Origin: Tetracentron sinense
Taxonomy: Eukaryota > Streptophyta > Magnoliopsida > Trochodendrales > Trochodendraceae
NCBI GenBank assembly: GCA_015143295.1
Contig: JABCRI010001478.1
Coordinates: forward strand, 62,001-126,000
DNA length: 64,000 nt
Direction of reading: 5' to 3'
Below are positions 1 to 64,000 of this stretch, piece after piece. Positions within the stretch are counted from its first letter, which is position 1; every line of letters starts with the position of its first letter. Below the pieces are notes generated by a model. That model did not search any database, was not told where the DNA came from, and worked only from the letters and a program-made list of their open reading frames with translations. The translations under genes were made by a program, and so were the position numbers.

Positions 1-1477
1 GTGTCAATTAATTTTTGTGTGCTTGTGTATCCACTCGTCCTTCTGCTTTTGAGTGTGGTTGGATGTTTCCCCCAAGTAACATCATTTCATCTCCCCTCTG
101 TTTTATTCTTCTTTTACATTGAGGACATGTAATGTTTAAGTTTGGGGTTGGGTATTAGTTCACTATATGTGCAATGATACTAAAGGGTAGAACATGCAAA
201 AATTTTAAGCTCTGAAAATAATTGATCTATTTGGAACCTGAATCGAACTATGATACCTATGATATAACCAATCATTATTGACTGGCTTAATTTGAGAGCA
301 CATGATCCCAAATAGATACAATTTATACCTTGAACTGAATTATGCATGCTAAAAACTTAGGAAGCTAGAAGTCACTTTGAGAAATTGCATGAGCACTCTA
401 GAACATTGTCTTGTGGGGTTTGAAACCAACTTAATCAATTGATGTTTTTGATTCCTCTAAGAAGTCAGGTGACCAAAAAATTGAACACCACCCTTGGCTA
501 AATTAAAAAAAAATATTAATGACACAAATGATTACCTAACTAGGTTTACACTAAGTAACCGGGCCTCTTGCCTGAGTAAGCAGAGAGTGTTCGCATCAAA
601 CCGTGTGAACCCTAGAAAGGATAAAGAATCACAAAAAAGTTGGACCTCCACTAATATTATTCAATCTTTGAACCGAACTCCTACCTAGTAACCGAGCCTC
701 TTGCCTTAGTAAGTAGAGAGTGTTCGCGTCAAATAGTGGAGGATTGGAACAAACAGCCATCATAAGAGTGACTAGTCTGAGTTTGGAGCCTATTTGACTC
801 AAGTTAATAAGCCCTAAGGGTGTCTCAACACCTGGTGCCCTAAGACCTTCTGGTTTGGGAGTCATTGGCCTAACACTTGCTACATGGGTTGTCTAGAAAG
901 CTTAATGAACTCACTCTATACTGTTCACTCAATTAAAAGAAAAGTGTCAAGAAAAATCTTTGGGTTGGTAATTAACTGAAAGGGAACTTGATGAGAAGGA
1001 GGTGATAGAACAACTGTGGAAACAAAAGGTTGAGATCACATAGTCAATGGATGACCACTCTAAACATCAAAGGAGACTGATGACCATTTTTAATAGGCAT
1101 AAACATTCAGAATTGGGGAAAGTTGTGTGAAATTAAGAATGTGGAGAGTTAAGAATAAAGCCAGTTAATAATAAGAGAATTATGTTGTGTGTATCATGAT
1201 TGTAAAGGTTTAAGAAAGATCAATTAATCTGTCAACCATTGCATGTCATATTAAGAGTTACAGGAAACACTGATGTTTGTGGGTATCGTCACTGGTAAAC
1301 CCTAACGAGACTTCACTCGTCCATTAAGGCCACCTAGGGGTTTAAAAGGCTTGTTGCAGATGCCAAATGCAACCAGGGATCCCACGAAAGGGGATGTAGT
1401 GTTAAGTAGTTAGATTTTTATTTTTATTTTCTTTATATCTTTTGCTTGATGACTAGCAATATGTAAGTTTGGGGTTG
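1..1477 (+). mobile_element. 3' internal region of a Ty3/gypsy element
   Basis: Non-coding 3' stretch of an LTR element whose body lies left of the window. It reads into a purine-rich tract (about 1464-1477, AAGTTTGGGGTTG) directly abutting the LTR that begins TGATAAGTG, which is the polypurine-tract position. A similar tract occurs at about 136-155. Long non-coding 3' regions of this kind with a 'TAAGTTTGGGG' tract are known from Athila/Tat-type gypsy elements; the family call is inference. No coding part is visible, so it is a fossil fragment here. Confidence 0.6.
551..733 (+). repeat. Direct repeat pair in the gypsy 3' region
   Basis: A 50-base block beginning CTAAGTAACCGGGCCTCTTG (551-600) recurs with about six changes at 683-733, 132 bases on. 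Both contain 'AGAGAGTGTTCGC'. It is a local duplication inside the non-coding 3' region of the element; no function is evident. Confidence 0.75.
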
Positions 1478-2798
1478 TGATAAGTGCTAATTGTAACACA
1501 TTTATGCACCTCAAACTACATATGTTAGTACCTTAAAGTTCTCTTTTGAAGCATGATACGACAATTGGTTGTATTTGTTATGACAGGACTATATGAGGAA
1601 TACTAGGTAAAACCAAAGAAATAACAGATGAAAAGCTTCAGAAAGACCTCCAGTCAGAAGAAGAGTAGAAGAAAGAAAGAAAAGAACAAGAAAATCAGTG
1701 GACGATCGATCGTCAATTTAAGGATGATCGATTGTAGGTTGAATCAGAGACGATCGATCGTCCAAGAACCCATAGCAAAAGTTGAAAATTCCTAAAAGGG
1801 CGATCGATCATCCAAGGCTGACGATTGATCATCATCGGCGTTTTTCAACCTCAAAATCTGTGCGCAAAGCAAAGAAGAACCCCTAGGAAAGTTTCGAAAA
1901 AGGAGAATTGAACCCTAAAAGGGGGTTCACTATAAAAGGAAAAGCTCTAAACTAAAAATGAGTTCTCAATTTGGGAGTTTGGAAGCAGAGAAGGCTTTGA
2001 AGATCAACAAGGTTGGAAGATGGAGCATTCGAGTTCGTCGTGTTCTTCGTCAAAATTGGTGTTTCTGTCTCCTACCATGAACTAATTCTTTTGTTTCTAG
2101 GGTTTCAATGAAACCCTAGCCAAGTAATCTTGTCCAGTGTATTTTATTTATGTTCCTTTTTGTATAAACTCTGATTGCATAATGAGAGGGTTATCTTCAA
2201 CCAATTATTAAAGTTTATACTCAATTTCATTATGATTTATCCTTGTCTTAGGTTCTCTTGTGTTAAAATTGAATGCGTTCATATAACTTTCTGTGATTGA
2301 AAATATGGATTTTTTGCAATGGGATTTATTGTGAATGAATTGAATTGTAGGATATTTTATTCCTACGGAAGACAAGTGATGTCACAACCATAGCTTAGTC
2401 TGTATCACTCGTGCTAACCGTGGATAGGATTTGCCTAGAATTTGGTCCGCTGAATCATTCTTGTTTCTGATGAGTGAGACATGTAGTTGATCTCATCCCT
2501 TTAGTTTATGCTCGAGGGACATAAATAGATACGTGTGGATGTGATTATGAGTCTAGTGATGGATTCAAACACCCTAGAAGTTTTCTCACCGATATATCAC
2601 AAACAGCTTTTAGTTTAATTAGGATTCATAAATTCTGTTAATTCAAATTCTACTCTTAGGTTAAATTCAATCAAATCACTCAATCTTGTTAAGCATTAGC
2701 TTAGAATTAATCTCGAAAAAAGGATAAAGAAACCAGTGTAGTCCCCTGTGATTCGACACCCATACTAGTCACTATTCTATGGAATTGTAGCTACTACA
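1478..2798 (+). mobile_element. Gypsy-type 3' LTR
   Basis: About 1.3 kb from TGATAAGTG to CTACTACA, preceded by a polypurine tract, so it is read as a plus-strand 3' LTR. It holds a TATA box (TATAAAAGG, 1931-1939) and a cluster of CGATCGATCG palindromes 100-230 bases upstream of it. The right boundary is set where the minus-strand protease reading frame of the neighbouring element starts to make sense; it is uncertain by about 10 bases. It appears to have landed inside that other gypsy element. Confidence 0.7.
1701..1939 (+). promoter_or_regulatory. LTR promoter with CGATCGATCG palindrome cluster
   Basis: Two perfect 14-base palindromes GACGATCGATCGTC (1701-1714 and 1749-1762) and three close variants (1723-1736, 1798-1813, 1820-1833) lie just upstream of the TATA box at 1931. 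The spacing and position in U3 suggest a promoter-proximal element; function is inferred. Confidence 0.6.
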
Positions 2799-3460
2799 AG
2801 GCTTAATAAATTGATGATCAAGCGTGCATTCACATAGTATGCCTCAGCATCATTCAATGGATCATCATCAACATCAATCCTTGGTTTCCTATTTTCCTGT
2901 GGGTATTTAAGGCATTGGTGATAGGTGGAAGGCACAACTAGATGGTTATGCATCCACTGGTGCCCTAACAAGACGTTGTATGATGCATCAACATCAATCA
3001 CTAGAAAATTTGTAGTTTCAGCAATATCTCCAAACCTGGTTTTGAGGTTAACCATGCCCATGGGCTTTTGCCCATTTTGGTTAAAACCTTGGATGATCAG
3101 GTGGCTTTCATGGATCCGGCTTATTTTTATGCCAAGCTTGGGCATCATCCTTATTAGGAGGATGTTGACGGCCGAACCTCCATCAATCATTACCCGGGAG
3201 ATACTAGTTTCATTAATTAGACCCATAATGAACAATGACTGATTGTGTTGAAGAGTTTCAACTCGCATGTCTTCATAATCAAATGTGATTGTGAAAAGGC
3301 TTGAAGTTCCAATTTGAGGAGGTTGTGATGACTGACTTGTAACTTCTTCAAAGAACTCCTGATTAGAGATGACATATATGAGAGACCTTCTCAATTCAGA
3401 AGACATCTTGAGAGCATCATAGACGCTTAACAAGGAATGGATTTTCTTCAGATGAGCCAA
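2799..3460 (-). mobile_element. Retropepsin part of the gypsy relic
   Basis: The strand-reversed sequence shows an aspartic-protease core of the pseudo-dimer retropepsin type: a catalytic-loop region (MIDGGSAVNIL), a beta-rich middle ending YNVLLGHQWMH, and the VPSTYHQCLKYP block that follows protease in Tat-type gypsy polyproteins. It is a fossil part of the element at 2799-7965, and the readable region runs into the LTR end at its C-terminal side. Confidence 0.8.
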
Positions 3461-4547
3461 GATATCCTACTTGACCCTCTTATTACTAGGGGCTGCTTGT
3501 GCTTGGGCCAGTTGAGCCCTGATCTTATTTTCATGCTGGACTAGTACAAATCTTGGTTATAACTTTCTACCTGACCAGAGATTGAGTTGATAGACTTTGG
3601 TAATTGTCTGATTCATTGGTTCTGACGGCTTTCCTTCCAAGAGTTGGACCATGTTCACTGAACTGAAGTCCAGCTTCCTCTTTTTACTTTGGAAGGAAAA
3701 CTATCTTTGTGCTTCATATTACCCCGTTGGACTTCCAGACTGGGTTGAAATTGGCGTTGATCATAGAGTTGAGGATTCAAATTTAAAAACCTCGGGAGAA
3801 CCGAGTGGTGCTGGTTTACTATTCTCTTCTCGTTCTCTTCGGATATATAGCCATTAGAGAAATTGGAAAGCCCTTGGAGCACTGAAATTTGTTCAAACGC
3901 CAACAAACTGTTAGTTGACCCTGAGCTTAGGACTGCTTCTTCTATCGGAGGGTCTTTGTTTGAACCGGCTGTAGTGAGTGAATCTTGATTCTCGGGCTAG
4001 CTTAAGATTTGCACCAATTGCCATGTTTGACGATGATATTGACTTGGAGTATCAAGTATACCTGGTGTCCCTTGAGGGGAACCAGATTGTACTTGTCCAT
4101 CATCTTTCTCTTGTTCTCCTCCAGATGAAAATCCTTCAGAAAGATCTGAAAGTCCTATAGGTGTTGTTCCAGTGTGGATGGTATCTTTTCTGGGAGTTTA
4201 ATATCTTCAGATTGATCTAGCTAATCCTGAAATGCCCGGTGTTTTTCTAGACTGTAGGTTACTACTTGTCTTGGGAATTTTAACCATGAAAGGTCTTTAT
4301 TTGGGACTGAATTGATGACATAGCAAGAGAAGATGTTGGATTCATCTCCCGAGTTTGTTGACTAGAGGCTATCATAGTCATAATCGGAGTAGAAGCCTGG
4401 AGGGATAAAATCCATGAAGGTAATCGCCATCAAAGGCTTTTGTTCGAGAAGAGTGTCTTGGGCCTGGCCATTTTTCTTGGTTTTCCTCACTCCTTTTTTC
4501 TTCTTTTTCTCGACCTTGGCAATGTGTTTCCCTTCTTTTCTCTGAGC

Positions 4548-6351
4548 TTAAGCCTTCCATCTAGATTGAGCTTGTTTTCTAGCATCGGCATTTTGAGCCA
4601 ATTGCTTCTTCTTCTTGGCTTCTTTGCTATCAAAAAGAGCCCAATCATTTTCATCTAATGGTTTTTCACCAGAAGTGTGGTCATTTGGCAAAGCTTCATC
4701 TCTATCAAGCGATTCTAAAACAACCACTGTGTTGGATGTAGCTTTTTGTTGCAGATCTTGACCAATGACGATTTCCTTGTTATCCAAGAGTCGCTGAATG
4801 ATGTCCTTCAGTACGAAGCAACTTTTATTTTGTGACTGATTATACGATGATAAGGACAATATTTGGGATCATCCTTCATTCCAATCTCTTGGGGTCTCCT
4901 ACTTTCCGGGAGAGTGATGAGCTCATTGGCAAGGAACTCTTTGAACAAGTCTTCGACAATATCCTCAAAGAAAGAATATGTTTTATTCATTCTTTCTCTG
5001 ATGGTGGCTCTCTTTGGAGGGTCATGCTTATCTTACTGTTGTGGCCTTCTGGCTCCTCCCTGGACTGGTTTAGTACCGACCTAAATCGATTTTTTTTCCA
5101 TTATTTGATCAACCAGTTGATCTACAATCAGTTGATGCTGGTTGAGCAGCCTTCTTGGTTTCGACTACCTCGGCTGTTGAAGATTCAAGGTGGTCAATGA
5201 CTCAACCACGTTTCCTTTTTCTGATGTAATTTTCCATGTCATGTGCTTTTGTGCACAGATCTTCAAAACTGACAAAGGTTTGGGCCATGAGGACAATAGA
5301 TAAATTATGCCTGAAGTTTTTTAGGCACATCCAGATGATTTCAGCTAAGTGAACTTTTGAGGACAGGTGAAAGTTAAGGTTCTTCATTGAGCATTGAACT
5401 CTGTTACAGACTCATTGTTTCTCTGTCTAGTCTTAATCAATTCTGGAACACCCACTCTTCTTTGAGTGTTGTAGAATTGTTTGCTAAATTCAGACACCAT
5501 TGTATTCCAATCCGGGATTGAAGGCTCAAGAAGATTGGTGTACCATATGAAAGCAACACCTTCTAGGGATTGCACAAAGAGTTAGAGACTAAGAGCTCTA
5601 GTCTTAGATGTTAGTCCACACCTCGAAAGGAAATGAGATAGATGTCGCCTGGGATCTCCGGTACCATTAAAAATTTTGAATGTTGGTTGAACGAAACCTG
5701 ACAGGAACGGAACCGCATCAATGTTAATCGGATAGGGTTTCACAATCATCCGAACATGTTCTTCTTTTTCTTTGGTCCTTTGCATTTGGTTACGAACGGT
5801 CTCTTCGATTATAGCAAGAAGAGATGGTGACACTCCTCCTATGAGTGAGGCTTGGTCTGGGACTAGCCCTGTTCCTGGTATAATCAGACGATTTGAAGGT
5901 GCAAGGGTTGTGCCTTGATTGTTGTTATGTCCTTGGTACGGGAAATGTTGTCCTGGTGCCAATGCAGACTTGAGAGCTAACAACTGAGTAGCCAATTCTT
6001 GCATTTGAGACATGATGGCTATAATTTTATCATCTTTGTACTGGAATTAGGCCTGTAAGTAGCTGTTTGATCACCTGATGGTGGAGGTGTCGATGTTGAA
6101 GGGTGATTTCCTTGGTCTGTGTTCCCGTCTAAGTTTGCCAACATGACCGCTACCGGTCGCTCGGCTCTTGGTTCTCGTGGCAAGAAAAAATTTGAAAAAT
6201 CCTCCTTAGTGAAATAAGCCCTGGGCATTCCGTACAGAGGGTTGGGTTCATTAAAAACCTGTTGCGGTAGTTCTGGCCCCACTTCTGACATTACAGATTG
6301 AATAACCGGTGCTTCCGAGTCATAATCCTCCATTGGAGGGGTTCTTCCCAA
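4548..6351 (-). mobile_element. Gag region of the gypsy relic
   Basis: Segments on the minus strand match the capsid-like 'Retrotrans_gag' domain: a lead-in with VKPYPINIDAVPFLSGF and FKIFNGTGDPRRHLSHF, then the block LEGVAFIWYTNL...W...F...F (around 5575-5480). A lysine-rich stretch near 4600-4560 lies toward the gag-protease linker. Broken in several places; fossil. Confidence 0.7.
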
Positions 6352-7323
6352 CTCTCTTGGAGAGGTTACTAGGGTTATTTCTTTCTCTAATCCCTCTTGA
6401 GATTCATTGATGTCTGGTTCTGAAGCCGATTGAGTCGGATCTTGAACTGTCTCTTTGCCATTGGCTTATTTTTGTGGCTTCTCTTCCTCCTTAGAATCAT
6501 TGGATTAAGAATCAATGTTTCAACTGCTCTAGAGGATTCAGCTTCGTCTAATGCAGCTAAAATAACAACAGCTGAATTCTAAGAATTTTGCCTTTCTAAC
6601 AAGTCTTGCTCAGGCAATGCTCCGATTCCTTAGAATACCGGAGTTATAAGTTGTTATGGATCTGGGTGGAGTCTGGTCCTCAATTCTCTGTGAGTAGAGC
6701 GAGTTGTGACTAGGACATTAGGTGCACTCCTTGGCCTTTGCTTCCTAGGCCTTCTTAGCATTGACCGGTAATTATATACCCTCCTTGGCAGAGTTGAGGG
6801 GTATTTCCAATTTCTGAGCTAAAGAATCTCCTCAAGAGTTTTCTTCTTTGGCATCTCAAAAGCAGAAGGGCTTTTGTTCAGCACTTTAACCCGAGGGTTA
6901 TACAGTGCTCTGGTTCTTCTTTCTGGTTCCATATTTGTTCGGCCTTATAATGGACTAACATCTCTGGATGAAGGTCATTGATATTGATAACGAACAGCTG
7001 TCAACATTGCTATGAAGGTTGCCATATTAGTGCCTCGAAAGGCATCCAGACATAACCTGAACAACAAGTTTATGTCTACTTGTGTTGAGTCCATGTTAGT
7101 TCTTGCATTAACAGCCAAGTGAATTTGATCATGGCTATTAATGCCCCTTACATAGTTTGAAGAAACCTGCAAGTGCACCCTTTCTTTTCTTGTTTCGATG
7201 ATGTCGTTGATGATATCATCGGGTGTTGAGTATTATCCCAGGGGAACCCTGTCCTTATTGTCCTTCAACTGCCAACTTTTCTCTTTCTTAGAAAGGGAAC
7301 TATCAATGGATGACAATTGGTCT

Positions 7324-7640
7324 ATCCGCGGTTCTCTCTCTCTCTTGTGAGAGCTATGTCCATAGACTTCTATCCACGGACTCAGATCTATTCCTAGACT
7401 TGTCCACGGAGTTGTTTGTAACTTTGTCCATAGGATAAACCTGGGCTAGACCCTTGGGTCTGGCTGGGCTTTGGGTCCATGGACCCTGATTGGTGTCTAC
7501 GCACGGGCATTGCCCCTTATCCGCAGAGCGGCCTTGGCCACTTCTCCTTTTGTCTATAGGATTAGCCTACAGACTAGCCTTGTCTGGGGAACTAATCTGC
7601 GGGCTCAAGTTTTTGTTCGCGGAATTCTCCTGCGAACTAG
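7324..7640 (-). repeat. Cluster of TCCRCGGA-like near-palindromes
   Basis: Within the upstream part of the gypsy relic about a dozen variants of a short self-complementary word occur: TCCGCGG, TCCACGGA (twice), TCCATGGA, TCCGCAGA, TCTATAGGA, TCGCGGA. They are spread over about 300 bases without fixed spacing. No TATA box is obvious beside them. Function unknown. Confidence 0.4.
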
Positions 7641-8011
7641 TTTCCTGCACTTGGTTATTTTTTTCATTTTTAACCAATTTTATTGAGGAAGTTCTTTTTA
7701 TGTCTCTTAGGTCAGTAGCCTTGTTCTTTCGCCCTAAGAAGATTTGAGCAGCATCCCCCATTTCTTGATAAACTTTTGAGGAGTGAGTTCCAACAATTAA
7801 CTTGGGCTGAGGGCTCTCAACAGTCTTTCTTAGGATTGACCTATAGGGTTTTTCCTGTTTAGATCTTGACTGGATCATGGTTTGGGCCCAAAATGAGTTT
7901 GCTCCATTAGTGGACCCCGAAAGGCTAACTATTTTGGAATCCCTTTTCAGGGTTTTCGGTGACATAAGTCTACCTTTTAGGGCATGTGGCGTTTAAAAAG
8001 GGGGAGATATC

Positions 8012-8064
8012 AATTGGGGAGAAGTCAAAGTCATGGGGAGAATGAAATGACTTCTCCCCCAATT
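8012..8064. repeat. Hairpin-forming inverted repeat
   Basis: Arms AATTGGGGAGAAGTCA (about 8012-8027) and TGACTTCTCCCCCAATT (about 8048-8064) are inverted copies with one extra C and a loop of about 20 bases. It may be the remains of a small foldback element. No target duplication recognised. Confidence 0.55.
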
Positions 8065-8327
8065 ATCACCAGGTGCCGCATGATTTGTGGATGCTCGAGC
8101 GCCCAGAGCCAATCTTTTCCCTTTTAAAATAGCTCAAACTCAAGAAAATTTGGTTGAGGTGTTCTTTATTGGGCTGGTTTTGACTTTGCCTTATCCAATG
8201 CTAATAATATCCTCCTCCATCCGCCTCTCTTTTCATGGTTCTAGCTGCGAAATTGTTACTTCTGGTGCGAAAATAAAAAATTTTGTGGCACTAAAATGTA
8301 TATGCGTTGAACGTGATATTTTGGGGT

Positions 8328-8937
8328 GTGATAGTTTTTGCGCGCATTCTGTTGTCCGGCCCAACTAGTGAAACGCGCATGCCTTTATAGGCTACCATGT
8401 CTCCCTTTTCCCCTAATTAACTATCGCGACTCAAAATCCCATCTAGGAGATAATTGAAGGGTCTAGGGAGGCTCCAAGAGCTAGTTAGCTAGTAGAGTAC
8501 TTTTGTTATACTTTTTAAATTAAGAGTGAGAGAGTTTCGGTGAGAACTTTTCAATGGTTAAAGATGTTTCTTTTAAGGAGAATGATTGCTTGCACATATG
8601 CGTTCCGCCTAGCAGAACGCACACACGTCCACAAGATGCCATGTGTCCCTTTTAACTTATATAAACTACGGTTAAGACTCCTTCACCCCTAGGGTTCATC
8701 CATCTAACCTTGGTTTTTAGAAAAATAATCTCAAATTAGTTAACACTCATTAACTATGGTTAAGATTCACTTATCCTTAGGGTTCATTAATCTAACCTTG
8801 GTTTTTAGAAGAATAACCTCAAGTTAGTTAACACTCATTAATGGTGGTTAAGATTCACCCACCCTTAGGGTTCATCCATCTAACCTTTGTTTTTATTTAA
8901 GTAATATGTATTAATCTCATGTTAATAAACTTAATCA
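8328..8937 (+). mobile_element. Foldback MITE, left half (with an older partial copy)
   Basis: From about 8586 the sequence (CGTTCCGCCTAGCAGAACGC, then TGCCATGTGTCCCTTTTAAC, then ACCCCTAGGGTTCATCC) is matched in inverted form at 14023-14215, so the two look like halves of one foldback element now separated by an LTR nest. Three tandem copies of a roughly 90-base unit (GGTTAAGATTCACCCA...CTAACCTTGGTTTTTAG) occupy about 8670-8895. A degenerate copy of the outer arm starts at about 8328. A related element lies at 31986-32262. Confidence 0.6.
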
Positions 8938-10169
8938 TGGTTAAAAAAGGATTAAAAAATAGACAATTCCATGCAAAGTATCAATACCTTTCTTTTAATT
9001 GTTAAACCTTTAGTGCATGATATGCACATCTGAAATGGATTTTATTTTAGATGAATTTCATTTACTCTTGAGATATGTTCTAGGTTCACGCTCAGGATCT
9101 GTGCAGTTATGAGATACAATGTGTAGATGATTCTAGCGGCGTGACATATATACCATTAATTTCCTAACTTGTTAGTCAGGTACTAACATCCTTGAGTAAT
9201 AGGTACGAATACCTTAAGACCTTAGACTGTGTTGGTACTCGTAACTTGTGAAAACACATCATACATATATACATGTGAGACTTGCAAGGCTTATGCGAAT
9301 ACTTGTGAGCATATAAACTTATAAATCTTGTGAGCATATGAATCTTATAAGGCTTGTGAACTTATGAGTGAAGTGTCGTGATCAACTTTATCTAGGTTAC
9401 TCCTTAGATTCTTATTTATACCATTGAAACCACACTACAGCGTCTCATACCACCATGGTAAAGAATCTATGTCATAAAATCATCATCTAAGATGTTGACC
9501 TATCCAAAAATTAAACCACATCATACATACATACATATAACATCTTATCTCATAAGATGATAGCATATTATTCATAAATCTTAGAAAAAACAACATAATC
9601 ATGCTTACAAATATCACATCATAGAAATCTCACCAAAACATACAACTTAAAATATTTGTATAAAAATTTCTTATATATAAACCCAGTGTTTTAAAAACCG
9701 GACCGGAACGGCCGGTTGAACCAGCAAAACCGGGAACCAGTCACAGCTAAGGTTCTCAAGACCTCCATAACCAGCCATTTTTAAGACCCCGCGTAGAATG
9801 ATATAACCGGAAGATCCGACCAGTTAAGCAGGGAACCGTCGAAACTGGTGACCAGTTTTAAGAATTAGTCAATTCTGTGACCGCACTCTAAAATTCTGTT
9901 TCACCGGTCTTTCTAGCCATATGGCCAGAAAAAAGATGCCGCAACCTCATTTAGCTCCTTCACCGACCTCTTGAGCTTCTTGAATTTTTCTTGTTTAGAG
10001 AACTGAACATGGCCACCAGACGAACTCTGGAACTTCTCATGGATTAGGAGAGTCAAGGAAAATATATCAGAACACGGGGCAAAGGAACTGAACACGACTG
10101 TAGGAGCTCTGAAACTATTATGGATGGAAAGAAACAAGTGAGCGAGGGCGTTGAAGCAGTGAAAATCAA

Positions 10170-10300
10170 CAAAGTTTTATCCACCATGTTTTATCCACGC
10201 TACTTTGCTTTATCCATCATGTTTTATCAAAAGTACTTTGTTTTATCCACAATGTTTTATCCACCATTCTTTGCTTTATCCAACATGCTCTATCCATTGT
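10170..10300 (+). repeat. TTTTATCCAC minisatellite
   Basis: Six or more irregular copies of 'GTTTTATCCACCATG' / 'CTTTGCTTTATCC' words, spaced about 17-35 bases, inside the left part of the hAT-like element. It opens a reading frame by chance because the unit lacks stops in that frame; no protein is inferred. Confidence 0.65.
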
Positions 10301-10533
10301 AATGTTGTGAGAATCAAGAAAGGGGATAGCTTTATCACATTGGGTATTCAGGGGCCGTTTGGCATCATTCCGGATCAGAAACATTTCTATTCCCTAGAAC
10401 AGTCTGATTTTTTTGGAACTTTTTTTTTTCCAAGAACTCGTTTGGATGCACTCAACCAAACTCTATTCCGGGGGACGGAAACAGCAGAATCGCATTTGGA
10501 TGACCCAAAAAAAAAGAGTCAAATCCTCTATAG

Positions 10534-10640
10534 TGATAACCGGATTTGCCAAATCTGGTTATCACCCCCAGAGGTCGCCACGTGTCTTCTTTGACACCCC
10601 TTAACATGTGGCGATCTGTTATCATCCACCAGTACATCTC
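10534..10640. repeat. Hairpin and MITE fragment inside the PIF element
   Basis: GATAACCGGATTTG and CAAATCTGGTTATC form a tight hairpin (10534-10562). It is followed by CCAGAGGTCGCCACGTGTC and TTTGACACCCCTTA, which resemble the terminal sequence of the foldback element at 31986-32262 (AGAGGTCGCCAC...TTGACACTCCTTA). It looks like an end of the same MITE family caught inside the transposon. Confidence 0.45.
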
Positions 10641-11159
10641 ACGATCAAGAAATGAATATGTCTGTGTTGGTTATGGAGGTTTGTTTCTTTGGTATGGTAT
10701 CGGCCTTCATAGATTAATAGTGGTTCAAAATCCTCCCTCTGTCATACAGAAATATAGCAAATTTCATAGTTATAGAAACTTTACACAAAGGTGGCACACA
10801 AAGAACCTGTTATGGTCATCTATCATAACATGGAAAACAAAACAGTACCCCAAATCAAAAGGACCAAAAAAAAAAACAAATAAGTAACACTGACAGGTAA
10901 ATTTTACTTGGATTTACTTGGAATTCAGACCAGTTTAAGATGCTAACAGAAGAAATATTCATGTAAGAGAAAAAACTCATCTCCCAACTAAATATACTAC
11001 CATTGTTTACAAACTCAAGTGCTTGCATGTTAACCAGGCACGAATGCATTTTCCCATTGTTTCTGGATGTTCAAGAGGTCCTCCACTTTCTGTTAGTAAG
11101 AAGGTATTAAGTGAAACCCTTTTCTCAATTTCAAAGACTGTTGCATGATGGGTAGAGGA

Positions 11160-11219
11160 CATTTCTTCTATCATTGGTTTCCAGAGGCAGACATGAGCAT
11201 TAATAAACCAATTTGATAC
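11160..11219 (-). pseudogene. Captured BEL1-like (TALE) homeodomain exon fragment
   Basis: The minus strand encodes [20 protein letters not shown], which matches the third-helix region of plant BEL1-like homeodomains (consensus [20 protein letters not shown]) in 17 of 20 residues, including the WFIN recognition motif. It begins just after an AG (TGATCAG), where an exon could start. The rest of a BELL homeodomain is absent upstream, and the frame running on to about 11007 shows nothing familiar. Two arginines of the consensus are replaced by H and C, so it is unlikely to function as a homeodomain. Best read as a host-gene scrap carried inside the PIF/Harbinger element. Confidence 0.7.
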
Positions 11220-11351
11220 CTGATCATACACCCAAATGATCCATAACCAGATGAAACAAGAAATTGTAAAAAATGCATCCTTTTACCCTCTTTATATGAG
11301 GAGATAAAAATGAACATGAAGTAATCATTTTGCCAATGCTGAAATCTGAAC

Positions 11352-11536
11352 TTGTTTTTGAATTGTTGATGAGAATACTTATGACCCGTTTCCTTAAAGA
11401 ACTTATCATTTATATCATTCCATGCTTTTTTTGAGAACGTTGTAGTTGGTCGGTTTCCCTTGCGAACCTCGCCAGCCATTAGCTCTATAAACAATTTCTC
11501 ATCCCTAGCGCTCCACCTTGCAACCTCGTCAGCCAT
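11352..11536 (-). CDS. Myb/SANT-like DNA-binding protein (transposon ORF), first exon
   Basis: Starts MADEVARWSARDEKLF and continues through KKAWNDINDKFFKETG and HKYSHQQFKNKF, matching the N-terminal part of the plant Myb/SANT-like domain (Myb_DNA-bind_3) of PIF/Harbinger accessory proteins and their domesticated relatives such as L10-interacting Myb-domain proteins. Tryptophans at positions 8 and 39 fit the SANT helix spacing. The normal continuation (NQLRQRY-like) does not follow in frame; an intron donor GTTCAG at 11351 could explain this, but no matching second exon was found, so the copy is probably truncated. Known role of the family: binding transposon ends and helping the transposase enter the nucleus. 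Confidence 0.7.
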
Positions 11537-12307
11537 TACTTCTTTTTAAAAAAATAAAAATATATCTCAGATCTGTATCTTCAAAAAATTCTAAAATAAA
11601 ACCATATATGTTCAGCCATTTCATACCATCATGTTCAACCATTTCAATTACAACAATTCTGAAAAAAAAAAACCATAATGCATGTTAAAATGCTAACCTG
11701 TTGATTTCCTTTGCTTTCTAATAAATTATTTGTTTTTTCCCTGAGACCTACTGTGTTGTGAACCCATAATAGAGAGAGAACACCCCTTCATCATATTTCT
11801 AAATTCTAACACGAGTACAATGGAGAGCTAGAAGCCGATCACTAAAGCTATTGAGATATGGAAGTTCATATGAACGCAGTGCAAAATACAAAACTATTCA
11901 GTTGAATGGGAATCAAATTTCATGTAAGCAACATATCGAACAAGTGATCTGCACTGTAACACCACAAATCAAATATCAGCACAAGACAAAATAGAACCGT
12001 TAGCCTCAGATCTTCTAATTAGCCTCAGATCTCATTTGAAGTGAGAGGATAACAAGAACGGAAAATCAAAAATACAAATCAAGTTGAGAACATGAAAATA
12101 AATTGATTCACAGATCAAGAAGAGGAAGATCTACCAAAATTATTCATAAATCATGAAGAGGAAGATCTTGCAGAAGGTCATGCTCACAGATCATGTTAGA
12201 TCATAGTTACAAAGAACCCAAATACATAAAATCAAGATCTGTGAACAAAATAAACAAAACCAGGAAAAAAAATGGTAGATCTGGTGCATACAGCAAGATC
12301 GTCGACA

Positions 12308-12447
12308 GATCTGCCATTTGATGAAGATCGTCGGCAAATCTGCTATTTTAGAGAGAGAGAGAGGAGAGAGAGCCAACGATCTGCCATTTGATGAAGATCG
12401 TCGGTAGATCTACCATTTTAGAGAGAGAGAGAGAGAAAGATATCTTC
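12308..12447 (+). repeat. 70-bp tandem duplication with GA tracts
   Basis: GATCTGCCATTTGATGAAG at 12308 recurs at 12378; each unit ends in a (GA)n tract. It lies upstream of the Myb-like gene on the minus strand, so it may be in that gene's promoter or leader. Confidence 0.7.
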
Positions 12448-12502
12448 ACCAGACATCCATTTTCAGAGAGAGAGAGTACCATTAGGAGTTGTTACCGGCG
12501 AT

Positions 12503-12660
12503 GATCGGTGGTTGGAGATGATAAGTCTTCTTCTTCCGTACTACTCAGTTCACCAGTGATCGGTGGTTGGAGATGATAAGTCTTCTTCCTCCCTACTACT
12601 CAGTTCACCAGTGATCGGTGGTTGGAGATGTCTTCATCTTCCTGCTACCCCCTTCACCAG
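12503..12660 (+). repeat. 55-bp tandem repeat, three copies
   Basis: GATCGGTGGTTGGAGATG begins at 12503, 12558 and 12613. Copies one and two differ by two bases; the third lacks 'ATAAG'. Recent local duplication inside the PIF element. Confidence 0.8.
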
Positions 12661-13559
12661 AGCCACAACTGAGTTTGCCTTTCTTTTTTTTTTATCGGGA
12701 ACAAGTTTAGTATGCAAGTTGTGCCATTCCAAGGACCCTTTTTTTTTTGTTCCGCAAAACTCGTGCTGTTGGAACATGTTTCTCTGCTGGGTTGAACTTG
12801 AAAGCCTTTCCAAACCCGTTTCTCATCCCCCGGGTTGTTCCGGAACGTGGAATCATTCCGCGAGAATGATGCCAAACGGCCCCTTACTGTCAAGCGGTTG
12901 AACCAACCGAACCAAGAACCGGACCAACAGCCGATCCAGTTATTAAAATTGGATAAACCTTTTTCTTGATTTTTATCTTCGTACAAGGATTCTTATCTTC
13001 CTTCATATAAATTTCTTATATCTATTTGAATCCATTCTTACTTTTTTTTAAATCCATGATTATGAAATAAAATCACTATCTTGGGAAAATATAAACTACA
13101 TTGCATATTCAATTCTTGTTCTTAATTAACTTAATATTCATGCTATTGATAACTAAGGAGAAGATATCTACGTTTAATCCTATGTTTATTTTTATTCTTG
13201 ACTTAAAGCAACTTGATTAATTTAATATTCATGCTATTAATAACTAAGGAGAAGATATCTACGTTTAATGCTATGCTTTTTTTTTTTTTTCTTAACTTAA
13301 AGCAATGATCATGACCTTACTAGCATAGGAAAGTTATATCTACCTTAAAACGATGATTTTTTGTGAATCAAAGACCCTTGTTACACTGAAATCCACTAAG
13401 AACAATGACCTTGATTACGATCTCCTTTCTTTTCCATAGCCTTTACCTTCATCTTTCTACTTTAACCAAGAATTCTTTTTCAAAACTCTAGATCTCTCTC
13501 ATTTCTCTCAAAATTAGGTTTAGTTTGATTAAAAAGCCCTAAACCAACGAATTACGACC

Positions 13560-13910
13560 TATTTATAGGGTTCACCTCGAGTGTTTCCTAATTTTCCACA
13601 AATTCCTGCAATTCTATTGTTTTCTGCACAAGGGCGTTCGAATGGCTTAAGTGACCGTTCAAATGAGATGTTTCCATTCGAATGAGATTAGATCCATTCG
13701 AACGAGATTGCATTCGGGAAATACTTTCAATTTTTTTCCAGCATAGTTGTTCGAACGACTTGGTGTCTGTTTGAATGGCTTTTCATTCAGGATTTGAGCA
13801 ATTGCTCAAGCTGAGATGGTTGTTCGAACGACTTGGAATTCCATTCGAACCAACCCCCTTGGTTCGAACAAGATGGTCGTTCGAACAAGATGGATTCCAT
13901 TTGAACCAAA
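13560..13910 (-). promoter_or_regulatory. LTR promoter with TTCGAA palindrome cluster
   Basis: On the minus strand a TATA box (CTATAAATAGG, 13560-13569) has upstream of it (13632-13910) about ten copies of a TTCGAA-centred word (CGTTCGAACG, CATTCGAATG and near relatives). Core and layout match the LTR at 25253-27598 although the surrounding sequence differs. Confidence 0.55.
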
Positions 13911-14022
13911 TCCCTTATTTTTTTTCTTTTTAACTTTCTTGTTACTTTTAAGTGAACATCGATTTCAAACATATAAACCATAAAAATGACCAAAAATGAA
14001 TAAAAGAAAGCAAATCTCTACA

Positions 14023-14215
14023 TTAACTGTAGTTAAGCTTAACCAACTCAAAGTTAATATTTATTTTTTATTTTTTCCTAAAAAAACCAAGGTTAGATTT
14101 ATTAACCCTAGGGGTGAGTAGACTTGACCACGGTTCATGGGTGTTAAAAGGGAAACATGCTTGTAGAGGCGTGTGTTCAGCCTAGCAAAATGCACGCGAA
14201 AACTATCAATATTCT
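14023..14215 (-). mobile_element. Foldback MITE, right half
   Basis: Inverted counterpart of the left half at about 8586-8937: CCAAGGTTAGATTTATTAA, CCCTAGGGGTGAGTAGACTT, TTAAAAGGGAAACATG and GCCTAGCAAAATGCACGCG match it in reverse order. It ends near 14215. The two halves were presumably contiguous before the LTR inserted. Confidence 0.55.
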
Positions 14216-14470
14216 CCTTGTTATATTAGTAATCATCCTTCTATTTGTGAAAGGGTTTGCAATTCTTACAAATCTAAGATGCATTAATTATAGAGCCAAT
14301 GCATTAATTAAGAGGGAAATAAAGTAGGGAAGAGTGAGAGTGAGAAGATATTGTTATCGTGTCTTGCGCGGGTCAAAGAAAAGTTGTTGCTGCTCGACAA
14401 AGAGAGAAGGCTTTCCCAAATGAATCATATAAGCAAAATGATGTATCCAATCATTTTGTTTATATATAAT

Positions 14471-14679
14471 ACTAGCGGGTGGCACGTGCCATGCACGTGA
14501 GAGCGAGGGGAAGGAGTTAACACAGTTAATAGGAGTTAAATGGGACACTTGTTAATCCACGGGTGCGATTGAACTCACTAGTGGCATGTGCGATGCATGT
14601 GAGCGCGAGGGGAAGGAGTTAACCACAGTTAATAGGAGTTAAAAGGGACACGTGTTAACTCGCAGGTGCGATTGAACTC
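14471..14679 (-). repeat. Duplicated Helitron 3' terminus
   Basis: Two head-to-tail copies of about 105 bases (14471-14576, 14577-14679), each ending on the minus strand in CCACCCGCTAGT or GCCACTAGT. In the inner copy the hairpin arms show CG-to-TG changes (CACGTG to CATGTG), which fits loss by methyl-cytosine decay, while the outer hairpin is intact. Confidence 0.8.
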
Positions 14680-14891
14680 TCCCCAAGTTGTATCGCGATT
14701 GGCTGTGATTCTAAATAGATAGATGAGCAAGGGGTAGTTTGGGAATCAAAGTAACACATTAAATCAAAGGCAAGGGGTAGTTTGGGAATTAAAGTAAAAC
14801 ATTAAATCAATGTTTTGTTTTTATATAAGGGTAGTTTGGGAATTTCAAAAAATTCATCTACACAAAGGCTCTCGCATTATAATAGTAAAGA
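14472..14891 (-). mobile_element. Non-autonomous Helitron
   Basis: On the minus strand the element starts TCTTTACTATTATAATGCG (14891), the usual plant Helitron 5' end. It finishes with a hairpin CACGTGC-ATG-GCACGTG, seven spacer bases, and CTAG (14472), followed by host T. It lies between A and T, as Helitrons do, beside an (AT)n tract. Length is 420 bases with no Rep/helicase gene. A second, older 3' end sits inside at 14577 (see the tandem repeat). A 43-base unit (CAAGGGGTAGTTTGGGAAT) is repeated two and a half times at about 14730-14840. Confidence 0.85.
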
Positions 14892-16129
14892 TATATATAT
14901 ATATATATTATTTAAATTTTTTTTCGATACATATATACTATTTTGCTTTTATTTAAACCATTTATGAACGTTTTAATGGATTTTTAGATGCTTCAGGGAT
15001 TAGGATCAAATTTGAATCTTAATTAAATAATCCTTAGAATTAGATGGACCTTGGATCAAATTTGAATCCGGGTATTTAATTGTATTGAATTCGGATGTGG
15101 CATATCCAAATTCAATCTGTTTGCAATCATATTAACCCCAAATATGAGGAACTATTATGGTTAAAGATGAGTGATATGAGACAAATAGAATATATGGAGT
15201 AGTGCCTGTAATTGGTTTTAAGTGGACCCCACTATTAAATTGATACCGAGAATTTTCTTGGAAGCTCCCTAGTTTAGGATTGCTCCTCAAATACTTGGGT
15301 TTTGGCATTCACTTTATGAGCACTTTTCCATAATTTAACATTTATGAAAAGTCTTAAATACCCTTACACTACCACCAACACCTAAAAGAATGATTTCTTT
15401 TAGTTAAAAAGAAGAGTTTACATACATGCATGAGATGGGTAAAGCTCCCCACTCCCCTCATATTCTCCTCTCACGAAGCTCCTCACTCATTTTTGTGTGT
15501 GAAAATACATGTTTCATTATTCTTGATTTACATTACCCTAACCTAAAAAGATATTTTTGGCTTTTGTTCACCTCCATTGTTTTGATACCTTTTAATTAAT
15601 TGTTAACGGGTGTTTTAGGACGGTTTTAATATAAATATTCCTGGAAATTTTAAAATTTTTTGCGCATAGGATCGATGCCAGTCGATACACTAGGTTCATA
15701 CCAAATCAATACACCATGTCGATACAAATCGATATTTTTTTTTTGGTTCAATATACAAATCGATATTATTGTCCATACATGTATAGACCTATCATCTTCA
15801 ACCTTAGAAGGCAACTTATATCGACATGAAGTATGAACCAGTATCGACCCAATTTTTAGAGTATCAACCGTCAACTGGAAACCATAAAAATTGAAACAGA
15901 AAACACTTGAAAAAACCCTATAACATGAAATTTTAGTTTTAAAATCATATATGCAATGATTATGAGCTTTTTTTCTTAGATTAATTATACATGCAATGAA
16001 TTTAGCTAAATTTTTTTTTTTAAATGCAAGAAACCCAATAATGATTGTGTTCTCTTCAGTTAATGATGTTCTCTCACGATCTTGCTTGCTACGGTTGGAA
16101 GGATATATCTTTCTTATCAGAGCTCGAGT
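14892..16129. other. Unassigned AT-rich stretch
   Basis: No gene or clear element. It starts with an (AT)n tract (14891-14911). A loose cluster of TATCGA/ATCGAT words lies at 15665-15860, but without a TATA box next to it on either strand that could be argued. A copy of 'GCTCCCCACTCCC' text near 15440 is unassigned. Confidence 0.4.
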
Positions 16130-17215
16130 CTCTCTCTCTCTCTCTTATTTTTCGAAAATGTCTAGGGTTGCAATTGTCCAAAAACTATTATTTTTTGCAA
16201 ATGTGTAGGCCCTTTAAGAGATGAGTGCCTCAGTCTAGGGGAGGAGCCATATGGGGCGGGGGGCTATCCCTAAACTTTTGAAGAAAAAAAAATGTTGATA
16301 CTACGAGGCATAGCTTGGAGGCAAGTGCGGAGCCAGGGGCGAGGGGGACTCTAGCCCCTCTAGACCTTTTGAGAAAAAAATTACTAAATTATTCAATTGA
16401 AGAGGGCATATGCATGGTGTAGACCCGGGATTTTAACCCCCACTCCCGATCAGGATTGAACCCGATAAGGAATAGTGTTAAAAATGTTGAAAAGAGAGAG
16501 TCGCCACCTATTTAGATTGTGAGGGAAAATAGGGTCCCTTAAAAGATTGGATAAGGCTTTGGTTTGGAAATAGAGTTCAAGGTAAGGGTTCATTTGAGTC
16601 AGGGGAAGGTGTTAGGCACCCCTAAACTCCCATCCGGAGATGGTTACCTACTCCTTAAGTCTGAATTAAAGTGGAGAAACCATAAGAGAAACTTGTATTT
16701 CATCTATATGCTTGACAAATATTGTATGAACAGTAATGTGCATGTTAAAGTAAGCCGGGACAGGATAGGAGTTCCATCCTAGGTGAGCTGAACCCGATCA
16801 GGGTTGCCTACGTATCCACAGTCAATGGAATCAAGCCACACGTAGTTCCAGATGGGTAGTTGATAGTTTGATTTGTTGGGTGTTTGGATTATGGGTGTTT
16901 GACAAGCTGAGATTGGTATTTGGATGTTAGGGTGTTTTTGAATGGTTCAGGGGTTTTTGCTCCTGTTAGAGGAGCGGGGTGACCTTTTAAGCTCGTGCTG
17001 AGGAGCGTTTGGACAGTTTTGGCTCATATCAAGGAGCACTTGGACAGTTTTAGCTCATGTCAAGGAGCCTTTGGGTTTAGGGTTTGATGGGATTTGAAAC
17101 AGAGTTTGAGCGGAGTTTCTAGACAAAAGTTCAACTAGGTGGGTAAGGTTTGACTTAGGGTTTAGTTAAGGTTTAACTAGAGGTCACTAAGGTCTACCTA
17201 GGGTTAACTAGGGTT

Positions 17216-17700
17216 CAGGTAGGGTAACTGGGGTTTAGGTAGGGTAACTGGGGTTTAGGTAGGGTAACTGGAGTCAACTAGGGTTTGATTAGGGTTTAGG
17301 TAGGGTTTAGGTGAGGTTTTGAATCAAGGTTTGAGCCGAGATTCGGACAGGGTTTCGACAGGGTATGGTATGTTTGAACCGAAGTTCGGACAGAGGTTCG
17401 ACAGGGTAAGCCGGGTTTGAATAAAACCGGGCAGAGGTTGGACAGGGTAAGCCGGGTTTGAATAAAACCGGGCAGGGGTTTGACAAGGTAAGCCAGGTTT
17501 TGAGTAAAACCGGGCAGGGGTTCGACAGGGTAAGCCAGGTTTTGAGTAAAACCGGGCAGGGGTTCGACAGGGTAAGCCGGGTTTAAGTAAAACCGGGCAA
17601 GGGTTCGACAGGGTAAGCCGGGTTTTGAGTAAAACCGGGCAGGGGTTCGACAGGGTAAGCCGGGTTTAAGTAAAACCGGGCAGGGGTTCGACAGGATAAG
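17216..17700 (+). repeat. Tandem repeats in the solo LTR (20 bp and 41 bp units)
   Basis: 'GGTAGGGTAACTGGGGTTTA' occurs three times at 17216-17275. Then 'GACAGGGTAAGCCGGGTTT' plus 'AAAACCGGGCAGGGGTTC' occurs seven times (17400-17700), copies differing by a few bases. They lie downstream of the TATA box, in the transcribed part of the LTR. Confidence 0.85.
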
Positions 17701-17938
17701 CAGTCTAAGTATTTAAAAACAATAAAATAATTAGACTAATAAATGACAAAGCAAACGTCAGAGTTTCGGTGATTTTACCTTCCGGGAAACCCAAAAGGGT
17801 CTCTGAATTAAGTGCTCCCGAGAACGATTCTTCGAAATCGAGTTCCCGGGATCGCCGACGCCAAAAGGGGGATTTTCGAAAGAGGAGAGAGAAGAGAGCA
17901 AGTGGAAAGGAATGAAGAATAAAGGAAGGGGTGGGGGG

Positions 17939-18180
17939 TATTTATAGTTTTTCAAAACGGGGTCTGCGCCTTTTTAAAGGGCGTGATTTATTATATTTTA
18001 ATGAATAGTAAAGCGGTATGAACAGTGAGTCGGCAACGCGTCGGAAACCGATATTTCTAAATCCGCGCCTTTTTAAAAGGCGCGATTTAATATATTTTAT
18101 TATGAATAAATAAAATAATAAAAAATGAAATTTGTAGTGCAAGTGGGACCCACATGGTCCCGCGCCTTTTAAAAGGGCGA
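17939..18180 (-). promoter_or_regulatory. LTR promoter with CGCGCCTTTTTAAAAGGCGCG palindromes
   Basis: On the minus strand a TATA box (TATAAATA, 17939-17946) has three near-perfect palindromes upstream: GCGCCTTTTTAAAGGGCG (17966-17983), a 21-base one centred on TTTTTAAAA with CGCGCC/GGCGCG arms (18064-18084), and CGCGCCTTTTAAAAGGGCG (18161-18179). Spacing is close to 97 bases. Confidence 0.65.
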
Positions 18181-19195
18181 GCTTGCCCCTTAGGGCCTAT
18201 TTGGGTCTTCAAAAATGAGTTTTTTTGGTTTTTTTGTTTATGCTCCTATTTGCCGAAAAACTATTTTTATCGTTTTAAGCCTATTTTGAGCCCGAAAATA
18301 GCCAAAATTGAACCGAAAAATTTGTAAAATTGTTTCGGGTGAAATCATAACTTTTGACCAATTTTCAGGGGGCGTTTTGGTCATTTTACGCTATAGGGGC
18401 ATTTCGGTCATTTTCAACCGTTTTAAGTCCGATTCAACTCCAAAAATAGCCAAAATTGATCAAAAAATTTATAAAATCATTTTTTAAAAAATGAAAACTT
18501 TTCAGCACTTTTTCAAGGGCATTTTGGTCAATTTTTACCCGAGGGGTATTTTGCTCAATTTTTACCTGTGGGGCATTTCTCGGAAATCGAAGCACATGGA
18601 AAGATGGTTTTTAAAAATGGATTTTTTAAAGGGTTTTTAGAGGTGTGCAAAGTGATTAAGGGGGTGCAAAATTGGGGTGTTTACACATGGGACAGGGGCA
18701 GTTGCCTCCCTGAAGTTTTGAAAAAACAGTATAAGTTTTATAATAAATTATTTAATTTAAGAGGGCATAGCTATGGGCAAGGGGAGCCTCTAAACTTTAA
18801 ATAAAATCTTTACACGCCGACACAAATATATGAGATGGCCCATGAACTTGTCCCTCAAAAAAGAAAATCAGGGTAAGCCCAGAACCGCCACACCTCCTAG
18901 ACCCAGAATATTTCATACCCGCATAATCATCCCACCAATAATAAATTACTAACATTATCAATCAACCATTGTTAGCCCCCCTACAAGAAAATCTTAGCAT
19001 GCCCCTACCTCAGTCAAAACATCTCTCTCTCTCTCTCTCTTTCTCTCCTAAGTTTTATATTATATTATTTAATTTAAGGGCATAGTCATGGGCAAGGGGA
19101 ACAAGTGCTCCCTATAAAAACAAATCTTTACAAACAGACAAGATGGCCCATGAACTTGGCCCTCAAAAAAGAAAATCAGGGTTTTGCCTTGAAAC

Positions 19196-21423
19196 TGTTA
19201 GACATGATGCCCAGAAAAGTCATTTAGATTGTTAGATTATTATTATTTTGATTAATAGAGACTTCTTCTTTATCTATTATGTATTCATTATGGGTAATTG
19301 ACCATGATCATGAGATGATCTATACGATATGAGATATCGATAAAGGTCCTTAGGATGTATTGTAGGAAAGTTATGTGATTGGATTATCACAGTCAGATAT
19401 AACTTTCCAGTTCCTTATACCTTATATAGTCACAGTTATGGGTGAAGTTGGGCACTTCACTTATATGACTATCACTATGCTAAGATGTTCTCAATAGTTG
19501 AGATGTAGTTCTATCTCGAACTATTGTAGTAGAGACTACACATTAGCATATAGGTGTGCACTGACTGATTACATTCAATGAGAGACCTCTTGCATAGACA
19601 TACTATCAGATAGTTGGTCTCTCATTCACATTGAACAATTTCAATGATTCTTAGATCTGATGAGTTTATTTATAACTGACCAATAATCTGACTATTTTGA
19701 TTCTACCAAAGTATTTTCTACCTTAGGGAATACGATACAGTGATAGTTGGATAGTCAGAAAGCTGTTCGAGTCATAATGAATTTCAAACAAGAAATTCAT
19801 ATTTATTAATTTGAGAGATTATCCAAGTTTCAGATAAGACAGTCAATTAAGCTTAAATCCTGCGCAGGTAATTTTGAAACAAAACAAGTTTGAAATATAT
19901 TTTATTTAAAATATATTATTTTTACAAAAGTTTTTTCTCAAAAATGTTTTACATGAGAAAATGTTTCTCATGGCTTAATCAAAAGTCTTGGAAACCCAGA
20001 TGATGTGTAATGGGTTATGAGTTAAATAGTATAAATAATCTCAAATGCCCATTAAGGATAATGTATTTGGAATGATCAATTGAATTAAAAAATTCATGTG
20101 GCGGGATCTATATTGGTTAATATTCATACACTGGGATTCAATTGCAACATGGATATCTCACGTCACTTGCAATTCTGATATAATTCCTATTTAGGGTCAA
20201 TGGGATAACATTGGGTAAGCCAGGGTAAGAATGTCCTAGAGCAATCTGTGGAGATACTCACATAAGAAATACAAACTCATAAATTGATTAAAAGTTAATC
20301 AATTATTTAAAAATGATTAAAAGTTAATCATTGATTAAATAGATTAAAAGTTAATCTATGGTTTAAATTAATTGTTAATTTAAATTGAGGAATTATATTA
20401 GTAATTATTTAATTAACCTAATTAAATAGGAAATGGGTTTGACCCATATCCATAAACTCATAAAGTATAGACCTTTAATATGGGCCAAACCCATGGATTA
20501 AAACCCATGAATGGGGAGCCCACTTTAGTTCTCCTAATTGGATTAGGATTTGGTTACTTGAATAATTATTGAATAATAACTCTATTAATTATGGAATTAA
20601 ATTCTAATAGTTGGAATACAAGAAGGATTAAGATGAGTTGTAATTAGATGACAACTAGGAGTGCTTAACTCCCCAAAGCTCACGCCCCCCTCATTGCTCA
20701 CGCCCCCATCTTTGGTTGTGATCTCTTAGTTTGACTACAATTCCTCCCTTTTGTTGGTTGTTGACTAATCTCTTTAATTAAGGAATTCTCTTTTAAGAAT
20801 GACTCTTTAATTAGTAGGATTACTATAACTAAAGTAGTTATAGTTAAATTATGATTTATCTAATTAATAATAAGAGTTATTATTAATAAATAGCTCTTAA
20901 AGGGATAAGTTGTAATTGGAGTAGGATTTGGATTTGATCAAATCTATAAATACCCCAACACCCAAAACGTAAGGAGTAGGATTCTCATAAATTCTCCAGA
21001 ATTTTTTTCTGTCCCTCTCTTCCTCTCCAAACCGTGAGCCCCTAGGGAGAGTCTCTAGGGTTTCTCATGAGCTATAAGGGTGCATTCAAGTTGGGTTATT
21101 CAATTCTAGGGTTTTGAACCTTAGGGTTTTGGGTGATAGAAAGTCTACACCATTACTCCAACTTCTTCCTCTTGTTTCATCAATTCCAAAGAGAGATTCT
21201 AAAGCTTTATGGGGATAGCGAAGAACAAGGATCAAGGTTCGAGTATTTCTTCGAGAAATCTCTACAAAGAGTTCTGACTGTTCGAGTGGATTTTGCTTCA
21301 CCGGTGAACATCATTCACCGAGGTAATATGACTAAAATTCATAGATAATTTTAATTACTTTATATGGTATAAAGATTATCGGGATCCAGTTTCTGTATAA
21401 ATTTTTATCCGGATCCCCCTACA
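19196..21423 (+). mobile_element. Solo LTR, 2228 bp, target duplication GAAAC
   Basis: From TGTTAGACATGATGCCC to GGATCCCCCTACA, flanked by GAAAC at 19191-19195 and 21424-21428. Plus-strand TATA box CTATAAATACC at 20944-20954, followed by a leader with CTCTTCCTCTCC. No internal region. U3 contains at least six perfect hairpins with three-base loops (20282-20887). Family uncertain between copia and gypsy. Confidence 0.85.
20282..20887. repeat. Series of perfect hairpins with 3-base loops
   Basis: Perfect stems: 20282-20304 (10 bp, AATTGATTAA, loop AAG), 20312-20332 (9 bp, AATGATTAA, loop AAG), 20339-20359 (9 bp, ATAGATTAA, loop AAG), 20362-20384 (10 bp, TTTAAATTAA, loop TTG), 20822-20844 (10 bp, ACTATAACTA, loop AAG), 20863-20887 (11 bp, ATTAATAATAA, loop GAG). 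The outer stem bases differ among copies but always pair. Confidence 0.85.
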
Positions 21424-21670
21424 GAAACCCCGCACCCCTAGACTAAAAATGTTTCATACTCACCTAATCATTCTTTACAAACCCATCAATAATAATGACT
21501 AACATTTTCAATCAACCATTGTTAGCCCCATACGAGAAAATCCTGATTCCGCCCTTGCCTCAGTCAAAACATTTTTCCCTCTTTTATTTCGTAAATGTCT
21601 CGGGTTAAAATGGTCCAAAAACTATTATTTTCCACATGTGTTAGGCCCTTTAAGAGAAGACTTTTTAAAA

Positions 21671-22933
21671 CCTGGGTAGGTGGGCTGGGAACAACCCCAA
21701 ACTTGAGGGGCAATTCCCCATTGATTAACGCCAGTATATAGGATCTGTTGACCAAAACAAAGATGGGCGAGCTGTTGCTGTGTCATGGTTGTTACACTGT
21801 TATTCGATTTGAGTCGTAAGAGGCCATTTCCCTCTAGAATACTAAAATAAAAATATAAAAAATTAAGACTAAGAATGCTGCATGAGGGAACAAGAGAAAT
21901 ATTAAATGTTACATGACCAAGCTGCTAGCAGTACAAAGTACAATGCTTAAATATTCAGAGCTACAAACCAAAAGCTGTGCTCACGCTTGAACAAAATTAT
22001 GTATTCATACCCTCCAAAAAAAAAAATGTGTATTCAGTGCAAAATAGTATAAACACACTGGAAATTCCACCACTGCTCGAGATGGGAGTTTTTGGTATAC
22101 ATTTCCAGATTCCCTAGAGGTCGGTGCATTTGACAGTGTTCTGAAAAGCCATTCTTTTTCTAAGAGTAGATCTAAGTCATTTTCCTTCTTTAAAAAAAAA
22201 AATTTATTTTTCGATGGAGATATGAGCGGATCCCATCCAGCCGTGCTCGCTGAACCCTTATTTACAATCATTTGTGGTTTACAACAATCAGGTTCCAGAC
22301 TTACCCTACTGTTCCTTTGTCTGAACCTACAGATGAACCATCCCAATTCCCAACCCACTTGCCTGACCCTAATAGTTTGGGCAAAATATGCAGCCTCAAC
22401 CACTCTTAGACCTAACCCATCTTGGCAAGGCGACGACTGATTCTAACCTGCCCAAGGTCAGCCCACGTGCGACTCCTACCTCCTGTTCAATTACAGTGAA
22501 GTTTCATCCGGAAAGATAAGAAATTGCAGTATAGTAAGCGAAAACAGAAACAGTTGTTAACACAAACAAAAGGCCTATACTGAAAAATACAGCCCGACAT
22601 TGTGTAGCTTCTGGTTAATTTACACCTGAACATAAAACCCTATCAAATATGTACAATAAAATGATCTTGTCTAACACCACTATACTTACGTACCAAGGTA
22701 AGAATCTGCCTATTATAACGATCCATTAAAAAAATGTGCCTACTGTACAATGGCAACCCTTCTTTCCCATCAAAGATGATTGGCTCAATCCAGAAGACAA
22801 ACGCCTACTATGTCAATCCCACCATTGAATCAAATATAACCAGACGATGAATGATTCCAACATCCAAAAACTACAGCAGTCTTGAGAATAAACAGCGACT
22901 CAAATAGAATCTCCAACTTTTATGCACAATTCA
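21671..22933. other. Unassigned; probably contains the 3' UTR of the LysM gene
   Basis: No coding region or repeat recognised. The part next to the last exon (22934) should be the 3' untranslated region of the minus-strand gene. A minus-strand AATAAA-like signal (reverse of ATTTATT at about 22201) is a possible polyadenylation site. Confidence 0.4.
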
Positions 22934-23074
22934 TTATTCAGGGGAACCTCCACGCCAGTACCCCCATTTACTCATTCCACATTCTGACAGAAACTTCTCA
23001 TATGCAGGCTCGAGTTTAGAATAAGCATGAGAGATATCTTCAAAAGGAACTTGTGATTGATCTTCCAAAGGATC
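22934..23074 (-). CDS. Last exon of a host gene, probably the LysM-domain protein
   Basis: After an acceptor (TTTTGTAG, 23075-23076 being AG) the minus strand reads DPLEDQSQVPFEDISHAY, then SKLEPAYEKFLSECG and MSKWGYWRGGSPE, ending in TAA at 22934-22936. Phase 0 at the acceptor agrees with the phase 0 donor of the exon at 36012-36257, so it would join without a frame change across an intron of 12,937 bases. The aromatic-rich end with no decay, in a region of decayed elements, argues for a live gene. Assignment to the LysM gene rests on phase, strand and my recollection of similar tails in plant LysM proteins; it could belong to another gene. Confidence 0.6.
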   Translation of the reverse strand, partial: DPLEDQSQVPFEDISHAYSKLEPAYEKFLSECGMSKWGYWRGGSPE

Positions 23075-23536
23075 CTACAAAACAGTTTAAAAGTTGCAAC
23101 AAAATTAATTTTTGGTTTAAAGGATTTGAATGTTCAGAATTCAGATCACTAGTGGGAGGACCCTTGCTTTCTATAGGCCTAACTCATTTGCAAGATATGA
23201 TTCAAAAACAATAAAAATGGCTTTAAGCTTGAAATGAAGGTACCCTTTATCTACGCTAATGCCTCTCCTCTTCTAAACATTAAAATCTCAATCAATTTGC
23301 ATCTGTTATTTTCCCTATTCTATGTCCAAGTAACCAACATTTTACTACCCATCAACGAGGGTAAACAATGAGAATAACTGAATACTGTAAAGAGCAGTGT
23401 AAATCCGATTATATTAATATTCCAGTCAATTTGTACATATTGGAAGTTTTGAACTCCTAAACTTGATATTAATATTACATTTGTTGTAATAAACATAATG
23501 TTTTATCCCAAATACGTGGCATATTATGAAAAAACT

Positions 23537-23700
23537 AAGATTTTCCCAGTGCCCTTGTGGAAAGGTGATTAAGGTCACACCACTAAGGGGCAGGTCTCAG
23601 GTTCAAATCCCCTCTAGGTAAAGCTGGACAACTTTGGAACTCATGTGCAACCCACCCCTTCTCCTAAATTTATAAGCATATTTATCCATGTATCGAGCTA
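23537..23700 (+). mobile_element. tRNA-derived SINE
   Basis: Shows a pol III B box GGTTCAAATCC (23600-23610) and, 40-50 bases upstream, TTGTGGAAAGGTGATTAAGG, a decayed A-box region, followed by an unrelated body ending near CTTCTCC. This is the layout of plant tRNA-derived SINEs. The 3' end is uncertain, as no long A or T tail remains. Confidence 0.6.
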
Positions 23701-25074
23701 AAAATACCATCTTGCCCAATTCACAAATGTGAAACATGGGTTGCAAAATTATGACCCCTATTTCTCTCTCGGGTTGCTTTTAGGTTGTTTCAACTAGAAG
23801 GATGTAGTCTGGAGTTTTGAGTATGCCAAATGTCGACAGATCAATACAAGCATAGAGGACTCCGCTGAGTGAAAACAGGAATGCTCGAGCTTATCTACTA
23901 GAAACACGAAATCAAACATCTTGAGAAGAATATTTATGCACTCATTGCTTACCTGTTTTAAGTGGAATCTGGTTTTCCTTCTCTTTCTTGTTTTTCCCCT
24001 TAAGAAATGCAGATTAACAAGAATAAATTTGGCGGGGTCAGTAGTCCACTGCCTGTATCTGGGTTTCGTTATATATAATATCTTCTTTCTACTCTTTTCC
24101 CATTTAAAGTTTTTCAACTGTTTCTGTATACCTCTTTACAGTTTCATGTACTTTTTGTCTTTTAGTCTATAATCGATATATGTATTGTTTGCATCACTTT
24201 TACCAATATATACACAGCCAAAATTTTACTTTCCTTGTTACTGCTTTTCTCTTTTCTTGTTTTTCCGTTGAATCATAATTTTAGGTGAACTTATGCGATC
24301 TATGAAACCCCTTCAAGCATGTTTGTCCTTGAGTGTAATCCAGTGTTGCAAACGGTCTCGAATATGGTTTTAAAATCGACAAATCTACAAATATTTCCAT
24401 CTTGAGCCAATTTCTTGAGTTTTTATGGTGAAAACGAATCACTCTTTCATAATTAAAGTTTTTAATTCAAATATTTTTTAGATATTCAAAATTAGCATAA
24501 TGTATTAATTATTAATGAATTGAATACGATAATGGTTAACTCATTTTATATGATTGTCAATAATTAGTGACTAGCAAGTCCAATGGGTTAGCTACAATTA
24601 TTAAACTCTTTTCAAAATTAAAAATGTCAAATTATTTGTATTGTTATTTGAATATAAATTTTTTATTTTCACCAAAATTTATTAAAAATAAAAAAAACTC
24701 AGGAAACCTTAGGATCAACATATGGATGTATATTATATATTTTTCAAGAAAAATATATTGTAATCAAAATCTATTTCTGAATTAAAGAAAACTATTTTGA
24801 GAACCATTGTAACTCTCTGTCGATATTTCTTATTATTTATGTGATATGCTCGTATTATATTCTGTTGGAATATATGACTTTGTGACCATGACTATAGACC
24901 ACGTATTATGTGCAACTTATTTTAAAGCTTCAGGCACACACGATAACTTATGTAATCTACTTTTTATCTCATCGACACGGAGGCCTTTCGAAGAATGCCT
25001 TTGAGTGGATCAATCACCACAAAGGCCGTACAGAGCATTGGAGGGCAATGCCTCAAGCCCAAGTCAACCTTATT

Positions 25075-25252
25075 GTTGTAACTTGTAATGGGTCATCAAA
25101 ATAAACCCATGGAGGTCCTAGGTTCCATTTCTCACTCCCCCTTTGGGGCCAGCCTAGCACGGGTTTACCCGGACTTACCTAGTGTGGCGGATTGCGGGTT
25201 CACGTCACACCCTCGGGGATTAGTCCTGACCCAATGGCTTAGACACCTTACC
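25075..25252 (+). mobile_element. SINE-like fragment at the LTR target site
   Basis: 'CCATGGAGGTCCTAGGTTCC' and 'GACCCAATGGCTTAGACACC' resemble tRNA-derived SINE heads and tails, and the text continues after the solo LTR as CTTTATTATC. Low confidence; no clean A box seen. Confidence 0.3.
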
Positions 25253-25432
25253 TGTATAGACCCGAATTTACTTTCATGCCATTTATGTGATTATCAAGGG
25301 TAAAATTGTCAAATGAAATATGCATTGTGTGTTTGATGCTAATTAATGTTTATGGAGTGTTTCAAGAGTGTAAACAACTAAACAAATGAAGAAATAATCG
25401 AAAAATGTGAAAAATAAGGGAAAACTGGTGGA

Positions 25433-25740
25433 ACCGTTCGAACGATTCCCAGACCGTTCGAATAGTGCCAGTAAAAGCAATTGGACACTTATTCCCGAAT
25501 CCAAACCCATTCGAAAGAACTCAGTTTGTTCGAACAAAACAAATATCGTTCGAACGATTCTAAGTCCGTTCGAATAGAGCAGAAAAACACAAACAGTAAG
25601 TCCCGAATAGGTAAACCGTTAGAACCAAACCCAAACCGTTCGAACAGTGTCGCGGTTGTCGCCCAAATTATTTGGGGAAAATCCTAAGTTGCGAAATTTT
25701 TAAGGTTTTAAACCCCCACCCTATAAATAGGCCCCCTATT
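25433..25740 (+). promoter_or_regulatory. LTR promoter with TTCGAA palindromes of varying arms
   Basis: Perfect palindromes with one core and different arms: CGTTCGAACG (25435-25444), TTTGTTCGAACAAA (25525-25538), ATCGTTCGAACGAT (25545-25558), plus imperfect ones at about 25454, 25509, 25567 and 25628. TATA box at 25731. Confidence 0.65.
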
Positions 25741-26593
25741 TCGTGAGTTTAGGTTTCATTAGAACCATGAACCCAATTTGAGAGAGAAAAGAGAGGAAAC
25801 CTAGGGCTTCAAGAGATTTTGCTCGGAGAAGGGAGGAAAAGCTTTGGAGATCGTTGCTGGAGGTCATTCTCAAACGGTGGATTGTTAGGATTGTAGGGAA
25901 ACAATCCTGAAGGTCGATATACTTTCTACCTAAATTTATTATGGTTTTGATGTGTTTAAATAAGATTATGCGTGGATTATTGGGTTATCAACATGGCTAT
26001 GAATGTATTGTTGAGTTGGAGCATGGAATGGGGACTTGCATGTGTTTATGGGTTCTATTGAGCATGATTTGATTATTATGGTGTTGATTTTGATGTTTAA
26101 ATCTATTGATGTGTGAAATTGAGGATGAGAAATTATGGTGGAGCTATTGGATGGATTTCTAGGGTTTTTGATCATGAATGTGAGTGAAGTATGATTGTGT
26201 ATGGTGGAGGAAGGGCATTTTGTGCATGATTGCGAGGCAAATGGGTATGATGAGGATGAATGGTTGTTGTTGAATATAAATCATGTCATTGAATTATGAA
26301 TTTATGATAAAGTATTATGTATGAATTCCATGTTAAATTATGAATTACGTAAACTTGTATGGTGGTTGAAATTCGGATATGCCAAGATTTAGAAGAAGGT
26401 CTTTCAAACCGGGAATCATCCAACCGTATGGAATGGGACGCTTTGGTGGAGTTTCCATGGTGGAAGATCGGAATCTAAGGGATAACCTAGATGAATGTTA
26501 ATCATGACACTTAAGCACAAGTTCACTTGCATGGTAAGTTGTAAGTCTCATGAGTACACATGTCTCACAAGCATGCATGAATTGCACAAGAAC

Positions 26594-26732
26594 AAGTATT
26601 GGCCCGCGCATGGGTATGGTTACATGGAAAGTATTGGCCCGTGCACGGGTAGGTTACATGGAAAGTATTGGCCCGCACATGGGTATGGTTACATGAAAAG
26701 TATCGGTCCACGCATGGACATGGTATCTCACA
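26594..26732 (+). repeat. 35-bp minisatellite with CCCGTGCACGGG cores
   Basis: Four units start AAGTATTGGCCCG or similar at 26594, 26629, 26663 and 26698. The centre of each is near-palindromic: CCCGCGCATGGG, CCCGTGCACGGG (perfect), CCCGCACATGGG, TCCACGCATGGA. Located in the transcribed part of the solo LTR. Confidence 0.75.
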
Positions 26733-27906
26733 AGAACAAGTATTCGCTCGCATCGAGGCATGTATCTCACAAGAACATGCATCATGTAAGATCAAGTCTA
26801 AAAGTCTCACAAGTACACGAGTCAATATGATGATATGGTATGCTCACATGTTTTTCGCACTCTGATATATATGCTATGAATGACAGTATTGATTATGTAC
26901 AAGTGAGATTATATTGTTAACTAAACTTTATATCCATTGAGCATTTTCATTGCTCAGTCGAATTATTATTGTCGCATTGTTATTGTCGAAAGAAGAAGTA
27001 TTCGCCCGTGTCGGGGCATGCATCTCACAAGAACATGCATCATGTAATATCAAGTCTAAAAGTCTCACAAGTACACGAGTCAACACGAGTCAAGGTGATG
27101 ATATGATATGCTCACATGTTTTCCGCACTTTGATTATGTAAATTCGTTATGAATGATAATATTGATTATGTACATGTGATATTATGTTTTTAGCTAAACT
27201 TTATATCCACTATGTGTTTTCGTTGCTCAGTCGAATTGTTATTGTCGAAAGAAGAAGAAGAAGGTGACCTCCTCGAGGAGGGAGTGAGGGATTTAGATCG
27301 TTTCCCTTATTATTAGACTTTTTTTTTATTAAAGGGTTGTAATAGATACTTGATATTATATGATGTTGCTTAGGTTGAATTTTGATATGGGGATCATGAT
27401 AATGATCCGACCGTGGGTTAAGTGGAAATTAGTCATAGGTGATACAGGATGATTATTTCATTATATTCGATGGTTTATCATCAATTTTTGTAGACTCTCA
27501 TTTTAGTATTACCTTATAAGCTATTAAGTCAAAGTTGTTCAAGCAGTGTCACGGGCCCAAGGTCCCATCAGACCAAGGTAACATTTTGGGGTGCGACATT
27601 ACCTCTTTATTATCTAGTTGCTTTATTGTTTCTTATTGTCTATTGTTTTTTATGTACTTAAAGGCAATTATGTTCTTTGATCTTATTAGTATAAAATGAG
27701 ATCTAGAAGGGATGGGATGGAAACATAATTTCATATCTCATTTCTCTTCATTTCTTTCTCTTCTATTTATCTCTTCCATAAATCCTAAATATCAAACATT
27801 AGTTTTCTACTTAGTAACAGAGCATTCGATCTTTCTGAAAAGGAAAAACCAGCAGTTGAGAAGACTGAAGGAGAGCCGTCGGAATTGTGACATCAGCAAC
27901 AGTACA

Positions 27907-30900
27907 TGTTGATATGTTCTTGAGCGTATATTTGTAACATTATATTTCTCATTAATATAAGAAGGCTAGTAGGGATCTTTCCTCACTAAGCCATTTACCC
28001 TAATCATTCTTCTATCCTCTCTCTTCTCTATCAAACCCTAGACCTAAAATCCTAACTCTCATCTCTTTAAACCCTAATCACCTTCTTGGTATCAGAGCGG
28101 TTTCTCTTGCTCTGCGTCACCTACAATGTGCTGACATCATGTTGATGTCATCACGGTGTCACCCAAACTCCTAAAAAATTACGCTTTTTCAGAGATCTTG
28201 ATTTTACAAGGTTAATGGCGGTTTTTTCAGTATTGTTTTGCTTGATAATCGTTTAATTATTTTCTTTGTTTTTGAGAAAAACGTTCCAAACACTGTAAAT
28301 CTCGTTGATTGCGGCATTCCAGGTACTCAATTGAAGAACCTCAGCAAAGGAATTGACGTTTTTTCATGTTCTTCCATCCTATTGGAGCCGATCGTTGATT
28401 CGTTGCCTGTAGAAGACTCCATCACCATTGGTATAGCTTACGGCTGACAGTTTTTTGGGTGTTCTAGTTTCGTCTTTTGCTAACACTTAGCATCAATGAG
28501 TTAATCCTTCACCTGTTGATTATTTCTCATTGCCTTACGATGAATCTTCATTCCCTAAGCATGTTCTACCAAGTTTATTGCTTTTTTTGGGTTCCTTTTG
28601 CCTACAACTTTACTGTGTGGGGTTCATTTTTCCGTTTGGGTTTGTCATTTATTGTTTGGGGTTACAAACTCTGGTTTGTTCCTATGGATCCTAACGTTCT
28701 TAGTTCTCAGTCTCTCTCCGACCCCATTGACCACACTATCACCAATATTAAATGTAATTGTGATAATTTCTTTTGCTTGGAGATGCTCTGTTGAGCTCTA
28801 CACTGAAGGTCATTCGAAAATGGAGTATATTACTAGAGAGACTCCTAAACCCACATCCGGTGCTCTTGAGATTGCTAAATGGGAGGCTAAGAACTGTATC
28901 ATTTTGGATTGGTTATTTAACTCCATAGAAACTCAGGTTACCGCTAATAACATTTTCTATAAGAGTACTTATGAGCTTTGGCAAGCACTTATTCAAACTT
29001 ATGCCCTTGTGGAGAACGACACTCACACATATCAACTTACATGCAAGATTGCTCATTTTAAGTAAGGGGGCAGTTCTATTTCTAATTATTTTAGGGTTCT
29101 TCAGCATCGATGTGAAGAATTGAATCATTATGAACCACTTTTCGGGCTATCCACTACTTCCGCTAAGGCTATGGTATCAGATTTATGATTTCTTGATGGC
29201 CTTCGCACCAAGTACGAGTAGCTGCAAACTCGGATCCTTGCAACGTCACCTCTTCCCTCTCTTAAATATGTTTACTCCACTATTTTCAGTGAGGAACATC
29301 ATCGTGCGGTTATGTCTTTGAGCTCTACTCCACCCATGGTACATCAAGATCGCATAGCCTTTGCTAATTGCTACTGATTTCCATACTGCTCCTACAGGTC
29401 GTGGTAAGGGGATGATCGGGACCGTCGTGGTCGTGGTAGATCTACTATTCCATGCTCCCATTGTGTTATAGTGGGACATGATTGTGATCACTGTTATCAC
29501 CTTCATGGCTATCCCGAGGGTATGGTTTAAAAACTCGCCGAAACCATTACGTAACGCTCATTACGTAACGGTTTCGGTTGCCTCCAATACCCGAAATCGT
29601 GCCTTTACGGCTTTTTCCCAAAACCAAAACGTAACGGGCGTAGGACTCGTTCGCGGAAATACATTGTACCCGTGAATAAACTTTGGGAATCTCCTTTGTA
29701 GCCTTGCAGGGTTTTCAATTTGACTCTGACACCCATCCAGCTACATGCCTAGACTCCTAGTTGCCTACAAACAAAGTAGTAAAGACCCGTGAACTCTATT
29801 CATCCATTGTTTTATAAACCCCTCACGAATCCATCAAAAATACCAAAAGAATGAAGGAACAAAAGAAAAAAAAAAGAGTTTGGGAGTGGGGGAGGAATTA
29901 GGGAGGAGGATGATGATGAAGATGATGAACCAGCTCATAATTCTATGTGGCTTTAGCACTTAGCAGGTGTATATGTATCTGGCTATCTGCTTATATAGAG
30001 TATGGAGTCTAGACTAGATTCTATGTATGTTTTAACTTTCAATCCTCGACCCATCTAATTTTATTATTTCTACATTTTGACCTTCATATTGGCTTTAGAA
30101 GTATCTTGTTACTCATTTATTGCATTTTTTTATATTTTTTTCAATTTATTGGGAATTTTTGGATTTTTTTTAAGCAAAAAAATAATAATAATAATAAGTA
30201 TCGGCTGAAACCGTTACGTAACGGTGTTACGTAACGGTTTCGGCCGTGTCCGTTATGGTGTCCGAAACCCTTTTTTTGAACCTTGCCCGAGGGTTACCCG
30301 TCTTGTTTTGCTGCTCACATTGTTACGACTCTTGCCACTGATTCTGTGCTTGCAGCATCGATAGTTGTGATTGATCCTCTAGATTCCAAGAGAACAAGTT
30401 GTTGAGATGGATCCATGTTGAGTTACGCCTTTAGACTCCTTCCAATATTGTTGCATCATCTTCATTTGCAGTCTCAGGTATCCATGCTCCCTCTGCCTAT
30501 GCAACCACTACATTGTCTCCTTCCCCTCATTAGGTCATTGACTCAAGAGCTACTGATCATATGTCGGGTGAGTCGCATGGTTACTCTATTTATTCACTTC
30601 CATCTCCTACCGCTCAAGTTCGATTGGCAGATGGTTCCTCTACTCCTATTTTAGTAGTAGGAAACATTTTTGTGTCCACGACTCTTTTTATCTCATGTTT
30701 TCCAAGTTTCTAGTTTATCTTCTAACCTTCTCTCAATTAGCAGTCTTGTCAAGAAACTTAATTGTTGCGTTATTTTTTATCCTTCTCATTATATCTTTCA
30801 GGACCTGTATAACCTAGACACTGATCGTGCTCCGGATCGTGTCTTCTCGGCTACTGCTGCTACTACTGTAACTATTTCTCCTTTTTCTATTGTTGCTAGT

Positions 30901-31780
30901 CATGATACATTGCATCTAAGACCTTATATTCTTTGATGCCTAATTTTAGTAAACTTTGTTCTTCTACTTTTCACTGTGATACTTGTGAGCTTACTAAACA
31001 TGTTCACACAGCTTATCCCTCTCACATGCATAGATGTCGGTCTATTTTTGAGTTAGTTCACTCTAATGTTTGGGGTCCTCCTAAGTCATATCCATTGATG
31101 GTTTTCATTATTATGTTATTTTTATTGATGACTACACTAGAGCTACTTGGGTTTATCTTATAAAGTGTCAGGATGAAGTGTTCTCTACATTCTAAGAATT
31201 TCATGCTATGGTTGTTACCTAGTTTGGTGGTCCTCTTAAAGCCCTAAAATCTGATAATGGTGGTGAGTATCTATCTGCTCCTTTTGTCTAGTATCTTTAA
31301 GCTCATGGAATTGCTCATCGGCTTATATGTCCTTACACTCCGCAACAAAATGGTGATGCTGAGTGCAAGAATCGTCATTTAGTTGGTGTGGTATGCAAGT
31401 GCCTAAGACCTATTGGTCCATGGCACTTCTTGTTGTATGTTTTCTTATCAATCGATCTCCTTCTTGTGTACTTGAAGGACTCAACACTTATCAGCTTCAT
31501 TGTCCTCAGCTTCCTGTTTTGTCAATTGAACCTCGTGTGTTTGGTTGTACCTACTCTGTCCAGGATCTTCGTCCAAGACATTAAAAGTTGGATGATAAGG
31601 CTATTTGATGTGTTTTTGTTAGTTATTTTGGTGCATCTAAGGGAAATCAATGTTATGATCCTCAGTCCCGTCATTTCTCTCTCTGGATGTTAACTTTTTC
31701 AAAACAACATATTTCTCTCCTACACCCACAGTCACTTTGACTTTACCTATTCAAGACTTCCAGTGGATCTTTCGCCACAG
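27907..31780 (+). mobile_element. Ty1/copia element, broken, with one hAT insert
   Basis: 5' LTR about 27907-28080 (TGTTGATATG to CCTAATCA, 174 bases), primer binding site TGGTATCAGAGC (28087-28098), gag about 28680-29500 with a zinc-knuckle-like CSHC...C block near 29455, protease near 30540 (DSRATDHMSG), then pre-integrase and integrase pieces to about 31760. Reverse transcriptase and 3' LTR were not found. Many breaks; old. The hAT-like element at 29521-30285 sits near the end of gag. Confidence 0.75.
29521..30285. mobile_element. Non-autonomous hAT-like element, target duplication CCCGAGGG
   Basis: Exact 8-base duplication CCCGAGGG at 29513-29520 and 30286-30293. Ends TATGGTTTAAAAAC and, inverted, CAAGGTTCAAAAAA. 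Near both ends are TTACGTAACG words: two at about 29548-29571 and a perfect 16-base palindrome ACCGTTACGTAACGGT (30210-30225) followed by another copy. Subterminal clusters like this are transposase-binding sites in known hAT elements. No transposase gene. Confidence 0.8.
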
Positions 31781-32440
31781 ACAGAGGCGGAGCCAGGGGA
31801 GGAGGGAGGGCCATGGCCCCCCAAAAAATTTTGGAAATCTTTATTGGGGTAGTATGAAATAGTGGGCCACTCAATTTTTTTAAAAAATTTTTAGTGAAAT
31901 TCCCCCCACCCCACCAAAATTTTTTGTCTTCTATTTATAGTGGCCCCCCCAATTTTTTTGTCATATATATAGGCACCCCAATGGAGTCCGGTTATGTCCT
32001 AGAGGTCGCCACTTCCCTATTGACACTCCTTAACTATGGTTAAAATTCACCCACTCTTAGGGGTCAAATACTTATCATTGATTCTAGAAAAAAATATTGA
32101 TTAATTTTTTTTTAACCTTAAGAGTTAATGAATTTTAACTAGGGTTAAAAAAAAAAAATTGATATTTTAAAAAAACACCAAGGATAGGTGGGTGAATCTT
32201 AACCACAATTAAGAGGTATCAATAGGGACTCCTGGCAACCTCAAGGGCAAAACTGGGAAAAAGAATTTCTCAAAAAAAAAAAAACCCAAAAAAAAATTTC
32301 TCAGGGCCTACACCCCCGAAGCCCCGAGGTCCATACCCTTAAATCCATTAGTTTTTTTCTACATGTATTTCAGCCCCCACAATGAAAAAATCCTGGACTA
32401 CCTTAGGGTTCGAAACCGATTGATTCACGTATTTTGCGAT
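31781..32440. repeat. Dispersed repeat with 'GGCGGAGCCAGGGG' end, holding a foldback MITE
   Basis: Begins GAGGCGGAGCCAGGGGAGG, a word also seen at about 16325 (GCGGAGCCAGGGGCGAGG) and typical of the ends of common plant DNA transposons. C-, G- and A-rich text continues on both sides of the MITE at 31986-32262. Family not determined. Confidence 0.45.
31986..32262. mobile_element. Foldback MITE
   Basis: Left arm (from CCGGTTATGTCCTAGAGGTCGCC) and right arm read in reverse (CCAGTTTTGCCCTTGAGGTTGCC) match over about 85 bases, including CCCTATTGA(C/T)AC(T/C)(C/T)CTTAA and GGTTAA(A/G)ATTCACCCA. The centre is AT-rich. Same family as the split element at 8586-14215. No clear target duplication. Confidence 0.7.
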
Positions 32441-33480
32441 ATGATCTTTATCTAAAGGCTATTCCTCTCTTCCCCAAACCTCCATAGCCATTTTCCAAAT
32501 GGTGTTGTATTCATGTTTCTCAATAATCTAAAGCGTAGACCACCCCCCTTGACTAGCCTACACACATCATTCGACTTTACCATATGGTATTTTCTCTTAT
32601 CGTCCTTGTCATTCCAAAAAAAAAATGTCTTTGCCTTCTTTATAGAGTTTTTGTAACAAAGGCCGATATAGTCAGCAGAGGTAAGAAGTATGTGGGAAGG
32701 CCTGCTAACGTGCTTTAGATTATTCATTTTGCCTCCTTTTGATAAGAATAGGGGCTTCCAGGATGGCAATCACGCATTGACCATTTCAATGACTGGGTCT
32801 CAAACCAATTTCAATTTGAAACCAGCACCCAGGGGTAAACCTAAGTAGGAGGCTAGTAATTCCCCCACCTTACATACCAAGCAGCCTGCAAGTTTGTCAT
32901 AAGTTAGACACTTCCTTCCATACATTTTGATCTTAAATAGGTTAATCCTTAAGTCTAACATAACTTCAAAGCACCTAAGAAGGCATCTGGGATGAGCTAC
33001 TTGTCAGGTCACAGAATCAGGGTATAATGGGATACTCTCAAACCCTCCATGTCTACTGCAAACCCCTCAATCACCCTCTCCTCAGCTCTGTTGATCATCT
33101 TGCCTAAGGCTTCCGTGACCAAAATGAAGAGGAATGGAGATAACGGAACTGCCTACCTTAAGCCACGGAATCTCTCATTACCCAATATAGAAAAGTAAAA
33201 GCTAAAACACTTCTCCATCCAATTCCTCCATTTAACACCAAAGATATCATTCTCATTAGATCACTCAAAATCTCTCAATTTACATGATCATAGGTCTTTT
33301 CTAGATCTAATTTGTGCATTAGTCCTGGAAAACCCTCTTTAATACTAGCATCTAGTAGGGATGCACATGGGCTAGGTTTGGGCTTGACTTTTGTTGGACT
33401 GAAGCCCAACACGTTCACAAAGGCTTTTAAGCCCGAACTCGGCCCATTGTGCAGTCCTAGCATCAAGGTATTAATTAGCA
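32440..33480 (-). mobile_element. L1-type LINE relic, C-terminal part of reverse transcriptase region
   Basis: Minus strand. Upstream end: KEGFPGLMHKLDLEKTYDHVN, the start of the RT palm (usual form LDLEKAYDHVNW). Downstream end: KKAKTFFFWNDKDDKRKYHMV, VCRLVKGGGLRFRLLRNMN and GKWLWRFGEE, the conserved thumb/connection region of plant L1-type LINEs. The region between is decayed with several frame changes, and the 5' part of the element (ORF1, endonuclease) is missing. A 104-base hAT-like element interrupts it at 33353-33456. Not functional. Confidence 0.75.
33353..33456. mobile_element. Very short hAT-like MITE, target duplication CTAGCATC
   Basis: Exact 8-base duplication CTAGCATC at 33345-33352 and 33457-33464, inside the LINE. 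Ends GGGATGCACATGGGC and, inverted, GACTGCACAATGGGC form imperfect inverted repeats related to the 'AGGGGTGCACATGG' ends of the element at 46972-47534. 104 bases, non-coding. Confidence 0.65.
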
Positions 33481-33989
33481 ATTAAAAAACCCCATCAAGT
33501 CTAGGCTTTCCCAACTCGGGCTCAGCCAGAACTCGTAAAAGGTTTAATGGGACAGATTTGGGTCCAACAATCCAGGCTGAGTTCAGACCCGGCCAGGGTT
33601 CGGGCTCAGTTTTCATATGTTGGGTTGGACATTATATGACCTTCGACTGACCAAGCCCAGCCTGATTTGCAGCCCTAGTTACCAAGGTCAAAATCCTACT
33701 AATCAATACATGAAAAAGAGCAAGCCAAAGATTTTACTTGTAAACTCTTGTAGTGCCTAATGGCATTTTTCTATTGCTTGTCCTAAACAGAAGTCAGAAG
33801 ACTATCAGAGCCTTAGAAAACAACTTTGCTATAAAGGAAAAGCTTGAGAAGGAGATGGTTGCTTCTAATGAAGATGAGACAGATGTGGACGACTAGAAAG
33901 TAGCACTCCAGCATTGCCAACCAAAGGAAGAAAGACACCTTCGAAGGAACCCTGGATTCTAGTTCCACGCAGCTTGATGAGGAAAAAGA
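33481..33989. other. Unassigned, GGGCT/AGCCC-rich
   Basis: Text rich in 'CTCGGGCTCAG' and 'AAGCCCAGCCTGATTTGCAGCCCTAG' (33520-33690) looks like a further degenerate hAT-type MITE, but no duplication was found. 33700-33989 shows nothing recognisable. Confidence 0.35.
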
Positions 33990-35450
33990 AAGCTAGGACA
34001 GGCTCGCAAAGAAAGTAAAAAGGATCTTAATTGCTGTCCCTAGACCATAATCGATCATCCTTAAGCGACAAGGCAAGAGAGATGGGGGCAACACAAATGA
34101 GATCTTCCACCTCCCAATCATTGAGTTTACGTCTAAATCTTGGAGATCATGTAGGAGAGCTAGTATCCCCTCAAAGCAGGAAGCCATAGACAAATTTTTC
34201 CCCAAGGAAAGGGAATACAGGTTCACAAAATCTACCTTAAAGGGAATTCTAACCACACCGTAAGTATTCCCAAAATTTTGCATTCAAACAATTGCCCACT
34301 CTAAAGTGAATATGCTTAGAAAATTCATCACGGACATTACAGATGGCTTTCCACAAACTCAACTCCATAGGGCCCCTTCGCATCTTTAGACTCTTGAGAC
34401 ATATTTCTCTCCAAATTTAGCAACAATTACCTTTCCCAGAGGCTCTTTCTCTCCTCCCCAAATCACCATAACCATTTGCCTAGAAGGGCCTTGTTGAATG
34501 CCACCAGAGGGCAGATATTCAAGCCCCCCCCCCGGACTTAATTGGAGTGGTCACAAATCTCCAATCTACCATGTGGTAGTTCTCTTTCTCGATCCTCTCA
34601 TTCCATAGAAATCTCTTTTGTAACCTTTCTAGTTTAACGGCTACTGAGAGTCTGAGACTGGGATGGTTAGGAGAAAAATAGGTGGGGAAGACTACTGAGA
34701 GTGCTTTTAAGGAGGGTTACACGACCTCCTTTTGAGGGATATAAAGACTTTCTCCCTTATAACTTTTTTGTAAAACAGTCGACGATTAGGTCCCATGTTG
34801 CTTTAGTTTTATAGCCAGCCCCAAGCGGCATACCTAAGTAGAACGATAGCATGGACCCATCTTTTCACCCCATACAAGAAGCAAGTTCACCCACATTTGG
34901 GATATCCCCCACCACAAAGATGACACTCTTTCCAAGGTTGATGTGTAACCCTGAGAGTGCTTCAAAACTTTTGAAGAGACATCTAAGGTAGACTAGTTGA
35001 CTACATGAAGCATTGCCAAAGACTGGCGTATCATCTGTGAACCGAAGGTGGGAAATCACAAGCCCATCGTTCCCAATGTAATAACCCTCTAACACTGACC
35101 CCTCCATCCTTCCCAGTGATTCTATGACCAAAATGAATAGGAAAGGGCCGCAAGGCAATAGTGGATCGCTGACGCAAGCCCCTAAAACTCCTAAAATACC
35201 CTGTAGGACATCCATTTACCAAAATGGAGAATGAGACCGTGGAAATGCAAAACCTTATCCACCTTCGCCATCTAATACCAAAGCTTATTTTACCCATGAC
35301 ATGTTCCAGAAAGTCCGAGTAGATGTGATTGTAGGCTTTTTCAATGTCTATTTTGCAAAGAAGGCTAGGGAGGCCCCGCTTCAACCTCTCATCCAGGCAT
35401 TCATTTTCAATTAGAATGCTGTCTAAAATCTACCTCTCTCTCATCTAGAC
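33990..35450 (-). mobile_element. Second L1-type LINE relic
   Basis: Minus strand. Near 35384: KRGLPSLLCKIDIEKAYNHI; then WRRWIRFCISTVSFSILVNG, the template-grip region; PLLPCGPFLFILVIESLGRM; the catalytic box as FTDD (usually F/YADD, alanine replaced by threonine); and GLHINLGKS. At the low end (about 34283-33993) comes the C-terminal W...R...F...LYSLS...K domain typical of plant L1 ORF2. Several frame changes; 5' truncated. It is a different copy from the one at 32440-33480 and lies in the same orientation. Confidence 0.75.
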
Positions 35451-36011
35451 ATTCATTGTTCTTATAATGATAAGGGATTGTTTAGGAAATGCAGAAGTTC
35501 CCATGTACTTGTAGTTGGAACTCGTTTGCTGGCAGCTTAAGTTAGTCTACAAAATGGGTTAGAATATCATGCAGTAATTGAATGTGATAGTATTGAATTT
35601 AGCTTTTATTTTAGGGGAATGTTTTCAGGTGTTTAGTCCTTTAAGCAACCGGTATGTTCAACAAGGCTTCTAGTCACCATGCTCTATTTTTCCTCAAGGA
35701 TAATTTGTTATGAATGTTCCATTACCCTCTCCTTATTCTTATTTTCTATTTTGTTTTTGTTGTTATTCTTTTGGTTCTATTCAGCCTTGATGATTGTAGC
35801 AATGAATCTGTTTAACGTCAAGCAGAATGTCAAAATCAAATTCAAAACCAAAGATAAGAAGGCATCGCATCACAGATTACCAAGTCTTAGCAGATATATT
35901 GGAACATTGATCGTATTTAAAAAATTTAGCCTCTGATAGGTTAAACTGCTTACACCTTAAACTAACAGGAAGGAAGACACACATATCAATAGAGTTGCAC
36001 CGCGTACTTAC
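35451..36011. other. Unassigned intron sequence
   Basis: AT-rich, no repeat or coding signal recognised. Its right edge is the donor GTAAGTAC of the LysM gene exon (36001-36011). Confidence 0.4.
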
Positions 36012-36257
36012 AACAGAATGTGATCTTGACTCAGCCCCTAAAACATCTGGTTCCCTTATGTCACTGAGTGCAGATTTCCACCGCATACTTCTGGATCCAT
36101 GATGATGTGCCTCCGATTCATTTAGAGCTTGACGTTTCAGATCTTCAGCCACTCTATTGTGGAAGGCACCAACTATGCATCTGATGCAAAACGCTATAAG
36201 AGGAACCAGAACTAGGAAATAACCAGTACGTTTATCCTGATAATAAGATGGACAAGC
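36012..36257 (-). CDS. LysM-domain protein, transmembrane exon
   Basis: Exon of 246 bases (82 codons, phase 0 at both ends) between acceptor CAACCTCAGCAG and donor GTTGTAAGTAC. It reads ACPSYYQDKRTG, then the hydrophobic segment YFLVLVPLIAFCIRCIVG, then a charged tail AFHNRVAEDLKRQALNESEA and HHHGSRSMRWKSALSDIREP. The hydrophobic run of about 18 residues looks like a single membrane span after the extracytoplasmic or luminal LysM part. Downstream in the gene the next exon is probably 22934-23074. Confidence 0.75.
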
Positions 36258-36385
36258 CTGCTGAGGTTGATATTTTTTATATATTTCCAAGTCAAATAAA
36301 ATATCAGCATTCAGCATTTAAACACCAGTAGAACCTATCACATAAAAGGAAAGTGCCTATGCAGCAAACATTTATATGTGCTTAC

Positions 36386-36556
36386 ATATATTAAATAATG
36401 GGAGGATAGCATGGTGAGAATCTTGTAATTTTTGTGTCCATCCAAAGAACTTTGACATCTTTCGTGTGCATCAATTCTAGGAACCCAACTTTTCCCAGTG
36501 CGACCCTGACAAGAACACAAAAGTTGTGATGCCTTAGGAGGCAGAAGCAGTCCAAA
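36386..36556 (-). CDS. LysM-domain protein, middle exon
   Basis: Exon of 171 bases (57 codons, phase 0 at both ends) between acceptor ATTTCAAATAG and donor ATATGTAAGC. It reads FGLLLPPKASQLLCSCQG, RTGKSWVPRIDAHERCQSSL and DGHKNYKILTMLSSHYLIY. A 128-base intron separates it from the transmembrane exon. No known domain recognised here; it links the LysM domain to the membrane span. Support comes from open frame, matching phases and good splice sites rather than from homology. Confidence 0.55.
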
Positions 36557-36911
36557 CTATTTGAAATTGGGCAAACCGCATTGAAGGACATCTGATCCAG
36601 AAGCAACATAAATGAAAATGGTTTTCAGATTGAATCTTAACTACTAGTCAACATTTATTCCTTGATATATTTCCACTAATAACTGAAAGACAGGTTTTAA
36701 TGTATTGTGAAATTTACCTACTAAAATAAATCATGCTAATACACTTTTTTTACTGTAAAAGCACACATATTTTTTTTTTGATCGGTAGAAACCACACACA
36801 AATTTGAATGTGAATCACCAAAATCTTGCAGCCTTGACATGTTCCCTCTAGTTATGAAAATGTAAATAGAAGCTAAGGATTGTACTTAAAAAAGAAAAGA
36901 TGACACCTAAG

Positions 36912-37359
36912 CATAGTTACCAGAGCGAGAAGCGAAAACGAGAAGCAAAGCGAAAGCGAGAAGCGGGAAGTGAGACTCAAAAAAACCTTAGGAAACGGGA
37001 AGCGAGAAATGAGATATAGGTTCCTCATTCCTATTAAGTTATTTATAGGTAGTTATACCTTTGATTTTATCTTATATGTGAGATTTTTGTAGAAAAGTAG
37101 GTGCCTTAGGTTTCAAACTGACGATACTTGCTTAGAGTCTACACCCTATGCTATAGATTGTGGTCTACCACATCACTTCACTCATACAGTTCCCTTTGAC
37201 TACTAGATGAGACGTGATGGAAGCGAGCTTCCTAGGAAGAGAGTCTGTTCGAGGAAACGAGCTTCCTAAGAAGCGAGTTTGTCCAATGAAGCAAATTTGG
37301 GAAACGAGCTTCTTGAGAAAAGAGCTTCCCACCTTGTACATAGCTTCCCGACAACTATG
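36912..37359. mobile_element. Non-autonomous hAT-like element, target duplication CACCTAAG
   Basis: Exact 8-base duplication CACCTAAG at 36904-36911 and 37360-37367; ends CATAGTTACC and, inverted, CATAGTTGTC. Inside are many GAGAAGCG / GAAGCGAG words near the left end and GCTTCC(C/T) words near the right, again like paired transposase-binding arrays. Located in the intron between the LysM exon and the middle exon. Confidence 0.8.
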
Positions 37360-38064
37360 CACCTAAGTTCTCTGCAGGTTTGACTAAAGAATGGTTTACC
37401 AACACTACACTGACATAGAAGGCACACAATCAATGAATGGGATCCACAAGTCAATAAGTACCACACCAGGGGGATCTTCTGTCCAATTTTCTCTACAACA
37501 TTTTCTAGATCATCTTTTTTCTTTTACGACCATGCAAAAAGAAAGGAAAATAATGGATGGTGGCAATCACTATTATGGATTGATATTTAGCCAAGAGATC
37601 TCCTAGTTCAGGCCCCTCAAATGGCACGTATCCACCACACGTATCAAAATGAGAATGGTAGATCGTCCTTCATGTCAAAGTAACAGGTACCTTGACTTTT
37701 TTCAATTCATAAATCAGCTTCAAAAAGCATACATAGTTCATACTTCATACACTTTGGCTTCATAATCACAAGGACCGACCTAACCTAATGAGAGGAGATA
37801 CCTACAATCTCTGGAAATTTGTACGAACCCATAATCAGTAAAAATACTTCGATCGTAGAGCAGCCTCATAAGAATAAGAAATTCACAAGTTTTTGTATAG
37901 TAAAATAATTATCGGTTGAACTTGCATACAATTTATGTTCTATAGAGTAGTGATAAAATCAAAACTAAGGATCCTTTAAAAACTAGTAATTTTGAATAAA
38001 TGAATAATTGTAGACATTTAAAGAGACCAGATTAATCTGAACATGTCAATCATTGAAAGCTCAC

Positions 38065-38212
38065 CATTTGACCATCTTCCGCACCAGAAAAAGGAATTTT
38101 AATGCGTTGCCCTTCCAAAACAAGATCAACATCTACTATATTCATATTAGCTGCTGCAATTGCATGTATGGACACCCCATACCGTTTTGAAATGGACGTC
38201 AAAGTTTCACCC
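38065..38212 (-). CDS. LysM-domain protein, LysM exon
   Basis: On the minus strand, after the acceptor GGTGATAG, the exon reads GETLTSISKRYGVSIHAIAA, ANMNIVDVDLVLEGQRIKIPF and SGAEDGQM, then donor GTGAGC. This is a complete LysM motif: the G(D/E)TL start, the YGVS turn, the N.(I/V) core and the G..(L/I).IP end. LysM domains of about 45 residues bind N-acetylglucosamine-containing glycans such as peptidoglycan or chitin. One base at the 5' edge belongs to a codon split with an upstream exon that I could not find; copia sequence starts 350 bases upstream. Together with the exons at 36386-36556 and 36012-36257 it suggests a membrane-anchored LysM protein. Ligand and location are not shown. Confidence 0.8.
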
Positions 38213-38735
38213 CTATCACCCAATATTTAAAAAATTAGTGAGTGTGTATATGAAATCAACAATTTGCAACATGCATTTACTCACAAGCACCCCCAAAGAA
38301 CACGTGTTTTAATCATAAATGCAGATAAATCATGGAAGAAATGAATATATTATTTGTTACTCTTTGATGACATGGACCAAGAATTGCTTGGTCATTTGTT
38401 GACCCTCTGATAGCTTTTGAACTTGAAATTTCCATCTCTGCAAGCATGGAATCCATGGTTTTAACATAAACCTCAAGTAAAGTAGGAATCAAAATATACC
38501 CAAATTGAATCTTTTCAAACAATATATAGTGTAGTCTTTTAGGGGAGTAAAGGCACATACCTTAAAACGCAACAGAATGAAGATCCGGGACGTATGATTG
38601 TATAACGTTGCTCGTCATAGGACATGGAGAGATTCAATCCCATACCCATTGGTACTATTAGAGTGACCACGCTTTCTAACCCTGTCCCAGTCGGCACTAC
38701 TAGAGTGACAACGCTTTCCACTCCTTAAATCCTCA

Positions 38736-39275
38736 GGGTGTGTTCGTTTGGCAAGAAAGTGAGGGAAAATAAAAGAAAAGTGAGTTTTTTTGCACATTTC
38801 CAGTATTCAATGCGCAAGTAAACACACTTTCCTTTTCTTACACTTTCTCAATAGTAACAACCTTACAATAACTTACTCCCAAAAACTTTCTCCATCTTTT
38901 GAAAGGAAATTTAAGTTTCTTTTCTATTTCCTTTTGGATTTCCAATACAATTCTTAGTTGGGTTTTATCCAATTTTCTTTTCTTCTCTCTATTTTCACTT
39001 TTTTCTTAACAACCAAAACAAGGGTTAGAGTGTGTTCCTTTGAAAAGAAAGTGGGTGAGAGAAATGAAAAGAAAAGAAAAGAAACTAAAATTTTCTTTCC
39101 AAATAACCATCAAAGATGGAGAAAATTTTTGGGAGAAAGTTTTTGTACTGCTGTCATTATTGAGAAAGTGTAAGAAAAGGGAAGTGTGTTTTCTTGCATA
39201 CCGAACGCTGGGAAAGTGCAAGAAAACTCACTTTTCTTTTACTTTCTCTCAATTTCTAACCAAACGAACACACCC
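38736..39275. mobile_element. Foldback MITE, PIF/Tourist-like, 540 bp
   Basis: Almost the whole element is one inverted repeat: GGGTGTGTTCGTTTGG at the left, its inverse at the right, and arms of about 270 bases that stay alignable (GAAAGTGAG, TTTTCTTACACTTTCTCAATA, AAACTTTCTCC). Flanking triplets are TCA (38733-38735) and TTA (39276-39278). The related copy D has an uninterrupted TCTTAGGTTTTG at the matching place, which shows the empty site and supports a TTA target. Confidence 0.8.
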
Positions 39276-39952
39276 TTAGGGTTTTGATAGAAACCCCTAG
39301 AGAATTACTCAAGCAACTAAAGAGTGAATTTGTGTGTTTAGTCAAAGTTTTCCTTTGCACAAGATGAGATTTATAGGATTATGTTGTTGCACACTCCTAG
39401 TTCAACTCCAACTCTTAATCTCCATCTAAGTGTCTAACTGTCTGGGTCTCATATGGACAACCTACACGATACCAACACCAACATACTCTCACTCGTCCAT
39501 AGTAGAACACAATAATGATATTCTTATCTTATCCAACACGGGTATTCTCTTCATTCAAGGAAATAAAGCGTGCGACCAACAGGAGTTTATCCTCCAGCGA
39601 GAATATTCTACCAAATTTCTATCTAACTGAGAGAACACATCTCATCTCCAACAACTCATACTTGCCCTAGACACATCGGGCCACATCGGATTGAGTGTTT
39701 TCTAATCCCTCATAAGCTGACTCAAAATAATGTTCAACTCAATACACAACACATGAAATTCTAAATGAAAAAAAAAGCACATACTTGTACATATAGTAGA
39801 ATGTACTATAATTTATAACAAAACTTGCAAGAAACAAATAGATTTGTTAGCAAAAGCTCCAAACATTATGTACGATTTCTCAAAAGAATGTGATACCAAA
39901 TAGCCTTCCTCAATTCCTCATGTTGCTTAATATCAGTCGAGTTACTTTCCAA

Positions 39953-40254
39953 CTCTGTGACAAAAAACTCTGTTTTTTCAAAAATTCGCAAATTATTCGT
40001 GCACTTTTGCTTTGCCGAATTATTCGCGAATTATTGCATTCTCAAATTATTGGTGAATTATCTGCAAATTTTCCAGATTATTCCCGAATTATTTTCTCAA
40101 ACTTGGCAAAAAACTACTTATTTTGTATATTTTTTAATCAAATTGTTCGGTATATTTTTATTGTTATTTTTATTAATTTATTTTTTATTTGTTACGAATT
40201 TTTCCGAACTTGACCTTTCCCAAATTACTCCCGAACCCCGACTTTGTCACTATG
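39953..40254. mobile_element. Non-autonomous hAT-like element, target duplication CTTTCCAA
   Basis: Exact 8-base duplication CTTTCCAA at 39945-39952 and 40255-40262. Ends CTCTGTGACAAA and, inverted, CATAGTGACAAA. The related copia copy B has CTTTCCCAGTCATG without the insert (about 42779), so the empty site is visible. AAATTATTC / GAATTATTC words repeat about eight times inside. Confidence 0.75.
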
Positions 40255-41271
40255 CTTTCCAATCATGTCCCTTTAGACCTTATCAATCTTAGCCATAGGT
40301 AACATGCTAGAGTTATTAAACATCAACCTCTACCTGACAACAAAGTCACCAGTCACTAAGGGCATAAAAGTTACCAACACAATCAATATACTCTCACTAC
40401 AAGGAAACAAGGATTCATTCTCTTATTAGTGTAGGTAAAACAAGTCGTTTTATAGCACATGTATAATTTACAGGCGACGATGGAGCTCTATAAGAGTTCG
40501 TCAATATCAAAACCGTACGGATCTTAGTCTAGTCACATGTCAAGTGCCTAACCTGGCCTCTTTAATCCAATTGCTAGCTAAAGCATCTGATTGAAACCTT
40601 ACATCCGGCTTTCTCAGGCTTTATGATTCTGGTGGAACATGAGACACGAACAATTCCTATGAATCTCATCTCGACACTTTTTGAGGCGACAATTTGCAAC
40701 TCCGTATTCATATTTATTGCATTATAACATATCAACTTGCCACTTTAGGCATTAGAATGTGTAGTGCATGTCTCGTACTACTGGCACCCTATGTGCCAGG
40801 GTGGTCATCGTGTGAGGAGATGGCCTTGCTTGATGGTGAAGAATGCACATTCCATGTTAAAGAGTACATGGTCAACAATATGTGAGAGCATATTCCATAT
40901 ATAGAAAAACAATATCCGAGAGTAATTACAAGAAATCTAAAGTTTCATTACAAACACTAACATCTACGTAGCCCCAAACTCCAAACATGAGTACAAATGC
41001 CGAGGTATAGGCTTAGTAAAAGAATCTGCTATCATCTAGCATATAGAAATATGTCTTAGGATCACCTCCCCTTGCGCAACCACATCTCAAATGTAATGAC
41101 TGTCAAGGTGTTATCATCTATCAAAGCACACATGAATGATTCCCCATCAATCTCAAATTGACGATGAGGTACATATCCATGTTTGCTTCTACGAAGTTTA
41201 GGATTATTAGAGTCATCTAGTGGAACACTCCCACTATCCCCTATGATCGACGAAGCACCAGAAAAATCATT

Positions 41272-41289
41272 CCCCCCCCCCCCCCCCCC
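41272..41289 (+). repeat. Run of 18 C
   Basis: Homopolymer inside the decayed copia copy A; its length may be unreliable in the assembly. Confidence 0.7.
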
Positions 41290-44200
41290 ACTCTCATTAA
41301 TTTATAGGTGGGGAGTCATTTTCTGGTTCTATTTGTGGCTCCACCAACTCGTAGAACTCATGTGACATCCAAGCTTTCTTCCTTCTTGGAAAATCATCCT
41401 CGATGAAATTCACATCTCGCGCCTCAATTTCCACTCTCTCACTACTACTTTGTTTATAAATAAAGATAAAGTCTTTGAAATAATCTAAATATCTTATAAA
41501 AGTGCACTTCTAGGCTCTCATGCCTAACTTTTCAATCTATTGGAAATGAACGTAAACAAAACTAGTCGACCTCAAGGACGTAGATTACTCAATTTAGGTT
41601 TTCTACTGGTCCATAACTCATAGAGGGTTGATGGAAGGAATTTAAAGGGCACCCAATTGAGAATGTAGGCTGCAGTCAAAAGCGCATTTCCCCAGTTATT
41701 AATTGGGAGATTTGCTAACGCCATCATTAGTCTCCCGTGTCTAATAGGATTCTATTCCTCCTTTCTACAACGCCATTTTGTTGCAGAGTAAAAAGAATTG
41801 TCAATTATTTATTGATCCCCTTTTCTTCACAGAGCCTCTTCAAAGTCTCTGACAAGTATTCGCAACCACAATCAGTCCTGAGGGACTAAATTTTCCTTTC
41901 ACATTTATTTTCAATGCTTTAAATCTATGCAAGATCAAGTAAACATAACCATATCGCGAATAGTTGTTTATAAATGTAATGAAATAGGGGGCATCCCTTT
42001 ACACAGTGGAATGAAGATCTAGTTGTGTCACATTGCTCGACATGGGAGATGGAGAGACTCGATCCCGTCCTCGTCGACACTACTAGAGTGATCACGCTTT
42101 CCACACTTTAAATCAGTATGATTGAAAAAGAATCCTCTAGAGAAATATCCAAGCAACTAAAGACATTATTTGTATGTTCAGAGAGAGTTTTCCCTTTGCA
42201 CAAGATGAGATTTATAGAGTCGAATTGTTGCACACTCCTAGTGCAACTCCAACTCTCAATTTCCATCTAAGTGGCTAAATGTGTGGGTCTCATATGGACG
42301 CCTTACACGATACCAACACCAACGTACTCTCACTCATCCATAGGACACAACAACGATATGCTCATCTTATCCAACACGAGTATTTTCTTCATACAAGGAA
42401 ATAAAGCGGGCAAACAACGGAAGTTTATCTTATAGATTGAATATTTTGCCACGTCTCCATCTAACTAATAGAATACATCTCATCTCCAACAACTCCTACC
42501 CTAGACACATTTGGCCACATCGGATTGAAAGTTTTCTAATCCCTTATGAGTTAAGACTCAGAATAATGCTCAATCCAATACACAATACATGAGCTTCAAA
42601 TTGAAAACAAAATAGAGTATATAAACTTCCAATAGAATGTATGATAGTATATAATATAACTCACAAAAAACAGATAAATTTGTCAACAGAAGCCCAAACA
42701 TTGTGTAAGGTTTCTCAAAAGAATGTGATACCAAATAGTTTTCCTCAATTCTTCATGTAAATCAGTATCACTCGAGTCACTTTCCCAGTCATGTCCCTTT
42801 AGATCTTATCAATCTTAGCCATATGTAACATGTTAGAGTCAGTAAACATCAACCTCTACCTCACAACATAGTCATTAGTTACTAAGGGCATAAAGGTTAC
42901 CAACAACCAACACACTCACACAATAAGAAAAAGGGTATTCATTCTCTTACTATGTAGGAACAACAGGTCGTTTTATAGCACATGTAATATGATTTACATG
43001 CTACGGTAGAGCTCCATAAGAGTTCATCAACACCATACTGATCTTAGTCTAGTCACATGTCAAGCACCAAACCTGACCTCTTCAACAGATGCAAGCTTTG
43101 ATTGAAAAAGTTCACATCTGACTTTCTCAGGCTTTATGGTTCTTGTGGGACCTATGAATCATGATTGATTCCTATAAATCTTGTCTCAACACTTTTTGAG
43201 GCAACAATTTGGAACTACCATATTCATATTTATTGCATCATGGCATATCCACAATAAACTTGTCCCTTTAGACATTTGAATGTGTAGTGCATGTCTCATC
43301 TTGCTAGCACCCTATGTGTTAGGGTAGGCATCGTGGGAGGGGATAGCCTTAATCTGGTGATGAAGAATAAACATATGAGGTTGCACATTGTAAACAATGT
43401 GTGATAATATATTCCATATGTTGAAAAACAATATCCAAGAGTGATTACAAGAAATCTAAAGGTCTATTACAAACACTAACATCTACAAAATGCTAAACAC
43501 CTAATATGAGTCCGATACAAATCACAAGGTATAGACTTAGTTAGAGGATCTCCTATCATCTGGCTTGTAGAAATGTGTTAGGATCATCTCCCCTTGTGCA
43601 ACCATTTTTCAGTAGCAACTATTAACTTCATAACGTTTCCATCTATCAAAATGTCAGCATCAATGACAATAAAACTTTTCCCACTTCATTTTACATACAC
43701 ACAATGGTCCTCTTCCATCATAGTAAACTCATAAGTAATAGTCCGATGGAATCGAAAGTACCATTGCCTAGATGATTGCTTTAAACCATAGAGAGACTAT
43801 TTAACCTTGTAATCCTTGCGCTCATATTCTTCTACTTTAAAGCCTACAGGTTGATCCATATAGATCTCATCCAAGTCTCAATTGAGAAAACGTTCATCTG
43901 GAAAAGTTCAAGTCCAAATGTGCGACAATAACCAAAATGAGGCGAACTAAGGTGAGTCTCACTACTGGTGAGAATGTCTCCTCATTGTCAATACCTTCTA
44001 TTTGGGTATTATCCTTTCTCCACCAGAAGGGCCTTATATTTATCAATAATCCATCTGCCTTTTGCTTGATTTTTAGGACACATTTGTTACCAACAGTCTT
44101 GCGTTCAGGCTAAAAATCAACAAGTTCCCAAATTGGTTCTTTATCATATAGAACTTATCTCATATGCATAGCAGATGTCTATTGTTTAGAAGTAGGTAAT

Positions 44201-44870
44201 GAAAAGCACACATGAATGGTTCCTCTTCAATCATAAATCGACGACGAGGTACATATCCAAGTTTGCTTCTAGGATAGACAGTGCAACAGAGGGAACATTC
44301 CCTCCAACCTATTTAATGTGAGGGTTCGTCATAAAGCTACCTATTTCATCACATTTATAGACGACTTTTCGTGGTATAGTTATGTTTATTTGATCTCAAA
44401 TATTCACAAGTGAAATGGCCTAACTTTCCACAATTGTGACACACCATCTTTGACTTGTCTTTCTTTTCAACACACTTTCCTATGCGGCTAATATAATAAA
44501 ATTGTAGGTAAATGAACATACTTTTATGTAGCAGAATGAAGATCCGATCATGCCATTACCCCTAATTTTATGTTCGTAACTGTAGGGCGTCTATATAGGA
44601 CCCACACGGTCAAACACTTTGATGGAGATTAAGAGTTGGAGTTGCATAATCTTATCTTGTACAAAGGAAAAAACTCTTAGCACACAAATTCTCTATTTAG
44701 TTGCTGGAGTAATTCTCTAGGAGTTCCTGTCAAAACCTAAGATCTAAGGTGTGGAAAGTCGTGGTCATTCTAGTAGTGCCAACGAGGACAGGATTGAATC
44801 TCTCCATGTCCACGAGCAACGTGACAAGACCCAGATCTTCATTCCGCTGCTATAAAGGTATGTGCCATTG

Positions 44871-45240
44871 CTCCCCTAAAAAGACTACATAGAGAGACCT
44901 CAATTTGAAGGGAGAAAGAGAATTACAGAATAGTCTAGTACCTCAGTAAGTCCTCGAAATCGCTTCTTTAACGAACTCTTCTTCTTTTCGAACGAATTCA
45001 AGTAGAACCTGCCCAAAAAAATAATAAATAAATAAATTTTCAATAAAAGAAAAGCAACAAAATCGATCTAAAGCCGACACCTGAGAATTCAAATCAGAAA
45101 ATGGAGCAGAACCTCTGAGAAGGACTGGTATTGTTTGGAGCGACTCGAAGAACCCTAAATTTAAGAAAAGGGAATTCTCCTTTCAGGCTGAACTTCGTTT
45201 CCATCACATACGAGCAAAAGTGACACTAGTTCCTTTCTTT
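44871..45240 (-). other. Possible 5' leader of the LysM gene
   Basis: Unique-looking sequence. On the minus strand there is a plausible 71-base intron (donor TCTCAG-GTGTCGG at 45080, acceptor TTTTTGGGCAG at 45010) between short non-coding exons. It lies upstream of the copia cluster in gene orientation, so it could be the promoter-side end of the gene. Weak evidence. Confidence 0.25.
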
Positions 45241-45328
45241 GGTTCTTCTTCATTCTGATTTCAACAAAATATCTTCGAAGCGAAAACGAAAAAAACAAAA
45301 TTTTGTTAATCTTAATTATGGGAAGCCA

Positions 45329-45402
45329 TGGTCCCGGCGGGGCTCGAACCCGCGACCTTCGGCTCATAAGACCAACGCTCTAACCAACTGAGCTACGGGA
45401 CC
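45329..45402 (-). tRNA. tRNA-Ile (anticodon UAU by folding)
   Basis: A 74-base cloverleaf on the minus strand: acceptor GGTCCCG/CGGGACC, D stem GCTC/GAGC, A box TAGCTCAGTTGG, anticodon stem TTGGT/GCCGA with loop CTTATGA, variable AGGTC, T stem GCGGG/CCCGC, B box GGTTCGAGCCC, discriminator A. The folded anticodon is TAT (45366-45368). Two wobble pairs lie in the anticodon stem, and position 37 is G where an adenine is usual for this isoacceptor, so the identity is less sure than the tRNA call. A T run 29 bases downstream (45297-45300) can serve as terminator. No CCA is encoded, as expected for a nuclear gene. Confidence 0.8.
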
Positions 45403-45643
45403 ATTTGTTAAGATTTCCTCTGTTTATATTTATCAAGGTTGCTATTCTTTCAAAGTCACATTACATTTTTAAGTAACAAACCAACCATCAATTCAGATTG
45501 GTGAGAGTAGGTTGCATCCTAAATTTGTTTTACAGAGCACAAAATCACAAATCAATGTAGATTTTGGAATTGCATTACGATACAATTAGGGTGGCACCCA
45601 TAATCGAGATATCCTAGATATATCGTGAGATTGCACTGGGTAC
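45403..45643. other. No feature seen between tRNA and solo LTR
   Basis: AT-rich sequence without recognisable gene or repeat; it contains the tRNA upstream flank on the minus strand and the left target copy GGTAC at its end. Confidence 0.5.
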
Positions 45644-46542
45644 TGTGGGGGGAAATTACCGAAGGGACACGCGTCAGCAGCAGCTCTTCCCAAGTTCTGA
45701 TGTACTGGTAGAAGATTGGAGTGGAGGGTGTGATACCCTGACCTGTACTCCGATGATTAAGTCAGCAGGTGTAGAAGATGATGAATAGTAAGTAAATACA
45801 GAAAGTTCGAAGGTCTTAGCTCCCAAAAAATCCTCCCTTGTACACTGTTTTTCTCTGGTTTATATAGACCACCATGGCCATGGCCATGGGTGCCCATTGA
45901 TGTCCATGCATCCCTCGAATCCCTGATGTGTACTTTAGTAATCATTTTAGATAGATCTCCCGGCCATTCGTACTGCACGCGCATCTGCACACAAAAGGAA
46001 CAGGCAAAGAGTAGGAACTCGTCCGAGGTGACCGGCATTAAATGCAGCATTAAATGCCATTTAATGCCAAGACAATGTTACCCACCTACCATCGTAGAGG
46101 TAGGATCAGTCCCAGACGACTGGGCAGCAACGCCAGATCTCATCACGTGTTTAGGATTCGCGATCGTGGACAATAAGACGACGGGTACGTCGTCAGAATG
46201 AGGACGTGATCGTCGTTCACAAGACCACGGGTCCGTCGTCAAAGTGAAGACGTGATCGTCGTTCACGAGACCACGGGTCCGTCGTTAGAGTGAAGACGTG
46301 ATCGTCGTTCACGAGACCACGGGTCCGTCGTTAGAGTGAAGACGTGATCGTCGTTCACGAGACCACGGGTCCGTCGTCAGAATGAGGACGTGATCGTCGT
46401 TCACGAGACCACGTTCTCGTGGTTCATACGACCACGGGCCCGTCGCCGAGGAGACGACGGAAATGAGCTCAAACGATAACACCACACTGAGGACGAGCTC
46501 GTTGTTACCATACTTAGGTTTTTGCGAAAATTACCCATTACA
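45644..46542 (-). mobile_element. Solo LTR, 899 bp, target duplication GGTAC
   Basis: From TGTGGGGGGAAATTACC to AAATTACCCATTACA, flanked by GGTAC at 45639-45643 and 46543-46547. Promoter on the minus strand: TATA box GTCTATATAAACC at 45857-45869, with a 46-base tandem repeat array upstream (46203-46432). No internal region. Confidence 0.85.
45857..46460 (-). promoter_or_regulatory. LTR promoter with 46-bp repeats rich in GACG/CGTC pairs
   Basis: Units start GACGTGATCGTCGTTCAC at 46203, 46249, 46295, 46341 and 46387 (exactly 46 apart), each also holding CCACGGGTCCGTCG. Partial units flank the array. Words such as GACGTGATCGTC and CACGGGTCCGTC are partly self-complementary. The TATA box is at 45857-45869 and CCATGGCCATGGCCATGG lies between. 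Confidence 0.7.
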
Positions 46543-46714
46543 GGTACTATGTAGGTGGGCCAACCCCACATGTTCCATCTAAGTGCATACTAATCGATTA
46601 ACTAACTAGAAATTATTCTATAACTAAACGTTGTTTGTATCCGAAGAAAACATGACCATAAGTATATAATGCTACAAATATTTGTGTGTGTGTGCGTGCT
46701 TGAACCTTTTTCTT

Positions 46715-46893
46715 TTTTGTAACAGAGGGTGTCTCAAGGCTTTCGAGCCAAGGACTAGTCCCTTCGAGTATCTGCACTGATCCATTCGGAATTTTCCCTA
46801 AGGATACCAGGGTAAGTCGAGGAGTGGGAGTGAAAACACAACCACAAGGAGCAAACCCGAGACGCTAGCTAACTGCACCAACCCTTGGTGGGT
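46715..46893 (-). mobile_element. tRNA-derived SINE (Au-like)
   Basis: The minus strand starts GGTTGGTGCAGTTAGCTAGCG, then TCTCGGGTTTGCTCC, which fits the A-box and B-box head of Au-like plant SINEs, and runs to a T-rich, GTAACAGAGGGTG stretch at the low end. The tail is beside a (GT)n tract at about 46682. Confidence 0.6.
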
Positions 46894-46894
46894 C

Positions 46895-48217
46895 AAATGT
46901 TTTCCGGTATTTCTACTAGATAAGTCCATTTTTTCAGAGAGTTGGTAACCTACTTCCCCAGTCCTACAATTTAGGGGTGCACATGGTTCGGTTTGGGTCG
47001 GTTCTAAGAAATTTTGGGACTGAACCGTCGGTTCTCGATTCTAAAAAAACCAACACAAGACCAAACCGTAGAGCTCGGTTTGAAAAAAACCAACCCAGAA
47101 CCAAACCGAAGAGCCTCGGTTCAGTTCGGTTCTACCCACGGGTCCTAATGTCGAAAAATTTTGGGCCCAATGATGCGTGGGCTAGACCATCAAGGCAATA
47201 ATGACTTGGCCCCTATAGATCAGCATGGGATCTGTGTGGCTTCTCCAAAGGCTCAAGCCCATTTACATGGGGTCTCTATAAGGAATGAAAGGGTTCTAAA
47301 AAAAATATTATAGGCCAGACCGGTTCGGTTCGGTTCTCACATGGTTTTCGGTTCGCGGGTTTCACATTCGGTTCTAGTTCGGTTCAGTTCGGTTCTCGGT
47401 TTGGTTCGGTTTCAAATTTGAACAAACCAGAACCGAACCGAAGAAAATCGGTTTACGTAAATTAGGAAAAAACCGAACCATGGTGGTCAGTTCAGTCCGA
47501 TTCATAGTTTGACCCATACCCATGTGCACCCCTACTACAATCATGTGCACATTGGGGATCAACCTCAACACACATAATGTAGTCCTTAGGAGAAAATCGA
47601 TGAGGGCGGGACTTGAACTGAGGCCTAATGTATGAAGACCTCTAAGCTTTACCACACATTTAAGGTTGCATCTTCACATTTTTTTAGTATTTCTAACAGT
47701 AAGCCAATTTTTATTAGAGGGTTGGTAACCTACTTGCCAAGTTCTACACCTATGCGTGCATTGGGGATCAACCTCAACACACAGTGTAGTACTTTTGGGA
47801 AATTCGATGAGGGAGGGACTTGAAAGTTGGCCTAGAATATGAACACCTCTAGACTTTACTACTCAATCAATGTGGTACCTCAAAAAAATTGGTAACCATG
47901 TAAGGCCATTTTTCCTGAGCTCTTGCCAAGTCATACACCAATGTGCGCATTGCAGATCAACCTCAACATACATAATGTAGTCCTTTGGAGAAATTTGGTG
48001 AGGGTGGGACTTGAACGCAGGCTTAGAGTATGAACAACATCTCTAAGCTTTATCACTTGATCAAGGTGGCAAATTCAAATATTTTGGTGTTTCTACTAGG
48101 TAAGCCCATTTTTTTCCAGAGTTGGAAACCTACTTGTCAAGTCCTACACCTATGTGCACATTGGGGATCAACCTCAACATACATAATGCATTACTATGGA
48201 AAAATTCGGTGAGGGCA
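46895..48217 (-). repeat. Tandem array of ~195-bp SINE-like units
   Basis: Four units (about 46895-47685 including an insert, 47686-47888, 47889-48082, 48083-48217) share 'CTACTAG(G/A)TAAG(C/T)CCATTTTT', 'TTGGGGATCAACCTCAACA', 'GGGACTTGAAC' and 'CTCTAAGCTTTA'. Read on the minus strand each has GTGGTAAAGCTTAGAGG and AGTTCAAGTCCC, resembling SINE A- and B-box regions. The first unit is split by the hAT-like element at 46972-47534; the last is cut by an LTR. Confidence 0.65.
46972..47534. mobile_element. Non-autonomous hAT-like element with GGTTCGG repeats
   Basis: Ends TAGGGGTGCACATGG and its perfect inverse (15 bases). Flanking 8-base copies CTACAATT (46964-46971) and CTACAATC (47535-47542), one mismatch. 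The body is full of GGTTCGGTT / AACCGAACC words on both sides. The uninterrupted version of the target is visible in neighbouring tandem units (GTCCTACACCTATG). Confidence 0.85.
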
Positions 48218-49591
48218 TATAGAGCCCCGGAAATTTGAGTGCACTGTTGTGAAATAGTGTGATGAATAGTGTCGTGATTAGTACCCATGTGTAGGGCTTG
48301 TGAAGGCCTAAGGCTTTCCATGTATCCTGGGTTTTTGTGATAAGGGAAATGAGGGTTTTATGTGGGTGTGTTGGTTCTCAAAACAAGAGTATAATAATAC
48401 TCTATGGGTTTAAAAACAAAGGAGTATAAAATACCCTAGGTGTGTAATGAGTGTAAGGATCAAAGGGTTAAAAATACCCTGAGTGCCAAAAGGTAAGAAG
48501 AAGGGGGCCAAAACAGGGCAGTCCAGTCGACCCATCAAGTGGTCCGGTCGACCCATAGGCATTTGGTCGACCGACCCTAGATCCGGTCGACCGATCCCCC
48601 TCCCATTTTTGTATGGGGTTTTCGAGCAGTGGGTTGCCAAAGGTCCGATCGACCGACCCTAAGGCCGGTCGACTAATCCTCTACCTTTTTTCTTTTGGCC
48701 GACCTTTTGAGATATTTTAAGGGTCTTTTAGGATTTTGGTAAACCCCAAACCCTTATATAAGCCCCAATTCGTGGTCTAGGGTTTACACTAACCCTAAGA
48801 GAGAAAAAGAGAGGGATTTTGAGAGAGAAAAGGGAGCTCTTGGGTTGGGTTTAAGATCAAAAGTGAAGCTGGGTTTTGCTTCTCAAAGGCCGGATCTCGT
48901 TTTCTCAAGCCTTCTTCAACTTTTCTAAAGCGCTAGATCGAAGGGAATTGGTCTCGAAAGGTAGATACATTCTACTACATAGTTTTGATATGGATTCTTT
49001 AATAAAAGGATTGGTTGAATGGATAGTTTTGATGAAAAATATAAGAAAAAGAAAAAGGGAATGTATGGTTTCCATGAAAAATAGTAGATATTCTATACTA
49101 TATAACTTTGTTATTATTCTTTAACAAAGAGCAAGATGAAAAGTAGTAGATACACTCTACTCACTAGCTTGTTATGCATGTTTTGATAAAAGAAGAGATT
49201 GGAAGTATGGTTTTGAAGGAAAAGTGTGTTTTTAACTAAGAAAAAGATGAAGTGTATGGATTTTGATGAACTTGGGATTCTAAACCAAGTATATGTATGT
49301 TATTTGGATGATGAGATGTAAAGAACCCTATGTATATGCCTATGTAATCGTTTTAAAAGAGATAGAAAAGTATGTGCCATGTGTTATGTGTTTCAATTGC
49401 CTACTATGTTCACTCACAATTGCCTATGTACACGATGTTTGCATGATCAAGTGAAATGAGAGGAGTTATCGCTAAGAATGGTTTTGCTCAAAGTATATGT
49501 GACTCAGTGTTTCTAAGAAAAGAATCAATGTTTTATAAAGAAAGAATTGATGTTCTATGAGAAAAGTAAAGAATAGAAAAGCAAGAAAGGA
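48218..49591 (+). mobile_element. Partial gypsy-type LTR
   Basis: Begins TATAGAGCCCCGGAAATTTG (probably a decayed TG start), has a GGTCGACC palindrome cluster (48528-48680), TATA box TTATATAAG (48754-48762) and a GAGAGAAAAAG leader. The 3' end is not recognised; it seems to be cut by the next LTR. Layout resembles the solo LTR at 25253-27598. Confidence 0.5.
48528..48762 (+). promoter_or_regulatory. LTR promoter with GGTCGACC palindrome cluster
   Basis: GGTCGACC at 48546-48553, 48565-48572 and 48583-48590 (the last inside CGGTCGACCG), with GTCGAC or near forms at about 48530, 48648 and 48665. TATA box at 48754-48762, about 90 bases past the last copy. Confidence 0.65.
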
Positions 49592-51791
49592 TGTTAGTAT
49601 ACTTAGACTAGGTACGGATACTAGTTTCCACAACATTTCAGGTTAATCCAATAAGAATTGAGCTTTATAGAATTATTCAAAGTTCAATGGCAAAACTGTA
49701 AATATGATGAATAGTAATTGTGTGAATAGTGTTTTTGTGAATAGTGTTTTTAACAATTCTTATCACTTTCCAACTCTGGTATTGCCTATATAAGGACCTT
49801 AACTCATGAATTTTAGGTATTCTATCATTCTAAAACTTATTAGAGAGAAAAATTGAAGAAAAAACTAGGATTTCTCAAGGAGTTCTCATTAGAGAAGAAT
49901 GGAGAGAAAAGTTGTCTTTGAAAGCACTAAGAGGAAAAATCAAAGGTTTTGCAAAGAGAAGAGCATGAAGGCTTAGATTGAGCTCGTTCGCAAGCGTAAG
50001 ATCGTAGGAAAACGATCAAGAGAGGTAAATAACTTGCCCTAGTTCTCAATTTAATAACTATTAATCTAAAGTATGAAGTTAATGATAAGATCTATGTAAA
50101 GAACATGATTAATAAGAAAATCAAATGATTTTGATCACCCCTCGTGCAATATCTTCATGAATAACGTAAATATGGATTTCATTTCTATCAATATGATAGT
50201 CATTGATGTAAATAAGAAGAAACTGTATAAATTTCAAAGTAAGAAATAAGACAAAGTATGTTATATTATGTATATCTCTTATGAAAAATTTATATGATTT
50301 TTAGAGATGTTCTCTTTATGATTTTTATTATGTATATCATCAACAAGGGGAAATGGAATGAAATTTGTGATGTATGGATTGAGAATTGAGGGATGGATGA
50401 ATTTATGGAGTTGAATGGAATGTATGAAATAATTGAATGACGGATGTAGATTCTTTGTGAGATTAAGGTTACATGTTAGTGTATTTTGTGGATATAATCT
50501 ATGAGAATTATGATTGATAAATTATGTGATGTAATTATGATATGATATTGATCTTGATTTAAAAAAGGGAGTCTTGATATTTAAATTAGATTATGAATTA
50601 TGCATAGAAAATAAATTGTGATTAAAGCCTGTTAAATTACTGGAAGTATGAACGTTGTTGTGTGTTTATTTTTATGTTGTTATACATGATATATTATTGG
50701 GTAAAGGAATCTTTGATGAGAGTCTTGCTTGCTTAGGTCAGGTTAACATAGTGGAATGAGACGCTATGATGAGATTTCCTATGTCCTTTGACTGACAGTC
50801 TTATAATTTAACTAAGGGTATATTACCGTGCACTCATTCAAGATAATGAACATATACAAGCATAATAAAAAAGCAAGATTAGAAGTATTATACAAGTATA
50901 CACGAAAGCGATGAATGCATGATTGAGTTTTGCACTGCCTGAGTACCAACAAGCCTAAGATCAAGATAAGACAAGTCATATGCACCGGATAATGTGTAGG
51001 TAAGTCGTATACACCAGATAATGTGTAAACCATGTAGTACCTCGGTAAGTAGGGTATATGTTAATCTCTACTCAATATATGGGATAGAGTTATTTTAAGT
51101 TATTGCACAGTGCATATTGGTTGATTTACTCATGAAAAAGGAGACAAATCAGAAAAGTAAGACAAGTCAAGTAATAAGACAAGCAAGATAAATAAGAAAG
51201 ATAAGTACAAGTGAGTACATGAAAGAATTGAAATAAAAAGATATTTCTGCACTCTAATTTACTTATGTGAATTGTAAGTGAACTGTTACTTGTAAGCATG
51301 TTATCGTTATGATATTGTTTATTATGGATTGTTATATATGAGGAATAACTTGTTACTTAACCAATAACTTTGTTGTCGGCAGGTTCAAGATTTGATATTT
51401 GTGCTCAGGAGCCTTGAGTTGAAGAAAAATACGTAAGGAAGATCTTGCAGGTGATTATCCTAAAGAGGAACAAGATTTTGATTGATGGTCTTACTGTTAT
51501 TTTAGTTTATTAGAAATTGTTTAAATTCTAGAGAGATTGTAATTGACTTATTATGGATTTATGTTTTGATTTAATGGATGGTTGAAAATCACGAGGATGA
51601 TTCTGATTATTTATGTTCAGTTTAATTACAGATTTTAATTGTTTTCAGTTGAAGTATTAAATGTTATCTCACCGAAGAAATATTGAGGTCCATAATTTAG
51701 TATGTCTTTAATGCTTCTAACAAGATGGTATGGTAAGTAAGTCACGTGCCAAAGATCTCACATTCTCCTAGGGGGATTTTGGGGCATGACA
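49592..51791 (+). mobile_element. Gypsy-type LTR, about 2.2 kb
   Basis: Ends GGGGGATTTTGGGGCATGACA (51791), like the solo LTR at 25253-27598, and has its own TATA box CTATATAAGG (49786-49795) preceded by GATGAATAGT / GTGAATAGTG words, then a GAGAGAAAAATTG leader. The start is approximate and no target duplication was found. Confidence 0.5.
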
Positions 51792-52023
51792 CACACACCG
51801 CGTGTCGGTTGGCCTTCTGGACAACTGTCTGTCGTCTCAACTGTTTATCAACTCAAATCGCGAAACTGTAGCTTGTTTAGTGTCCAAAACCAAGAAATTT
51901 GTGGGTTTTACAAATTTTTTCCAAACTTGCTTTTTTACTATCAAAACTCAACAAATTTGCCCGAAATTCCTACAGCAGGTGCCGGACTGTCCCTATTTCA
52001 TCACCATCGGACGTCGTTTCGCA

Positions 52024-52078
52024 CCACATGGGCATGCCCATGTGGCGCCACATAGGCAAGTGTGTTGCCTATATAAAG
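52024..52078 (+). promoter_or_regulatory. 22-bp perfect palindrome next to a TATA box
   Basis: CACATGGGCATGCCCATGTG (52025-52044) extended by C/G on each side, so 52024-52045 is perfectly self-complementary. The TATA box starts 24 bases after it. A half-copy GGCGCCACATAGGC follows directly. Confidence 0.7.
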
Positions 52079-52464
52079 AGGGACCCCCCCTCAATTTTCC
52101 CATTTTCTCAAAGCACCGAAGTGCTGCCCGAATAGAGAGAGAGAAGAGAGAGAAAGAGGAGAGAGAAAGTAGAGAGAGAAGGAAGAAGGGAGTCTACCTT
52201 GGGGTTGATGGTCGTTCCCGATGTGTTGGTGATGTCCGTTTTCCTTCCCGAAGCCTTGGAAAAGCATGTAGTGGGTAAAATCCCTTTCCCTCTCTTCTAT
52301 CTTTCCTAATTTAACCTATTTTTCTATGTGGAATGGTGTGAATGTTTGTGGTATGGATGAAAAAGGGTTCGAGAGTCGTTATATGATGTGTGGATGGGAT
52401 GGGTTTGGGAGGGAGGTAGCCCTCGGTTTCAGATTGTTTACTGCTCAAAATTTCGACTTAGAGT

Positions 52465-52620
52465 GAATTACGATCGATTGTACTGAAGTGGCGATCGATC
52501 ATAGGCATGCAGAAGGCGTGCGATCGATAGTGCGATCAATCGTAAATAGGTAGATCACTTAGGTTTTGTCAAATCCCTAGGCAATCGATTGCACTCTAAG
52601 GGTGATCGATCGCAGACACT
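52465..52620 (+). repeat. CGATCGATCG-type palindrome cluster
   Basis: Words include ACGATCGATTGT, GCGATCGATCA, GCGATCGATAG, GCGATCAATCG, GCAATCGATTGC (52581-52592, perfect) and TGATCGATCGCA. Same core as at 1701-1833. Confidence 0.65.
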
Positions 52621-52818
52621 TACGAAAGCCTAGATTCTTTATGTTTCATGTGATGTTGGCTTGACACTTGTAAGACAATGGAAGGGTCCATTGGCCTGGG
52701 TACATTCCCCAACGGGACAGTACACTCTCAAACTTGGTCCATGGGGGTGAGGCCCAACCATTACAGGTATTTCAAATAAGGCTTGATGTAAACAGGGTTG
52801 TCATGTGGTTAAAACACC

Positions 52819-54047
52819 TGATGAGTGTGCAAAAGTACTCTCAAAACTAGTTATTTTGTAACCCTTTAACGTCCTTTCTAGTCTGAATTCAGGATTTAAA
52901 GTCTATATTCTAAACTTGTTTCCTCATTTATAGATTATGAATTCTAAGCTTTTTTATGTTATTTCATGTAGGAAATTCAAAGTAAATAATTTTCATGGAA
53001 ATCAAGAGATAAAGCCCAATTCCAAGAAGCCAAGTCTCAAGTCAAAGAGTTAAAGCACAAAGTCAAAGCCCAAGACCAAGTATAGAAAGATTCTCTCACA
53101 CATGAGTGGAGAATTGTAGCAAGATATGGATGAATGTGATTTTGGCATAAAAAAGATGAAACTCTTTGAATTAGAAATAAGATATGTGCTATATTAATGT
53201 TTCTATTTTAGAAAAAGGAGAATGCCTATTTTGGTCACGGGAACTCTCTATTTTGGGCGGATTTTAGAATTCAAGAAAGGAGCTTAATGAAAATCAATTA
53301 AATCTACAACAAAAGCAAGGAATTTTGTGGATGGCTAGAGGAGTGCTATTATTTAGCAACCAATTCTCAAAGAAGAAGGAGGAATTCCCAAATTTCAGCC
53401 AATCTGGATATTACTTACTAATTTGCTCGTAACTTTTTACTCAAAAATCTGATTAAGGCAATGTCAGATGTTTTGAAAAGCACATTCAAAGGGGAACAAA
53501 ATTGTATTTCACGAAGATCTTCAAGTTGAGGGAAAGTATTATGTTGGTTGGATTTTGTAATTAGAAGTTTTCATTTTGCTTAGTTTCATTTTTCTTCTTT
53601 CCTTTAGTCTATATAAACCTAGAGAGGGTTGCTATTAGAGCATCCAATCCAATCTTCTCCTCTATTTTCTTAGTATTATTTTAGTTTTCTCTCTGTGTGA
53701 ATTGCTAAATCCCTAGCCTTAGCTAGGGTGGAATTCTCTTAATGAGGTGATGTTAGTTTGATTTAATCCAATTAGTGTTTTTAACGTTTATGATTTCTAC
53801 ATTAATTGTTCTTCTTGTTTGATCTCTCTTTGAATCTCTTGGATTTAAACTTTTTCACGAGTTCAGTCAGGCTTTTCTCGTAATTGAGTAATAGTTTTTA
53901 ATTTTTCAAACAAAGAACTTTCATCTTAGTGGATAGTATTCTTTGCTAAGGTATTGTCTCCAGGTATATCGTCGTCCTCGAGTTTTTCCGATAAAGTGTG
54001 GGCTTGGGTTAAAACTTGTTTTGAATAATTGATTGTGTTGCCCATAT
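52819..54047 (+). mobile_element. LTR, probably gypsy
   Basis: Starts TGATGAGTGTGCAAAAG, comparable with TGATAAGTGC of the LTR at 1478, has TATA box TCTATATAAACC (53608-53619), a leader with CTCTCTGTGTG, and ends near GATTGTGTTGCCCA. No duplication of the target recognised; the right end is approximate. Confidence 0.45.
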
Positions 54048-54079
54048 ATTGACCCTAGAGGAGAGGAGATTAGGGTCTA

Positions 54080-55467
54080 TGTAAATTAAAAACTATTTTT
54101 TTCTTTTGAATGCGGAATGAGAAAGCAACTTAATAGTTCTAAAATATATGCAATAGAGAAAGTAAAGTGGAGAGTTAGAGAGAGCAAACACTCAGTCTTT
54201 GTTCATGAGGTTCGATAACTTGTCTACGTCCCCGCCTTTCAGCTTCCAGCTTCAAGGATTCACACGATTTTTATTCCCAAATCCATTAGACTACTTTTAG
54301 GCGAGTCCTAACCTTTACAATCTCTCTTCACAGGTTGAGATAGAACCCTTCTTTGCAAGAGCACAACCCACTCTTGACTTCTTTGAAGCAACAGCTTCAA
54401 TTTGCAAGAATCCAAAGATTCTTGACTTCTCTTTTATAAAGATGTTTTTAGATTAGTAATCTGAAATAAATGCTCCTGATATGAGCTGGATAAGAGTGGA
54501 CAAAAACTCTAATAAAATATCTCAAATAAATGGAATTGAATAGCTCAAATTAGAATTTGAGGATTTCTAAGTGTATGATCGATGATGAAATCAATGTAAG
54601 CAAAGAAGTAGATGATTGGAGTTATTGCAATGATCAAGTGTTCTATTTTGTTCATAAATGAACTCCTTTTATAGCTCATGATCCAATATAACCGTTGGTG
54701 AAGTATTAAATGCAAATAAAGCCGTTGAAAAATAGTCGTTACAGCGTTTTCAAGATCAGGCTTCAATTCGTCGATGAAACTAGGTCACCCAGTTCATTTC
54801 GTCGCCGAATACAAAAACAGTAAGCTCAAGAATTTTTCCTGTCGCCATTTCGTCGCCGAAGTCAGATCACCCATGTGATTTCATCGATGAAATCAGAGCA
54901 AACTCTGCTTTTCTTATTTTATTCAGACCTTGATAATGGGAATGAATTCGTAGGTCATTTGACTTTCCTTTAACATGATTTTTATGAATTCCTAGGTTCT
55001 TAGAATGATGTCCAATATATGTCTTAGGCTCTTATGGTCAATCAAAGTATTTTGAGCATTCAACTTACCATACTTTGAGGACTTCTTACATAAGTCCTAG
55101 ACACTCTCATAAGAAACAAAAAATACATTCATATACTTTTTGAGAACTGGTCTTCGACTTGTTCTTGGATCTTATGATTTGACTTTGTCTTCAAGAGATC
55201 CTTTTCTTTATTGGAGATCCGATTTGGACTATGGATATAATCATGAATCTTTATTTTAACTTGAGTCCAATAGCTTGAGTTGATCATTCACTTTTGATAT
55301 TCTTTGAATGATTTCCATACTTTTTGCCTTGAGTGACGTGTTAACTTTCTTATAATATGAAATATTCAAGCACTTAATAGAATCATTAGTATCATAAATT
55401 TCATTTCATTATTATGTTATTATCAAAATTATTAAGGGAACCCAAGGTTATAACCTTGAGGCTAACA
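54080..55467 (-). mobile_element. 3' LTR of the SIRE-like element
   Basis: 1388 bases. On the minus strand it starts TGTTAGCCTCAAGG right after a polypurine tract (AAAAAGAAGGAGAT), and ends TAATTTACA at 54080. TATA box CTATAAAAGG at 54665-54674. Two more AGGGGGAGC tracts lie upstream at about 55516-55570; repeated tracts of this kind are known in SIRE elements. Confidence 0.75.
54665..54894 (-). promoter_or_regulatory. LTR promoter with TTTCGTCGCCGAAA-type palindromes
   Basis: Upstream of the TATA box (54665-54674) lie TTCGTCGATGAA (about 54766), TTTCGTCGCCGAA (about 54799 and 54848) and the perfect 18-base palindrome GATTTCATCGATGAAATC (54877-54894). The same words recur at 57960-58140 in the same element. 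Confidence 0.7.
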
Positions 55468-55876
55468 ATCTCCTTCTTTTTGATGATGACATAATAATGT
55501 AATGAAATGGGATTGAGCTCCCCCTCAGAATATATTTTTAATAAAGTTTTGAGGTTAGCTCCCCCTAAACATATGCATTTATATAATTTGTAACAAATTT
55601 TAACTTAGATGTATATTTTAGTCATTTCAAGAGATATTTCATAATGGTTTAACCCAAGAAAAGTTCCACAATGGTAATTATCATATTTTCATTTTTCATT
55701 AATAATAACAAGTTAAAACAATCAAGAGAAGTTTCATGATAAAACTTAACAAGATAAATTTTGAACCAAGAGAAGTTCCACAAAGAGAATTTTATAAATT
55801 TTTCATTACATTACATTTCTTCTCCCTCTTGGCATTATCAAAAAAGCATAACAGAACAAAAAAGAATTGAATACAA

Positions 55877-57763
55877 CTATTGCTCCTGGTCTTGCTTCTT
55901 CCTTAGCTTTTGCAAACGCTTTCTAATAATAGTGCCCTCACTATCACTGGAGTCACTGGAGCTAGAGACTAAGGAATGGATGATGGGGGTTTGGGATCCA
56001 GATGCTTCTAGTTGTGCAGGCTTAGACTGTCCTGGCCTCTTGATCTCAAACACATGTTGAGTCTTGATCTTCACTACCTCAAGAGACAAGTCTGCTACTT
56101 GAGAGGCCATCTAGTGAATAATGGGGGCCTGGGCTCTTAGAAGGGAAGACATTTGGGAGATGAGTGGACCTTGAGTCCTGATCTGCTTTTCAGTGAAATT
56201 TGTCTTTCCTTTGAGCATACTCACCCCATTACTCAGCTGCAAGCCTTGCTCCATAGCATCTATAGCTTTCCTTTCTAACGGGGATAGAAGGGAATCTACC
56301 TTGTTCTTGGTCACTTCTCCCGCTATACTCATCTCATCCAAATAAGGGTCCAAAGACTCAACACTCTTCTTGATCTCACCCTGGATGTTGTCCATCCTAG
56401 ACTCAAGTGAGGTTAGTCTCTCTTTGGTGTCTGACTTGAGGCTCTGTAAGCTATCTCTGGCCTCTACCTGAAGAGCTGTCATATTGGCTTTGCTCTCTAC
56501 CATGAATGAGAGCATAGAATCTCGCATATCAGCATAAAACCTCAACTGACTCTCTCTCTCATCCCCAGCTGGAACTGCTCCAAGCTGGTAGCTATGGAGG
56601 TTATCTGCCCTGACATCAAGCTCAACTGATCATCTGATGCTGAAGGGGTCTGCTGGGTGGCTTAAAATATGGTCCTGAATCCTCAAAATGAGGTGAGTCC
56701 TGTCTCTAATGAGAATACTCAAGAATCTCAGCCTCTGCCATAACCTCAGGCCACTCAGGCTCTGCCACTATCTCTGGCTCTACCTCTAGTGCTGCTGTTG
56801 AGGAGGGAGGGATGGAGTCGGAAGCAGGAGTAGGAGTGGAAGGAGGATCCAAAGATGGCTGACTAGAGGGTTAGATGGAGGAAGGTTTAAGGATCCAGTC
56901 CTTCAAGGTATCATGCCATATATAGCCCATCATTTGAATGGTAGCCTTGCTATAGATGGTAAAGTCATCAGCATTGACTAGGTCTGTATAAGAGGAAAGA
57001 GGAATTTTGAAATGTTTGAAAATTTTTGTCAAGACTTGACCAAAAGGAAGACATCCTGACTTTCTTTTATGAGCATCATCCATGCAATGGACAATGATAT
57101 ATGAGAGGTCGATGGCTGTGGAAGTGAGAATACACCACATCAGAAAGACATTAAAATAAGTCAAGTATTCCCTCCCACCTGCTCTAGGGACTAGGTCATA
57201 AGTGATAATATGGTGGATTAGTCTAGAGGTCAAGGTGAGGTCTTTGACTTTGGGTTGGAAGAGTGTAATGATGTCTTGGTTGATGCACATGAATTTGAGT
57301 GCCTCTATCACATCAAACCCATCAAACTTGGTCCATTGCCCATTGACAAAGGATTGGAAAGAACATTTTGGGATTTTAAGAATAGATGAAAGATTTTCTA
57401 AATGAAAAGCAATTTCTTTCCCATGGAGGTGATGATTTGGGAGGAATGATTAAATTTGAAGTGAGTATAAAAAATCCGAACAAGTTTGGGATACATGGTT
57501 TCATTTGAAGAAATAAAAGAATCTCATTTAATGACTGAAAACAAAGTATTGATGACACCTAGACCATATAGCTCTAGGTTGACAAAGTTCACAACCTTAC
57601 CGTATATGGGAGAATGAGAGAGGAACTTTTCTCAGAAAATCTTCTTGTACTTGGTTGACTTGAACTTGGCTGGAGCAAACGAGGAAACTACTTCTTTTCC
57701 ATTGGAAGTACGAGCTCTCTTCAATGGTAGTTCTTCCGATGTGGAATTCATGCGAGGAGGCAT
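55877..57763 (-). mobile_element. Extra gene of the SIRE-like element (plant transposon-protein domain)
   Basis: Region 57311-56871 reads LVPRAGGREYLTYFNVFLMW, CILTSTAIDLSYIIVHCMDD and KRKSGCLPFGQVLTKIFKHF, which matches the 'putative plant transposon protein' domain seen in many plant repeat-borne genes of unknown role. Downstream (56545-56111) is a long heptad-rich coiled coil, and 56110-55877 is a Ser/Asp-rich tail ending in a basic patch (RKRLQKLRKKQ). Upstream (from about 57763) is a basic, Ser-rich start MPPRMNSTSEELPLKRARTS. A few breaks separate these parts; fossil. Its place, between pol and the 3' LTR, is that of the env-like gene of SIRE elements, but no signal peptide or membrane span is seen. 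Confidence 0.6.
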
Positions 57764-57959
57764 TTTGATTTGGTGAAAGTGTGAATATTAGGTTAAGAAA
57801 TGATTTTAGAATGATTTGGGATTGATTTGAATCGAAATGGAAGGGTTTTGGATGAATGATCAATGGAATAGTGAAAGAGGAGGGAAAACCTAGCTTGGGT
57901 GTTTTTGAGAAATGATTTGAAAAAATCAGATTTGGGGGCTTTAAATTCATACCCACGAT

Positions 57960-58140
57960 CAATTTCGTCGCCGAAATGAAGACAGGTAACACACTGTTTT
58001 GAATTCGGAACAAATTTGTCACCGAAATTGAATAGTCACTTCAATTTTGTCACTGAATTGCCTATAGGAAGCTTATTGTTTCCTATTCAACCCAAGATTC
58101 GTCGCCGAAATTCAAAGTCTCTTTTGATTTCGTCACCAAA
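57960..58140 (-). promoter_or_regulatory. Internal palindrome region upstream of the extra gene
   Basis: TTTCGTCGCCGAAAT (about 57962), TTTGTCACCGAAAT, TTTTGTCACTGAATT, TTCGTCGCCGAAATT (about 58089) and TTTCGTCACCAAAAT repeat the core found in the LTR promoter at 54766-54894. An AT-rich TATGAATTTAAAG (about 57938-57950) and about 170 bases of leader precede the gene's first ATG on the minus strand. It looks like a second promoter built on the LTR pattern. Confidence 0.55.
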
Positions 58141-58389
58141 ATCAGTATAAACTTTGAAAAAAATATTTCATTTTTATTTTAAAATCATTTTCCCAAATTC
58201 ATTGATTAATTTTATCATCCAAAACTGTATAAATCATCCAAATCATACACATAACATAATCAAACATTTTTCAAATATCAATACACAAGTTTTCATCAAA
58301 GAGCAATTTTGGCATAAACATGATCAATTAAGTTCATTTAGACTTGTCATTCCTAATTCTCTTCTTAATGTACTAAATCTTTCAGATTG

Positions 58390-61300
58390 AAGGGGTTTTG
58401 TAATATATCTATAAGTTGGTTGTTTGTATCCACAAACTCTAATATAACATCCTCATTTTGTACATGAGCTCTTATAAAGTGATATCTGATTTCAATGTGT
58501 TTCATTCTTGAGTGTTGAATTGGATTTTAGTCATGCAAATAGCACTAGTATTATCACATTTGATTGAAATTTTAGTATAGAAAAGTTTAAAGTCTTCTAA
58601 TTGCTGTTTCATGTATAAGGTTTGAAGATGACAACTTTCAGCTGGTACATACTCAGCTTCAGCTATAGATAAAAAAATTGTATTTTGTTTCTTGCTAAAC
58701 CATGAAATAAGAGCATCCTAAGAAGTGACAAGTACTACTAGTGCTCTTTCTATCAACTTTGCATCTAGCAAGTCAGCATCTGAGTAGCTAACTAGGTCTA
58801 GTGATGTATTCTTTGGATACCTTGAACCTAAATCAATTGTGCCTAGTAGGTACCTAAAAATCATTTTCACAGCTATCATATGTGATTCTTTTGGACATGA
58901 TTGAAATCTTGCACATATGCATACACTAAACATAATATCAGGTCTATTAGCAGTTAAATATAAAAGACTACCTATCAGCCTCTATATTTTTTTCTTCAAC
59001 ATTTTACCTTTTTCATCTTTATCAAGTTTAGTTGTTGGGCTCATTGGAGGATCTATCTCTTTTGAATTGTCCATTCCAAATTTTTAAGAAGTTCTCTTGT
59101 ATACTTAGTTTGATTTATGAAAGTTTCATCCTTAGTTTGCTTAATTTGGAGACCAATAAAGAAATTTAACTCTCTCATCATGCTCATCTCAAACTCATCT
59201 TGTATATTTTAGTAAATTCATGACAAGGGATTCATTTATTGATCCAAATATGATATCATCTATATATATTTGAATTATTAGCATGTCATTATTTTTGGTT
59301 TTCACAAATAAAGTTGTATCAATTTTTCCTCTTATAAATTAATTTTCAAGAAGAAAACAACTTAATCTATCATACTAAGCTCTAGAAGCTTGTTTTAATC
59401 CATATAAGGCTTTAGTGAGTTTGAATACATAATTTGACAATAAATGATCTTCAAACCATGGGGGTTGCTCTACATAAACTTCCTCTGAAATATAACCATT
59501 CAAGATGCACTTTTAACATCTATTTGGTAAGCTTGAAGTCTTTATGACTTGCAAAGGCAAGTAACATTCTTATGACTTCAAGTTTAGCAACCGGGCAAAT
59601 GTTTCCCTCATAATCTATACCATCTTCTTGGTTGTAACCTTGAGCTACCAATCTTGCCTTATTCTTAATTATATTTTCAGATTCATCATTTTAATTCATG
59701 AATGCCCATTTAGTACCAATTGTAGATTTATCTTTTAATCTAGGTACTAATTCTCATACTTGATTCCTTTCAAATTGAGTTAATTCTTCTTGCATAGTTA
59801 TACCCCAAGATTCATCTTCAATAGCTTCTAAGATATTCTTAGGTTCAATTTGAGATAGAAAGGCAAGATTATTACATATATCCTTCTAGTCCTAACTTCT
59901 TGTCCTATATCACCAAGAATGGGATCCTTAGGATGATCTTTTACTAATCTCCAAGCTCTAGGAAGTTGATATTCATCTTCATGATCATTTTCTTCCTCAA
60001 TTTCAGTTTTAGTGAATTTTTCATTATTATTATATTCTACTTGTTCCATTTCCTTGTTAATTTCTATTGATGAAATTTCTTTTGATAGAATATTAACTTT
60101 ATCACTTATTTATCTTCATCATTTTTATCTTGTTAAAAAGATTTGATTCATCAAAGACTACATGAATTGATTCTTCTACAACTAATAAAGATTTATTAAA
60201 TACCCTATAAGTTGTGCTATTCATTGAGTATCCTAAGAAGATTCATTCATTAGATTTAGGTTCAAATTTTCTTAGGTGATGTTTATCATTGAGTATGAAA
60301 CATTTACAACCAAACACTTTAAAATAACCTATGTTAGGAGATTTTCCAGTCCAAAGGTCATAGGGGTTTTATTTAATTTGTTTCTAATGACTAACCTGTT
60401 AATCACATACAAGAAGTATTAATAGCTTCTGCCCAAAAATAGTTAGGTAATTTATGTTCATTAAGCATTACCCATTTCTTATATAGACATATTAATTTTC
60501 CTTTCAACTACTTCATTTTGTTGAGGAGTTGAGAAATTATGGTTAAAACCATTTTCTTCACAAAATAGTTCAAGTTCTTTATTCATGACCTCTCCTATCA
60601 CTTCTTACATTATTAATGGTGTAACATTTTTCATTTTGAACTCTTTTACAAAATTTTGCAAATTGGTTTAGAGTTTCACTTTTGTGTGATAGAAATAATA
60701 CCTATATATATCTTGAGTAGTCATCTACTATCACAAAGGCATATAACTTACCACTTAGGCTAGCTACATCATTTGGTCCAAATAAGTTAATATGTAAGAG
60801 TTCTAAGGGTCTAGTGGTTGAAATTTCTTTCTTATTTTTAAAAGATGTTTTGATTTGTTTGCCTAGTTGACATGCATCACATACTTTTATGAACTTAGTT
60901 TTAGGTAAACCTTTTACAAGTTCTTGTCTAGATAATTTAGAAAGAAGATCCAAATTAGCATGTCCTAATATTTTATGCCAAAGCCAACTTACTTCATTTA
61001 AAGAAGAGAAGCATATCAAATTTTGTGAAGTTAATTCATCAAAATCAATAATATACATTCTCATTTCTATATGCAACAAATAAAGTTTTGATGTTATCTT
61101 ATCTTTTATTATGCATACATTTGATTTAAAAGATACATTAAGTCCTTTATCACATAGTTAACTTATGCTAATAAGATTATGCTTTAAACCATCAACTAGT
61201 AAAACATTTTCAATAAAGGTAGTATTGTTCTTACTAACATTACCTATGCCGATTATCCTTACTTTCGTATTGTCCCTGAAGGTTACATGCCCTCCATCCT

Positions 61301-61640
61301 TAATTTGGAGTGATTGATATGAAAATTTTTTTGTTTCCCGTCATGTGCCTTGAGCATCCACTATCCAAGAACCAAATTGTCTTAGAGGATCTTGACTCGA
61401 GACATACCTACAACATAAATTCAAGTAACTCCAAGATATGTTCCCCCCGGTACCCAAACCATTTTGGTTGGTACCCAAATTGACTTATGGGTGGTATTGG
61501 AAGGATTAGTTCCCTTGGAACCCAAATCATCTTTGGTCCTTTATGATCAGTCTTGGGAGTGAATGATCCCTGAGGGATCCAAACATTCTTAACTATTTTC
61601 TTTCAATTATAGAAAGCAATAGAGGGTTGAGTTGGATTAC
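58390..61640 (-). mobile_element. Pol region of the SIRE-like element
   Basis: Recognisable pieces: RNase H lead-in (ARFQSCPKESHMIAVK, FRYLLGTIDLGSRYPKN, SYSDAD; 58933-58718), reverse transcriptase text (about 59990-58990), and pre-integrase to integrase (WHKILGHANLDLLSKLSRQE, VCDACQLGKQ, VIVDDYSRY; 61079-60702). Repeated WVP words lie at 61600-61440. Broken in many places; fossil. Confidence 0.7.
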
Positions 61641-61643
61641 TAT

Positions 61644-62732
61644 TCAATTTTGTAAAGAAATTTTGGTAATCTTTTTATTTTGAAGAAGGGTTATAGCCAA
61701 GTCAGCTTTACTAAATACACACCTTTGTTGACCTAAAAGTCTTTCTAAATTCTTTTGGCCATTTGTGAATGTAAGAATGGTGTTAGTTAAATCTTTGACT
61801 TTGGCTTTAAGCTCATCACATCCACTTGATGAGTCTTGAGGTAGAGATTGAATATCCTTGATTTTTATATTCAATACCTCATTCTCTTTCTGAAAATTTT
61901 CTTTATCTTTTTGTAACAATTCAGTTAAATTTATGAGAGAAAGATTTTTCTTTTTCAGCATTTTATTTTTGGAGGCAATTTTTTGAAATTCTCGATAGAG
62001 CTCATCAAAAGCATCTCTTAGTTCATTAAAAGTAAGAGATTCATTAGTGGAAGAAGTTACCTCATCCTCATCACTAGAGCCTTTTGAGCCACTTTTCTCA
62101 GAATCATCTCTTGTGGCCTTCATAGCCTTCTTCTTGAATTTGTTGCTTCTTTTGGGTTGAGAACATTCTATCCTTATGTGTCCAGGCTTCTTGCACTCGT
62201 AGCAAGTGAGAGGTTCCTTCTTGCTTGTTTCACCCTTGGTAATTTCCTTGGTGAACTCTTTCTTGTATGACCTCTTCTTGAAGTTCCTTCTATGCTTTAG
62301 GAATTTTTTGAACTTCCTTATCATGATAGATATGTCTTCATCTCCCTCACTTTCTTCTTCTTCATCATTGTCTTCCACTTGAGAAGACTTTAAGGTTAGG
62401 CCTTTCTTGAGCTTGGGCCCATCCTCTTGTTGTCCTTTCATAATAACTTCATGAGTCATTAGAGACCCGAGGAATTCATCCATTTGAAGCTTAGTCAAAT
62501 CTTTGGCTTCTTGGATGATAATCACTTTGAGAGACCATTCCTTAGGTAATGAGCGAAGAATCTTCCTCACATTTTCTAAATTGGCATAAATCTTTCCAAG
62601 TGATTTTAGTTCATTCAAAATATTTGTAAATCGAGTAAACATTTCATTAATAGACTCATTTTTCTCCATTTTAAACAGTTCATATTTATGAACTAGCATG
62701 GTAACTTTTTCTTCTTTGACTTGATTAGTCCC
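61644..62732 (-). mobile_element. Gag region of the SIRE-like element
   Basis: A long open region. It has the UBN2-type gag core (VHKYELFKMEKNESINEMFT, LNELKSLGK, RSLPKEW), an acidic linker, a single CCHC zinc knuckle (CYECKKPGHIRIEC), a basic patch and a C-terminal coiled coil (LYREFQKIASKNKMLKKK). The first dozen readable residues come from the LTR that cuts the 5' end at 62733, so the true N-terminal part is missing here. Confidence 0.8.
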
Positions 62733-63680
62733 TGTAAGCACCCAATTTTTACACCCCTTTCTAATCATGGTTGAAAAAATTCGGTGAACCTCAAATCTAA
62801 GGTTTGAGTTGAGAACTCACAAAATCAAGGGGATGGTTAGGTCTCCCTACAAGTCTATCTACCCTTTTTAATATTTTAACAATTAAGTTATTAACTTAGG
62901 GGATGATGAACTTAAAGTGTGGAAATAGAGAAAATAATCAAACCACAACACAAGGAATTTTATGTGGAAACCCTTCTAGGAAAAACCACGAGACCTAGTC
63001 CGGCAATGAGAATCCACTAAGACAAAGTCAACAAGAACTTACAGCACTCGAACTTGACTCATTTGGACTCGACACTATGATCCTTCAGTTCTTAGTCCTC
63101 CACGCCTCGAAAAGTCATCACGTACTCACAAGTCCCGTGATCAACCGCAGCCACTCATACTTCTCTTAGATCTCCAAAACAACCACGATCTTCTAATCGA
63201 TCTCTGTCAATGACGGCTTCGGATTCCACCGACCAAATCACACATCCACGATCCTTCTTGGATCGATCTCCTTCACAAAGGCTCCGGAACACTTCGGCCA
63301 ATTTTTTTTCTCCAGAACGGGTTGATGGTTTGATTAAAATCAAATCCTAGATGGACTCCATCAAGGGGAAAGTCCAAGCAAGCAAGAATGGAGCATTGAC
63401 TTGCAAAATCTAGGATGGAAGAAGAACTAACAAATGGGAGGAGAGACAATAAAAATTAGAGCTTTTATAAACTCTAGAGATAGTTAAAATTACTCTCTAT
63501 ATTCTCCCAAAGTTGCTCTCCACGGATTAGAAGGGTTCACAATAAATAGAGAACCCAAAAACAAGTATTAGAAGTTGCTAAAACCAAAAGGCATGAAAAA
63601 CCACTTCAGGGTTGACCATGGCGGTACTTGGGTCGACCCAGATGCACTTGGGCCGACCCAAGTGTTGAGACCCAAAACCC
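62733..63680 (-). mobile_element. LTR (copia-like) inserted in the SIRE-like gag
   Basis: On the minus strand it ends GTGTAAAAATTGGGTGCTTACA at 62733. TATA box TTATAAAAGC at 63461-63470 (minus), with TGGGTCGACCCA palindromes upstream. Text such as 'TTATGTGGAAACCCTTCTAGG' is common in copia LTRs. The high-coordinate end is not recognised and may lie beyond 63680. Confidence 0.5.
63461..63664 (-). promoter_or_regulatory. LTR promoter with TGGGTCGACCCA palindromes
   Basis: Perfect TGGGTCGACCCA (63629-63640), then CACTTGGG-CCGA-CCCAAGTG (63645-63664), whose eight-base arms pair perfectly although the centre has changed. Both lie about 160-200 bases upstream of the TATA box on the minus strand. 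Confidence 0.6.
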
Positions 63681-64000
63681 ACCCTAGGAGTTAGAGTGAA
63701 TCTTGGACGACTCATCATGACTTGCTTGACCAAAATAACTTGCAAAAGACTTGGAGCATATATAATAGAGGATAATAATAGCGGAAACATATAACAAAGC
63801 ACAGCGGAAGTCTAACAAACCTCTATGTATATACATATGTGATCTAAGTTTGATACAAAAGAAATCAAGACAAAGAAGGTGCAGACAGGCCCGCCAAAAA
63901 ACATGAATACATCTCTCTCAACTCACCCACAGCTATCCACTCAGAATCTACCACAACCTAATAGTAACCCTCACCCTGAGGTTCCTCCACAGGCTCCTCA
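63681..64000. other. Unassigned repeat-like end of window
   Basis: Text like 'AACATATAACAAAGCACAGCGGAAGTCTAACA' resembles gypsy LTR sequence, but the element cannot be delimited before the window ends. Confidence 0.3.

Follow-up and report, generated by a model that had tools for sequence, protein, structure and literature searches.

Helically phased palindrome ladders upstream of TATA boxes in LTR promoters of Tetracentron sinense

Several LTR promoters in a 64,000-nucleotide stretch of Tetracentron sinense DNA (the window; contig JABCRI010001478.1, positions 62,001 to 126,000) carry clusters of short palindromes upstream of their TATA boxes, which raises the questions of whether these clusters exceed chance, how their sites are arranged and what might read them. 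A preliminary description had listed eight such promoters, with cores held to be mostly unique and with LTRs held to be unrelated.

Palindrome arrays in the window

Each of the eight listed positions has a TATA-like box no more than about 10 bp away, preceded by palindromes when read in the direction of the promoter (1931, 13569(-), 17946(-), 25731, 48754, 52069, 54674(-) and 63470(-)). The window contains the following features, with array sites counted at the mismatch limits given.

1701..1831, + strand: array W1, five sites of CGATCGATCG (at most 2 mismatches), spacing 22, 26, 50 and 21 bp, with TATA 1931 lying 104-223 bp downstream
1931..1937, + strand: TATA box of W1
13561..13567, - strand: TATA box of W13, TATAAAT
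13636..13888, - strand: array W13, nine sites of CGTTCGAACG (at most 2 mismatches), spacing 17, 19, 21, 73, 53, 20, 19 and 21 bp
17968..18178, - strand: GCGCCTTTTAAAAGGCGC in three imperfect copies at intervals of 96-100 bp, with TATA 17946 downstream; centre not TCGA
25435..25646, + strand: array W25, eight sites of CGTTCGAACG (at most 2 mismatches), spacing 20, 53, 19, 20, 20, 50 and 20 bp
25722..25729, + strand: TATA box of W25, TATAAATA, about 80 bp beyond the centre of the last site
48524..48705, + strand: array W48, six sites of CGGTCGACCG (at most 2 mismatches), spacing 21, 19, 20, 62 and 20 bp
48755..48761, + strand: TATA box of W48, TATATAA
52024..52053, + strand: palindrome CCACATGGGCATGCCCATGTGG with overlapping ATGTGGCGCCACAT, directly upstream of TATA 52069; no ladder
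52472..52613, + strand: array W52b, six sites of CGATCGATCG (at most 2 mismatches), spacing 21, 29, 12, 49 and 21 bp; absent from the preliminary description
54767..54892, - strand: array W54, four TTCGTCGACGAA-like sites (at most 3 mismatches), spacing 31, 51 and 31 bp, with TATA at 54674(-)
57960..58135, - strand (tentative): array W58, five TTCGGCGACGAA-like sites (at most 3 mismatches), spacing 31, 52, 31 and 51 bp; contains the previously listed core TTTCGTCGCCGAAA
61647-62816, - strand: copia-type gag ORF, following the W63 promoter
63609..63661, - strand: array W63, three sites of GGGTCGACCC (at most 2 mismatches), spacing 20 and 21 bp, 144-185 bp upstream of TATA 63470

No paired LTRs can be seen within the window, and the LTR status of its promoters is based on copies elsewhere in the genome. 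The promoters at 52069 (a 22-bp palindrome and an overlapping 14-bp one) and 17946 are of a different type from the ladders, with palindromes that end just 16-24 bp from the TATA box. A second TATAWA, on the + strand, lies 86 bp beyond the opposite end of the W13 array.

A blind scan of the window, with AT-only words left out, returned 14 clusters of palindromic 8-mers (at least five matches in 300 bp), whereas 100 shuffles gave 0.56 on average and 3 at most. Clusters of seven palindromic 8-mers occur three times in the window and never in the shuffles, TCGA-centred clusters of at least five occur five times against 0.12 (maximum 2), and the three largest clusters are the two TTCGAA arrays and the GTCGAC array of the preliminary description. 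Several of the 14 are tandem repeats without relation to promoters. Palindrome excess alone is not promoter-specific, because palindromes of at least 12 bp are also in excess over the whole window (48 versus 20.9 expected, AT runs among them).

The palindrome clusters are thus real and beyond chance; the cores and the kinship of the LTRs had in part been misdescribed. Core GCGCCTTTTAAAAGGCGC has no exact match in the window, and TTTCGTCGCCGAAA is an imperfect palindrome at 57963, away from every listed promoter. To call the cores mostly unique was too strong and to call the words unrelated was wrong, as a TCGA centre is common to four of the seven distinct cores (and to the intact sites at 54674), the frequent form of these words being CG-x-TCGA-x'-CG with x = G, T or A. 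Nor are the LTRs all unrelated: three of the eight promoters, at 13569, 25731 and 48754, are homologous (z 9.5 to 13.8). A TATA box stands at short distance past the array in four of the five TCGA clusters of the window, the exception being W52b, which lacks a TATAWA up to 200 bp from either array end.

Helical phasing and genome-wide abundance

The 38 site spacings of the eight window arrays fit best to a period of 10.25 bp, and none of 20,000 jittered sets was equally coherent. The ladder steps correspond to about 2, 3, 4, 5 or 6 helix turns, and steps of 31 and 49-53 bp keep phase; the 15 spacings of at least 28 bp, taken alone, give a phase p = 5e-5. When the set was cut to 20 spacings, with one array per kind (W1 and W52b nevertheless sharing a word), again 0 of 20,000 jittered sets matched it. 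Elsewhere in the genome, all 50 of the GGTCGACC pairs among the matches listed lie 19-23 or 39-40 bp apart, as do 39 of 44 distinct GATCGATC pairs among the matches listed at 19-23 or 39-42 bp, all of these pairs being on contig C1 and copies within one family not being independent. Over all adjacent sites in 20 sampled loci phase coherence is weaker, at 0.54.

Counted at gaps of 5-35 bp, GGTCGACC pairs number 7,993 in the genome, versus 7 for the reversed pattern, and GATCGATC pairs 27,120, versus 27. GGACGTCC, likewise a CpG palindrome and with the composition of GGTCGACC, yields only 29 pairs; therefore CpG symmetry alone does not account for the words. The fourth CG-x-TCGA word, GCTCGAGC, was tried and is not counted as a ladder word (1,937 pairs versus 697 in the reversed control), because it shows little phase (coherence 0.27 among the 50 pairs listed) and by eye belongs mostly to other repeats. 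At 15 of the 20 sampled loci a TATAWA in the right orientation follows the array at 50-150 bp, versus 23% of random window blocks (p = 1e-6), and at five it is absent; the loci were taken in listing order, and two of the 15 (L180 and L184) are closely related. Neighbouring GATCGATC sites agree in their extended word when two or three flanking bases are compared (p < 0.001), one base giving p = 0.26. Between GGTCGACC neighbours agreement is weak with one base (p = 0.02) and absent with two or three.

Retrotransposon families that carry the ladders

A relative of the 48.5k LTR (W48) flanks a Ty3/gypsy chromovirus. Both LTRs of the pair L175/L176 contain the CGGTCGACCG ladder, and pieces of gag, protease, RT, integrase and chromodomain lie between them. 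In one element, L174 and L175 contain pieces of gag, protease, RT, RNase H and integrase, arranged in this order, with a chromodomain ahead of the 3' LTR (Chromo, 29 bits; cut-off 25.1), as in Ty3/gypsy chromoviruses (gag-PR-RT-RH-INT plus chromodomain). The chromovirus may belong to the Tekay-like lineage. In L154 and L155, stretches of about 10 kb each that lie downstream of two array promoters, 17 ORF pieces were aligned, and no Pfam domain was found in the 10 ORF pieces scanned. The 25.7k LTR was considered to end at a PBS at 28087, a placement rejected on account of the 2.3 kb between them and of a junction that does not match.

Among 38 fetched copies of homologous 48.5k promoters, 36 have GTCGAC-type sites and two have TTCGAA (by eye). 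L147 and L172 resemble the 48.5k promoter (79% and 78%, query 219-357) yet carry TTCGAA sites, and CGGTCGACCG and CGTTCGAACG are one symmetric pair apart with the CG frame retained. Across 144 sites of this family the inner flanking pair is complementary in 104 cases versus a marginal expectation of 82.0, and pair 3 is slightly above expectation (87 versus 78.4); pairs 2 and 4 show no excess (92 versus 91.3 and 27 versus 32.6).

The 54.8k family, in which 3 to 6 sites are kept at 30 of 30 loci, has Sirevirus signatures. The Sirevirus LTR/PBS junction CA/ATTGG/TATCAGAGC was scanned for on the stored strand of five of the 30 loci, and is present without mismatch in L118, with one mismatch each in L117 and L119, and not in L106 or L111; the PBS alone, at no more than 1 mismatch, occurs at 5 of the 30 loci (stored strand). 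C-rich signals near the LTR 3' end precede the junction in L118, L119 and L117 (CACCCTCCTC, CACCGCCCTC and CACCCCCCTC, respectively; by eye). L106 has a stretch with 2 mismatches to AGGGGGAG, followed by ATTG, a candidate for the Sirevirus PPT plus AT/TG. The words are mostly inherited within both families, contrary to the preliminary reading of a fast-changing code rather than common descent; that the same place and architecture go with different words holds even between homologous promoters.

Sirevirus palindromes and the reading of the ladders

No named system had been thought to explain such clusters; in fact, the RM boxes of Sireviruses, short palindromes repeated in the LTR shortly upstream of TATA with a word that differs per element, have been described (Bousios et al. 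2010, PMC2829016). The RM words in Table 3 of that paper include CGGTCGACCG (Vitis) and ACAATCGATTGT (Tnd-1), both TCGA-centred. The window arrays are likewise a repeated palindromic motif in an LTR, clustered shortly upstream of TATA in the proportions given above. The CGG-CCG core of RM boxes is present in CGGTCGACCG (W48) and not in the TTCGAA, GATCGATC, GGGTCGACCC and TTCGTCGACGAA words; the Tnd-1 RM word likewise lacks it (PMC2829016). RM boxes number at least eight copies per element (PMC2829016), whereas the window promoters have 3-9 sites each (at most 2-3 mismatches; linker copies lie outside this count). RM boxes are called Sirevirus-specific and absent from a classic Ty1/copia set, and the portions of PMC2829016 consulted for RM specificity contain no gypsy set; here, in contrast, the carrier of CGGTCGACCG is a Ty3/gypsy chromovirus, in which the word seems to work like RM boxes. 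Beyond PMC2829016 go the CGGTCGACCG ladders in both LTRs of this chromovirus, the helical phasing, on which a keyword search of that text gave no statement, and the homologous promoters with different words (GTCGAC-type versus TTCGAA). We found no description of palindrome ladders in chromovirus LTRs in the titles and abstracts listed or in the parts consulted of PMC10794571 and PMC6911290, and no report among the literature titles listed of helical phasing combined with palindromes in LTRs.

We consider it probable that the ladders are LTR enhancers, in which phased palindromes would bind dimeric, probably host, proteins that act on the promoter. Several copies of one palindromic word stand on the same helix face, with the ladder ending about 70-145 bp before TATA; each palindrome would take one protein dimer, and the phased dimers would act jointly on the promoter. 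Most words have TCGA at the centre and differ in the symmetric flanking pairs (CGGTCGACCG, CGTTCGAACG, CGATCGATCG, GGGTCGACCC and TTCGTCGACGAA), which may determine the member of a protein family that binds. The word differs between families and at times switches symmetrically. As the design occurs both in a Sirevirus-like (Ty1/copia) family and in a Ty3/gypsy chromovirus, a host factor is likelier than an element-encoded protein. Of the preliminary interpretation, the pattern of place, architecture and word survives, as does the putative recognition array for a dimeric DNA-binding protein, which the helical phasing fits; the claims that no named system explains it, that the words are unrelated and that common descent plays no part do not.

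More tentatively, both LTR superfamilies may have converged genome-wide on phased CG-x-TCGA-x'-CG ladders read by a host family of dimeric proteins, the partner being changed via one symmetric base-pair swap copied array-wide. One DNA grammar (word, whole-turn spacing, TATA distance) would then explain transcription of very different plant retrotransposons, and the DNA-binding family driving them would become predictable. Such a grammar would also allow LTR promoters to be sought without reliance on sequence similarity, and would let the RNA-hairpin view of Sirevirus palindromes be tested against the protein-dimer view.

Words might instead reach other families within whole array blocks exchanged by recombination or template switching, and not through point changes followed by selection. 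Such a swap would give at once the TTCGAA sites of L147 and L172; it does not need the CG frame that switched words keep, and it accounts for word movement, not for palindromic form or phasing, and we regard it as possible, if rather doubtful. An action of the palindromes via RNA, with copies pairing across U3 transcripts into hairpins that feed small-RNA silencing, has been proposed for maize Sireviruses, whose LTR regulatory-region palindromes are reported to be highly variable in sequence and to be sRNA hotspots (Bousios 2016, Genome Res, via the consulted parts of PMC10760457 and PMC5311732, dealing with maize families and with emphasis on RNA structure). All seven array pieces folded here fall below the shuffle-mean energy (z -1.5 to -5.1), and an RNA or siRNA role is conceivable because the arrays fold better than shuffles. 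The signal is not specific, because any repeated palindrome folds well, and pairing predicts neither whole-turn DNA spacing nor a steady distance to TATA; we therefore hold this role unlikely.

Lower still in probability are two further readings. The sites could be CpG-dense chromatin targets, symmetric CG-methylation or CG-binding platforms that silence the LTR or keep it open: the 10 bp of CGGTCGACCG include three CpG, the CpG o/e of the window being 0.53, C>T or G>A makes up 124 of 158 site substitutions (100 of the 124 at CpG positions), and one LTR pair differs at 7 of 60 site bases versus 24 of 541 elsewhere. Methylated-CpG decay is, however, expected in any silenced repeat, and neither the scarcity of GGACGTCC pairs nor the poor phase of the TCGA-centred GCTCGAGC fits a CpG target. 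Plain tandem duplication of a 20-bp unit holding a palindrome by chance, inherited, decaying and functionless, would suit the commonest step of about 20 bp, the 20-bp array that Tandem Repeats Finder reports at 13658-13708 and the inheritance of words within families, and is improbable in that, by eye, the spacers differ between sites and the palindrome alone recurs, that the 31 and 49-53 bp steps are in helical phase without being multiples of 20, and that the layout is common to families of both superfamilies.

In viral contigs scanned for GTTCGAAC pairs, 65 stretches (GC 0.32-0.65) were obtained, 12 of which contain at least four TTCGAA in 300 bp.

Palindrome arrays of the window and their words

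Genome searches used the 1.16-Gb assembly that includes the window and that, judging by its elements, is probably a plant's. Within the window, clusters of palindromic 8-mers were sought without prior choice of word, in 300-bp stretches, with one mismatch tolerated and words made of A and T alone excluded. Three clusters came out on top, none of 100 local dinucleotide shuffles getting that high.

Top clusters of the word-blind scan
13636–13886, GTTCGAAC cluster, 7 hits
25436–25645, GTTCGAAC cluster, 7 hits
48525–48704, GGTCGACC cluster, 7 hits

TCGA-centred clusters with at least five hits numbered five, against a mean of 0.12 in the 100 shuffles, and four of the five have a correctly oriented TATAWA box at 40–130 bp (background 20%, p = 0.007). 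Fourteen window clusters have at least five hits, and several of these are tandem repeats that lie elsewhere than at promoters. Long palindromes are overrepresented across the whole window, so such an excess is not in itself promoter-specific. The preliminary description had set palindrome clusters upstream of eight TATA boxes, and a TATA-like box indeed lies at or near all eight positions; as for its cores, GCGCCTTTTAAAAGGCGC has zero exact copies, and TTTCGTCGCCGAAA is an imperfect palindrome that occurs at none of the promoters it listed. Its "mostly unique" cores share a TCGA centre in four of seven distinct cases. The words of the arrays, which are named here by their kb position, are related to one another, with CG-x-TCGA-x'-CG (x pairing with x') or a near form being the commonest.

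Site words of the window arrays
W1 and W52b (the latter an array missing from the preliminary description): CGATCGATCG
W13 and W25: CGTTCGAACG
W48: CGGTCGACCG
W54: TTCGTCGACGAA-like
W63: GGGTCGACCC

The LTRs, earlier called unrelated, are so in part: the W13, W25 and W48 promoters are homologous (−60 to +170, z 9.5–13.8) and the W52 promoter (TATA 52069, separate from array W52b) shows weak kinship to these three (z 4.9–6.0), while z is at most 3.2 for each remaining pair.

TTTCG-N4-CGAAA sites make up another array, at 57960–58135 with spacing 31/52/31/51, near a minus-strand ORF (56874–57449) matching Pfam Transposase_32 just below cut-off. TATA-less GATCGATC arrays (W52b at window 52472–52613 and genome loci L177 and L179) have common steps of about 21 and 50 and some of 12, unlike those of the promoter ladders, and may represent a separate class of array that lies away from LTR promoters.

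Helical spacing and position relative to the TATA box

A period of 10.25 bp fits the 38 adjacent-site distances of eight window arrays, and jittering the distances by up to 5 bp never gave an equally coherent set in 20,000 trials; the 15 distances of at least 28 bp alone give p = 5e-5. In the TTCGAA searches, the 116 distances measured at 34 loci are best fitted by a period of 10.3 bp. In 37 copies of the family of the LTR near 48.5 kb (48.5k), counted with two mismatches allowed and thus including other CG-x-TCGA words, 80 of 115 distances are 19–21 bp and 27 are 58–62 bp; in the family of the LTR near 54.8 kb (54.8k) the main distances are 31 and 51 bp, a third class of 116–118 fitting less well. 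Genome-wide, GGTCGACCN{5,35}GGTCGACC has 7,993 matches versus 7 for the reversed pattern, and GATCGATC pairs, by the same design, 27,120 versus 27; GCTCGAGC pairs (1,937 versus 697) show little phase. The matches listed all come from the initial 31 Mb and 7 Mb of contig C1, so that families recur; among them, 50 of 50 GGTCGACC pairs lie 19–23 or 39–40 bp apart (13–43 allowed) and 39 of 44 distinct GATCGATC pairs 19–23 or 39–42. Palindrome GGACGTCC pairs occur at 29 places against 4 reversed, 17 of the 29 at 28 bp; many, on visual inspection, have a TATATAA- or TATTAAA-like stretch separating the two sites, which is possibly another promoter palindrome design.

Neighbouring GATCGATC sites agree in their symmetric extensions above the between-array level over two bases (20/44) and three (12/44), with p < 0.001 for both, one adjoining base (31/44) not exceeding that level (p = 0.26). 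For GGTCGACC pairs, agreement is weak at one base (24/47, p = 0.02) and absent at two or three.

The first ten distinct listed loci for each of GGTCGACC and GATCGATC, some of them akin (L180 and L184), carry a correctly oriented TATAWA 50–150 bp past the array in 15 of 20 cases (9/10 and 6/10, respectively) versus 23% of random window blocks (p = 1e-6). Phase coherence over all their adjacent sites is 0.54, below the other sets.

Word inheritance and carrier elements

Searches scored 40 of 521 candidates for the 48.5k LTR and 40 of 2,094 first-look candidates for the 54.8k LTR, the latter copies being 87–100% identical. Words are inherited within families. In the 54.8k family, three to six sites are present at each of 30 loci, the window and its C6 twin among them. 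Among the scored matches to the 48.5k array-promoter, 39 lie outside the window; all were inspected except a C6 copy of the window region at 94% identity. By eye, 36 of these 38 have GTCGAC-type sites, whether still intact or decayed at CpG, with just one or two sites in at least six of the 36. L147 (three sites) and L172 (two) bear TTCGAA-type sites, by eye, despite matching the same promoter. The turnover proposed earlier therefore does occur, but switches within a family are rare. A single base pair, changed symmetrically, separates CGGTCGACCG from CGTTCGAACG, and among 144 intact TCGA sites of the 48.5k family complementarity is seen at the inner pair in 104 (82.0 expected from margins) and at pair 3 in 87 (78.4), pairs 2 and 4 not exceeding margins.

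Substitutions in 48.5k sites are C>T or G>A in 124 of 158 cases, 100 of these at CpG positions, as expected for methylated repeats. Among the CpG-decay products of GGTCGACC are GGTTGACC and GGTCAACC, both containing TTGACC, the W-box core; dead LTRs may seed WRKY sites by this decay.

In the 54.8k family, L118 has the exact Sirevirus junction CA/ATTGG/TATCAGAGC preceded by a C-rich stretch, L117 and L119 have it with one mismatch, and it is absent from the stored strand of L106 and L111. Copia gag and pol pieces lie downstream of the promoter near 63.5 kb. A search with the 48.5k relative L167 gave two same-strand matches 7.1 kb apart, enclosing gag, aspartyl protease, reverse transcriptase with RNase H, and integrase pieces, with a chromodomain immediately before the 3' LTR and a CCGGTCGACCGA ladder in both LTR pieces (94.8% identical, 601 bp). 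Thus a Ty3/gypsy chromovirus, one element, carries a ladder whose word also occurs in a Vitis Sirevirus (Table 3 of PMC2829016). That paper calls the motif Sirevirus-specific, whereas here one chromovirus bears the word too. In the parts surveyed of the open-access literature, Sirevirus palindromes are reported, and neither helical phasing nor chromovirus ladders were found.

Reading of the arrays and neighbouring features

Because spacing is in whole turns, putative binding proteins would sit on one face of the DNA; because the sites have dyad symmetry, they would bind as dimers; and because the design is common to two superfamilies, the protein would probably be host-encoded. Action by RNA pairing is possible as well, the arrays folding better than shuffles.

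The window also contains:
2780–11684, minus strand, 31 ORFs, one piece matching a Myb/SANT-like DNA-binding domain (4.9e-12) and one Retrotrans_gag (6.7e-9)
28648–46530, minus strand, 39 ORFs, one piece matching LysM (5.2e-11), likely a host gene remnant or exon
45328–45403, minus strand, tRNA-Ile, anticodon TAT

The region occurs again at C6:13.17–13.24 Mb of the same assembly, G000 (four probes, 94–100% identity), in a copy that is probably the other haplotype.
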